Below the pieces are notes generated by a model. That model was given only the letters and a program-made list of their open reading frames with translations. It did no database searches and was not told where the DNA came from. Of a DNA stretch of 64,000 bases, positions 1 to 64,000 are shown one piece after another; the stretch's first letter is position 1, and each line of letters begins with the position of its first letter. The translations under genes and the position numbers were made by a program. The stretch is from Ryuthela nishihirai (taxonomy: Eukaryota; Arthropoda; Arachnida; Araneae; Heptathelidae): assembly GCA_038380435.1 (NCBI GenBank), contig JAWZYU010000689.1, positions 1 through 64,000 of the forward strand. Reading direction: 5' to 3'.

Positions 1-1808
1 GCAGAACCACCTAATCTCAACTGTTCGCACAACTTCCACTTGCATAAACACAATACCATCCCTGTTCCTTCTTGCACACTTTATCTCTTGAGCCACACAC
101 GTCATTAGCTCAAGATTACCATCATTTGCATATCTCAACCGGGCACAAACACCCTTCTATTTGCATGGTTGTACGACATGTCCTTCTGGTTTGGGCACTT
201 TCAATGTTGAGCAGTGTATTAGATTTAACTACATTGTAGGAAAGACGAAAGAGATCGCATAATTTTACCTACGATTCTAGGGGATCGCAGTGTCGAAACG
301 CTTGAGAATCTTTCATCTAAATGATGATAGCTTACCATCTTCAGTAGAAATAATCAGATTAATCCTCCTTGTCAAAAGCAAAAATTTTAAAATGAAGACG
401 CGGGGCACTTGAAATTTTGCGTGATCTGGTAGCAACCTGTGTTTTCATAGGCATTGTTAATTTACATGTTGCAGGGGATTGTGGGTTCGTAGATCAATTT
501 CGATCAACATTGGAAATTTGTAGGTAATACTGTCTATAATAGTGTATTTTTACCTTTGGGGATATTTATAAAAAATAAAACATTCATGAAAAACTCTGTT
601 ACCATAATTTTCCATCATTACATCCAGATAAATTTCCATAGGAAAAAACATTCTCCTTTGACAACAATATAAGTGTTACAATTTAATTCAAATACATTGA
701 CAGTGTTACTATCGATGCAGCTTTCAACTACAATCAACAATTTCGCATTTCAACTGGTTTTGATTCATTTATGATTTCAGTTACAAACATTATGGTCAGT
801 AACAACGCAGTTGATACTTCAAAATTCCCCAAACTTCACAAAAGATGTCTCAAACTTCAGTGTTAAAAAATACCGTATCGATCTTGTTACATTTAGATGG
901 TGTTTCCTCAATTTTCAGCTATATACTGTCAGTGCTTATATCACTTGTTTCATCATAGAAAAAAAACCATTTGTGTCATTTCGAGAAATGAATGTTTCCT
1001 GAATTATTGCAACTTTTATTTCAGCATTTTTTTTATTCAACTTTTTTTTACAAGTTGTCTCTTGTAGTTGTCCCTCATAGTCTTTTCAAGTGCACTGCAT
1101 CCCATTTGGGCATTATACACTAAAATTGTTCCGCGAGCAATATCGATAATTTTCGTAGCTATCAAAAAGAGGAACCAGATATCACACGACCAGCATTTTC
1201 CTTCTGGCAACTTGGGCCAAACGTTTTATAACAGTGAGCCCAGTTCATCACCAAAATGAGGTCTGTTCATGTTAGCTATAGTCAGAAGGATTTTAAATAA
1301 AATTCAGTTTAATGAAAAAAAATCTAACCCATCCATAGGGTTTTAACATCCTGAAGTAAGTCCAAGAGCCTAATTAATTTAAGAACGTTTCCAAATTAAT
1401 TTATCTGCAATTCAGCACAATATATCTTCTATATTCAAAAGTTTTTTTTTGAAACTATGAGATTTCCATTTTATAGTATGCACGATATTAATAATTACAT
1501 TTATAAAATTCCTTTTTAGGGAAAGTCAGTACGCAAATGTCTTCCTAAACTACACACAAAAAGATATGAAAACGGTGCTAACAATGAAAGCAGAATATTC
1601 AGACAGAATTTCGAAACAAACTGTTGCTCCAGGTTATTTCATTGAGACGTTTTGTATATGTTGATAGAGAAATTTAATAGTAATTATCATGTAATAAATT
1701 TCTGCTGATAAGAATAGTACACAAATGAAATTTTATGGCAGCATATGCAAGTTAAGAAAAAAATAACTTTTTTACCTTGATTCATATCATGCGTTATTAC
1801 CCTTCAAA
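1..1808. other. AT-rich intergenic DNA, no gene seen
   Basis: No reading frame here has recognisable protein similarity, codon bias or splice structure. The longest open stretches (about 60 codons) are what AT-rich DNA gives by chance. I see no RNA gene. Short poly-A/T runs are the only obvious structure. Confidence 0.6.
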
Positions 1809-2039
1809 CAGGGCCGGATGTGGGGGAGGGGCAAGGATACCCCCTATCAGAATGGGAGTAAAGATAATGGAGGTGAAAAATATTTAACTTTTTTACATTT
1901 GATGGATTTTGTGAAGAATTTTTTTAAAGATCCGTAAAAAGGAAGAGGGGAAGTATTACAGTATAATGCATTGGAAATCCATTTCTCCGTTTCGATTATG
2001 GATCTTGACCCCACTCCCTCGATTTTTTTCTAGATCTGA
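1809..2039. mobile_element. possible short DNA element with GC-rich imperfect terminal inverted repeats
   Basis: The left end begins CAGGGCCGGATGTGGGGGAG and continues into GGGCAAGGAT. Read on the opposite strand, the right end gives CAGATCTAG, then a T/A run, then GAGGGAGTGGGGTCAAGAT. The two ends are similar in inverted orientation, while the interior is AT-rich without an ORF. This is the look of a non-autonomous DNA transposon. A similar right-end sequence (poly-pyrimidine, then AATTTTTTTCTA) occurs near 15,930-15,967, so a diverged family is likely. No convincing target-site duplication was found. Confidence 0.3.
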
Positions 2040-3449
2040 GCTTACCGTTAAGTATATTAGAAATACTTTCTCTTCCTTTCACTCATTAATGACGATACTA
2101 GGGTTATTATAAATATTAATTTAGAGTTTTATTTACAGTCAAATTAAAGATATTATTTCGGTGTTTTAAATTCGAATAATTGACTTGTTCTTTTCTTTAC
2201 ACATGAGATGTGAACAGAGCTCATATATATATATATTTACTACTTAGGTAGCATATAGCTTTGAAGTTAAATTGTTTTATCTCTCAACAGCAGTTTTGTG
2301 CATATAATGAGAAAAATAGCAAGGTTATAAGCACCCCAAATACATATCTGGGTAGGAAAAGGGAACTAATTGGAGAGCTCTTAGGAAACAGACAGAAACT
2401 TCCCATGGTCATCTAATGGGTTTTTCAAGCTGTAAAAATTATGGCTCCCTCGCTCAAGAGGCCATAATGTAATATCTTTTTCATGGACAGGGTCTCTTCA
2501 AAGACCATCGGTGTCCCTTTTCTCAATGCAGGCCAGTAGGGTCTCAAATCCGGAAATAACGAAATATAAACCTAGAGTACTTCGATGGCGACAACCTACA
2601 TCCCCTCTTTGGAAAATCTTACAAACTGCTTAATTAAAAACAATACTCTTCGGAATTCCCAATGTTATGAAAGCTGTTCTAAATTGGGTTATTCGATAAA
2701 TACAGTTATATTCCTGCAAGTTTTCTATTACTGTGTGCTTTTGATTATGCTGAGTTTGAAATTATTGAACATATCATTTAAATTGTGGAGAATTGTAATT
2801 TATTAACAAGTAGGTACGTATTTCGTGTCTTGTATATGTTATCATATAGGTTTGATTAATGTACTGTTTTTCAGTAACAGAAATTTATTTTCTGTTACTG
2901 TTACTTAATGACAATTACTGTTGACAATATGTATTGACATATACAAAAGCTTCTTAACACAATAATCGTGCAGGAGCAGTTTATTTGAAATTTTCAAATT
3001 CTGGAAGCGTGTTGTGTTTAATTAACGTTTTGTTAGACAATTATGTTAATATATTGGGTTTTCCACAGTTGATTATCAGTTAATATTAGTAACATACTGT
3101 GTTTCTCCCGGTTGATACCCGAAGGATTTATGTTCTCACATTTCAGATCTCCTGGGCCTGCATTGAGGAAAACAACATTGATAGGTGTAAAAAAAACATT
3201 GTGTTGAGTCAAATATTACGCTAATTTCTCTTGTGCAGAAGAACTATAACCTGTGCATCTTAAAAACACACTAGATGCATTTGTTGGGAGTCTTCCATCT
3301 GTTTCCTAATAGCTATACACGGTGCCTTGAATTCATGGCCCAAATGTGAGGGAATAGTAGTGCATACTGAACCCACCAATATTCGTCATACAATATGCGG
3401 CCGCAAACGCAGCCCGGTGTCGGTAGGGGGCATAGACGAGGCGGCACGG
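2040..3449. other. AT-rich intergenic DNA, no gene seen
   Basis: A 73-codon open frame near 2585-2806 has no recognisable features and is treated as chance. There is an (AT)n run at about 2224-2236 and a local inverted repeat built on TAACAGAAA/TTTCTGTTA at about 2875-2900. GC content rises from about 3330 where the transposon-derived block begins. Confidence 0.5.
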
Positions 3450-3479
3450 CTTAAAAGCAGTGGATCGACTGCTTTTAAA
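3450..3479. repeat. 11-bp perfect inverted repeat
   Basis: Arms TTAAAAGCAGT and ACTGCTTTTAA flank a 6-nt loop, just upstream of the DUF4817 remnant. It could be a terminator-like fold, a transposon end scar or a small snap-back duplication. The sequence alone does not decide. Confidence 0.5.
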
Positions 3480-3533
3480 ATAAGGTTAATTTTTAAAATA
3501 ATCCCAGCATTCTCTGCGTCGACAAGACACGAG

Positions 3534-3797
3534 ATGGAGCAGTTTACGAACGCAGAGAAAGCCGATATGCACCTGATGTATGGCGTAGCCGAGGGCAATG
3601 GTAGAGAGGAGCAAAGACTCTACTGTAAGCGATATCCTATGCGCCATGTGCCCAATCATAAAATGTTTGCACGACTGCACCACCAGCTGTCTGAGGCAGG
3701 CACCTTCCACGTCAGTCGACATGATGCCGGACGAGCACGGATGGTCAGAACACCAGCTATGAGCGAGGACATCTTGCATATGGTGACAGATAACCCC
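3534..3797 (+). pseudogene. DUF4817 helix-turn-helix remnant
   Basis: An open frame of about 88 codons starting MEQFTNAEKADMHLMYG carries the family's typical pattern: FTNAE.ADMH..YG.A.GNGR, then RLY..R.P.R..PNH..FARLH..L.E.G.F.V.R.DAGR.R.VRTP. DUF4817 is a transposase-type DNA-binding HTH domain that is abundant in arthropod genomes, usually as multicopy transposon-derived genes. Only this N-terminal HTH part is present. The frame then runs directly into sequence of a Jockey-like LINE, so no catalytic domain follows. The frame stays open upstream to 3327, but that part looks non-coding. I treat it as a relic; recognition is from remembered family pattern. Confidence 0.7.
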
Positions 3798-3824
3798 CTG
3801 CCACTGAGCTGTCCTCTTACAGGC

Positions 3825-3868
3825 CCATTGCTCTATCATCTTGCTTCTGCAAGATGATAGAGCAATGG
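3825..3868. repeat. 20-bp perfect hairpin inside the RT relic
   Basis: Arms 3825-3844 and 3849-3868 are exact reverse complements around a TTCT loop. The hairpin falls on codons of the RPIALSSC...MIEQ segment. The translated segment still looks like RT, so either chance codon choice or local conversion made the two arms match. Confidence 0.8.
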
Positions 3869-4814
3869 ACCCTTGGATGCCTGGAATGGTATCTAGAGTC
3901 CAGTGCCTCCTCCCTGACAGCCTCTCGGGTTTCTGCAAAGGGAGATGCACGTTGGACAATCTAATCGACTTCACCTCTGCTGCTGATCAGGCGCTGTCCT
4001 TGGGAGAGACTACTGTCGCTGTCTTCTTTGACATCCAGAAGGCATTCGATTCCCTGTCCCACTTGGCTTTTCTCTGCAGGCTCCAGGATCTCAGAGGCAA
4101 TATCATCCAGTGGATCACAATGTACCTCTCCAACAGGACTGTTCACGTGAAGCTAGGAAACACGCTAACCGGCTCCCACACCATCAATCATGGAGTAAAT
4201 CCAGGGGATGTCCTCAGCCCGATGTTACTGAACATCTTGCTGTCAGGCCTACACTCTCGACTCGAGGATACAGTGGGTATTTCCATTTACCCGGACAATA
4301 TCTGCATCTGGTTCCCTAACCAGGACCCCTACTATGCTCAGCTCGTGATGAAACAAGCTGTGAACACGGTCGTCAAGTTCTTCGACAACCTAATCTTCAC
4401 TCTTTCCACTGATTAGACTGTGGCCATGGTTCTCACAAGGAGACGCCTTCCACCCACCTTCCCTGACCTCTTGCTTGGGCCTGATCACATCAAGGCCGTC
4501 CATCAGCATAAGTTCCTTGGTGTGGTCCTAGACAACAGGCTGAGCTGGGGGAATCACATCCAGCATCTTAAGACAGCTGCCACTGCACAGAGAAATATAC
4601 TGTCTTCCCTTGCTGGTATCTGCTGGGGAACTTCCTGCAAGACCCTCCTGATCTTGTACCGGCACTTCATTTGCTCCCACATCAACTACAGTGGTCACCT
4701 TCTGTGCAATGCCTCTGCTACACTGTTCAGCAAGTTGGCCACTGTTCACACTATATCTCTGCGCCTCTGCCTAGGATTCTGCCTTAACACACCCAATGCG
4801 TCTGTCATTACAAA

Positions 4815-4865
4815 GGCTGATGACTGCCTTTCCTCCTGCACTGGAAGAGAGATATACTGTGTCAT
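4815..4865 (+). repeat. 51-bp segment repeated downstream (copy 1)
   Basis: This stretch, GGCTGATGACTGCC through ...CTGTGTCAT inside the RT-RNase H linker of the LINE, reappears with one mismatch at 6250-6300, beyond the LINE coding region. Confidence 0.85.
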
Positions 4866-5190
4866 ATCTCGAGGCTCCATTCCCTCCATTCTAACCTTGG
4901 TCTTCTCAGGAAGTTGCATGACAGGCCTCACTCTGCCATCGCCCTGTCCGCCAAGGACTTCTATGACCGAGTCCTTCCTGCCAGCTCCAGACACTCAAAC
5001 TGGCAGGGACAGATGCTGGATGCTAGCAATACTCTCTTCCCCGACCTTCCACCCTGAAGGAACAGTGATCTTATGATTAATGTCACTATCCCTTATCTTG
5101 GTCGGAAGAGCGACTCTGATCCATAGCCATCATACTTCTCTCCACCACCTGTGTCACTGAATGATATGAGAGATGTACTGAGGTCTACAC

Positions 5191-5638
5191 TGATGTATCT
5201 GTGGACTGACTGGGAGAGGCAATGTGCTGTCTCTGCCTTTGCCATTCCCGATACTGGCATCGCCAGAGTTTCCATCTTCCGCATCTAACCTCCTCTACCT
5301 GTGCAGAGCTTCATGCTATTTTTGAGGTTGCACTTTTCATTCTCAGCCTCGAGAGTGGCAATTTTGTCATCCTTTGTGACTGCAAACCAGCCTTGGAATC
5401 TCTCCAGAAGCGAGACAGCAAGAGCTGCAACCCCTTCTTCATCCAGAAAAACATGGAGACTTGCTCAAAGATCACTTCTGCTGGAATCACGGTTCATTTC
5501 CAGTGGATCCCCTCCCATGTAGGGATACCTGGCAACGAACTTGCTGATCGTACTGCGAAGGAGGCGCTGGAGAGTCAGAGGTGTGTAACTAATTTCCCAT
5601 CTCTCTCAGTGACTGCAAGAGTTCTGTTTCACAGCTGA
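5191..5638 (+). pseudogene. RNase H domain pseudogene of the Jockey-like LINE
   Basis: Recognisable landmarks are a YTD start (about 5190), followed by an early stop; CAELHAI (the conserved Glu); VILCDCKPALESL (the third acidic residue region); and QWIPSHVGIPGNELADRTAKEA, the characteristic SHVGI.GNE.AD signature with the catalytic His and Asp. The family removes RNA from RNA:DNA hybrids. The 5' part is frame-broken near 5,200-5,230, and the ORF stops at 5638 just before the C-terminal segment. Confidence 0.8.
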
Positions 5639-5915
5639 TGAGCCAGGACCGTATTGCTCAGTGGCAGAAGAACAGCAGCTGTTCCGCATTCAGGTACCTG
5701 ATTGAACCTTTTCTCATTGCTCCTAACCTCGGCAATCTCCTCAGATCTGAGGAGACCCTCCTTCATTGTCTCCGAGTTGGTGTCATCTACAGCAACTCTA
5801 CGCTTCACACTCTTGGCAGAGCTTACAGTCCAGACTGTGACACTTGCAGCACACCTGAGACTATCTCACGTTCTGCTCAACTGCTCCTGCTACAATGCTG
5901 AAAGAGAAGCTTGAC
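5638..5915 (+). pseudogene. C-terminal Cys/His segment of the Jockey-like LINE
   Basis: The reading frame gives MSQDRIAQWQ... and then SPDCDTCSTPET. After a frame change it gives HVLLNCSCYNAERE. The pattern C..C...ET..H.L..C..Y...R is typical of the tail after RNase H in Jockey/I-type and related LINE ORF2 proteins, and of their pseudogenes. The frame change between PET and HVLL shows it is broken. Confidence 0.65.
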
Positions 5916-6179
5916 TCCGTGAGCTTCATGCTATCGGAACCACTGACTACATAATTACTTCTTGGCAACAATGACAATGCAAAACTGCAACGTGCGTGCT
6001 TCCGTATGGTCACTGACTTCTTTCAGAACATTGACCTCTTCTGCAAGGTCTAATGTTCTTTACTTTACTTTCTCCAAAATAGAACCTTTTTCTTTTGAGA
6101 TAGCTAAGAGGCGGTTTCTTTTGCATCCACAATCTCGCCCTTCCGTTGTGACTTGTGTAAGGATCCCCTAGTTTGGAGG

Positions 6180-6715
6180 CTAATTTTCACCATATTTACA
6201 ACCCCCTCCATGACGCAGACCTATCAACAGAGTTGATGAAATTTGCAGAGGCTGATGACTGCCTTTCCACCTGCACTGGAAGAGAGATATACTGTGTCAT
6301 CTCACTATCCATTAGTTAGTAGTCCCCGAGGTGCTGAACACAAACATGACACTAAAATTTGTCGATTGCCTCTTGTTTAGGAGAGACAGAGATGGTCAAG
6401 TATAAATGACTAGGTCCGCATTGAGTGCATAGGTAACCATTTCGGAACGCTGTATTTTAAACTCCAGATTACAGCATATTGCGTTGTATTGCATCAGCCT
6501 GCCATACACACAACCCCGGAAGTATTGCATCATTGTCTGATGCAATGTTGTTGAGTCATGATATCGCGGCTTTATGATCGCGGACAAAAAATGATGCAAT
6601 CGTTAGTTGTAAGTGACGTCTCATAGGGTGAGCAAGTCTTTTGAACGACTCCCATTTACCTCTGAGTCATAAGGACCACACAAGTGATCCTTGCAGTTTT
6701 AATCCAGCAGTAGTA
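6180..6715. other. no gene; holds a duplicated LINE segment and small inverted repeats
   Basis: After the LINE there is a 51-bp repeat copy (6250-6300) and then sequence without coding features. Short inverted repeats built on TTGCATCATTG/TGATGCAAT and ATCGCGG lie around 6,525-6,600. Confidence 0.5.
6250..6300 (+). repeat. 51-bp segment repeated from inside the LINE (copy 2)
   Basis: Matches 4815-4865 in direct orientation with a single T/A difference. Flanks on both sides are unrelated to those of copy 1, so this is a small transferred patch and not the edge of a second LINE copy. Confidence 0.85.
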
Positions 6716-8740
6716 ATGCCTCATAACTGTGTTATTAGTGCAGATACATTTTGTTACATTTGCAGGATAGTTCCGTTTACAAGCCACAAAAGGGCCATCA
6801 CTCCAATAGTGAATGCGGCGTATGTGCTTCATTTTGGATGGAAGATCGTGGACCAGGACAAGGCCTCGGCGCCACACATATGCTACAGTACATTGCATGA
6901 AATTTTCCAAAGTGGCTGAAAGATGAAACGGTGGCAATGCCGTTTGCTGTTCCTATGGTTTGGGGAGAGCCAAGAAATGACTCAAATGACTGCTACTTCT
7001 GCATGGTTCCACCTATTTCTGGAGGCATCAGAAGGAAAAAGAAGTGAACAATAGCGTACCCAAATATACAATCTGCTCTCCGACCAGTTCCACAAGGCGA
7101 AGGCCTTCCCATTCCCGAACCTCCAAAAGAATTTTCCATCGATTCAGACAATGAGTGGAGGGGAACCGACGTCGGGTTCTCCACAGCCTTTGGTGTCTAA
7201 TGATGATCCATACATCTGCCACAGTGAATGATCTGCGCCAAAGAATCTCACCAAAGAAGAAATGAACTATCTTGTTCGTGATATGGAGCTGTCCAAGGCC
7301 AAAGTAGAGTTTCTTGGATCAAGACTTAAACAATGGGATCTTCTCAAGGAAAATATCCGAGTGACTTCATTTCGAACTCGTCATGAACAGTTTGCACCTT
7401 ACTTCAGAAAGAATATGACCTTGTGTTCTGTTCTGATGTAGATGGCCTGATGAATGCCCTTGGAATCAAACATGACCCTCAAGAATAGCCACTATTCATA
7501 GACTCCTCGAAATTCAATCTCAAGGCAGTGTTGCTGCATAATGGAAATCGACTTCCATCCATTCTGGAAGGATGGAAAAAGTACTAATGTATGCAAAGTT
7601 CCATTCCAAAAAGCAATTATGATCATAAAGGTAGTTTTAGATCTAACTGCACAACACTGGAAACGCTGTTGGGAGACAGATGGTAGCCTCCCGTCATGGC
7701 CATCCAGCATGTTCTTTAACGTGCACAGAGTATGGACGTACATGGTTGAAAGTCCAATCCGACGGACAGTGGCCTTTCCAAGCCCATCGGTATCCTCTAC
7801 TGACCATGGGCAGGGCGAGGAATTTTGCGGAGACAAATCTTAATGCTGACCCAGCTGGGACTTGAACCTGGGAACTACAGATTACGAGCCTGGCACGCTA
7901 CCGACTGAGCTACCCCCGCCAGAGGTGGGGAGGGGACCAGAGAGTAAACAGCTTTTAAACCTGTTCCTAAAACAGCTGTTGAACTGTCTTCAACACAGCA
8001 AGTATGGCTGGCATCTCTCTTGTGACTTGAAGGTAATGGTTCTGTTGATGGGTTTTCAGCTGGGATACACGAAGTACTGCTGTTTCTTATGTGAAGTGGA
8101 CAACAGAGAAAGAATTTTCACTCTGTGAAGAGAAACTGGCCTCAGAAGAAATCTTTGAAGGTCGGAGAAAAGAATGTTGGACACCCAACACTGGCAGAAA
8201 CGCAAAAATCCTGCTACAGTCCTTACACATCAACCTCGGTGTGATGAAAAACTTCGTAAAAGTCATGGACTGGACTGCATCAGCTTTCAAGTACTTGGCT
8301 TACAAATTCCCTTTACTCAGCAAAGCGAAAATTAAATAAGGGATTGTTGTGGGTCCTCAGATTCGCTAGCTGTTCAAAGACCAGATATTAAATAACCTGC
8401 TTCCGGGTGACGAAAAAAAAGCTTGGGACGCATTTCGTCTGGTGTCAACTAAATTCCTCAGGAATATCAGGGCAGACAACTACAGGAAACTGGTTAAGGA
8501 CATATTGTCTCTGTATCACGAACTTTGATGCAATATGTCCTTAAAGATCTATTTTCTCCATTCCCACTTACATTTCTTCCCCAACAACTGATGCATGGCT
8601 GGTGATGAGCGCGGTGAGCGTTTTCAACAGGACATTGCAACGATAGAGATGCGATACCAGGGAATCTGGTGCACTTCAATGTTGGCTGACTACTGTTGGA
8701 CGCTTGCCAGATATGATTCGTAGCAGCTGTACAAGCGACG
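6716..8740 (+). pseudogene. broken copy of a multicopy arthropod orphan family (transposon-like, function unknown)
   Basis: From ATG 6716 the translation gives MPHNCVI...TFCYIC and KRAITPIVNAAY, then FGWKIVDQDKASAPHICY and, in another frame, MPFAVPMVWGEP...DCYFCMV and YPNIQSALRPVP. Further on come FIDSSKFNLKAVLLHNGNRLPSI, then GWHLSCDLKV...GYTKYCCFLC, LHINLGVMKNFVKVMD and a tail resembling DERGERFQQDIATIE.RYQG. I recognise this as a protein family present in many copies in arthropod genomes. It has Cys/His pairs suggestive of zinc binding, and I know no assigned reaction. Several stops (for example after DPQE, YHEL and PNN), frame changes and a SINE insertion kill this copy. No introns are evident, consistent with a mobile or retro-copied origin. 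Confidence 0.65.
7560..7925 (-). mobile_element. tRNA-derived SINE inserted in the orphan-family pseudogene
   Basis: On the - strand the segment near 7,925-7,850 reads GGCGGGGGTAGCTCAGTCGG, then a loop containing CTCGTAA, then GGTTCAAGTCC. These are a tRNA 5' half, A box and B box. The 3' acceptor strand does not pair with the 5' GGCGGGG and the T stem is imperfect, so it is not a working tRNA. A body of about 290 bp follows on the - strand. The insertion interrupts the orphan-family frame between NGNRLPSI and QLLNCLQHSKYGWH. The left boundary is approximate. Confidence 0.7.
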
Positions 8741-9132
8741 GGCAAAGCGACTTCGGAAGTAGAAGTGGAGTTTTACCGATACATGTCATATCTACGTATT
8801 ACTCTATTATACAAGAAACTATTGAGGATTTCTCAAAAATCGCAGCAAATTTTCCATTTTCATTGTCATATTCGTGTTCAGCACATTGAAATCTTTAAGA
8901 AATGGCTACTTTTTTCTCAGAGGCATGATTTTATGAAACTTTGTTGCCCAGTGATATCTATAAGAAGATTAGTAACCGAAAGAAACGAATTAAAGCAGAT
9001 AATTTAATGATTAGAAAGAATACTGTGAAATCTAAAAATAAGAATTTAAGTAAAAAAAGCAATTGGAATTTAAGAGGCATAAGCATGAGGTAAAATTAAA
9101 AACCAATGAGAATATATATAAGTTTCGTTATA
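8741..9132. other. AT-rich, no gene seen
   Basis: Similarity to the orphan family ends near 8,740. The following open frames (60-80 codons) have no recognisable features. Confidence 0.5.
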
Positions 9133-9633
9133 TCAGTTTCGTGTAGGCTCATCAATGTTCCATGGCAACATAAGCTGCAGGGAGAGGGTCTCAAGGAGAG
9201 ACCTTGGGTCCCACTGTCTAGCAGCTCGTGCAGCCTGGGACACGATCCCTAGTCCTTGAAACCCAGAGGTAGTGGTGAGGGAGTGAGTTGGAAGCGACAT
9301 GGCTGCTTGGAAGAATACCGTGGCATGCGAGAGGAGCGGGTGTAAGGGTTTAACTGTTGGACAGTGCGACGTGTGACCAGATTTGTGAACATTGGAAGAT
9401 GGATTCTGTTCGACTAAGCAGAAAGATGTTGAACGATGGAGATCTCTCTTAAGAAGAAATAAATCAAATGCTCGGATTAATTTATCCTTTGGAATCAAGT
9501 TGTTATGAGTATTGAAGTATTCAGCGGTAAGAGACCTTGCCTTGCATACTGAAAGGTACATTGATACAGCAAGCATAACTACAGTTATTCGAAATATGTG
9601 TAAATATGTAATAAAAACTGTAAATATCTCCAA
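9133..9633 (-). CDS. unassigned 166-codon open frame, doubtful
   Basis: The frame begins MEIFTVFITYLHIFRITVVML, a hydrophobic N-terminus that could pass for a signal anchor, and ends in a Leu/Ser/Thr-rich part encoded by a GC-richer patch (9,140-9,440). No family is recognised, no neighbouring exon or promoter is evident, and the frame is short for its composition. It could be a fragment of an exon, part of an unrecognised repeat, or chance. Confidence 0.15.
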   Translation of the reverse strand: MEIFTVFITYLHIFRITVVMLAVSMYLSVCKARSLTAEYFNTHNNLIPKDKLIRAFDLFLLKRDLHRSTSFCLVEQNPSSNVHKSGHTSHCPTVKPLHPLLSHATVFFQAAMSLPTHSLTTTSGFQGLGIVSQAARAARQWDPRSLLETLSLQLMLPWNIDEPTRN

Positions 9634-10457
9634 CAGCAGTGTCTTTTATTGTTTTGGTGAAAGTTTATCATGCAATATCCAGGTTTTTAAGGAACTGAAG
9701 TAGAGGAAAATACTTAGAAATTGCCCGAAAATCATGTACAATCTTCACCCTCTCTAATATATCATGTACAGACGGCCAAGACGTATTCTGAAATTGGAAA
9801 TCCCTACAAAAACTATCACTACACAAATCGTTCACACCTTCTATATCTGTATATTTTTTCTTTCATTTAGCCGGTAAGCTGTACCGGCAAGAAGTTATTT
9901 GCCAGTACGAAGTACCAGTAAGACATTTTTCAGTAGTGTGCAGTTAACGATTTCTTTAATACTTTATGATTTTTCAATTAATCAATTAATTTTAAACAGT
10001 GAATCCTTCCTTTTAACAAAAATTCCTCGTTTTTTAATTAAATAAGAAATAAATAAATACCCTCTCAAGCAGCTGCTTGCCACAGAGATCTGATAGGAGC
10101 CTCTCAGTTTATATGCCATAGTAGAAGGTCTCAGAGGATGGCAGGGCCTCAGCAGAAAAACGACACATGCATTCATGACACTAGTACTATTTAACCCTTT
10201 TGATGCCAAGCTGTTTGAAAACCGCAAACTTGAGGTTCCATTTCTCCCAATAGGAAACAATGTTGCGAATTCACATGTAAGAAAATAAGTTAAACCAAGC
10301 TTTAAAAAATTTGCTTTGTGATGAAAATAAAACAATATTTTTTTTCTTGTTTACGATAACAACAAAATTTAAATTGTTAAAAGCGTAGTAAATAATCACA
10401 GGATAAGTCCTGTAGACATGGAACTCATGAAATGACCCGCCGAAAAAAATTTGGTTT
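9634..10457. other. AT-rich intergenic DNA, no gene seen
   Basis: No coding signal was found. The motif TTAACCCTTTTGATGCC at about 10,193 resembles the TTAA plus CCCTTTGA-type ends of piggyBac-like elements, but no matching right end was identified. Confidence 0.45.
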
Positions 10458-10493
10458 TGCCATAGATTGGGATTCGAACCCACGTCTCCGGGA
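10458..10493 (-). repeat. truncated tRNA-like element (T arm and 3' end only)
   Basis: On the - strand it reads GGAGACGTGGGTTCGAATCC followed by CAATCTATGGCA. This matches the 3' half of the tRNA-like sequence at 10,678-10,750, including the downstream AAAACCAAATTTTTTTC. The A box half is absent: the sequence upstream is unrelated AT-rich DNA. The orientation is opposite to the other copy. Confidence 0.6.
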
Positions 10494-10677
10494 AATATTA
10501 TTGATTATTGATTACACGATTTATTGATATAACGGCGTAAGCGTGAGTGACAAATACTAATTCCATCTCTAATGAGGCAACAGAGTTGTCCACTTCCCGG
10601 ATAGATGGCGCCACTAGTGCGAATCAAAAAAAAATCCGGGGAAGGTTTATAAGGTCACATAGGCTGAGAAAAGGTTA

Positions 10678-10750
10678 GCCATTGGTGGTGTAGTGGTAGC
10701 ATAACAGGCATGTTTCCTGGAGACGTGGGTTCAAATCCCACTCTATGGCA
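10678..10750 (+). tRNA. tRNA-like sequence, probably pseudo-tRNA or SINE head (anticodon position TGT)
   Basis: It spans 73 nt and starts GCCATTGGTGGTGTAGTGGT, with an A box (TGGTGTAGTGG) and a perfect B box (GGTTCAAATCC). The 5 bp T stem GTGGG/CCCAC is perfect, and the acceptor pairs over six of seven positions if one base is bulged. A T7 run about 11 nt downstream could end Pol III transcription. Against a working tRNA: the anticodon loop reads CATGTTT, with A instead of the universal U33 when TGT is the anticodon, and the D stem depends on wobble pairs. A sister fragment with the same 3' flank lies inverted at 10,458-10,493, which favours a mobile tRNA-derived element. Confidence 0.45.
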
Positions 10751-11036
10751 AAATCAAATTTTTTTCAGCTCATCACTTGTTAAAAGCGGTTTAAAAATTC
10801 AAAAATCAAATGGAAAACGCGTATTTGTTAATTAAAAAAGTCAAATTGAAATTGTCTAAGCTAGACAACAGCTAAAAATTCAAAATTGGCGAATTTCTCA
10901 CTGTCATTTTTCATTGTCAGGAGTGCCAATTTATTGCCGTGGATAAATAGTGTTTTTTCTGTTTGAACAATTAGCAAGGATACTCCCCACTAGCTCGTGA
11001 ACTCCCCACTCTGCTCCCTTTCGTATCTTGAGATTG

Positions 11037-12130
11037 GAAACAGCACTTCATCCTCTACAGTGTCAACCGGAAATGGCAGCTAGGTACAACAGCCGTGTAT
11101 CGAATGTAAACCTTGCCTACTTAGATTGCAGTAAACAGGCGCTAGAAGAAAAAGATTTAATGCAGTGCAAAAGCTGGGATGGAAAGTATCACTTCTTTTG
11201 TGCTAGCATAAGCGAAAATAATTTTAGAAGAATGTAGAAAGAACGAGAAATAAATGGATTTGCCATCACTGTTCCAAAGGAAATACAGATTCCCATAAAT
11301 CTGTTGCAAATAGAAATACTCCATCGCAAATCATGACAAAGTCTATAGCGAAACAGACTTCTCAGGACATACAGCGTCTGTCTTTCTGAACTTTCAGGTA
11401 GAGGATGAGACTTATTATAATGGAAAAGTGAAATCAATGTTACTTTCTATCGATACGAAGTTATCCATGCTAACTGACATGAAGGACAAAGTAATTTCGC
11501 TGGAAACCTCTAGCAGCTTCTTGTCAGAAATGTATGACGTGTTAATGAATAAATTTATGGACTCTGAGAAGAACAATAACAATTTCACAGAACTGTTGAC
11601 CGGATACAAAACACAAAACTCTGTGCTCGAGAAAGAAATTCGCGATCTAGGAATGGTCAATAATGATATAAGAACAATACAGCCGAAACAAAAACATTGA
11701 AATACACGGCATCCCGTTAAGAAAAGAAGAAGATGAAAGTGTTCTGCATGGCTATGTAAAAAAATTAGCGGAAAAGTTACTGATTTTCAAACGAAAGATA
11801 TTGATGTGATTCACAGAGTCTCTGTTCAGGATAAACAAAAATTACCCTATGTTATCGTACAATTTAGGAGTAGAACCATTAAAAATAAGTGGATTACTCG
11901 AAAAGAAAACTAGAATTAACAGTGGTGAAGATTTTCATGGTAGTTCAAATAATTCAATATAGATTAACAAAAATTTGACACAGGTGAACAAAGAAATTTA
12001 TTGGAGAGCTAGAGTTTTTGCTAGACAACATAACTAAAACTATGTAGGTACAAAAATAACAAAATATTTGTTAAAAAAAAGATAACGATAAGCCAATTAT
12101 GATTAATATGTTTGATACTATTGTGGATTC
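11037..12130 (+). pseudogene. LINE ORF1-like protein relic (PHD-like finger, coiled coil, FP-type domain)
   Basis: The order of parts is clear. First comes a Cys/His finger, YLDCSKQALEEKDLMQC followed by the degenerate YHFFCASISENNFRRM. Then a Lys/Glu-rich coiled-coil-like stretch (about 11,428-11,700, METSSSFLSE.. to VLEKEIRDLG). Then an FP-type domain in another frame: IEIHGIPLRKEEDESV, DIDVIHRVS, LPYVIVQFRSRTIKNKW and a tail resembling LT.VNKEIYWRARVFA. This architecture occurs in ORF1 (gag-like) proteins of several arthropod non-LTR retrotransposons, which bind element RNA. At least two frame changes and several stops show it is dead, and no RT follows it. A related relic lies on the other strand at 16,632-17,739. 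Confidence 0.65.
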
Positions 12131-12844
12131 AACTAAAGATTGATTTTAGCCATTTTTAATTATAGTTTTTGCCATTTTTAAACAATTATGGAGGTTATTG
12201 AACTAATAGATAATGAATTACATTTGGATGGCATTGATACTACACAAAGGTTTAACCCTTTGAACGCCAGTCCGTCTCTTTGCCAGCCGTCATGCAAAAC
12301 GCCAGTCCGGCCCAGTGCAGCCTCAACTCTCTCCTCCTGCTTGTTTCCTTCCCCCCTTCTTCTTATACATCCTTCTTTCTAAGCTGAACTTATTTGTAAA
12401 GGGGCATCCATAGGCATAAAGGGCAGTGGGTGCGGATTCCTTCCCCCCTATCAGAGGTAGCCGCTAATTGAACAAATCGCAACGCCACCCCTTTTATCCG
12501 ACCTTCAGGCAGAATTCTTCTGGTCTTCCCTTCCCATCCTTTTCGATATACAGAAAGCTCCGAGAATAGCATTGTCACCTGAATGTCTTCAAAACTGCTC
12601 TGATGTGTTCAATAGTTTTCTGTTTCAAAACCTTTGCTTGCTAAGATAGATCTCAGTGCTTATTTCACAATTATTTTCATATTTAAATTATTATTTGATG
12701 AAATCAAATAAGTGATAATCGCCTTCTTATGACTTTTAAAACGGAAAACAAGTTTATCAGAAATTCAGATTCATAAATTATTTTTAGTCATTCTCACATG
12801 TCAGATTTTGAATCTGCTAGATAAATCTGAAATATATCATCAGC
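12131..12844. other. intergenic; pyrimidine-rich patch, possible piggyBac-like end
   Basis: At about 12,250 the sequence TTAACCCTTTGAACGCCAGTCC is like a piggyBac-family left end (TTAA target plus CCCTTTGA). It opens a C/T-rich, GC-richer patch to about 12,560. The rest to 12,844 is AT-rich. No gene was recognised. Confidence 0.4.
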
Positions 12845-12866
12845 ATCATCCTCAAGCAGCCATGGG

Positions 12867-14554
12867 CTACGAAGTTCCAACCAGACCGTGCAATTTAGTT
12901 CTCCAAGCAAGTCTATCCTGAGCTACATCTACTGCATCTGGCCACTGCACACCAATTCTAACAAGGTCCTGTTTGACATTGTCTGCCCACCGCATCCTAG
13001 GTCTCCCCTTCTTTCTGAAGCCTTTAGGCACACTGTTCATAACCCTATTCGCCAATCTATCATTATCCATACGGGCAACATGGCCAAACCAACGGAGTCT
13101 CTCTCTGCACAATATGCTGCTTAAAGGGGGTTGCAGACTCCTTTGCCTAACCTCATCATTAGTTAAAAAGTTGAACCACCGAATGCCCAAGATACTGCGT
13201 AAGCATCTGGAATCAAAAGCATCTAGTTTCCTGTTGTCTTGTTTACAAAGTGTCCAGGTTTCACTACCATAACTAACCCATGAAAGAACCAAACTATTAT
13301 ACAGTCTAATTTTAGTCTTTAGGTGTATACGCCTATTTCTCCACACTCTCCATAGGTTGTTAAAAGTCCCGGCAGCAATTCCTATTCGTCTGTTAATCTC
13401 ATGCCGCACATCACCATTATCTGTTACATAGCTCCCAAGATAATTAAACTGTAACACCTGCTCAAGACTGCAACCATTCATTAACTGAATCACAGCCTGC
13501 CTGACCAATTTTCATCACTTTAGTTTTCTCTCTGTTTACAACCAAACCTACTCTACTACCAGTCTCATCAACAGCTCGAATGAAAGAGTTCATCTCACCA
13601 ACATCATTTGCCAAAAGGGCTAAATCATCAGCATAATCTAAATCAGAAATTTTCGTATCTCCAGTCCATTTAAGGCCAAAATCTTTCCCTTGAAGTGAAT
13701 TTCGCATAACATAATCAATAACCAAGCTAAAGACAAAAGGAGACAAAATGCACCTTGATGAACACCAGAAGTAATGCTAAACCAATTGCTACAAGACTTA
13801 CCAACCCTCAAACACGACTCAGTGTTATTATAGAGAGCTTTCATTATGTTAACTAACTTGTCAGGTATACCATATGATCTCACAATCAACCACAAATTAT
13901 GACGATCAACAGAGTCGAAAGTCTTTTTGAAATCAACAAAGCTAGCAACCAAAGGTTTCTGAAACTCTAAACATTTCTCAATAATCTGCCTAAGTGAAAA
14001 TATTTGATCCACACATCCCCTACCACTTCTGAATTCACATTGCTCATCACGCAATTGACTGTCAACCAGATTCTTAATTCTATTAAGCACAATCATGGAA
14101 AGATCTTTACCTGGAACACAGAGTAGGCTGATACCCCTAGAGTTATCACAAGAACTGTGATCACCTTTTTGAAACTAGGGATAATAATAGCACTGGTACA
14201 ATCCTTAGGAACCACGCCTTTATCATAAAAGATATTCAAAATTTCAGTCATCCAAGTGGTAACCAAAAGATTCCCAGCTCTAAGCATTTCCACAGTAATT
14301 TCATCTACCCCTGGGGATATATTAAGTTTAAGTTTAGAAATAGCCAAAATAACTTTAGATTGTGTTATACGGCTAACATTAAAGCCACCAATGCATCTAT
14401 CATCATTACAAACAATAGGAGTAGAACTAACCACATTGTTTAGAACATAACTGAAATGCTCAGCCCACCTAGCCATGACAGAATCCTCACCTTCTATAAT
14501 CTTACTTTGTTTATCCTTCAATCCCTGTATACCTGTCCGTTTTCTACCACACAA
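12867..14554 (-). pseudogene. RTE-like reverse transcriptase pseudogene
   Basis: Successive frames give PGVDEITVEMLRAG, then SRGISLLCVPGK (after a frameshift near 14,150), then FRSGRGCVDQIFSLRQIIEK, FVDFKKTFDSVDR (motif A) and SGVHQGA, where a second shift falls at the expected GD.LSP block. MSPFVFSLVIDYVM and ISDLDYADDLALLA follow; the YADD catalytic box is intact at 13,624-13,635. The C-terminal part carries FNYLGSYVTDNG, SYGSETWTLCK, LRSILGIRWF and LRWFGHVARMDNDRL, a hallmark of this LINE group. The product would copy element RNA into DNA at the target. Confidence 0.85.
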
Positions 14555-14562
14555 AACGTTAA

Positions 14563-14584
14563 CTATCTATCTATCTATCTATCT
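14563..14584. repeat. (CTAT)n microsatellite
   Basis: About 5.5 copies of CTAT, i.e. AGAT on the coding strand of the LINE, sit exactly between the endonuclease-linker frame and the RT frame. The repeat produces the TAG that ends the linker frame (Q-I-D-R-stop). Confidence 0.9.
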
Positions 14585-15235
14585 GGTACAGCTCTCTGCT
14601 GTTGTGCCGTCTAACTGCTTCCTCAGCTTTGTCAGCCAAACCATCAAGCCAATGATTCTTATCAGCAGCTAACTGATCTTTTACACGTTTATTAAGTTCT
14701 CTGTAGTGCTTTCTATTAGGACTAGTAGGGTATTGATTTAGGACATTCCTGCAGTTCTTTCTTTCTGATATAAGGTCAAGTGCCTTATCACTCAAATAAT
14801 TCTGCCCTTTTTTTCCTAATAGAGTACTGTTAGTTTCCAAAAAAGCCTGTTTAGAATGATCCCATTCTTCCTCAACTTCAGTAGTAAGCATACCATGATT
14901 GTCATAACGACTAAATAACCTATCATGGTAAGCTTTGGCTATAACTGGATATTTCAGAGCTTCAGTATTAAAAGCAATTTTTTTTAATTTTAACCCTAGC
15001 ACAACACTTTTTAAGTTTAATTTGCAAGATGCTTTTAACAAGATAATGGTCAGATCCAATTTCAGCTCCCCTATATGCTCTGGTATTCCTAACAGAACTA
15101 GCCCATTTGCTGTTAATTAAATAATCAATCATATTCTTATGCAGCCCACCGGGTGAAACCCATGTGTACTTATGTATGTCGCGGTGTTTATAATAAGTGT
15201 TAGTTACTCTGAATCCATTGAGTTTACTTACCTGT
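14571..15235 (-). pseudogene. RTE-like endonuclease C-terminus and linker
   Basis: From about 15,235 the - strand reads LQVSKLNGFRVTNTYYKHRD, then YTWVSPGGLHKNMIDYLI, then RGAEIGSDHYLV. The GSDH block is the C-terminal signature of apurinic-type endonucleases that nick the target in RTE elements. A linker rich in Lys/Glu/Arg follows (ALKYPVIAKAYHDRL to EEAVRRHNSRELY). A frame change near 15,050 and the microsatellite at its end disrupt it. The N-terminal two thirds of the endonuclease are missing. Confidence 0.75.
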
Positions 15236-16631
15236 AGGAAACGTTGGTATTGGTATTGGTAGAAATATATAACGAAAGATTTTGGTAGTTTAGTGAGGTA
15301 CCGATATATTCATGAACAACAATTTCAACGAGATAATACGATTAAAATTATTTGCATTTTTTTATAATTTATTTGAAAATGTTATATTCTTATGTACACT
15401 AGTTTTTTAAATGTCATTTGTGACTAAAATTGAAATATAAATTAAATAACCTTTTCACAAAGAGTAAAAATATGATGCATTCGTTTCGAATTCCATAATA
15501 CTGGAAAAAAATGCCTTGAAAAAAAGAATCATAATTATTATTTTTTACATTACCCTAAGCAACAAGAAATGTACCAGGAAATCGTTTATGGAGGACTTAA
15601 TTAACATCGAGAAGGGTATGGGAATAAAAATATACATAGGATTAATATATTTTATTTATTTTAGGTAGGGTTTATATTATAATGACTTCCAACGGAATGA
15701 TAATAATAAATTTCTTAACACTAATTAATACCCATGAAATGTGAGGCAAGTGTGTAATCCTCCCATTTCAGAAGGGTAACAGAGGCAAATTAAGGGTATA
15801 AGAGAAAAAAAAATTATTAAATTTTTTTCTTTCATGCATTTTTAAAAATGTCCAAAACGGAGAAAGAAATTTCATGCTGCAATTGAAATCTAGCAATCTT
15901 GTTTTTTATATTTTTCCTGTCCGATTGCGTTTCTCCCCTCCCTCCCCTCAATTTTTTTCTAAATTCAGGCATGCTCACAAAGAGTGGATTTCAGGGGTGG
16001 GGAGAAGAGAGCAAACCGCCATCCTCTTCAGATCGTCAATAAACCGAATAGACAAAATATAGAAACAGGAATAGAAAAATATAGTAAACCTATAAATATC
16101 ACACATATTTTGAAAGAATATTTTTTAATGTTTTTTTTCGTTTTAAAGAACTTTTATACACTGGCAATCCCCGTTCCAAAGAAGTAGCGTGGGGGAGGGG
16201 CAAGAAACCGAATTCAATCGAGCCGAAAAAATATAAAAGGGAGGGGAGGGAGAAAGACTTTATTTACAATGCTGTATAATATTTCCCCATATGTTTTATA
16301 GGTTTTAAAAAAAAGTTTCAAAAATGCATCAAACATAAATATGTTGGGGTTTTTTTTGCCTTTTTTTTACCCTTACTCGCATTCTGAAAGAGAGAGTCAT
16401 TCACCCCCGCCCCTCCCTAAATCCAACCCATGTACATTGGGATGATGTATTCGATCAGTTCCAGGTCAATCCAGTCACTTCCTATTGTTTAGTTTTTCAA
16501 GGTTCACGAAATTTCGAATTTCCTTTTGTTTAAACTTCAAAATATTTTTACTAATGCAGCATTAAAAATGTGATTCATTCACTTCTACATAATTTTTGAA
16601 GTCAGATATATCCTTTAATTTCACAAGTGAT
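15236..16631. other. AT-rich DNA with C-rich patches; possible diverged DNA-element copies
   Basis: No gene was seen. Around 15,930-15,967 the sequence resembles the right end of the candidate element at 1809-2039. At about 16,188 GTGGGGGAGGGGCAAG, and at about 16,404-16,425 CCCCCGCCCCTCCCTAAATCC, look like inverted GC-rich ends of the same kind. Their pairing into discrete elements is uncertain. Confidence 0.35.
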
Positions 16632-17739
16632 TCAAATTGAATTTCTTCTTCCATTAAGTCTTAATTTTCCGTAACACTTCCTCACTTCGAATTCTATATT
16701 TCTTAGCATAATATCCTTCCTTAGAAATATTTTACTGTCCTTTATCCATGCAAACTGAAATCCATTGCTTATTAACACTACTTTTTTAAGTAAAAATAAG
16801 TTGCTAAGTGATTTTGGTAAGATGCTCAATTATGTATATCTTCTTATCTCCAAACTTTATATAAATATGCTTGGAAGAAATATTTCTATTATCTTTACCT
16901 TTCTTTAACCACAAATCTCTGTATGTAGAATCTTTGAATCTTACTATAATAAGACTAATCTTGTTCCTATTAATTGTAGGGACTTGATGAGCAGACACGA
17001 CACCATTCACATCAGAGATATCTAAGTTTCTAGAAATAGTTTTCAAAATAACAGATATATTTTCTTTATGATCTTTTGGTATCCCTACAATTCCACATTG
17101 CTTGATCTAGATCTCAATTCCAATTCATTTAATCTTACAGTTATTTCTTTTAATTCTGTTTTAAGCGTTTCATTTTCATTATGCAGTTTGTCATTTTCCT
17201 CCTTCAGTGCTACTATTGTAGTTTGCAACAACACATCCACATTTTGCTATATTCTGCAAGCAAATACTCGAAAGGCTTTTTTTTACATCCTATATATCAC
17301 ACCATAAACTTTTCCTATATTCTCCAATTTCATTTCTAATTTCTTTAGCATTATCCCATAAACTTTCACTATCTTCTCTTATTTCATTCCTGAATTATTG
17401 CAGAATTTTGCAATATTTCCTCTTGAAAGTTTGCAAAACATATTTAAGACTGTCATTATTATCTTTCTCAAAAGCATTACTTTCACGCAGACTATTGATT
17501 AATGTAGCTTTCTCTGTAAGCGAAAATTTCATTATATCCACAACAGTATTTTGACTGTAAACCAAGAAATTAATACAGTGTCATTTAACATTTTTATATC
17601 AGGAAATTTTTCTAAAATTTCCTTCACTAATACTAACACAAGTTGCGTGGAAGAATTCTTAGCATCCCATGGCACATTGTATTTCTTCTTTCATATCCAA
17701 AAATTTTGCTTGACACTTAATGCAAATTTGATTACTCAT
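16632..17739 (-). pseudogene. second LINE ORF1-like relic (PHD-like finger, coiled coil, FP-type domain)
   Basis: A start at 17,739 on the - strand gives MSNQICIKCQAKFLDMKEEI followed by QC, then FHATCVSISEGNFRKI. The same C..C....QC....FH..CVSIS pattern occurs at 11,037. Next come broken coiled-coil-like segments (for example EIRNEIGEYRKSL) and the FP-type region at 17,046-16,632: ISDVNGVVSAHQV, ISLIIVRFKDSTYRDLW and NGFQFAWIKDSKIFLRKD. Frame changes and stops (for example just before EFFHATC) show decay. It encodes the same kind of element RNA-binding protein as the + strand relic. It may belong to a related family rather than the same one, since identity looks low. Confidence 0.65.
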
Positions 17740-18359
17740 TTTGACATAAACTATAAATCCATCAAAACAGTCAAGATGGCGCTACACATAAAATAGGTGT
17801 GGGAAGATGGTTAAAGAGTCAATGAATTTATTATACATTCATAGTTTAGCAATTCCAAAAATAACTACGCAATTACTACATATTCGTGAATACTTACAAG
17901 AAGTAATTAGTACAAATTAATAGCACAACACGCAAAAATTTAAGTTAAATTTTAAAGTTAAAATCAACAAACCTCAAGATGGTTAGAAGATGTCAGATAA
18001 TAGAAGCAGAGAAGCATAATATAAGCTGGCTAGAAGATGCCAAATGATATTAGATTCATAAAATACTAAATCTTTCTCAAAGAACCTCCTTTAACAAATT
18101 CATTTCTAGAATCAACATCAAATATAGATATAAAACACTTACCATAATTTTTACATAAGAAAAAAAAAATAGATATTTATTTGGATATTTTCTGTCATTA
18201 TACCATACCATTTGAATTCATTGATCCATTTCTTCATTCAATGAAGTCGTCAGATTCTACATTATTTCGCAACAGGGTTAAACATTTATGTTCTTCCATA
18301 TTCCAAATTTCATTTTCAAATATTTCAAAAATATAAAACTTTAAATTCATTAGATCTAC
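17740..18359. other. AT-rich DNA, no gene; 3' side of family A exons
   Basis: Nothing coding was recognised between the ORF1 relic and the first family A exon. If the - strand repeat gene ends here, its terminal exon and poly(A) signal should lie at or below this point. I cannot identify them. Confidence 0.4.
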
Positions 18360-18422
18360 CATAGCTTGCTCCATCAAAACCGCCATTGTCTAATCCACCA
18401 GAACTGTGGTGTCTGCCGTGAA
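18360..18422 (-). CDS. family A exon A1 (Gly/His/Ser-rich)
   Basis: The segment is bounded on the - strand by AATCTTAG acceptor and GTAGAT donor. It is 63 nt long, with phase 1 at both ends. Translation after the split codon is HGRHHSSGGLDNGGFDGASY. It lines up with A2 and A3 (shared H-SS-G..N-G motif). The split first codon would be N-TT, unlike the Gly expected for A2 and A3. It is a candidate internal exon of a secreted or structural low-complexity protein; no function can be assigned. Confidence 0.45.
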
Positions 18423-20083
18423 CTAAGATTTTAATTTCTCATATAAAAGAATTCAAAACACTAATGAGGAAATTTATGTATTCCAGATATTATCGTGTTA
18501 CTAACAGAATCACCATTCATTTTCATAAAAACAAAACAGTATAATATTTTAAATATTCATTTTATGGAAATTTTAATACGTGTTGACGACAGTTCCGTTA
18601 CCACTGTAATAAAGCGACTAGTGAATTTTGGATTTTTGTTAAAGTTCGAAAGTGTTCTTTAATAAAATCTAGTAGCTTTGGGATGTAACGTTTCACTTTA
18701 ACCATTGGCAAAGAAGAAAACAGAACCCAACATAAAAAACGACAATTTTTTCCCCATGCTATAATATTTGAAAATAGAATTGAAAAAGTGGAGGGTGAAA
18801 ATTCCGATTTGCGAAAACGCAACAATGAAATATTGTACTACATGAATTGGGTAATTCAACTAAAAACACTGAATCCTCCTATCCTCTATTATCAGTCTTA
18901 AACTTTGCTAAACAGAAGCATACAATATTCACATATCATTATATTTCAGGATTCATGAGATTTTTCTCCAAAATTTAGTAATATAAAAAAATTGCACATG
19001 AAACCAAATATATAGCTCAATTGATACGATTTTTTTTAAAGAAATTCAACAAATTTAGCAGAAATCATGAATTACTTCTTAAATTCTAAAACACATTATC
19101 ATATTTCTGTCTCTCATTATGTAATTTATTCCACTTATTGTTAGAATTCATCTTTCAGTTACCAACGTCACGAGAGAATTGATGGATATCTTTCACCATT
19201 TGCATCCAGAGTGTTATATATATATAGATGTAAAATACATGAATTTGCACCCAATGGCTTCAAATTGTCGTCCATAAGAATTATTATCGCAGCGTTGACT
19301 TAAAATTTCGCATGCCCTAAAATAGGACCAATTAATCGGCAAATAGAAGGAAATGACTTTAAGACGTGTAACCTGACGGAATTTCAAAATGGTAGGATCA
19401 TTCGTTTGTTAGAACCTAGATTATAATTCTACTAAATTGCCATTGTTGCGAGTAATGTTGAAAAACATTTATATGTGGCTCACAGCAATGCCAACAATAA
19501 AGTACCCAGAGAATTCGCCAAAGAATCAGAGGTATCACATTAATGTCCGAATTGGGAAAACATTCTCTGCCTAAAGACAGCAGACGCATCAGCGACAAGC
19601 CACCAGATTTCCTAACATCGAAATACAATCCTACAGGCACCAAGGTTGAGGAGCAAGATCAGAAGATGACTACAAAAATCAGAACTGCCATCGTGTAGTC
19701 TATAGGATATTTGACATCATGACACCGATGTCTACAAGATATATCCTGTAAGATTGTACTACTCTAAACAATTCATAAAATATTTAGTTCCTTCAATATT
19801 TTAATATATAATACAAATTTTTCCCAAAGAATCTCCTTTCAAAGATTCGTTTCTGGAATCAACAACAAATATAGATATTAAACGCTTACCATAATTTATA
19901 TGTAAGATAATGAAATATATTTATTTGGATATTTTCTCTCATTCGTTCATACCATTTGAATTAAGTGGTTTATTCCTTCACTCAATAACGTGCTCAGATT
20001 CCACAATATTTCCCAAATGAAGTAAGTATTTTGTGAAAAACCCCAGATATTCCAAAAATATAAAACTTTAAACTCATCTGAAC

Positions 20084-20158
20084 CATCATGTTCTGATCCA
20101 TCAGAACCACCAGATCCATGATTCCCAGACCCATCAGAACTGTGATGACCGCTATGAC
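20084..20158 (-). CDS. family A exon A2 (Gly/Ser/His/Asp-rich)
   Basis: The acceptor TTTTTTAG at 20,160-20,159 is followed by a phase-1 frame: HSGHHSSDGSGNHGSGGSD and then GSEHD. If the exon ends at GATG/GT (20,084) it is 75 nt and symmetric, but that donor (GTTCAG) is weak. Reading further to GATGA/GTTTAA (20,074) gives a non-symmetric 85 nt. The position corresponding to the good GTGAGT donor of A3 reads ATGAGT here. The segment is open in frame through both options, and in phase it continues open to 19,947. Confidence 0.45.
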
Positions 20159-20412
20159 CTAAAAAATGTTCCCACATGAAAAAGGATTTCAAAACACCAA
20201 TGAGGAAATTTACATTTCCAAGTTTTATCATTTTACTAATAATGATAAATCTCTATTCATTTTCATAAAAACAAAATTGTGAAATATTTTAAACGATTCT
20301 TACACTATTCGTTTTACAGAAGTTTTTATTCATGTTAACCACAGTTTGGTTGTGACTGCAATAAAACATCTAGTAAATTTTAGATTTTGGTCAAAGTTTG
20401 AAACGATTCTTT

Positions 20413-20459
20413 ATGTTATGCAAACCAAGTGATTTTGGATCACTTGGTTTGCATAACAT
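20413..20459. repeat. perfect 21-bp hairpin, 5-nt loop
   Basis: Arms 20,413-20,433 and 20,439-20,459 are exact reverse complements around TTTGG. The unit at 18.6 kb lacks this fold at the corresponding place, so it arose in this copy. Confidence 0.9.
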
Positions 20460-20491
20460 GAAACCAATGAAGGGATGTACATTTCTTGTTA

Positions 20492-20589
20492 CTTGTTTAG
20501 CAATGGTTAATAAATAACTGGGTGAAAATGTACATCCATGAAAGGATGTACATTTTCACCCAGTTATTTATTAACCATTGCTAAACAAG
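20492..20589. repeat. perfect 46-bp hairpin, 6-nt loop
   Basis: Arms 20,492-20,537 and 20,544-20,589 are exact reverse complements around ATGAAA. A related direct copy of the loop-proximal sequence (AAGGGATGTACATTTC) lies just before it at about 20,471. Perfect identity of the arms inside an otherwise diverged repeat implies a single recent copying event such as template switching. Confidence 0.9.
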
Positions 20590-22157
20590 AAAACAGAACC
20601 CAAAATAAAGAGAAAGACAAATTTTTCCCATGATATATCTTTTGAAAATAAGAATTCATAAATTTGGAGGCCGAAAGTTCATCTTCTGAAAGGGAATGAT
20701 TCTATGACAGGAAAAGGAGGCTTGAAATCAGAAAAACTGGAACTTCCTTACCGAAAATATCATTCTTTTCCTACAAATTTAGCAACTTAGAGAAATGCGT
20801 ATCAAACCAAATGCAGAGCTGAATGAAAATGCTTATATTTTTTAGAAATTTTAAACTTCTCAAAAATCATAAATTTCTTGTTAAATTCTAAAACACCTTA
20901 TTATATATCTGTCTTTTATAATCCAATTTATTTCACTTATTGTCAAAATTCACCTTTTCATATCAAAAGTGAGGAAAGAATAAATGCAATCGGGAATGAT
21001 TATTCTGTATGCAAATCTTTCACGATTTGCACCCAGAGTTCTATTTACATAGACGTATACGACATGAACTTGCTTCCAATGACTTCACAAGTATGTCGAT
21101 TAGAACGGAAATCACTGTATTGAGTAAAAATTTCGAATATCCTAAGAATAGTTCTAAACGTTACATCGGGAACAAATTTGTGACAAATTGATTGGCATAA
21201 AAAAAGAAATGATATTAAGACTTGTAGATTGCCGGAATTTCGAAATGGTCTAATCATTCCCGTGTTAAAACCTAAATTATAAATATACAAAATTGGCATT
21301 CCTGTGAGTAGTGATGATAAGCATTTTTTGTGGCTGGCAGTGATGTCTATATGAAATCAGTCAGAGACTTTCCCAAACAATGAGTAGGACCACACTAACG
21401 TAGGAATTGACAAAACATTATCTGTTTAAAGAGACTAGACAAATCTCTGACAAGCCGCTAGATTTCATAACATCAAAATTCACACATGAGGCACCAAGGT
21501 TCAGTAGCGAGATCAGTTCATTAAGGCAAAAATTGAAACTGCCGTTGCATAATGTATTGGTCTGATGCCATTGTATAATGCTTATGTCTGAAAATAAATA
21601 TATAGCTCAACTATGAAGACAATTCTTTTTAGAAATTCTAAATATTTTTCAGAAATCTTTGAATTACTTAGTAAATTCCAAAACACTTTATCATATTTAT
21701 GTCTCTTATTATCAAATTTATTGCACTTATTGACTTCTTGTCCAATCTGGAAACAACTGATGGAAAATTTCAAGTTTAGCATGTAGAGTATGAATTTTTC
21801 AAATGCACATGACTTGAATTTGCATCCAACATCTTCACATGTGCGTTCATTAGCACGATCTAAACCACTTTGACTTAGAATTACGAATATCCTAAAAAGA
21901 GGGAATACACCTTTCGTCACAAACAAATTGGTGACAAAATGATAGGCAAAGAGAAGGAATTTATTTTAAGTCCTCTGAGATGATATATCGCACATCTAAC
22001 GAAATTTGAATACGGTCGGATCATTCCCTTGTTAGAATCTACTTTGTAAAGGACACTTCTATGTAGATCGCAGCAAAGTCTAAAGGAACCTACCAGATAA
22101 TTCGCCATAGATCAGGTGGCATCACACTAAAGTCAGAATACGAAACATATTATCTGA

Positions 22158-22203
22158 CTGAAGACAGCAGATATCTGTGACAACAGATGTCTGCTGTCTT
22201 CAG
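22158..22203. repeat. 21-bp hairpin with one mismatch, 4-nt loop
   Basis: Arms 22,158-22,178 and 22,183-22,203 flank GACA. In the sister units (about 19,574 and 21,427) the first arm is followed by ordinary GACAAGCC(A/G)C sequence. Here that sequence is replaced by the inverted copy, which identifies which arm is original. Confidence 0.85.
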
Positions 22204-22666
22204 AACATCGATATACATTCACCGATATACAAATTGGAATAGCAAGTTGAGAAGAGGACCACAAAAATTAAAGCTGTCATTTTGTGGTCTTTTTGTTTTA
22301 TTGCATCATGACTTTCGCATCTTTTAGACATCTCCTGTAACACTTTACTACTGAAAACAATACAACAAATTTATTGTTGTTTTAATATTTTCGAAATATA
22401 ATACTAATTGTTTCTCAAATAATCTTTTTTAAAAATATTCATTTGCGGAATCAACACAAATATAGATATAAAATATATCATGATTTATATAGAAGAAAAT
22501 AAATAGATATGTATTTGGATATTTCAGTCGATATATGATACCTTTCGAATTTATTGAGACACTCCTTAATTCCATAGAGTACTCAGATTCTACAATATTT
22601 GCCAACTGGGGTAAACATTTTCTCTCCTACCACAAATATTTCAAAAACATAAAACTTTAAACTCAC

Positions 22667-22747
22667 TAGATACACTATGGCATGATCCATCAGAACCGCC
22701 AAATCCGCCATTGCCTTATCCACCAAAACTGTAATGTTCTCCGTCTC
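22667..22747 (-). pseudogene. family A exon A3, interrupted by an in-frame stop
   Basis: Acceptor ATTTTAG and an excellent donor TCTA/GTGAGT bound an 81-nt, phase-1-symmetric segment. The frame reads DGEHYSFGG, then TAA, then GNGGFGGSDGSCHSVS. The Gly/His/Ser/Asp composition and the alignment to A1 and A2 make its origin as an exon clear. The stop (GGATAA for an expected GGA-NNN) means inclusion would truncate the protein, so this copy is presumably dead or skipped. Confidence 0.5.
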
Positions 22748-22933
22748 CTAAAATTTTATATTCCGAAATTAAAAGGATTTCAAAGCACGTTTGAGGAAAT
22801 TTACACATTCCGGAATTATCTTATTACTAAAAGTAATGAATCAGCATTTATTTTCATAAAAATCAAAAAGTGAAATATTAAAAATCACTCTTTTGAAATT
22901 TTAAATACAAGCATTTTCAAGAAATTTTCAAAC

Positions 22934-22941
22934 ATATAGAG
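22934..22941. repeat. hAT target-site duplication, left copy
   Basis: ATATAGAG directly precedes the hAT left end and is repeated exactly at 26,142-26,149. Eight bp is the standard hAT duplication length. Confidence 0.95.
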
Positions 22942-23049
22942 CATAGATTCTCAACGGGGGCGATACCACCCCCCAGTGGGCGCTGGAGCCTTCCATGGGG
23001 GCGGTAGCGGATCCAGAGGCAAATGGTTGGCGTATAGGCAGTCAAGAGG

Positions 23050-23600
23050 GGCGGTCAAATAAATAAATAAATTTAATGGAATTTTCTGTGACAAACTTTT
23101 TATCTCTTCTGTTCTGTGGTGTCTTCCTGGTGATTCTGGTCATCCACTACCTCATCCGTCATGTACAGCTTTTCAACTGTAGCTTGGACAATAAGTTCCC
23201 TGCTACCGCCTACTAGAGTACTGGTACGTCTGAAGTCGACTGAGATGCTCTCAAAAGTTCTCTTCAAGATCACAGATTGGATATCAGCTTCAATATGTTT
23301 TCCCACTCCAAGTCGCTTTGAGTATGCTTTATGGTGCGTAGTTACAATACCATCCCTCGTCAGAACATAAGGTATAATATTAACATTACACTTGTGAATT
23401 AGGCTCAACTCATTAGCCAGCAGATAATACTTCCTCTTCTTTTCAACCTCTACTGTCTGCAGGTTGTCCTGTTATGTTATTCCTACTTCAATAATTGTAA
23501 TCTCATTCAATACCTTAGCATGCACTACTATATCAGGCTTATTATGTTGGACACGTGTGTCCGTCCTGATAGCAATACTTGATGCAATAAATTTATTATA
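23050..23600 (-). mobile_element. fragment of a non-LTR retrotransposon with restriction-like endonuclease, nested in the hAT
   Basis: It lies on the - strand within the hAT. Its 3' end is marked by a coding stop near 23,100, about 30 nt of untranslated sequence and an (ATTT)n run near 23,060-23,080. Only the C-terminal endonuclease part is present, the usual outcome of 5' truncation. The 5' limit near 23,600 is approximate. Confidence 0.6.
23100..23576 (-). pseudogene. restriction-like endonuclease (RLE) domain remnant, R2/R4-like
   Basis: From 23,576 the - strand frame reads IAIRTDTRVQHNKPDIVVHA, then VLNEITIIEVGIT, a TAA stop, then QDNLQTVEVEKKRKYYLLAN and VNIIPYVLTRDG. The pattern KPDIVV...E...(E)VEKKRKY is that of the PD-(D/E)xK nuclease placed after RT in R2, R4 and related elements, where it nicks the target. 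The in-frame stop after GIT shows it is not functional, and no RT part is visible. Confidence 0.65.
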
Positions 23601-24081
23601 TTTAATATTTTTTTTATAATTATTTTTTAATGTAATAAAATACTTTGAAAATACCTGTTTTCATGAATAAATATTTTATCTAGCTATGTAAATTATCTTA
23701 TTGTTATCGCGTTAATAAGCATTTTTAAATTAGCGTTAGGTATACCTACACCTAATTTGTTTTAGTTTAGAATAGATTGACGGTGACACGTCCTTGCAAG
23801 TTGGTAGGCAAACACGCGGTTCATGCAATTTAACATGTTTCGACAAGAATATGGGAGCTTGAAATGACTTGTTTACGGAGCAAGTGCGCCGGCATCGCAA
23901 ACATACAAGTTAATGCGTGCACAAAATGAAATCTATAAAAGCGATAGCTCTAGGAATGTTTTATTATTTTTATGTGCTTCGCCGTGATAAATAGTCGTGA
24001 GTGATAAGTGTTAGAAGTCATTATAAACATTATTTTTATAACTATCTATAAATCTGTTGAGAAGTTAATTTGTATTTCAAA

Positions 24082-25861
24082 ATGTCTGAATCTACATCTA
24101 AAAAGAAATGCCGGCAGTACAGTATTGAGTATTTGAAATATGGATTTACGTACTCTCCTACAAACCAATCATTACTTATGTGTTTAATTTGCCGAAAAGT
24201 TTTTTAAAATGAAGCTATGAAACCTTCTAGGCTACAAGAGCATTTAAATCAAATGCATGCTGATAAGAAGAACAAAGATTTATCCTATTTTCAAGAACTG
24301 GAAAAGCAATATTTAAAACAGCCAACTATGTCAAACATTTTTTGCGTCGTGTTCTAAACAAGATGATGATGGACTACGAGCCTCATATAACGTTTCATTG
24401 TTAATCGCAAAAGCAGGAAAACCACACACAATTGGCGAGGAATTAATTTTGCCGGCAGTCAAAGAGGTATTAAAAACTGTTCTTCATCATAAGACACCGT
24501 CAGATATCATCAAAAAAATTCCTCTCAGTAATAATTCAGTGCAAAGAAGAATAAATGAAATGGCAAAAGACGTTGAAATATCATTATGTGATTACTTAAA
24601 GACTTGCAAATTTTCCATTCCACTCGATGAATCAACACTACCAAATAACGAAGCTCTACTCTTATCATACGTACGATTTAGAAAAGAAGAAAAAATTCAT
24701 GAAGAGTTATTATTTGCTAAAAATTTGGAATCTGATACAAAGGGAGAATCTATATTTAATACCATGCAAAAGTTTTTTCAAGAGAAAGAAATTCCTATTT
24801 GCAATATTTTGTCTGCTGCTACTGATGGTGCTCCAGCAATGACAGGGCGTCATAAGGGTTTCATAGCGCATTTGAAACAAGCAGTACCAAATGTACTCGC
24901 TGTACATTGTATTATTCATCGTCAGCATTTGGTCCCAAAAAATTTGAATGAACGTCTGCATACGTCGCTCCATTACGTTATTAAAGCAATCAATAAGATT
25001 AGAAGTAATTCATTGAATGACTGATTATTTGGTAAGCTTTGTAATGAAAATGATGAAGATTACAATTACTTGCTGCTGCACTCAGAAGTACGTTAGCTCT
25101 CTAAAGGTGTTTGTCTGAATCGTTTTTTCAATCTATTTGACTCAGTACTGGAATTTCTTGAAGACAGAGACGAAAAATTGCGCGAAAACCTGATTACGTC
25201 AAAAAATTACATCGCTTATTTGACAGACCTGTTTAAAATATTTAATCAAGTTAATTTACAATTGCAAGGTGATGAGTTGAATTTAATTAAAACAAAAAAC
25301 GTCATAGTTGCTTTTGCGGGAAAACTTCTTCTATTCAAACGAAATCAAGGTAGAGGTGAATACAACCACTTTCCCACATTATCAGCAGTCTCTGCAAAAC
25401 CGGAAGATTTACTTACTTACTGCCAACACTTGGAAGTTCTTCATGTTGATTTTACGGAGCGTTTCCAAGATATTTTAAACACGAATATACCGAGTTCGGT
25501 TTTAGATCCTTTCACAAACACAGATACTGAAGAATCATCAAATTTGGAAGAGGAACTCTTAGAACTCACGACTAACGAAGCACTCAAAGTAAAATTCAAA
25601 CATGGATGCCAAGAGTTCTGGCTTCAAAAATCAATACCAATTCTCTACCCTGGATTGTGGGCAATAGTACAGAAGTTTTTAATCGCATTTCCTTCGTCCT
25701 ATATGGCTGAGAGTGGATTCAGTGCAGTAGCTAATTTACTGTCAAAGAAGAGGAACAGACTACACATCACTGAACGTGGCGATCTGCGATTGATGTTAAC
25801 GAAATTGGAACCCGACATTAACAAATTGTTAACACTCCAACAGCCTCAACCATCTCATTAA
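24082..25861 (+). pseudogene. BED-finger hAT transposase pseudogene
   Basis: The start MSESTSKKKCRQYSIEYLKY is followed by a BED-type finger (CLIC..KVF, then LQEHLNQMH), which binds the element ends. The catalytic region includes FSIPLDESTLPNN, ICNILSAATDGAPAMTG and VLAVHCIIHRQHL. The C-terminal dimerisation block reads FPSSYMAESGFSAVANLLSK then KRNRLHITERGDLRL. This matches the vertebrate ZBED5/SCAND3-like group of hAT proteins also common in arthropods. Lesions: TAA at 24,205-24,207 inside the finger, a frameshift in the T-run at 24,338-24,343, TGA at 25,022-25,024, and TAG at 25,094-25,096 where the family has Trp (VRW). Confidence 0.9.
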
Positions 25862-26141
25862 TTTTTTTATTTATTATTAATTTCGTGTTTATCTCATTAT
25901 TTTTTATTTCTTATTGATTCTGTGTTTATTTTTAAAATTTTAATAAACAATTTTATTGTACATTTGGTTGTCGTTTTATTAATTTCTGCTTTATGATTTT
26001 TAATGGATAAATTAGGTACAGATAATATGCAACAATATTTTAATATTTCATATAAAATTAACTATTATGGACTAGGGGGGCCTTGAAATTTTTGTTCTCT
26101 TCTAAAGGGGGCGATGGTCCAGAAAAGGTTGGGAATCACTG

Positions 26142-26149
26142 ATATAGAG
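26142..26149. repeat. hAT target-site duplication, right copy
   Basis: ATATAGAG, identical to 22,934-22,941. Confidence 0.95.
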
Positions 26150-26418
26150 CGACAATTTGATCGTAACAGTAACAACGCGACTGGTCAATTTTGAATTTTT
26201 GTTAATATTCGAACTAAATAATCAGTCTTAATGTTTCCAAAATTCCAGCATTTTAAAGTTTTAATCATTGTGTATCAGAATTCAGGGATTTAAAAAATTG
26301 TGTCTGAAACCAAAAATATAGCTAAACAGGGAAGACAATTCTTTTCAGAAATTCTAAATATTTTTCAGAAATCTTTGAATTAACTAGTAAATTCCACAAC
26401 ACTTTATCATATTTATGT

Positions 26419-27098
26419 CTTTATATGGTAGACAGGTAGTCACTTGAAGGAGAGCTATGCACCAATCCCCTGTGATAATCCACAGATCCGGCCAGGCCTA
26501 GCACCTAATGTCTGACCCCGCTTTCTCGTGGTGCATACCGTTAGTACCTGTCAAAAGTGATACTCTCTTTTGAAAGAACGGAAGGAGAGGGCTGCCAGAT
26601 TAGTGTGGCCTACTGATCTGGACAACTATGGCTACTTTTTTTTCTACCCTGCTGAGGAGTGGTCAACCACACAGGGTCCTGGTGCTGACCATATAAACCC
26701 ACTGGACAGATATATGGCTCTGAGCTTGATTATGGATCCTGAATTTGCTGCAGTGGTGGGCTTCTGTGGAGGGATAATCTTCTGCTGTATTTTCTGTTTG
26801 TTTGTGGGTTGACAGCCCCAAGTGAATAGATTCACAGGATATGTTTACCTGCTGGTGGATAATCCTGAGCAGAAGTCATCGCAGACACCTGAACTCTTTA
26901 CTTCTACTGGCATCGTCAAATTGTACATTGGAGGAAGTCTTCCAGTGTAGATGGCTCCAACCTTTAGTGGTGGTGGAACGGGTCTTAGCCCCATGTCTGC
27001 GATTATGGGACTGTTTGATATTGTTGCCATTCCCTCTCTCAATAAACATAGTTTCTTTAAACATGAAGAGAAAATGGTTAGTGGGAACTAACCATTTT
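26419..27098. other. GC-richer segment of unknown origin at the family A / family B junction
   Basis: Family A similarity stops at about 26,418, and family B sequence begins at about 27,099 with ACCTGAATAAA. The 680 bp between are distinctly richer in G+C. An 80-codon + frame (26,570-26,812) ends in a hydrophobic stretch (VVGFCGGIIFCCIFCLFVG), and AATAAA occurs near 27,039. I recognise no family. It could be part of a retroelement, a solo long terminal repeat or a captured transcript piece; no terminal repeats or target duplication were convincing. Confidence 0.4.
27071..27098. repeat. 12-bp perfect hairpin at the left edge of the family B array
   Basis: AAAATGGTTAGT and ACTAACCATTTT surround a GGGA loop, ending within two bases of the first family B monomer. 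Confidence 0.85.
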
Positions 27099-28668
27099 AA
27101 AACCTGAATAAAATCTTTAAACAAATTTATTTCCCATTTTTTTCCTACAATAGACAAAATTTAAAGAAGTTAAGATATTTTTCTTTTGCTTGTTACCCCC
27201 CAATTTCCAAATATTCTGAATAATAAAAGATAACAATCTCTGTTCACAATAGCCAAATAATTTGGAACTCCTATATTATAAAAATCAAAGGAACTTAAAG
27301 TGCATAACGTTTGTGAGATCATATTTATAAAATTGTTCTCCAAAAACTAAACCAGAAAACCTATTTACCTAATTATTTTCACCACAGATTTTAGTACATG
27401 TATATATATATATTTCTTGCACGCAAAACAAGTCCATGGTCCTATGTCGAATGCTTAGGACTTCTAGATTAATAAAAGAATTACCTAGGAATATGAAATG
27501 CTGAAGAATTATTTCAGATCTTTAAGTGTGTGAAATGTCTACCTTAATATAAACAAACCAAACATTTTTCTCAAGAATGTGTAATCTTACATTACCAAGA
27601 TCTTATTTCTCTACAAATTAAAATGTAACACTATACTTACTCTTTTCAATCATATACAAATGACGGGATATCAACGGCATTTTTAATAATGCTCTACCCT
27701 TAACAAAACGAATCTTAATCAAACAATAACATCAAGCAAATAATTGGATTAATCATTTTCAACATCACGTTTTTGGACTTTCATTAATGTATATTCACTC
27801 TTGTGTCCATCATGGTCATTACCGTTGTCTTCTCCTTTATTGCCTTTTCCTTTATGGTCATGATCTTTTTGCCGTTTTCACCGCCTAAAAATTAGGTACT
27901 CATAAAAATCTGCACTAATAGCTAAGAATGAGAACCTTTACAGCGATCTACTTATCATAAATGAAATAAACTTAAGGAAACACCAATGTCTCTAACAAAC
28001 GCACTTTGTATACAAACTCTATCCTTCTTATGATCATGAAAGAATTAAACACAGTCATCAAACACATTCCAAAAAATAGCTTCTTCCATTTTTTGATACA
28101 AAGAATTTTATTCCGTCTTTAACATTAGCTTCATGCAGTTAATATAAGGTTTACAGTTTCTGACCAAATCAAAAATCAAACATGAAAAGTGTGTATCATT
28201 AAAGAATTTGCCTTTATGATATTCAGCGCATTCAGCAAATTAATAATCCACTACATTGGATATCAAACAACGCTGAAAATAAATTATTGGTAACCCGTGA
28301 AAGTATTTTTGAGAGCCAATGTTTGCCAAAATAATTGTCTTAGTGAGCGTAATGGTTATTTTTGTTTGGTGTCATATTGAGAGAAGCATATTGTTTCAAG
28401 AATGTTCTCTCATAATATGACTATTTATCCCAGATGCTCAAAAACACATCCCAACAGGTGTTTAGAAAAAATTCAATATTTTTATTTCTGCCAGGAAATA
28501 ACCGACATACATAAAAATAGTTTTTACTCCATCGGTTAGAATAAGATATAAAATTGAGAAATATCATACATCTTATTACCATTTCATTCCAAGGAATACT
28601 TAACAAATTAATATCAGATTTTGAATATTCTCCAAAAAATTACTTCGACAAATTAATTGACTCTTTAC
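27099..28668 (-). repeat. edge monomer with a deletion of about 430 bp
   Basis: The first monomer is about 1,570 bp long. The piece that in other copies lies between TTTCATTAAT and the donor half of the exon is missing: TTTCATTAATGTATATT runs straight into exon sequence near 27,800. Divergence from the other monomers is also higher here, as expected at an array edge that no longer takes part in exchange. Confidence 0.8.
27801..27884 (-). pseudogene. family B exon B1, truncated and frameshifted
   Basis: The acceptor TTTTTAG is intact. The exon starts GEN as in gamma copies, but GGCAAGAAAGAT of the other copies is GGCAAAAAGAT here, a one-base loss that throws the rest out of frame to a TAA near 27,785. 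The donor half of the exon is deleted. This is a dead edge copy. Confidence 0.85.
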
Positions 28669-29777
28669 CTGAATAAAACCTTTAAACAAATTTATTTCTA
28701 TTGTTTTTCCTACAATAGGCAAAATTAAAAAAGTCAAGATATTTCTCTCCTACTCCTTACCCTCTAATTTCCAAATATTCTGATTAAAAAAAAGGTAACA
28801 CTCCCTGTTAAAAATATTCAAGTAAATTGCAACTCCTATATTATAATAATCAAAGGACTTTGATGTGCATGATGTTTGTGAAAAAATATATAAGGAATTG
28901 TTTTCCCACAACTATACAAGAAATCCTATTTATTTCCGTAATTATTTTCATCACAATTTAGAGTATACATATATATTGCTTTAATGCAAAACTAGTGTAT
29001 GGTAATATGTCGGAAGTCTATGACTTCTGGATTAATAAAAGAATTACCAAGAAATATGAAATGCTGAGGATTATTTGGGATTTTTAATTTAAATTGTGAA
29101 ATATATGACCTAATTTAAACAAACCAAACTCCTTTCTCAAACCTGTGTAATCTTACATTACCAAGAGGTTATTTCTCTAGAAAATATAATATAGCAATAT
29201 TCTCTCCTCTATCATATACAAATGACGGAATATCAACAGCATTTTAAATAATGTTCTACCCTTAACTAAACGAATCTTAATCAAACAATTACATCAAGGA
29301 AATAATTCCATTCATCGTTTTCAACATCAAGTTTTTCGACTTTCATTAATATATTTCTATCAAATATCATCCTTCATGTGGATTAACATGCTGAAATGTT
29401 CTCTCAGGTTATTTCAGGTATGCTGTAGTGTAGAGAATATAAAGAATTTCTACCTCTTCCAAAAATTACTAATTAATTGATGCACACCAAATTCCACGTA
29501 CATAAAATCATTCAACAAATAAAATTTCAAGATTATAAAAATTTGTCGCTACGAAATAAATATACATTATTTCCACTCTCGTCATTGTAAACAAGAAATT
29601 CCTTTCTGCAACAATTTGTCAAAAAACAAAAAGAATAATTTGTAAAATAGAACTCACCATATATTTTCCTACACAAAGCGTAGCTCATATATTCTGACAT
29701 ATTTACTAATATACAACAAAATTATTACATATTTACTTTTCTAAAGACAGTTGATATTGCATAAAATTTTAACTTAC

Positions 29778-29891
29778 TGTGTCGACCATGATCATTATCT
29801 TTACTCTTCTGACCATCATGGTCATTACCTTTTTCTTCTCCTTTATTGCCTTTTCCTTTATGGTCATGATCTTTCTTGCCGTTGTCGCCGC
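29778..29891 (-). CDS. family B exon B2 (alpha-like hybrid)
   Basis: 114 nt between TTTTTAG acceptor and GTAAGT donor; phase 1 at both ends. I number the 37 whole codons of alpha copy B3 as the reference (G1 D2 N3 G4 K5 K6 D7 H8 ... G35 G36 Q37). B2 differs by D19E, G36R and Q37H. Its start is alpha-type (GDN), while its last codon and donor are beta/gamma-like, so it may be a recombinant. The product is a Gly/Asp/Asn/His/Lys-rich, probably disordered segment. It is the last intact family B exon before the edge. Confidence 0.75.
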
Positions 29892-31771
29892 CTAAAAATT
29901 AGGTTCTCATAAAAATCTGCACTAATAGCTAAGAATGAGAACATTTAGAGCGATCTACTTATCATAAATGAAATAAACTTAAACAAACACCAATGTCTCT
30001 AACAAACGTAATTTGTTTACAACCTCTATCCTTCTTATGATCAGAAAAGAACTAAACACAGTCATCAAACACATTCGAAAAAATCGCTTCTTCCATTCTT
30101 TGATACAAAGACTTTTATTCCTTCTTTTACGTTAGCTTCACGCACTTAATACACGGTTTACAGTTTCTGACCAAATCGAAAATATGTGTATCATTAAAGA
30201 ATTTGCCTTTATGATATTCAGCGTATTCAGCAAATTAATAATCCACTACATTGGATATCAAACAACGTTAAAAATAAATTGGTGGTAACCCGTAAAAGTA
30301 ATTTTCAGAGCAAATGTTTGCCAAAATAATTGTCTTAGTTAGCGCAATGGTTATTTTTGTTTGGTGTCATCATAAGAGAAGCATATTGCTTCAAGAATGT
30401 TCTCTAATAATATGACTATTTATCTCAGATGCTCAAAAACTCATCCCAACAGGTGTTTGAAAAAAATTCAATATTTTTATTTCTGTCAGGAAATAACCGA
30501 CATACATAAAAATAGTTTTTACTCCATCGGTTAAAATAAGGTATAAAATTGAGAATTATCATACATCTTATTACCATTTCATTCCAAGGAATACTTAGCA
30601 AATTGGTATCAGATTTTGAATGCTCTCCAAAAAGTTACTCCGGCAAATTATTTGACTCTTTACATGAATAAATCCTTTAAACAAATTTATTTCTATTTTT
30701 TTCCTACAAAAGACAAAAATAAAAATATTAAGATATTTCTCTCCTGCTTCTTACCCTCTACTTTCCAAATATTCTGATTGAAAAAGATAACACTCTCTTT
30801 TAATAATATTCAAATAAATTGCAACTCCTATATTATAATAATCAAAAGACTTCGATGTGCGTGATGTTTGTTAAAACATATTTAAGAAATTGTTTTCCCA
30901 CAACTATAGAAGAAATACTATTTATTTCCCTAATTATTTTCATCACAATTTAGAGTATACATATATATTACTTGCATGCAAAACAAGTGCATGGTAATAT
31001 GTCAGATGTCTATGACTTCTGGATTAATAAAAGAATTGCCAAAAAATATGAAATGCTGAGGAATTATTTGGGACATTTTATTGAAATTGTGAAATATATG
31101 ACCTAATTTAAACAAACCAAACTACTTTCTCAAAACTGTGTAATCTTACATTACCAAGAGGATATTTCTCTAGAAAATATAATATAACAATATTCTCTCC
31201 TCTATCATATACAACTGACGGGATATCAACAGCAATTTTAAATAATGTTCTACCCTTAACTAAACGAATCTTAATCAAACAATTACATCAAGGAAATAAT
31301 TGCATTAATCGTTTTCAACATCAAGTTTTTCGACTTTCATTAATATGTTTCTATCAAATATCATCCTTCATGTGGATTAACATGCTTAAAGGTTCTGTCA
31401 GGTTATTTCAGGTATGCTGTAGTGTAGAGAATATAAAGAATTTCTACCTCTTCCAAAAATTACTAATTAATTCATACACACCAAATTGCACGTACATAAA
31501 ATCATTCAACAAATTAAATTTCAAGATTATAACAATTTCTTGCTACGACATAAATATACATTATTTCCTCTCTCGTCATTGTAAACAAGAAATTCCTTTC
31601 TGCAACAATTTGTCAAAAAACAAAAAGAATAATTTGCAAAATAGAACTCACCATATATTTTCCTACACAAAGCGTAGCTCGTATATTCTGACATATTTAC
31701 TAATATACAACAAAATTATTACATATTTACTTTTCTAAAAACAGTTGATACTGCATAAAATTTTAACATAC

Positions 31772-31885
31772 TCTGTCCACCATGATCATTATCTTTACTC
31801 TTCTGACCATCATGGTCATTACCTTTGTCTTCTCCTTTATTGCCTTTTCCTTTATGGTCATGATCTTTCTTGCCGTTGTCGCCGC
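31772..31885 (-). CDS. family B exon B3 (alpha reference)
   Basis: 114 nt, phase 1-1, acceptor TTTTTAG, donor GTATGT. After the split codon the peptide begins GDNGKKDHDHKGKGNKG, continues EDKGNDHDGQKSKDNDHGGQ. His and Asp alternate in three clusters (KDHDHK, NDHDG, DNDHG), which might bind metal ions; that is a guess from composition. No Cys, no aromatic and almost no hydrophobic residue is present. B7 has the identical exon. Confidence 0.8.
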
Positions 31886-33767
31886 CTAAAAATTAGGTAC
31901 TCATAAAAATCTGCACTAATAGCTAAGAATGAGAACATTTAGAGCGATCTACTTATCATAAATGAAATAAACTTAAACAAACACCAATGTCTCTAACAAA
32001 CGCAATTTGTTTAAAACCTCTATCCTTCTTATGATCAGAAAACAACTAAATACAGTCATCAAACACATTCGAAAAAATCGCTTCTTCCATTCTTTGATAC
32101 AAACACTTTTATTCCTTCTTTTACGTTAGCTTCACGAACTTAATACACGGTTTACAGTTTCTGACCAAATCAAAAATATGTGTATCATTAAAGAATTTGC
32201 CTTTATGATATTCAGCGTATTCAGTAAATTAATAATCCACTACATTGGATATCAAACAACGTTAAAAATAAATTGGTGGTAACCCGTAAAAGTAATTTTC
32301 AGAGCAAATGTTTGCCAAAATAATTGTCTTAGTTAGCGCAATGGTTATTTTTGTTTGGTGTCATCATAAGAGAAGCATATTGCTTCAAGAATGTTCTCTA
32401 ATAATATGACTATTTATCTCAGATGCTCAAAAACTCATCCCAACAGGTGTTTGAAAAAAATTCAATATTTTTATTTCTGTCAGGAAATAACCGACATACA
32501 TAAAAATAGTTTTTACTCCATCGGTTAAAATAAGGTATAAAATTGAGAATTATCATACAACGTATTACTATTTCATTCCAAGGAATACTTAGCAAATTAG
32601 TATCAGATTTTGAATACTCTCCAAAATGTTACTCCGGCAAATTATTTGACTCTTTACATGAATAAATCCTTTAAACAAATTTATTTCTATTTTTTTTCCT
32701 ACAAAAAGCAAAATTAAAAACGTTAAGATATTTCTCTCCTGCTTCTTACCCTCTACATTCCAAATATTCTGATTGAAAAAGATAACACTCTCTTTCAATA
32801 ATGTTCAAATAAATTGCAACTCCTATATTATAATAATCAAAGGACTTCGATGTGCGTGATGTTTTCGAAAACACATTTAAGAAATTGTTTTCCCACAACT
32901 ATAGAAGAAATACTATTTATTTCCCTAATTATTTTCATCACAATTTAGAGTATACATATATATATTACTTGCACGCAAAACAAGTGCATGGTAATATGTC
33001 AGACGTCTATGACTTCTGGATTAATAAAAGAATTGCCAAAAAATATGAAATGCTGAGGAATTATTTGGGACTTTTTATTGAAATTGTGAAATATATGACC
33101 TAATTTAAACAAACCAAACTACTTTCTCAAAACTGTGTAATCTTACATTACCAAGAGGTTATTTCTCTAGAAAATATAATATAACAATATTCTCTCCTCT
33201 ATCATATACAACTGACAGGATATCAACAGCATTTTAAATAATGTTCTACCCTTAACTAAACGAATCTTAATCAAACAATTACATCAAGGAAATAATTCCA
33301 TTAATCGTTTTCAACATCACGTTTTTCGACTTTCATTAATATATTTCTATCAAATATCATCCTTCATGTGGATTAACATGCTAAAATGTTCTGCCAGGTT
33401 ATTTCAGGTATGGTGTAGTGTAGAGAATATAAAGAATTTCTACCTCTTCCAAAAATTACTAATTAATTGATACACACCAAATTCCACATACATAAAATCA
33501 TTCAACAAATAAAATTTCAAGATTATAACAATTTGTTCCTACAACATAAATATACATTATTTCCACTCTCGTCATTGTCAACAAGAAATTCCTTTGTGCA
33601 TCAATTTGTCAAAAAACAGAAAGAATAATTTGTAAAATAGAACTCACCATATATTTTCCTACACAAAGCGTAGCTCGTATATTCTGACATATTTACTAAT
33701 ATAAAACAAAATTATTACATATTTACTTTTCTAAAAACAGTTGATACTACATAAAATTTTAACTTAC

Positions 33768-33881
33768 TGTGTCCACCATGATCATTATCTTTACTACTGT
33801 GTCCATCATGGTCATTACATTTCTCTTCTCCCTTATTGCCTTTTCCTTTATTGTCATGATCTTTCTTACCGTTTTCACCTC
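33768..33881 (-). CDS. family B exon B4 (beta)
   Basis: 114 nt, phase 1-1, donor GTAAGT. The exon starts GA where alpha and gamma have GC. Differences from B3: D2E, H10N, D19E, G21C, Q27H, K28S, Q37H. The Cys at position 21 is characteristic of beta copies and is the only Cys in the repeat, so cross-linking between repeats is conceivable. Confidence 0.8.
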
Positions 33882-35755
33882 CTAAAAATTAGGTACTCAT
33901 AAAAATCTGCACTAATAGCTAAGAATGAGAACATTTACAGCGATCTACTAATCATAAATGAAATAAACTTAGAGAAACACCAATGTCTCTAACAAACGCA
34001 ATTTGTTTGCAAACTCTATCCTTCTCATGATCAGAAAAGGACTAAACACAGTCATCAAACACACTCGAAAAAAAAACTTCTTCCATTCTTTGATACAAAG
34101 ACTTTTATTCCTTCTTTTACGTTAGCTTCACGCACTTAATACACGGTTTACAATTTCTGACCAAATCAAAAATGTGTGTATCATCAAAGAATTTGCCTTT
34201 ATGATATTCAGCATGTTCAGCAAATTAATAATCCACTACATTGGATATAAAACAACGTTGAAAATAAATTGTTGGTAACCGTGAAAGTGATTTTGAGAGC
34301 AAATGGTTGCCAAAATAATTGTTTTAGTTAGCGTAATGGTTATTTTTGTTTGGTGTCATATTAAGAGAAGCATATTGCTTCAAGAATGTCCTCTCATAAC
34401 ATGACTATTTATCTCAGATGCTTAAAAACTCATCGCAAGATGTGTTTGGAAAAAATTCAATATTTTTATTTCTGGCAGGAAATAACCGACATACATAAAA
34501 ATAATTTTTACTAAATCGGTTAAAATAAGATATAAAATTGATAAATATCATACATCTTATTACCATTTCATTCCAAGGAATACTTAGCAAATTAGTATCA
34601 GATTTTGAATACTCTCCAAAAAATTATTTCGGCAAATTATTTGAATCTTTACCTGAATAAATCCTTTAAACAAATTTATTTCTATTTTTTCCTACAAAAG
34701 GCAAAATTAAAAAAGTTAAGATATTTCTCTCCTGCTTCTTACCCTCTACTTTCCAAATATTCTGATTGAAAAAGTTAACATTCCCTCTTAATAATATTCA
34801 AATAAATTGCAACTCCTATATTATAATAATCAAAGGACTTCGATGGGCGTGATGATTGTGAAATCATATTTAAGAAATTGATTTCCCACAACTATAGAAG
34901 AAATACTATTTATTTCCCTAATTATTTTCATCACAATTTATAGTATATATATATTACTTGCATGCAAACAAATGGATGGTAATATGTCGGTTGTCTATGA
35001 CTTCTGGATTAATAAAAGAATTACCATGAAATATGAAATGCTCAGAAATTATTTGGGATTTTTAGTTTAAATTGTGAAAAATATAACCTAATTTAAACAA
35101 ACCAAACTACTTTCTCAAAACTGTGTAATCTTACATTACCAAGAGGTTATTTCTCTAAAAAATATAATATACCAATATTTTCTCCTCTATCATATGCACC
35201 TGACGGGATATCAACAGCATTTTAAATAATGTTCTACCCTTAACTAAACGAATCTTAATCAAACAATTACATCAAGGAAATAATTCCATTAATCGTTTTC
35301 AACATCAAGCTTTTCGACTTTCATTAATATATTTCTATCAAATATCATCCTACATGTGGATTAACATGCTGAAATGTTCTCTCAGGTTATTTCAGGTATG
35401 CTGTACTGTAGAGAATATAAAGAATTTCTACCTCTTCCAAAAATTACTAATTAATTGATACACACCAAATTCCACGTACATAAAATCATTCAACAAATAA
35501 AATTTCAAGATTATAACAATTTGTTGCTACCACATAAATATACATTATTTCCACTCTCGTCATTGTAAACAAGAAATTCATTTCTACAAAAATTTGTCAA
35601 AAAACAAAAAGAATAATTTGTAAAATAGAACTCACCATATATTTTCCTACACAAAGCGTAGCTCGTATATTCTGACATATTTATTAATATACAACAAAAT
35701 TATTACATATTTACTTTTCTAAAAACAGATGATACTGCATAAAATTTTAACTTAA

Positions 35756-35869
35756 TGTGTCCACCATGATCATTATCTTTACTCTTGTGTCCATCATGGT
35801 CATTACCTTTGTCTTCTCCTTTATTGCCTTTTCCTTTATCGTCATGATCTTTCTTGCCGTTTTCACCGC
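35756..35869 (-). CDS. family B exon B5 (gamma, main donor lost)
   Basis: The 114-nt frame is open: D2E, H10D, Q27H, Q37H versus B3. The base after the exon is T, so the usual GTAAGT donor reads TTAAGT and cannot work as a GT donor. A GT nine bases upstream (GATCATG/GTGGAC), conserved in all copies, would give a 105-nt, still symmetric exon. Otherwise the exon may be skipped without frame damage. Confidence 0.65.
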
Positions 35870-37746
35870 CTAAAAATTAGGTACTCATAAAAATCTGCAC
35901 TAATAGCTAAGAATGAGAACATTTACAGCGATCTACTTATCATAAATGAAATAAACTTAAACAAACACCAATGTCTCTAACAAAGGCAATTTGTACACAA
36001 CCTCTATCCCTCTTATGATCAGAAAAGAACTAAACACAGTCATCAAACACATTCGAAAAAATCGCTTCTTCCATTCTTTGATACAAAGACATTTATTCCA
36101 TCTTTTACGTTAGCTTCACGCATTTAATACACGGTTTACTGTTTCTGACCAAATCAAAAATATGTGTATAATTAAAGAATTTGCCTTTATGATATTCAGC
36201 GTATTCAACAAATTAATTATCCACTACATTGGATATCAAACAACTTTGAAAATAAATTGTTCGTAACCCGTGAAAGTAATTTTGAGAGCAAATGGTTGCC
36301 AAAATAATTGTCTTAGTTAGCGTAATGGTTATTTTTATTTGGTGTCATCATAAGAGAAGCATATTGCTTCAAGAATGTTCTCTAATAATATGACTATTTA
36401 TCTCAGATGCTCAAAAACTCATCCCAACAGGTGTTTGGAAAAAATTCAACATTTTTTTTTCTACCAGGAAATTACCGACATACATAAAATTAGTTTTTAC
36501 TCCATCGTTTAAAATACGATATAAAATTGAGAATTATCATACATCTTATTACCATTTCATTCCAAGGAATACTTAGCAAATTAGTATCAGATTTTGAATA
36601 CTCTCCAAAAAATTATTATTGCAAATTATTTGACCCTTTACCTGAATAAATCCGTTAAACAAATTTATTTCTATTGTTTTTCCTACAAAAGGCAAAATTA
36701 AAATAGTTAAGATATTTCTCTCCTGCTTCTTACCCTCTACTTTCCAAATATTCTGATTGAAAAAGTTAACACTCCCTCTTAATAATATTCAAATAAATTG
36801 CAACTCCTATATTATAATAATCAAAGGACTTCGATGGGCGTGATGTTTGTGAAATCATATTTAAGAAATTGATTTCCCACATATATAGAAGAGATACTAT
36901 TTATTTCCCTACTTAATTTCATCACAATTTATAGTATATATATATTACTTGCATGCAAACAAATGCATTGTAATATGTCGGTTGTCTATGACTTCTGGAT
37001 TAATAAAAGAATTACCAAAAAATATGAAATGCTGAGGAATTATTTGGGATTTTTAATTAAAATTGTAAAATATATGACCTAATTTAAACAAACCAAACTA
37101 CTTTCTCAAAACTGTGTAATCTTACATTACCAAGAGGTTATTTCTCTAGAAAATATAATATAGCAATATTCTCTCCTCTATCATATACAAATGACGGAAT
37201 ATCAACAGCATTTTAAATAATGTTCTACCCTTAACTAAACGAATCTTAATCAAACAATTACATCAAGGAAATAATTGCATTAATCGTTTTCAACATCAAC
37301 TTTTTCGACTTTCATTAATATATTTCTATTAAATATCATCCTTCATGTGGATTAACATGCTAAAATGTTCTGTCAGGTTATTTCAGGTATGCTGTAGTGT
37401 AGAGAATATAAAGAATTTCTACCTCTTCCAAAAATTACTAATTAATTCATACACACCAAATTGCAGGTACATAAAATCATTCAACAAATTAAATTTCAAG
37501 ATTATAACAATTTCTTGCTACGACATAAATATACATTATTTCCTCCCTCGTCATTGTAAACAAGAAATTCCTTTCTGCAACAATTTGTCAAAAAACAAAA
37601 AGAATAATTTGCAAAATAGAACTCACCATATATTTTCCTACACAAAGCGTAGCTCGTATATTCTGACATATTTACTAATATACAACAAAATTATTACATA
37701 TTTACTTTTCTAAAAACAGTTGATACTGCATAAAATTTTAACATAC

Positions 37747-37860
37747 TCTGTCCACCATGATCATTATCTTTACTCTTCTGACCATCATGGTCATTACCTT
37801 TGTCTTCTGCTTTATTGCCTTTTCCTTTATGGTCATGATCTTTCTTGCCGTTGTCGCCGC
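37747..37860 (-). CDS. family B exon B6 (alpha)
   Basis: 114 nt, donor GTATGT. One change from B3: G17A. It lies in a monomer that is a near-identical tandem duplicate of the next one (see 35,870-39,851). Confidence 0.78.
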
Positions 37861-39737
37861 CTAAAAATTAGGTACTCATGAAAATCTGCACTAATAGCTA
37901 AGAGTGAGAACATTTAGAGCGATCTACTTATCATAAATGAAATAAACTTAAACAAACACCAATGTCTCTAACAAAGGCAATTTGTACACAACCTCTATCC
38001 CTCTTATGATCAGAAAAGAACTAAACACAGTCATCAAACACATTCGAAAAAATCGCTTCTTCCATTCTTTGATACAAAGACATTTATTCCATCTTTTACG
38101 TTAGCTTCACGCATTTAATACACGGTTTACTGTTTCTGACCAAATCAAAAATATGTGTATAATTAAAGAATTTGCCTTTATGATATTCAGCGTATTCAAC
38201 AAATTAATTATCCACTACATTGGATATCAAACAACTTTGAAAATAAATTGTTCGTAACCCGTGAAAGTAATTTTGAGAGCAAATGGTTGCCAAAATAATT
38301 GTCTTAGTTAGCGTAATGGTTATTTTTATTTGGTGTCATCATAAGAGAAGCATATTGCTTCAAGAATGTTCTCTAATAATATGACTATTTATCTCAGATG
38401 CTCAAAAACTCATCCCAACAGGTGTTTGGAAAAAATTCAACATTTTTTTTTCTACCAGGAAATTACCGACATACATAAAATTAGTTTTTACTCCATCGTT
38501 TAAAATACGATATAAAATTGAGAATTATCATACATCTTATTACCATTTCATTCCAAGGAATACTTAGCAAATTAGTATCAGATTTTGAATACTCTCCAAA
38601 AAATTATTATTGCAAATTATTTGACCCTTTACCTGAATAAATCCGTTAAACAAATTTATTTCTATTGTTTTTCCTACAAAAGGCAAAATTAAAATAGTTA
38701 AGATATTTCTCTCCTGCTTCTTACCCTCTACTTTCCAAATATTCTGATTGAAAAAGTTAACACTCCCTCTTAATAATATTCAAATAAATTGCAACTCCTA
38801 TATTATAATAATCAAAGGACTTCGATGGGCATGATGTTTGTGAAATCATATTTAAGAAATTGATTTCCCACATATATAGAAGAGATACTATTTATTTCCC
38901 TACTTAATTTCATCACAATTTATAGTATATATATATTACTTGCATGCAAACAAATGCATTGTAATATGTCGGTTGTCTATGACTTCTGGATTAATAAAAG
39001 AATTACCAAAAAATATGAAATGCTGAGGAATTATTTGGGATTTTTAATTAAAATTGTAAAATATATGACCTAATTTAAACAAACCAAACTACTTTCTCAA
39101 AACTGTGTAATCTTACATTACCAAGAGGTTATTTCTCTAGAAAATATAATATAGCAATATTCTCTCCTCTATCATATACAAATGACGGAATATCAACAGC
39201 ATTTTAAATAATGTTCTACCCTTAACTAAACGAATCTTAATCAAACAATTACATCAAGGAAATAATTGCATTAATCGTTTTCAACATCAACTTTTTCGAC
39301 TTTCATTAATATATTTCTATTAAATATCATCCTTCATGTGGATTAACATGCTAAAATGTTCTGTCAGGTTATTTCAGGTATGCTGTAGTGTAGAGAATAT
39401 AAAGAATTTCTACCTCTTCCAAAAATTACTAATTAATTCATACACACCAAATTGCAGGTACATAAAATCATTCAACAAATTAAATTTCAAGATTATAACA
39501 ATTTCTTGCTACGACATAAATATACATTATTTCCTCCCTCGTCATTGTAAACAAGAAATTCCTTTCTGCAACAATTTGTCAAAAAACAAAAAGAATAATT
39601 TGCAAAATAGAACTCACCATATATTTTCCTACACAAAGCGTAGCTCGTATATTCTGACATATTTACTAATATACAACAAAATTATTACATATTTACTTTT
39701 CTAAAAACAGTTGATACTGCATAAAATTTTAACATAC

Positions 39738-39851
39738 TCTGTCCACCATGATCATTATCTTTACTCTTCTGACCATCATGGTCATTACCTTTGTCTTCTC
39801 CTTTATTGCCTTTTCCTTTATGGTCATGATCTTTCTTGCCGTTGTCGCCGC
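39738..39851 (-). CDS. family B exon B7 (alpha)
   Basis: 114 nt, donor GTATGT; identical in sequence to B3 although 7,966 bp away, and differing from its duplicate B6 by one base in the exon. Confidence 0.78.
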
Positions 39852-41730
39852 CTAAAAATTAGGTACTCATAAAAATCTGCACTAATAGCTAAGAGTGAGA
39901 ACATTTAGAGCGATCTACTTATCATAAATGAAATAAACTTAAACAAACACCAATGTCTCTAACAAACGCAATTTGTTTAAAACCTCTATCCTTCTTATGA
40001 TCAGAAAACAACTAAATACAGTCATCAAACACATTCGAAAAAATCGCTTCTTCCATTCTTTGATACAAAGACTTTTTTTCCTTCCTTTACGTTAGCTTCA
40101 CGAACTTAATACACGGTTTACAGTTTCTGACCAAATCAAAAATATGTGTATCATTAAAGAATTTGCCTTTATTATATTCAGCATATTCAGCAAATTAATA
40201 ATCCACTACATTGGATATCAAACAACGTTAAAAATAAGTTGGTGGTTACCCGTAAAAGTAATTTTCAGAGCAAATGTTTGCCAAAATAATTGTCTTAGTT
40301 AGCGCAATGGTTATTTTGTTTGGTGTCATCATAAGAGAAGCATATTGCTTCAAGAATGTTCTCTAATAATATGACTATTTATCTCAGATGCTCAAAAACT
40401 CATCCCAACAGGTGTTTGAAAAAAATTCAATATTTTTATTTCTGTCAGGAAATAACCGACATACATAAAAATAGTTTTTACTCCATCGGTTAAAATAAGG
40501 TATAAAATTGAGAATTATCATACATCTTATTACCATTTCATTCCAAGGAATACTTAGCAAATTAGTATCAGATTTTGAATACTCTCCAAAATATTACTCC
40601 GGCAAATTATTTGACTCTTTACATGAATAAATCCTTTAAACAAATTTATTTCTATTTTTTTTCCTACAAAAAGCAAAATTAAAAACGTTAAGATATTTCT
40701 CTCCTGCTTCTTACCCTCTACTTTCCAAATATTCTGATTGAAAAAGATAACACACTCTTTCAATAATATTCAAATAAATTGCAACTCCTATATTATAATA
40801 ATCAAAGGACTTCGATGTGCGTGATGTTTTCGAAAACACATTTAAGAAATTGTTTTCCCACAACTATAGAAGAAATACTATTTATTTCCCTAATTATTTT
40901 CATCACAATTTAGAGTATACATATATATTACTTGCATGCAAAGCAAGTGCATGGTAATATGTCAGATGTCTATGACTTCTGGATTAATAAAAGAATTGCC
41001 AAAAAATATGAAATGCTGAGGAATTATTTGGGACATTTTATTGAAATTGTGAAATATATGACCTAATTTAAACAAACCAAACTACTTTCTCAAAACTGTG
41101 TAATCTTACATTACCAAGAGGTTATTTCTCTAGAAAATATAATATAACAATATTCTCTCCTCTATCATATACAACTGACGGGATATCAACAGCATTTTAA
41201 ATAATGTTCTACCCTTAACTAAACGAATCTTAATCAAACAATTACATCAAGGAAATAATTCCATTAATCGTTTTCAACATCACGTTTTTCGACTTTCATT
41301 AATATATTTCTATCAAATATCATACTTCATGTGGATTAACATGCTAAAATGTTCTGCCAGGTTATTTCAGGTATGGTGTAGTGTAGAGAATATAAAGAAT
41401 TTCTACCTCTTCCAAAAATTACTAATTAATTGATACACACCAAATTCCACATACATAAAATCATTCAACAAATAAAATTTCAAGATTATAACAATTTGTT
41501 CCTACAACATAAATATACTTTATTTCCACTCTCGTCATTGTAAACAAGAAATTCCTTTGTGCAACAATTTGTCAAAAAACAAAAAGAATAATTTGTAAAA
41601 TAGAACTCACCATATATTTTCCTACACAAAGCGTAGCTCGTATATTCTGACATATTTACTAATATAAAACAAAATTATTACATATTTACTTTTCTAAAAA
41701 CAGTTGATACTACATAAAATTTTAACTTAC

Positions 41731-41844
41731 TGTGTCCACCATGATCATTATCTTTATTATTGTGTCCCTCATGGTCATTACATTTCTCTTCTCCCTTATT
41801 GCCTTTTCCTTTATTGTCATGATCTTTCTTACCGTTTTCACCTC
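41731..41844 (-). CDS. family B exon B8 (beta)
   Basis: 114 nt, starts GA, donor GTAAGT. Changes from B3: D2E, H10N, D19E, G21C, D25E, Q27H, K28N, S29N, Q37H. Identical to B11, its counterpart one higher-order unit away. Confidence 0.78.
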
Positions 41845-43718
41845 CTAAAAATTAGGTACTCATAAAAATCTGCACTAATAGCTAAGAATGTGAACATTTA
41901 CAGCGATCTACTAATCATAAATGAAATAAACTTAAAGAAACACCAATGTCTCTAACAAACGCAATTTGTTTACAAACTCTATCCTTCTCATGATCAGAAA
42001 AGGACTAAACACAGTCATCAAACACACTCGAAAAAAAAACTTCTTCCATTCTTTGATACAAAGACTTTTATTCCTTCTTTTACGTTAGCTTCACGCACTT
42101 AATACACGGCTTACAATTTCTGACCAAATCAAAAATGTGTGTATCATCAAAGAATTTGCCTTTATGATATTCAGCATGTTCAGCAAATTAATAATCCACT
42201 ACATTGGATATAAAACAACGTTGAAAATAAATTGTTGGTAACCGTGAAAGTGATTTTGAGAGCAAATGGTTGCCAAAATAATTGTTTTAGTTAGCGTAAT
42301 GGTTATTTTTGTTTGGTGTCATATTAAGAGAAGCATATTGCTTCAAGAATGTCCTCTCATAACATGACTATTTATCTCAGATGCTCAAAAACTCATCGCA
42401 ACATGTGTTTGGAAAAAATTCAATATTTTTATTTCTGTCAGGAAATAACCGACTGACATAAAAATAATTTTTACTCCATCGGTTAAAATAAGATATAAAA
42501 TTGATAAATATCATACATCTTATTACCATTTCATTCCAAGGAATACTTAGCAAATTAGTATCAGATTTTGAATACTCTCCAAAAAATTATTTCGGCAAAT
42601 TATTTGAATCTTTACCTGAATAAATCCTTTAAACACATTTATTTCTATTTTTTCCCACAAAAGGCAAAATTAAAAAAGTTAAGATATTTCTCTCCGGCTT
42701 CTTACCCTCTACTTTCCAAATATTCTGATTGAAAAATTTAACACTCCCTCTTAATAATATTCAAATAAATTGCAACTCCTATATTATAATAATCAAAGGA
42801 CTTCGATGGGCGTGATGTTTGTGAAATCATATTTAAGAAATTGATTTCCCACAACTATAGAAGAAATACTATTTATTTCCCTAATTATTTTCATCACAAT
42901 TTATAGTATATATATAGTACTTGCATGCAAACAAATGCATGGTAATATGTCGGTTGTCTATGACTTCTGGATTAATAAAAGAATTACCATGAAATATGAA
43001 ATGCTCAGAAATTATTTGGGATTTTTAGTTTAAATTTTGAAAAATATAACCTAATTTAAACAAACCAAACTACTTTCTCAAAATTGTGTAATCTTACATT
43101 ACCAAGAGGTTATTTCTCTAAAAAATATAATATACCAATATTTTCTCCTCTATCATATGCACCTGACGGGATATCAACAGCATTTTAAATAATGTTCTAC
43201 CCTTAACTAAACGAATCTTAATCAAACAATTACATCAAGGAAATAATTCCATTAATCGTTTTCAACATCAAGTTTTTCGACTTTCATTAATATATTTCTA
43301 TCAAATATCATCCTACATGTGGATTAACATGCTGAAATGTTCTCTCAGGTTATTTCAGGTATGCTGTAGTGTAGAGAATATAAAGAATTTCTACCTCTTC
43401 CAAAAATGACTAATTAATTGATACACACCAAATTCCACGTACATAAAATCATTCAACAAATAAAATTTCAAGATTATAACAATTTGTTGCTACCACATAA
43501 ATATACATTATTTCCACTCTCGTCATTGTAAACAAGAAATTCATTTCTACAACAATTTGTCAAAAAACAAAAAGAATAATTTGTAAAATAGAACTCACCA
43601 TATATTTTCCTACACAAAGCGTAGCTCGTATATTCTGACATATTTATTAATATACAACAAAATTATTACATATTTACTTTTCTAAAAACAGATGATACTG
43701 CATAAAATTTTAACTTAA

Positions 43719-43832
43719 TGTGTCCACCATGATCATTATCTTTACTCTTGTGTCCATCATGGTCATTACCTTTGTCTTCTCCTTTATTGCCTTTTTCTTT
43801 ATCGTCATGATCTTTCTTGCCGTTTTCACCGC
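43719..43832 (-). CDS. family B exon B9 (gamma, main donor lost)
   Basis: Open 114-nt frame with D2E, H10D, G12E, Q27H, Q37H. The donor position reads TTAAGT as in B5. The same upstream GT is available. Confidence 0.65.
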
Positions 43833-45710
43833 CTAAAAATTAGGTACTCATAAAAATCTGCACTAATAGCTAAGAATGAGAACATTTAGAGCGATCTACT
43901 TATCATAAATGAAATAAACTTAAACAAACACCAATGTCTCTAACAAAGGCAATTTGTACACAACCTCTATCCCTCTTATGATCAGAAAAGAACTAAACAC
44001 AGTCATCAAACACATTCGAAAAAATCGCTTCTTCCATTCTTTGATACAAAGACATTTATTCCATCTTTTACGTTAGCTTCACGCATTTAATACACGGTTT
44101 ACTGTTTCTGACCAAATCAAAAATATGTGTATAATTAAAGAATTTGCCTTTATGATATTCAGCGTATTCAACAAATTAATTATCCACTACATTGGATATC
44201 AAACAACTTTGAAAATAAATTGTTCGTAACCCGTGAAAGTAATTTTGAGAGCAAATGGTTGCCAAAATAATTGTCTTAGTTAGCGTAATGGTTATTTTTA
44301 TTTGGTGTCATCATAAGAGAAGCATATTGCTTCAAGAATGTTCTCTAATAATATGACTATTTATCTCAGATGCTCAAAAACTCATCCCAACAGGTGTTTG
44401 GAAAAAATTCAACATTATTTTTTCTACCAGGAAATAACCGACATACATAAAATTAGTTTTTACTCCATCGTTTAAAATACGATATAAAATTGAGAATTAT
44501 CATACATCTTATTACCATTTCATTCCAAGGAATACTTACCAAATTAGTATCAGATTTTGAATACTCTCCAAAAAATTACTACTGCAAATTATTCGACCCT
44601 TTACCTGAATAAATCCTTTAAACAAATTTATTTCTATTGTTTTTCCTACAAAAGGCAAAATTAAAATAGTTAAGATATTTCTCTCCTGCTTCTTACCCTC
44701 TACTTTCCAAATATTCTGATTAAAAAAGATAACACCCTCTGTTAAAAATATTCAAATAAATTGCAACTCCTATATTATAATAATCAAAGGACTTCGATGT
44801 GCGTGATGTTTGTTAAAACATATTTAAGAAATAGTTTTCCCACAACTATAGAAGAAATAGTATTTATTTCCCTAATTATTTTCATCACAATTTAGAGTAT
44901 ATATATATTACTTGCATGCAAAACAAGTGCATGGTAATATGTCAGATGTCTATGACTTCTGGATTAATAAAAGAATTACCAAAAAATATGAAATGCTGAG
45001 GAATTATTTGGGATTTTAAATATAAATTGTGAAATATATGACCTAATTTAAACAAACCAAACTACTTTCTCAAAACTGTGTAATCTTACATTACCAAGAG
45101 GTTATTTCTCTAGAAAATATAATATAGCAATATTCTCTCCTCTATCATATACAAATGACGGAATATCAACAGCATTTTAAATAATGTTCTACCCTTAACT
45201 AAACGAATCTTAATCAAACAATTACATCAAGGAAATAATTGCATTAATCGTTTTCAACATCAACTTTTTCGACTTTCATTAATATATTTCTATTAAATAT
45301 CATCCTTCATGTGGATTAACATGCTAAAATGTTCTGTCAGGTTATTTCAGGTATCCTGTAGTGTAGAGAATATAAAGAATTTCTACCTCTTCCAAAAATT
45401 ACTAATTAATTCATACACACCAAATTGCAGGTACATAAAATCATTCAACAAATTAAATTTCAAGATTATAACAATTTCTTGCTACGACATAAATATACAT
45501 TATTTCCTCCCTCGTCATTGTAAACAAGAAATTCCTTTCTGCAACAATTTGTCAAAAAACAAAAAGAATAATTTGCAAAATAGAACTCACCATATATTTT
45601 CCTACACAAAGCGTAGCTCGTATATTCTGACATATTTACTAATATACAACAAAATTATTACATATTTACTTTTCTAAAAACAGTTGATACTGCATAAAAT
45701 TTTAACATAC

Positions 45711-45824
45711 TCTGTCCACCATGATCATTATCTTTACTCTTCTGACCATCATGGTCATTACCTTTCTCTTCTCCTTTATTGCCTTTTCCTTTATGGTCAT
45801 GATCTTTCTTGCCGTTGTCGCCGC
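45711..45824 (-). CDS. family B exon B10 (alpha)
   Basis: 114 nt, donor GTATGT. One amino-acid change from B3: D19E. Confidence 0.78.
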
Positions 45825-47703
45825 CTAAAAATTAGGTACTCATAAAAATCTGCACTAATAGCTAAGAATGAGAACATTTAGAGCGATCTACTTATCATAA
45901 ATGAAATAAACTTAAACAAACACCAATGTCTCTAACAAACGCAATTTGTTTAAAACCTCTATCCTTCTTATGATCAGAAAACAACTAAATACAGTCATCA
46001 AACACATTCGAAAAAATCGCTTCTTCCATTCTTTGATACAAAGACTTTTTTTCCTTCTTTTACGTTAGCTTCACGAACTTAATACACGGTTTACAGTTTC
46101 TGACCAAATCAAAAATATGTGTATCATTAAAGAATTTGCCTTTATTATATTCAGCATATTCAGCAAATTAATAATCCACTACATTGGATATCAAACAACG
46201 TTAAAAATAAGTTGGTGGTTACCCGTAAAAGTAATTTTCAGAGCAAATGTTTGCCAAAATAATTGTCTTAGTTAGCGCAATGGTTATTTTGTTTGGTGTC
46301 ATCATAAGAGAAGCATATTGCTTCAAGAATGTTCTCTAATAATATGACTATTTATCTCAGATGCTCAAAAACTCATCCCAACAGGTGTTTGAAAAAAATT
46401 CAATATTTTTATTTCTGTCAGGAAATAACCGACATACATAAAAATAGTTTTTACTCCATCGGTTAAAATAAGGTATAAAATTGAGAATTATCATACATCT
46501 TATTACCATTTCATTCCAAGGAATACTTAGCAAATTAGTATCAGATTTTGAATACTCTCCAAAATATTACTCCGGCAAATTATTTGACTCTTTACATGAA
46601 TAAATCCTTTAAACAAATTTATTTCTATTTTTTTTCCTAGAAAAAGCAAAATTAAAAACGTTAAGATATTTCTCTCCTGCTTCTTACCCTCTACTTTCCA
46701 AATATTCTGATTGAAAAAGATAACACACTCTTTCAATAATATTCAAATAAATTGCAACTCCTATATTATAATAATCAAAGGACTTCGATGTGCGTGATGT
46801 TTTCGAAAACACATTTAAGAAATTGTTTTCCCACAACTATAGAAGAAATACTATTTATTTCCCTAATTATTTTCATCACAATTTAGAGTATACATATATA
46901 TTACTTGCATGCAAAACAAGTGCATGGTAATATGTCAGATGTCTATGACTTCTGGATTAATAAAAGAATTGCCAAAAAATATGAAATGCTGAGGAATTAT
47001 TTGGGACATTTTATTGAAATTGTGAAATATATGACCTAATTTAAACAAACCAAACTACTTTCTCAAAACTGTGTAATCTTACATTACCAAGAGGTTATTT
47101 CTCTAGAAAATATAATATAACAATATTCTCTCCTCTATCATATACAACTGACGGGATATCAACAGCATTTTAAATAATGTTCTACCCTTAACTAAACGAA
47201 TCTTAATCAAACAATTACATCAAGGAAATAATTCCATTAATCGTTTTCAACATCACGTTTTTCGACTTTCATTAATATATTTCTATCAAATATCATACTT
47301 CATGTGGATTAACATGCTAAAATGTTCTGCCAGGTTATTTCAGGTATGGTGTAGTGTAGAGAATATAAAGAATTTCTACCTCTTCCAAAAATTACTAATT
47401 AATTGATACACACCAAATTCCACATACATAAAATCATTCAACAAATAAAATTTCAAGATTATAACAATTTGTTCCTACAACATAAATATACTTTATTTCC
47501 ACTCTCGTCATTGTAAACAAGAAATTCCTTTGTGCAACAATTTGTCAAAAAACAAAAAGAATAATTTGTAAAATAGAACTCACCATATATTTTCCTACAC
47601 AAAGCGTAGCTCGTATATTCTGACATATTTACTAATATAAAACAAAATTATTACATATTTACTTTTCTAAAAACAGTTGATACTACATAAAATTTTAACT
47701 TAC

Positions 47704-47817
47704 TGTGTCCACCATGATCATTATCTTTATTATTGTGTCCCTCATGGTCATTACATTTCTCTTCTCCCTTATTGCCTTTTCCTTTATTGTCATGATCTTT
47801 CTTACCGTTTTCACCTC
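47704..47817 (-). CDS. family B exon B11 (beta)
   Basis: 114 nt, starts GA, donor GTAAGT; same sequence as B8, including the Cys at position 21 and the pair N28-N29. Confidence 0.78.
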
Positions 47818-49689
47818 CTAAAAATTAGGTACTCATAAAAATCTGCACTAATAGCTAAGAATGAGAACATTTACAGCGATCTACTAATCATAAATGAAAT
47901 AAACTTAAAGAAACACCAATGTCTCTAACAAACGCAATTTGTTTACAAACTATCCTTCTCATGATCAGAAAAGGACTAAACACAGTCATCAAACACACTC
48001 GAAAAAAAAACTTCTTCCATTCTTTGATACAAAGACTTTTATTCCTTCTTTTACGTTAGCTTCACGCACTTAATACACGGCTTACAATTTCTGACCAAAT
48101 CAAAAATGTGTGTATCATCAAAGAATTTGCCTTTATGATATTCAGCATGTTCAGCAAATTAATAATCCACTACATTGGATATAAAACAACGTTGAAAATA
48201 AATTGTTGGTAACCGTGAAAGTGATTTTGAGAGCAAATGGTTGCCAAAATAATTGTTTTAGTTAGCGTAATGGTTATTTTTGTTTGGTGTCATATTAAGA
48301 GAAGCATATTGCTTCAAGAATGTCCTCTCATAACATGACTATTTATCTCAGATGCTCAAAAACTCATCGCAACATGTGTTTGGAAAAAATTCAATATTTT
48401 TATTTCTGTCAGGAAATAACCGACTGACATAAAAATAATTTTTACTCCATCGGTTAAAATAAGATATAAAATTGATAAATATCATACATCTTATTACCAT
48501 TTCATTCCAAGGAATACTTAGCAAATTAGTATCAGATTTTGAATACTCTCCAAAAAATTATTTCGGCAAATTATTTGAATCTTTACCTGAATAAATCCTT
48601 TAAACACATTTATTTCTATTTTTTCCCACAAAAGGCAAAATTAAAAAAGTTAAGATATTTCTCTCCTGCTTCTTACCCTCTACTTTCCAAATATTCTGAT
48701 TGAAAAATTTAACACTCCCTCTTAATAATATTCAAATAAATTGCAACTCCTATATTATAATAATCAAAGGACTTCGATGGGCGTGATGTTTGTGAAATCA
48801 TATTTAAGAAATTGATTTCCCACAACTATAGAAGAAATACTATTTATTTCCCTAATTATTTTCATCACAATTTATAGTATATATATATTACTTGCATGCA
48901 AACAAATGCATGGTAATATGTCGGTTGTCTATGACTTCTGGATTAATAAAAGAATTACCATGAAATATGAAATGCTCAGAAATTATTTGGGATTTTTAGT
49001 TTAAATTTTGAAAAATATAACCTAATTTAAACAAACCAAACTACTTTCTCAAAATTGTGTAATCTTACATTACCAAGAGGTTATTTCTCTAAAAAATATA
49101 ATATACCAATATTTTCTCCTCTATCATATGCACCTGACGGGATATCAACAGCATTTTAAATAATGTTCTACCCTTAACTAAACGAATCTTAATCAAACAA
49201 TTACATCAAGGAAATAATTCCATTAATCGTTTTCAACATCAAGTTTTTCGACTTTCATTAATATATTTCTATCAAATATCATCCTACATGTGGATTAACA
49301 TGCTGAAATGTTCACTCAGGTTATTTCAGGTATGCTGTAGTGTAGAGAATATAAAGAATTTCTACCTCTTCCAAAAATTACTAATTAATTGATACACACC
49401 AAATTCCACGTACATAAAATCATTCAACAAATAAAATTTCAAGATTATAACAATTTGTTGCTACCACATAAATATACATTATTTCCACTCTCGTCATTGT
49501 AAACAAGAAATTCATTTCTACAACAATTTGTCAAAAAACAAAAAGAATAATTTGTAAAATAGAACTCACCATATATTTTCCTACACAAAGCGTAGCTCGT
49601 ATATTCTGACATATTTATTAATATACAACAAAATTATTACATATTTACTTTTCTAAAAACAGATGATACTGCATAAAATTTTAACCTAA

Positions 49690-49803
49690 TGTGTCCACCA
49701 TGATCATTATCTTTACTCTTGTGTCCATCATGGTCATTACCTTTGTCTTCTCCTTTATTGCCTTTTCCTTTATCGTCATGATCTTTCTTGCCGTTTTCAC
49801 CGC
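49690..49803 (-). CDS. family B exon B12 (gamma, main donor lost)
   Basis: Exon identical to B5. The donor position reads TTAGGT, carrying the gamma GT-to-TT change plus a further A-to-G. Confidence 0.65.
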
Positions 49804-51675
49804 CTAAAAATTAGGTACTCATAAAAATCTGCACTAATAGCTAAGAATGAGAACATTTAGAGCGATCTACTTATCATAAATGAAATAAACTTAAACAAAC
49901 ACCAATGTCTCTAACAAAGGCAATTTGTACACAACCTCTATCCCTCTTATGATCAGAAAAGAACTAAACACAGTCATCAAACACATTCGAAAAAATCGCT
50001 TCTTCCATTCTTTGATACAAAGACATTTATTCCATCTTTTACGTTAGCTTCACGCATTTAATACACGGTTTACTGTTTCTGACCAAATCAAAAATATGTG
50101 TATAATTAAAGAATTTGCCTTTATGATATTCAGCGTATTCAACAAATTAATTATCCACTACATTGGATATCAAACAACTTTGAAAATAAATTGTTGGTAA
50201 CCCGTGAAAGTAATTTTGAGAGCAAATGGTTGCCAAAATAATTGTCTTAGTTAGCGTAATGGTTATTTTTATTTGGTGTCATCATAAGAGAAGCATAGTG
50301 CTTCAAGAATGTTCTCTAATAATATGACTATTTATCTCAGATGCTCAAAAACTCATCCCAACAGGTGTTTGGAAAAAATTCAACATTTTTTTTTCTACCA
50401 GGAAATTACCGACATACATAAAATTAGTTTTTACTCCATCGTTTAAAATATGATATAAAATTGAGAATTATCATACATCTTATTACCATTTCATTCCAAG
50501 GAATATTTAGCAAATTAGTATCAGATTTTGAATACTCTCCAAAAAATTATTATTGCAAATTATTTGACCCTTTACCTGAATAATTCCGTTAAACAAATTT
50601 ATTTCTATTGTTTTTCCTACAAAAGGCAAAATTAAAATAGTTAAGATATTTCTCTCCTGCTTCTTACCCCCTACTTTCCAAATATTCTGATTGAAAAAGT
50701 TAATACTCCCTCTTAATAATATTCAAATAAATTGCAACTCCTATATTATAATAATCAAAGGACTTCGATGTGCGTGATGTTTGTGAAATCATATTTAAGA
50801 AATTGATTTCCCACATATATAGAAGAAATACTATTTATTTCCCTAATTATTTTCATCACAATTTATAGTATATATATATTACTTGCATGCAAACAAATGC
50901 ATTGTAATATGTCGGTTGTCTATAACTTCTGGATTAATAAAAGAATTACCAAAAAATATGAAATACTGAGGAATTATTTGGGATTTTTAATTAAAATTGT
51001 AAAATATATGACCAAATTTAAACAAACCAAACTACTTTCTCAAAACTGTGTAATCTTACATTACCAAGAGGTTATTTCTCTAGAAAATATAATATAGCAA
51101 TATTCTCTCCTCTATCATATACAAATGACGGAATATCAACAGCATTTTAAATAATGTTCTACCCTTAACTAAACGAATCTTAATCAAACAATTACATCAA
51201 GGAAATAATTGCATTAATCGTTTTCAACATCAACTTTTTCGACTTTCATTAATATATTTCTATTAAATATCATCCTTCATCTGGATTAACATGCTAAAAT
51301 GTTCTGTCAGGTTATTTCAGCTGTAGTGTAGAGAATATAAAGAATTTCTACCTCTTCCAAAAATTACTAATTAATTCATACACACCAAATTGCAGGTACA
51401 TAAAATCATTCAACAAATTAAATTTCAAGATTATACCAATTTCTTGCTACGACATAAATATACATTATTTCCTCCCTCGTCATTGTAAACAAGAAATTCC
51501 TTTCTGCAACAATTTGTCAAAAAACAAAAAGAATAATTTGTAGAATAGAACTCACCATATATTTTCCTACACAAAGCGTAGCTCGAATATTCTAATATAT
51601 TTACTAATATACAACAAAATTATTACATATTTACTTTTCTAAAAACAGTTGATACTGCATAAAATTTTAACATAC

Positions 51676-51789
51676 TCTGTCCACCATGATCATTATCTTT
51701 ACTCTTCTGACCATCATGGTCATCACCTTTGTCTTCTCCTTTATTGCCTTTTCCTTTATGGTCATGATCTTTCTTGCCGTTGTCGCCGC
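51676..51789 (-). CDS. family B exon B13 (alpha)
   Basis: 114 nt, donor GTATGT. One change from B3: N22D, shared only with B15, which marks the two as products of the dimer duplication. Confidence 0.78.
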
Positions 51790-53668
51790 CTAAAAATTAG
51801 GTACTCATAAAAATCTGCACTAATAGCTAAGAATGAGAACATTTAGAGCGATCTACTTATCATAAATGAAATAAACTTAAACAAACACCAATGTCTCTAA
51901 CAAACGCAATTTGTTTAAAACCTCTATCCTTCTTATGATCAGAAAACAACTAAATACAGTCATCAAACACATTCGAAAAAATCGCTTCTTCCATTCTTTG
52001 ATACAAAGACTTTTATTCCTTCTTTTACGTTAGCTTCACGAACTTAATACACGGTTTACAGTTTCTGACCAAATCAAAAATATGTGTATCATTAAAGAAT
52101 TTGCCTTTATTATATTCAGCATATTCAGCAAATTAATAATCCACTACATTGGATATCAAACAACGTTAAAAATAAGTTGGTGGTAATGCGTAAACGTAAT
52201 TTTCAGAGCAAATGTTTGCCAAAATAATTGTCTTAGTTAGCGCAATGGTTATTTTGTTTGGTGTCATCATAAGAGAAGCATATTGCTTCAAGAATGTTCT
52301 CTAATAATATGACTATTTATCTCAGATGCTCAAAAACTCATCCCAACAGGTGTTTGAAAAAAATTCAATATTTTTATTTCTGTCAGGAAATAACCGACAT
52401 ACATAAAAATAGTTTTTACTCCATCGGTTAAAATAAGGTATAAAATTGAGAATTATCATACATCTTATTACCATTTCATTTCAAGGAATACTTAGCAAAT
52501 TAGTATCAGATTTTGAATACTCTCCAAAATATTACTCCGGCAAATTATTTGACGCTTTACATGAATAAATCCTTTAAACAATTTTATTTCTATTTTTTTT
52601 CCTACAAAAAGCAAAATTAAAAACGTTAAGATATTTCTCTCCTGCTTCTTACCCTCTACTTTCCAAATATTCTGATTGAAAAAGATAACACCCTCTTTCA
52701 ATAATATTCAAATAAATTGCAACTCCTATATTATAATAATCAAAGGACTTCGATGTGCGTGATGTTTTCGAAAACACATTTAAGAAATTGTTTTCCCACA
52801 ACTATAGAAGAAATACTATTTATTTCCCTAATTATTTTCATCACAATTTAGAGTATACATATATATTACTTGCATGCAAAACAAGTGCATGGTAATATGT
52901 CAGATGTCTATGATTTCTGGATTAATAAAAGAATTGCCAAAAAATATGAAATGCTGAGGAATTATTTGGGACTTTTTATTGAAATTGTGAAATATATGAC
53001 CTAATTTAAACAAACCAAACTACTTTCTCAAAACTGTGTAATCTTACATTACCAAGAGGTTATTTCTCTAGAAAATATAATATAACAATATTCTCTCCTC
53101 TATCATATACAACTGACGGGATATCAACAGCATTTTAAATAATGTTCTACCCTTAACTAAACGAATCTTAATCAAACAATTACATCAAGGAAATAATTCC
53201 ATTAATCGTTTTCAACATCACGTTTTTCGATTTTCATTAATATATTTCTATCAAATATCATACTTCATGTGGATTAACATGCTAAAATGTTCTGCCAGGT
53301 TATTTCAGGTATGGTGTAGTGTAGAGAATATAAAGAATTTCTACCTCTTCCAAAAATTACTAATTAATTGATACACACCAAATTCCACATACATAAAATC
53401 ATTCAACAAATAAAATTTCAAGATTATAACAATTTGTTCCTACAACATAAATATACATTATTTCCACTCTCGTCATTTTAAACAAGAAATTCCTTTGTGC
53501 AACAATTTGTCAAAAAACAAAAAGAATAATTTGTAAAATAGAACTCACCATATATTTTCCTACACAAAGCGTAGCTCGTATATTCTGACATATTTACTAA
53601 TATAAAACAAAATTATTACATATTTACTTTTCTAAAAACAGTTGATACTACATAAAATTTTAACTTAC

Positions 53669-53782
53669 TGTGTCCACCATGATCATTATCTTTACTATTG
53701 TGTCCATCATGGTCATTACATTCCTCTTCTCCCTTATTGCGTTTTCCTTTATTGTCATGATCTTTCTTGCCGTTTTCACCGC
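53669..53782 (-). CDS. family B exon B14 (beta/gamma recombinant)
   Basis: 114 nt, donor GTAAGT. The 5' end of the exon and its upstream intron are gamma (GC start, GGC at codon 4, gamma-type intron reading AAAGGCAATTTGTACACAACC), whereas from about codon 8 on it is beta (H10N, D19E, G21C, donor GTAAGT). Further changes are G14R, K20E, Q27H and K28N. The exchange point thus lies inside the first 20-30 nt of the exon. Confidence 0.78.
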
Positions 53783-55660
53783 CTAAAAATTAGGTACTCA
53801 TAAAAATCTGCACTAATAGCTAAGAATGAGAACATTTACAGCGATCTACTTATCATAAATGAAATAAACTTAAACAAACACCAATGTCTCTAACAAAGGC
53901 AATTTGTACACAACCTCTATCCCTCTTATGATCAGAAAAGAACTAAACACAGTCATCAAACACATTCGAAAAAATCGCTTCTTCCATTCTTTGATACAAA
54001 GACATTTATTCCATCTTTCACGTTAGCTTCACGCATTTAATACATGGTTTACTGTTTCTGACCAAATCAAAAATATCTGTATCATTAAAGAATTTGCCTT
54101 TATGATATTCAGCTTATTCAACAAATTAATTATCCACTACATTGGATATCAAACAACGTTGAAAATAAATTGTTGGTAACCCGTGAAAGTAATTTTGAGA
54201 GCAAATGGTTGCCAAAATAATTGTCTTAGTTAGCGTAACGGTTATTTTTATTTGGTGTCATCATAAGAGAAGCATATTGCTTCTAGAATGTTCTCTAATA
54301 ATATGACTATTTATCTCAGATGCTCAAAAACTCATCCCAACAGGTGTTTGGAAAAAATTCAACATTATTTTTTCTACCAGGAAATAACCGACATACATAA
54401 AATTAGTTTTTACTCCATCGTTTAAAATTCGATATAAAATTGAGAATTATCATACATCTTATTACCATTTCATTCCAAGGAATACTTACCAAATTAGTAT
54501 CAGATTTTGAATACTCTCCAAAAAATTACTACTGCAAATTATTCGACCCTTTACCTGAATAAATCCTTTAAACAAATTTATTTCTATTGTTTTTCCTACA
54601 AAAGGCAAAATTAAAATAGTTAAGATATTTCTCTCCTGCTTCTTACCCTCTACTTTCCAAATATTCTGATTAAAAAAGATAACACCCTCTGTTAAAAATA
54701 TTCAAATAAATTGCAACTCCTATATTATAATAATCAAAGGACTTCGATGTGCGTGATGTTTGTTAAAACATATTTAAGAAATAGTTTTCCCACAACTATA
54801 GAAGAAATAGTATTTATTTCCCTAATTATTTTCATCACAATTTAGAGTATATATATATTACTTGCATGCAAAACAAGTGCATGGTAATATGTCAGATGTC
54901 TATGACTTCTGGATTAATAAAAGAATTACCAAAAAATATGAAATGCTGAGGAATTATTTGGGATTTTAAATTTAAATTGTGAAATATATGACCTAATTTA
55001 AACAAACCAAATTACTTTCTCAAAACTGTGTAATCTTACATTACCAAGAGGTTATTTCTCTAGAAAATATAATATAGCAATATTCTCTCCTCTATCATAT
55101 ACAAATGACGGAATATCAACAGCATTTTAAATAATGTTCTACCCTTAACTAAACGAATCTTAATCAAACAATTACATCAAGGAAATAATTGCATTAATCG
55201 TTTTCAACATCAACTTTTTCGACTTTCATTAATATATTTCTATTAAATATCATCCTTCATGTGGATTAACATGCTAAAATGTTCTGTCAGGTTATTTCAG
55301 GTATGCTGTAGTGTAGAGAATATAAAGAATTTCTACCTCTTCCAAAAATTACTAATTAATTCATACACACCAAATTGCAGGTACATAAATTCATTCAACA
55401 AATTAAATTTCAAGATTATACCAATTTCTTGCTACGACATAAATATACATTATTTCCTCCCTCGTCATTGTAAACAAGAAATTCCTTTCTGCAACAATTT
55501 GTCAAAAAACAAAAAGAATAATTTGTAGAATAGAACTCACCATATATTTTCCAACACAAAGCGTAGCTCGAATATTCTGATATATTTACTAATATACAAC
55601 AAAATTATTACATATTTACTTTTCTAAAAACAGTTGATACTGCATAAAATTTTAACATAC

Positions 55661-55774
55661 TCTGTCCACCATGATCATTATCTTTACTCTTCTGACCATC
55701 ATGGTCATCACCTTTGTCTTCTCCTTTATTGCCTTTTCCTTTATGGTCATGATCTTTCTTGCCGTTGTCGCCGC
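55661..55774 (-). CDS. family B exon B15 (alpha)
   Basis: 114 nt, donor GTATGT, identical to B13 (N22D). Confidence 0.78.
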
Positions 55775-57653
55775 CTAAAAATTAGGTACTCATAAAAATC
55801 TGCACTAATAGCTAAGAATGAGAACATTTAGAGCGATCTACTTATCATAAATGAAATAAACTTAAACAAACACCAATGTCTCTAACAAACGCAATTTGTT
55901 TAAAACCTCTATCCTTCTTATGATCAGAAAACAACTAAATACAGTCATCAAACACATTCGAAAAAATCGCTTCTTCCATTCTTTGATACAAAGACTTTTA
56001 TTCCTTCTTTTACGTTAGCTTCACGAACTTAATACACGGTTTACAGTTTCTGACCAAATCAAAAATATGTGTATCATTAAAGAATTTGCCTTTATTATAT
56101 TCAGCATATTCAGCAAATTAATAATCCACTACATTGGATATCAAACAACGTTAAAAATAAGTTGGTGGTAACGCGTAAACGTAATTTTCAGAGCAAATGT
56201 TTGCCAAAATAATTGTCTTAGTTAGCGCAATGGTTATTTTGTTTGGTGTCATCATAAGAGAAGCATATTGCTTCAAGAATGTTCTCTAATAATATGACTA
56301 TTTATCTCAGATGCTCAAAAACTCATCCCAACAGGTGTTTGAAAAAAATTCAATATTTTTATTTCTGTCAGGAAATAACCAACATACATAAAAATAGTTT
56401 TTACTCCATCGGTTAAAATAAGGTATAAAATTGAGAATTATCATACATCTTATTACCATTTCATTCCAAGGAATACTTAGCAAATTAGTATCAGATTTTG
56501 AATACTCTCCAAAATATTACTCCGGCAAATTATTTGACGCTTTACATGAATAAATCCTTTAAACAATTTTATTTCTATTTTTTTTCCTACAAAAAGCAAA
56601 ATTAAAAACGTTAAGATATTTCTCTCCTGCTTCTTACCCTCTACTTTCCAAATATTCTGATTGAAAAAGATAACACCCTCTTTCAATAATATTCAAATAA
56701 ATTGCAACTCCTATATTATAATAATCAAAGGACTTCGATGTGCGTGATGTTTTCGAAAACACATTTAAGAAATTGTTTTCCCACAACTATAGAAGAAATA
56801 CTATTTATTTCCCTAATTATTTTCATCACAATTTAGAGTATACATATATATTACTTGCATGCAAAACAAGTGCATGGTAATATGTCAGATGTCTATGATT
56901 TCTGGATTAATAAAAGAATTGCCAAAAAATATGAAATGCTGAGGAATTATTTGGGACTTTTTATTGAAATTGTGAAATATATGACCTAATTTAAACAAAC
57001 CAAACTACTTTCTCAAAACTGTGTAATCTTACATTACCAAGAGGTTATTTCTCTAGAAAATATAATATAACAATATTCTCTCCTCTATCATATACAACTG
57101 ACGGGATATCAACAGCATTTTAAATAATGTTCTACCCTTAACTAAACGAATCTTAATCAAACAATTACATCAAGGAAATAATTCCATTAATCGTTTTCAA
57201 CATCACGTTTTTCGATTTTCATTAATATATTTCTATCAAATATCATACTTCATGTGGATTAACATGCTAAAATGTTCTGCCAGGTTATTTCAGGTATGGT
57301 GTAGTGTAGAGAATATAAAGAATTTCTACCTCTTCCAAAAATTACTAATTAATTGATACACACCAAATTCCACATACATAAAATCATTCAACAAATAAAA
57401 TTTCAAGATTATAACAATTTGTTCCTACAACATAAATATACATTATTTCCACTCTCGTCATTTTAAACAAGAAATTCCTTTGTGCAACAATTTGTCAAAA
57501 AACAAAAAGAATAATTTGTAAAATAGCACTCACCATATATTTTCCTACACAAAGCGTAGCTCGTATATTCTGACATATTTACTAATATAAAACAAAATTA
57601 TTACATATTTACTTTTCTAAAAACAGTTGATACTACATAAAATTTTAACTTAC

Positions 57654-57767
57654 TGTGTCCACCATGATCATTATCTTTACTATTGTGTCCATCATGGTCA
57701 TTACATTCCTCTTCTCCCTTATTGCGTTTTACTTTATTGTCATGATCTTTCTTGCCGTTTTCACCGC
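57654..57767 (-). CDS. family B exon B16 (beta/gamma recombinant)
   Basis: 114 nt, donor GTAAGT. Same recombinant structure as B14, plus G12V. It is one dimer length (3,985 bp) from B14. Confidence 0.78.
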
Positions 57768-59645
57768 CTAAAAATTAGGTACTCATAAAAATCTGCACTA
57801 ATAGCTAAGAATGAGAACATTTACAGCGATCTACTTATCATAAATGAAATAAACTTAAACAAACACCAATGTCTCTAACAAAGGCAATTTGTACACAATC
57901 TCTATCCCTCTTATGATCAGAAAAGAACTAAACACAGTCATCAAACACATTCGAAAAAATCGCTTCTTCCATTCTTTGATACAAAGACATTTATTCCATC
58001 TTTCACGTTAGCTTCACGCATTTAATACATGGTTTACTGTTTCTGACCAAATCAAAAATATCTGTATCATTAAAGAATTTGCCTTTATGATATTCAGCGT
58101 ATTCAACAAATTAATTATCCACTACATTGGATATCAAACAACGTTGAAAATAAATTGTTGGTAACCCGTGAAAGTAATTTTGAGAGCAAATGGTTGCCAA
58201 AATAATTGTCTTAGTTAGCGTAATGGTTATTTTTATTTGGTGTCATCATAAGAGAAGCATATTGCTTCAAGAATGTTCTCTAATAATATGACTATTTATC
58301 TCAGATGCTCAAAAACTCATCCCAACAGGTGTTTGGAAAAAATTCAACATTATTTTTTCTACCAGGAAATAACCGACATACATAAAATTAGTTTTTACTC
58401 CATCGTTTAAAATACGATATAAAATTGAGAATTATCATATATCTTATTACCATTTCATTCCAAGGAATACTTACCAAATTAGTATCAGATTTTGAATACT
58501 CTCCAAAAAATTACTACTGCAAATTATTCGACCCTTTACCTGAATAAATCCTTTAAACAAATTTATTTCTATTGTTTTTCCTACAAAAGGCAAAATTAAA
58601 ATAGTTAAGATATTTCTCTCCTGCTTCTTACCCTCTACTTTCCAAATATTCTGATTAAAAAAGATAACACCCTCTGTTAAAAATATTCAAATAAATTGCA
58701 ACTCCTATATTATAATAATCAAAGGACTTCGATGTGCGTGATGTTTGTTAAAACATATTTAAGAAATAGTTTTCCCACAACTATAGAAGAAATAGTATTT
58801 ATTTCCCTAATTATTTTCATCACAATTTAGAGTATATATATATTACTTGCATGCAAAACAAGTGCATGGTAATATGTCAGATGTCTATGACTTCTGGATT
58901 AATAAAAGAATTACCAAAAAATATGAAATGCTGAGGAATTATTTGGGATTTTAAATTTAAATTGTGAAATATATGACCTAATTTAAACAAACCAAACTAC
59001 TTTCTCAAAACTGTGTAATCTTACATTACCAAGAGGTTATTTCTCTAGAAAATATAATATAGCAATATTCTCTCCTCTATCATATACAAATGACGGAATA
59101 TCAACAGCATTTTAAATAATGTTCTACCCTTAACTAAACGAATCTTAATCAAACAATTACATCAAGGAAATAATTGCATTAATCGTTTTCAACATCAACT
59201 TTTTCGACTTTCATTAATATATTTCTATTAAATATCATCCTTCATGTGGATTAACATGCTAAAATGTTCTGTCAGGTTATTTCAGGTATGCTGTAGTGTA
59301 GAGAATATAAAGAATTTCTACCTCTTCCAAAAATTACTAATTAATTCATACACACCAAATTGCAGGTACATAAAATCATTCAACAAATTAAATTTCAAGA
59401 TTATAACAATTTCTTGCTACGACATAAATATACATTATTTCCTCCCTCGTCATTGTAAACAAGAAATTCCTTTCTGCAACATTTTGTCAAAAAACAAAAA
59501 GAATAATTTGTAAAATAGAACTCACCATATATTTTCCTACACAAAGTGTAGCTCGTATATTCTGACATATTTACTAATATACAACAAAATTATTACATAT
59601 TTACTTTTCTAAAAACAGTTGATACTGCATAAAATTTTAACATAC

Positions 59646-59759
59646 TCTGTCCACCATGATCATTATCTTTACTATTCTGACCATCATGGTCATTACCTTT
59701 GTCTTCTCCTTTATTGCCTTTTCCTTTATGGTCATGATCTTTCTTGCCGTTGTCGCCGC
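59646..59759 (-). CDS. family B exon B17 (alpha)
   Basis: 114 nt, donor GTATGT. One change from B3: K28N, a beta-like residue in an otherwise alpha exon, suggesting a small conversion. Confidence 0.78.
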
Positions 59760-61638
59760 CTAAAAATTAGGTACTCATAAAAATCTGCACTAATAGCTAA
59801 GAATGAGAACATTTAGAGCGATCTACTTATCATAAATGAAATAAACTTAAACAAACACCAATGTCTCTAACAAACGCAATTTGTTTAAAACCTCTATCCT
59901 TCTTATGATCAGAAAACAACTAAATACAGTCATCAAACACACTCGAAAAAAACGCTTCTTCCATTCTTTGATACAAAGACTTTTTTTCCTTCTTTTACGT
60001 TAGCTTCACGAACTTAATACACGGTTTACAGTTTCTGACCAAATCAAAAATATGTGTATCATTAAAGAATTTGACTTTATGATATTCAGCATATTCAGCA
60101 AATTAATAATCCACTACATTGGATATCAAACAACGTTAAAAATAAATTGGTGGTAACCCGTAAAAGTAATTTTCAGAGCAAATGTTTGCCAAAATAATTG
60201 TCTTAGTTAGCGCAATGGTTATTTTTGTTTGGTGTCATCATAAGAGAAGCATATTGCTTCAAGAATGTTCTCTAATAATATGACTATTTATCTCAGATGC
60301 TCAAAAACTCATCCCAACAGGTGTTTGAAAAAAATTCAATATTTTTATTTCTGTCAGGAAATAACCGACATACATAAAAATAGTTTTTACTCCATCGGTT
60401 AAAATAAGGTATAAAATTGAGAATTATCATACAACTTATTACTATTTCATTCCAAGGAATACTTAGCAAATTAGTATCAGATTTTGAATACTCTCCAAAA
60501 TATTACTCCGGCAAATTATTTGACTCTTTACATGAATAAATCCTTTAAACAAATTTATTTCTATTTTTTTTCCTACAAAAAGCAAAATTAAAAACGTTAA
60601 GATATTTCTCTCCTCCTTCTTACCCTCTACTTTCCAAATATTCTGATTGAAAAAGATAACACTCTCTTTCAATAATATTCAAATAAATTGCAACTCCTAT
60701 ATTATAATAATCAAAGGACTTCGATGTGCGTGATGTTTTCGAAAACACATTTAAGAAATTGTTTCCCACAACTATAGAAGAAATACTATTTATTTCCCTA
60801 ATTATTTTCATCACAATTTAGAGTATACGTATATATTACTTGCATGCAAAACAAGTGCATGGTAATATGTCAGATGTCTATGACTTCTGGATTAATAAAA
60901 GAATTGCCAAAAAATATGAAATGCTGAGGAATTATTTGGGACTTTTTATTGAAATTGTGAAATATATGACCTAATTTAAACAAACCAAACTACTTTCTCA
61001 AAACTGTGTAATCTTACATTACCAAGAGGTTATTTCTCTAGAAAATATAATATAACAATATTCTCTCCTCTATCATATACAACTGACGGGATATCAACAG
61101 CATTTTAAATAATGTTCTACCCTTAACTAAACGAATCTTAATCAAACAATTACATCAAGGAAATAATTCCATTAATCGTTTTCAACATCAGGTTTTTCGA
61201 CTTTCATTAATATATTTCTATCAAATATCATCCTTCATGTGGATTAACATGCTAAAATGTTCTGGCAGGTTATTTCAGGTATGGTGTAGTGTAGAGAATA
61301 TAAAGAATTTCTACCTCTTCCAAAAATTACTAATTAATTGATACACACCAAATTCCACATACATAAAATCATTCAACAAATAAAATTTCAAGATTATAAC
61401 AATTTGTTCCTACAACATAAATATACATTATTTCCACTCTCGTCATTTTAAACAAGAAATTCCTTTGTGCAACAATTTGTCAAAAAACAAAAAGAATAAT
61501 TTGTAAAATAGAACTCACCATATATTTTCCTACACAAAGCGTAGCTCGTATATTCTGACATATTTACTAATATAAAACAAAATTATTACATATTTATTTT
61601 TCTAAAAACATTTGATACTACATAAAATTTTAACTTAC

Positions 61639-61752
61639 TGTGTCCACCATGATCATTATCTTTACTATTGTGTCCATCATGGTCATTACATTCCTCTTCT
61701 CCCTTATTGCGTTTTCCTTTATTGTCATGATCTTTCTTACCGTTTTCACCTC
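61639..61752 (-). CDS. family B exon B18 (beta)
   Basis: 114 nt, donor GTAAGT, GA start. It shares G14R, K20E, G21C and K28N with B14 and B16 but keeps the beta 5' end, so it is the likely beta parent type of those recombinants. Confidence 0.78.
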
Positions 61753-63626
61753 CTAAAAATTAGGTACTCATAAAAATCTGCACTAATAGCTAAGAATGAG
61801 AACATTTACAGCGATCTACTAATCATAAATGAAATAAACTTAAAGAAACATCAATGTCTCTAACAAACGCAATTTGTTTACAAACTCTATCCTTCTCATG
61901 ATCAGAAAAGGACTAAACACAGTCATCAAACACACTCGAAAAAAAAACTTCTTCCATTCTTTGATACAAAGACTTTTATTCCTTCTTTTACGTTAGCTTC
62001 ACGCACTTAATACACGGTTTACAATTTCTGACCAAATCGAAAATGTGTGTATCATCAAAGAATTTGCCTTTATGATATTCAGCATGTTCAGCAAATTAAT
62101 AATCCACTACATTGGATATAAAACAACGTTGAAAATAAATTGTTGGTAACCGTGAAAGTGATTTTGAGAGCAAATGGTTGCCAAAATAATTGTTTTAGTT
62201 AGCGTAATGGTTATTTTTGTTTGGTGTCATATTAAGAGAAGCATATTGCTTCAAGAATGTCCTCTCATAACATGACTATTTATCTCAGATGCTCAAAAAC
62301 TCATCGCAAGATGTGTTTGGAAAAAATTCAATATTTTTATTTCTGGCAGGAAATAACCGACTGACATAAAAATAATTTTTACTCCATCGGTTAAAATAAG
62401 ATATAAAATTGATAAATATCATACATCTTATTACCATTTCATTCCAAGGAATACTTAGCAAATTAGTATCAGATTTTGAATACTCTCCAAAAAATTATTT
62501 CGGCAAATTATTTGAATCTTTACTTGAATAAATCCTTTAAACACATTTATTTCTATTTTTTCCCACAAAAGGCAAAATTAAAAAAGTTAAGATATTTCTC
62601 TCCTGCTTCTTACCCTCTACTTTCCAAATATTCTGATTGAAAAAGTTAACACTCCCTCTTAATAATATTCAAATAAATTGCAACTCCTATATTATAATAA
62701 TCAAAGGACTTCGATGGGCGTGATGTTTGTGAAATCATATTTAAGAAATTGATTTCCCACAACTATAGAAGAAATACTATTTATTTCCTTAATTATTTTC
62801 ATCACAATTTATAGTATATATATATTACTTGCATGCAAACAAATGCATGGTAATATGTCGGTTGTCTATGACTTCTGGATTAATAAAAGAATTACCATGA
62901 AATATGAAATGCTCAGAAATTATTTGGGATTTTTAGTTTAAATTGTGAAAAATATAACCAAATTTAAACAAACCAAACTACTTTCTCAAAACTGTGTAAT
63001 CTTACATTACCAAGAGGTTATTTCTCTAAAAAATATAATATACCAATATTTTCTCCTCTATCATATGCACCTGACGGGATATCAACAGCATTCTAAATAA
63101 TGTTCTACCATTAACTAAACGAATCTTAATCAAACAATTACATCAAGGAAATAATTCCATTAATCGTTTTCAACATCAAGTTTTTCGACTTTCATTAATA
63201 TATTTCTATCAAATATCATCCTACATGTGGATTAACATGCTGAAATGTTCTCTCAGGTTATTTCAGGTATGCTGTAGTGTAGAGAATATAAAGAATTTCT
63301 ACCTCTTCCAAAAATTACTAATTAATTGATACACACCAAATTCCACGTACATAAAATCATTCAACAAATAAAATTTCAAGATTATAACAATTTGTTGCTA
63401 CCACATAAATATACATTATTTCCACTCTCGTCATTGTAAACAAGAAATTCATTTCTACAACAATTTGTCAAAAAACAAAAAGAATAATTTGTAAAATAGA
63501 ACTCACCATATATTTTCCTACACAAAGCGTAGCTCGTATATTCTGACATATTTATTAATATAAAACAAAATTATTACATATTTACTTTTCTAAAAACAGA
63601 TGATACTGCATAAAATTTTAACTTAC

Positions 63627-63740
63627 TGTGTCCACCATGATCATTATCTTTACCCTTGTGTCCATCATGGTCATTACCTTTGTCTTCTACTTTATTGCCT
63701 TTTCCTTTATCGTCATGATCTTTCTTGCCGTTTTCACCGC
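63627..63740 (-). CDS. family B exon B19 (gamma, donor intact)
   Basis: 114 nt with H10D, D2E, G17V, Q27H, S29G, Q37H. Unlike B5, B9 and B12, its donor is a normal GTAAGT, so the donor loss happened within the gamma lineage. It is the most upstream exon visible; the gene's 5' end, promoter and any signal-peptide exon lie beyond the window. Confidence 0.75.
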
Positions 63741-64000
63741 CTAAAAATTAGGTACTCATAAAAATCTGCACTAATAGCTAAGAATGAGAACATTTACAGC
63801 GATCTACTTATCATAAATGAAATAAACTTAAACAAACACCAATGTCTCTAACAAAGGCAAATTGTACACAACCTCTATCCCTCTTATGATCAGAAAAGAA
63901 GTAAACACAGTCATCAAACACATTCGAAAAAATCGCTTCTTCCATTCTTTGATACAAGGACATTTATTCCATCTTTTACGTTAGCTTCACGCATTTAATA

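Follow-up and report, generated by a model that had tools for sequence, protein, structure and literature searches.

A tandem array of 2-kb exon-plus-intron units in Ryuthela nishihirai, probably the repeated middle of one gene

The DNA analysed here (the window) is a stretch of 64,000 nt, corresponding to positions 1-64,000 of the source contig JAWZYU010000689.1 (C689, exactly 86,000 bp). On its minus strand it carries a tandem array of units of about 2 kb, each of which contains a 114-nt segment that is open, in phase 1 at both ends and bounded in most copies by splice-like motifs. Judged from the sequence, this array is probably the repeated middle of one multi-exon gene, a coding macrosatellite for a long polar repeat protein.

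Structure of the array

The motif CCTAATTTTTAG followed by G is present in 19 exact copies on the minus strand (at 63740, 61752 and so on to 29891 and 27884). The periodicity of 1,986-1,996 bp noticed in the initial annotation holds for 17 of the 18 steps, the exception being the last one (29891 to 27884), which measures 2,007 bp. In each of the 18 full units (1,986-2,007 bp) the 114-nt segment, composed of 2 nt, 37 codons and 1 nt, is gapless, open and in phase 1 at both ends. It is preceded by AG in 18/18 units and followed by a donor GT (GTAAGT or GTATGT) in 15/18; at exons 49803, 43832 and 35869, TT replaces the GT. The G+C content is 40.3% in the 18 exons versus 28.4% over 29,892-63,740. 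Thus, the anatomy first described for this locus (18 open minus-strand exons with AG before and mostly GT after, symmetric phase-1 ends, G+C above that of the flanks) is confirmed, and the phase-1 symmetry extends to three older exons of the window and to exons on another contig, C7 (see below). Exons of 105 nt, which had also been mentioned, were not found in the array; the other lengths are 81, 81 and 72 nt and belong to an older array. The features of the young array in the window are:

27099..64000, minus strand, young tandem array of ~2-kb units, each a 114-nt exon plus ~1.9 kb of intron; reaches ~84.3 kb on C689
63627..63740, minus strand, array exon, type A, donor GTAAGT
61639..61752, minus strand, array exon, type B, donor GTAAGT
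59646..59759, minus strand, array exon, type C, donor GTATGT
57654..57767, minus strand, array exon, type B, donor GTAAGT
55661..55774, minus strand, array exon, type C, donor GTATGT
53669..53782, minus strand, array exon, type B, donor GTAAGT
51676..51789, minus strand, array exon, type C, donor GTATGT
49690..49803, minus strand, array exon, type A, donor lost (TTAGGT)
47704..47817, minus strand, array exon, type B, donor GTAAGT
45711..45824, minus strand, array exon, type C, donor GTATGT
43719..43832, minus strand, array exon, type A, donor lost (TTAAGT)
41731..41844, minus strand, array exon, type B, donor GTAAGT
39738..39851, minus strand, array exon, type C, donor GTATGT
37747..37860, minus strand, array exon, recombinant (type C exon with A-like flanks), donor GTATGT
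35756..35869, minus strand, array exon, type A, donor lost (TTAAGT)
33768..33881, minus strand, array exon, type B, donor GTAAGT
31772..31885, minus strand, array exon, type C-like, donor GTATGT
29778..29891, minus strand, array exon, edge type, donor GTAAGT
27790..27884, minus strand, decayed edge exon copy (the 19th) with a 1-nt deletion and a truncated end, without donor

Apart from edge variants, the 18 full units belong to about three main types. These recur mainly as A-B-C blocks of ~6 kb; some B-C pairs also occur, as does at least one recombinant. The introns are as alike as the exons, the full units being 93-99.8% identical across their whole length.

Extent of the array and confinement to one contig

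The array had been assigned to positions 27,099-64,000. It is indeed present there, but its exons go on past the window to C689:83,249, and transposon-like sequence interrupts the units past 73.7 kb. The whole contig harbours 24 open exons of exactly 114 nt (6 of them past the window) and one frameshifted copy; AG precedes 24/24 and GT follows 21/24 of the open exons. All 24 are in phase 1 at both ends, which makes the exon-plus-intron unit frame-neutral on repetition.

Searches of the host assembly (3.11 Gb in 1,680 contigs) returned at least 25 places for the exon query (25/25 candidates scored) and at least 31 stretches for a 1.74-kb intron query (27/27 candidates scored), all on C689, where the matches of both queries together span 27,102-84,325. 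Among the matches listed, no copy of the exon or unit lies off this contig. When the start of C689 (window positions 1-2000) was searched against the genome, the best 40 of 3634 candidates comprised only the sequence itself and a dispersed repeat of ~220 bp.

An acidic exon upstream of the array

On the same strand as the array, a Ser/Cys/Glu/Asp-rich exon is found at C689:85,757-86,000, where the contig end cuts it. It reads SCCESDESSSCCESDESSS...KKHLGKSGRSRQHHHK and ends in phase 1 at the donor AAAG/GTGAGT; the next array exon downstream, at 83,249, is 2.5 kb away. Since this GTGAGT donor is also phase 1, a single gene spanning the acidic exon and the array is plausible. When the acidic exon and the 24 array exons, including the three without a donor, were joined in silico, a reading frame of 993 residues without a stop was obtained. 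The anatomy, with exons up to C689:83,249 and the acidic exon beyond them, supports the earlier proposal of one gene larger than the window.

A 601-bp query from this place is 88% identical to C7:58,379,542-58,380,153, where a relative of the acidic exon is complete, preceded by TTTTTAG and symmetric in phase 1. Within C7:58.37-58.40 Mb no other exon of the acidic type passed a composition filter, and a scan of the 9.5 kb upstream of this exon found no sequence resembling a signal peptide. S-x-E motifs in the acidic exon were considered and dropped, since shuffling gave a weak signal (P 0.04 and 0.07). Neither a first nor a last exon of the putative gene was found on C689; on the downstream side of the array there are only transposons and decayed older exons.

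An older, decayed array

Downstream of the young array we found an older one, which was left out of the initial annotation (18.05-22.9 kb), as was a fragment at 26.2-26.4 kb:

18047..22938, minus strand, older decayed tandem array, exon-bearing copies 64-74% identical
22667..22747, minus strand, older exon, 81 nt, phase 1-1, one in-frame stop, donor GTGAGT
20078..20158, minus strand, older exon, 81 nt, phase 1-1, open, ATGAGT at the donor position
18351..18422, minus strand, older exon, 72 nt, phase 1-1, open, ATGAAT at the donor position
26166..26424, minus strand, intron fragment of the older array between transposons and the young array

The three older exons are rich in Gly/Ser/His/Asp and show only one indel, of 9 nt, while several 1-2-nt indels and a number of longer ones are present in their flanks. 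Relatives of the older array are found on C7 at 102.88-103.05 Mb, partly within a 92% duplication, and this region has an additional exon of 57 nt, phase 1-1, which reads HHGHPGSHGSDESGDENS and is followed by GTAAGT. A polar make-up and phase 1-1 are common to this exon and the three older exons of the window. In seven older-type exons compared on C689 and C7, the donor position is occupied by GT in one, AT in four and GA in two. One older exon is identical at 93/93 positions in C689 and two C7 copies, with flanks that are less alike; because the copies were found by matching that very exon, this identity was set aside as proof.

Between young and older units nhmmer gave no profile match. At the exon end, 25 of 34 aligned columns are identical between the young unit and one older copy. 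This alignment does no more than suggest that the two arrays share an origin, because many other offsets align as well (23, 9 and 78 of 399 offsets were equal or better for the three older copies).

Substitutions among the exons

The 18 open copies described initially are not independent evidence for coding: they represent about three types and are separated by only 26 distinct substitutions (22 replacement, 4 silent, 0 stop), for which the chance of no stop is 0.34. Furthermore, 300 of 300 shuffled units hold an open stretch of at least 37 codons in one or another of the six frames. Openness alone was therefore rejected as coding evidence. For the 24 exons of the contig, parsimony on an intron tree counted 46 events that replace a residue (31.3 expected), 10 that are silent (7.0 expected) and none that makes a stop (1.6 expected; P 0.09 for zero stops). 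With 0.49 events per site, the exon changes faster than the intron (0.31), and the excess persists after correction for composition (56 events observed versus 40 expected, P 0.01). The ratio of replacement to silent changes is neutral (22:4 and 46:10), and nothing indicates that purifying selection maintains the exact residues.

Is the exon-like part then free to take any change? The ratio is neutral, but hydrophobic and stop changes are short in one frame. Among 40 distinct derived alleles of the 24 exons, 30 are polar, 7 silent, 1 leads to Ala, 2 are hydrophobic and none is a stop, while hydrophobic, aromatic or stop alleles were expected at 22%; the shortage in the phase-1 frame has P 0.004, the residue classes having been defined with the data already in view. 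When the split codon was left out, a recount gave P 0.007 for the shortage of stop- or hydrophobic-making changes. The same test yielded P 0.11 or more in the other five frames and P 0.09 or more in nine gapless intron window-frames; restricted to the 26 changes of the 18 window exons, it yielded P 0.06 for hydrophobic plus stop. We regard this frame-specific shortage as modest support for coding.

Searches for related proteins

The repeat protein matched nothing in a protein database (best 7,999 and 7,997 word-sharing candidates scored, within length limits) or among PDB sequences, five joined repeats had no Pfam match up to E 10, and hence no kringle domain, and a viral-contig pattern scan gave no match. 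These results agree with the earlier statement that no named family fits the repeat peptide. The protein nulls carry little weight: even a transposon protein encoded in this window had no match above 45% identity in the protein database. In the papers searched we found no array of this composition, by which we do not claim its absence from print.

Alternative explanations

Several of these observations would also fit a non-coding macrosatellite with a fossil exon, i.e. part of a gene, already dead or on its way to being so, that was amplified by unequal exchange and is still open since the copies are young. Such an array is expected to show what we see in the neutral ratio, in the faster change of the exon, in 26 substitutions that would lack a stop by chance (P 0.34), in the donors lost in 3/24 copies and in the frameshift of the edge copy; in the older exons, 2/3 are without GT and 1/3 has a stop. 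The location on a contig of exactly 86,000 bp, outside any chromosome-size contig, points in the same direction. However, a fossil would less readily account for the acidic exon upstream, which is in phase 1 and has a consensus donor, for two more kinds of exon with the same phase on C7, for the frame-specific shortage of hydrophobic and stop changes, or for a unit found on C689 alone among the matches listed. On balance we consider a fossil exon, which is the main alternative, rather unlikely.

Alternatively, the array could be a transcribed non-coding or regulatory repeat, in which a segment of the intron matters and not the exon. Indeed, the least variable part of the unit lies at offset 420-780 (0.03-0.17 variable columns per 60-column bin), while the exon bins are more variable (0.18 and 0.22). 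However, the only Rfam hit in the window is a tRNA far from the array, and 24 copies keep the phase-1 frame open; we regard this explanation as very improbable. The least variable stretch is also covered by a plus-strand ORF of 208 aa (31112-31738), which was rejected as a gene: it has its full length in only 1/18 units and 126 aa in three others, and its codon positions vary alike (24, 29 and 20 of 209).

Proposed gene and its product

A minus-strand gene with a repeated middle, our preferred reading, draws on the 24 open 114-nt exons, the upstream phase-1 acidic exon and the complete acidic relative on C7. It is also favoured by the raised G+C of the exons, by the polar phase 1-1 exons of the older array and of C7, by the 9-nt length of the single indel in the older exons and by the frame-specific shortage of stop- or hydrophobic-making changes. 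The neutral substitution ratio, the faster change of the exon, the three lost donors of 24, the lack of a first or last exon on the contig and the contig break inside the acidic exon speak against it. The coding claim in its initial form needs revision, since GT is absent after 3/18 window exons (3/24 on the contig), the substitution ratio is neutral and conservation is no higher in the exon than in the intron. In the gene that we propose, the repeating unit would be one symmetric phase-1 exon with its 1.9-kb intron. Because phase 1 applies to both ends of every exon, whole units could be gained or lost by unequal crossing over, and the donor-less exons could be skipped during splicing, in both cases with the frame kept. 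Array turnover would homogenise the young units in three-unit (A-B-C) blocks, and the older generation would decay on the downstream side of the young array.

The predicted product would contain a Ser/Cys/Glu/Asp-rich stretch and, after it, 38-residue repeats numbering 21-24 or more, in which Gly, Lys, Asp, Asn and His would be abundant; in the repeat composition Lys accounts for 18.5, Asp for 17.5, Asn for 11.7 and His for 11.6%, Ala for 0.1%, and Pro is absent. From the composition one might guess that the protein is disordered and of mixed charge, and perhaps that it is secreted to serve as matrix, coating or glue; metal binding, which had been proposed before, would likewise be a guess. 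The array could be the higher-order macrosatellite repeat domain of an active gene, in which 2-kb units A-B-C are renewed and an older generation is dying beside them, and which encodes a Ser/Glu-headed Gly/Lys/Asp/His polyampholyte of allele-dependent length. We rate this full picture as tentative, a little below an even chance.

If transcribed, the locus would be important for several reasons. It would clearly exemplify, in nature, how a protein repeat can evolve as a satellite array, with an older and a younger generation of exon units next to each other, blocks of three types, exons whose lost splice sites allow skipping with no effect on the frame, and decayed edges. Further, it would offer a direct test of the idea that long introns and symmetric phase allow repeat-protein length to change, and it would add a new kind of charged, His-rich repeat protein.

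Comparison with known systems

Macrosatellites and higher-order satellites consist of head-to-tail kilobase units with higher-order blocks and decayed edge copies. The array described here shares these properties. In contrast to them, it carries in each unit a single exon bounded by splice-like motifs, it has a phase-compatible exon next to it, and no match lies off the contig among the matches listed.

In the LPA gene, the KIV-2 coding VNTR is likewise made of head-to-tail exon-plus-intron units inside a gene; a unit there measures 5.6 kb, is present 1 to ~40 times and has two short exons, and the units are highly homologous (PMC11462820). Compared with this description, the present units are smaller (2 kb), number at least 24 and have one short exon each. 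KIV-2 encodes a folded kringle, whereas the repeat here is a low-complexity polar one without Pfam match; and expression and allele length are known for LPA, whereas this array is known from the sequence of one assembly.

Repetitive, homogenised introns also split the coding units of the flagelliform and Argiope MaSp2 silk genes; two intron types are reported to alternate there, the authors of that study know no other eukaryotic gene with this pattern, and Ala, Gly, Pro and Gln codons dominate the repeats (PMC9779670). On that description, a low-complexity repeat protein and homogenised introns would be common to both cases, with three unit types in A-B-C blocks here. The dominance of Ala, Gly, Pro and Gln that characterises these spidroins (Flag, MaSp) is not seen in a repeat nearly devoid of Ala and lacking Pro. 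The best reading of these analogies is that the array may work like LPA KIV-2 or flagelliform silk and would belong to neither by its product.

The older exon kind beyond the window

The decayed older array (window positions 18047-22938, minus strand) contains inverted repeats at 20410-20598, one spanning 116 bp at 91% identity and the other 53 bp at 87%. Relatives of its exons are found on another contig of the assembly, C7, and here segmental duplications carry the older exon kind: two of the loci with such relatives, L022 and L023 (C7:103.047-103.054 Mb), share approximately 92% identity with C7:103.018-103.025 Mb.

The young array and the contig end

In the young array (27099-64000), the least variable part of the unit lies at an offset of about 420-780 after each exon start, where the fraction of variable columns is 0.03-0.17 per 60-column bin. 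The contig containing the window, C689, is exactly 86,000 bp long and terminates within an exon; this terminus looks as if it were a scaffolding cut.

Other elements

Further features in the window
3808-5638, plus strand: retrotransposon with RVT_1 and RNase H matches
10678-10750, plus strand: tRNA-Thr(TGT)-like gene
12867-15116, minus strand: retrotransposon with an RVT_1 match
24317-25861, plus strand: two long ORFs separating the older array from its fragment
26430-27098: element between the older and the young array

The tRNA-like gene has an inverted partner of 60 bp at 10439-10498. By-eye comparison revealed that a retrotransposon at approximately 75-79 kb of C689 is preceded by sequence resembling the element at 26430-27098. 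The two long ORFs, which a Pfam search at E 0.001 left without a match, look hAT-transposase-like.
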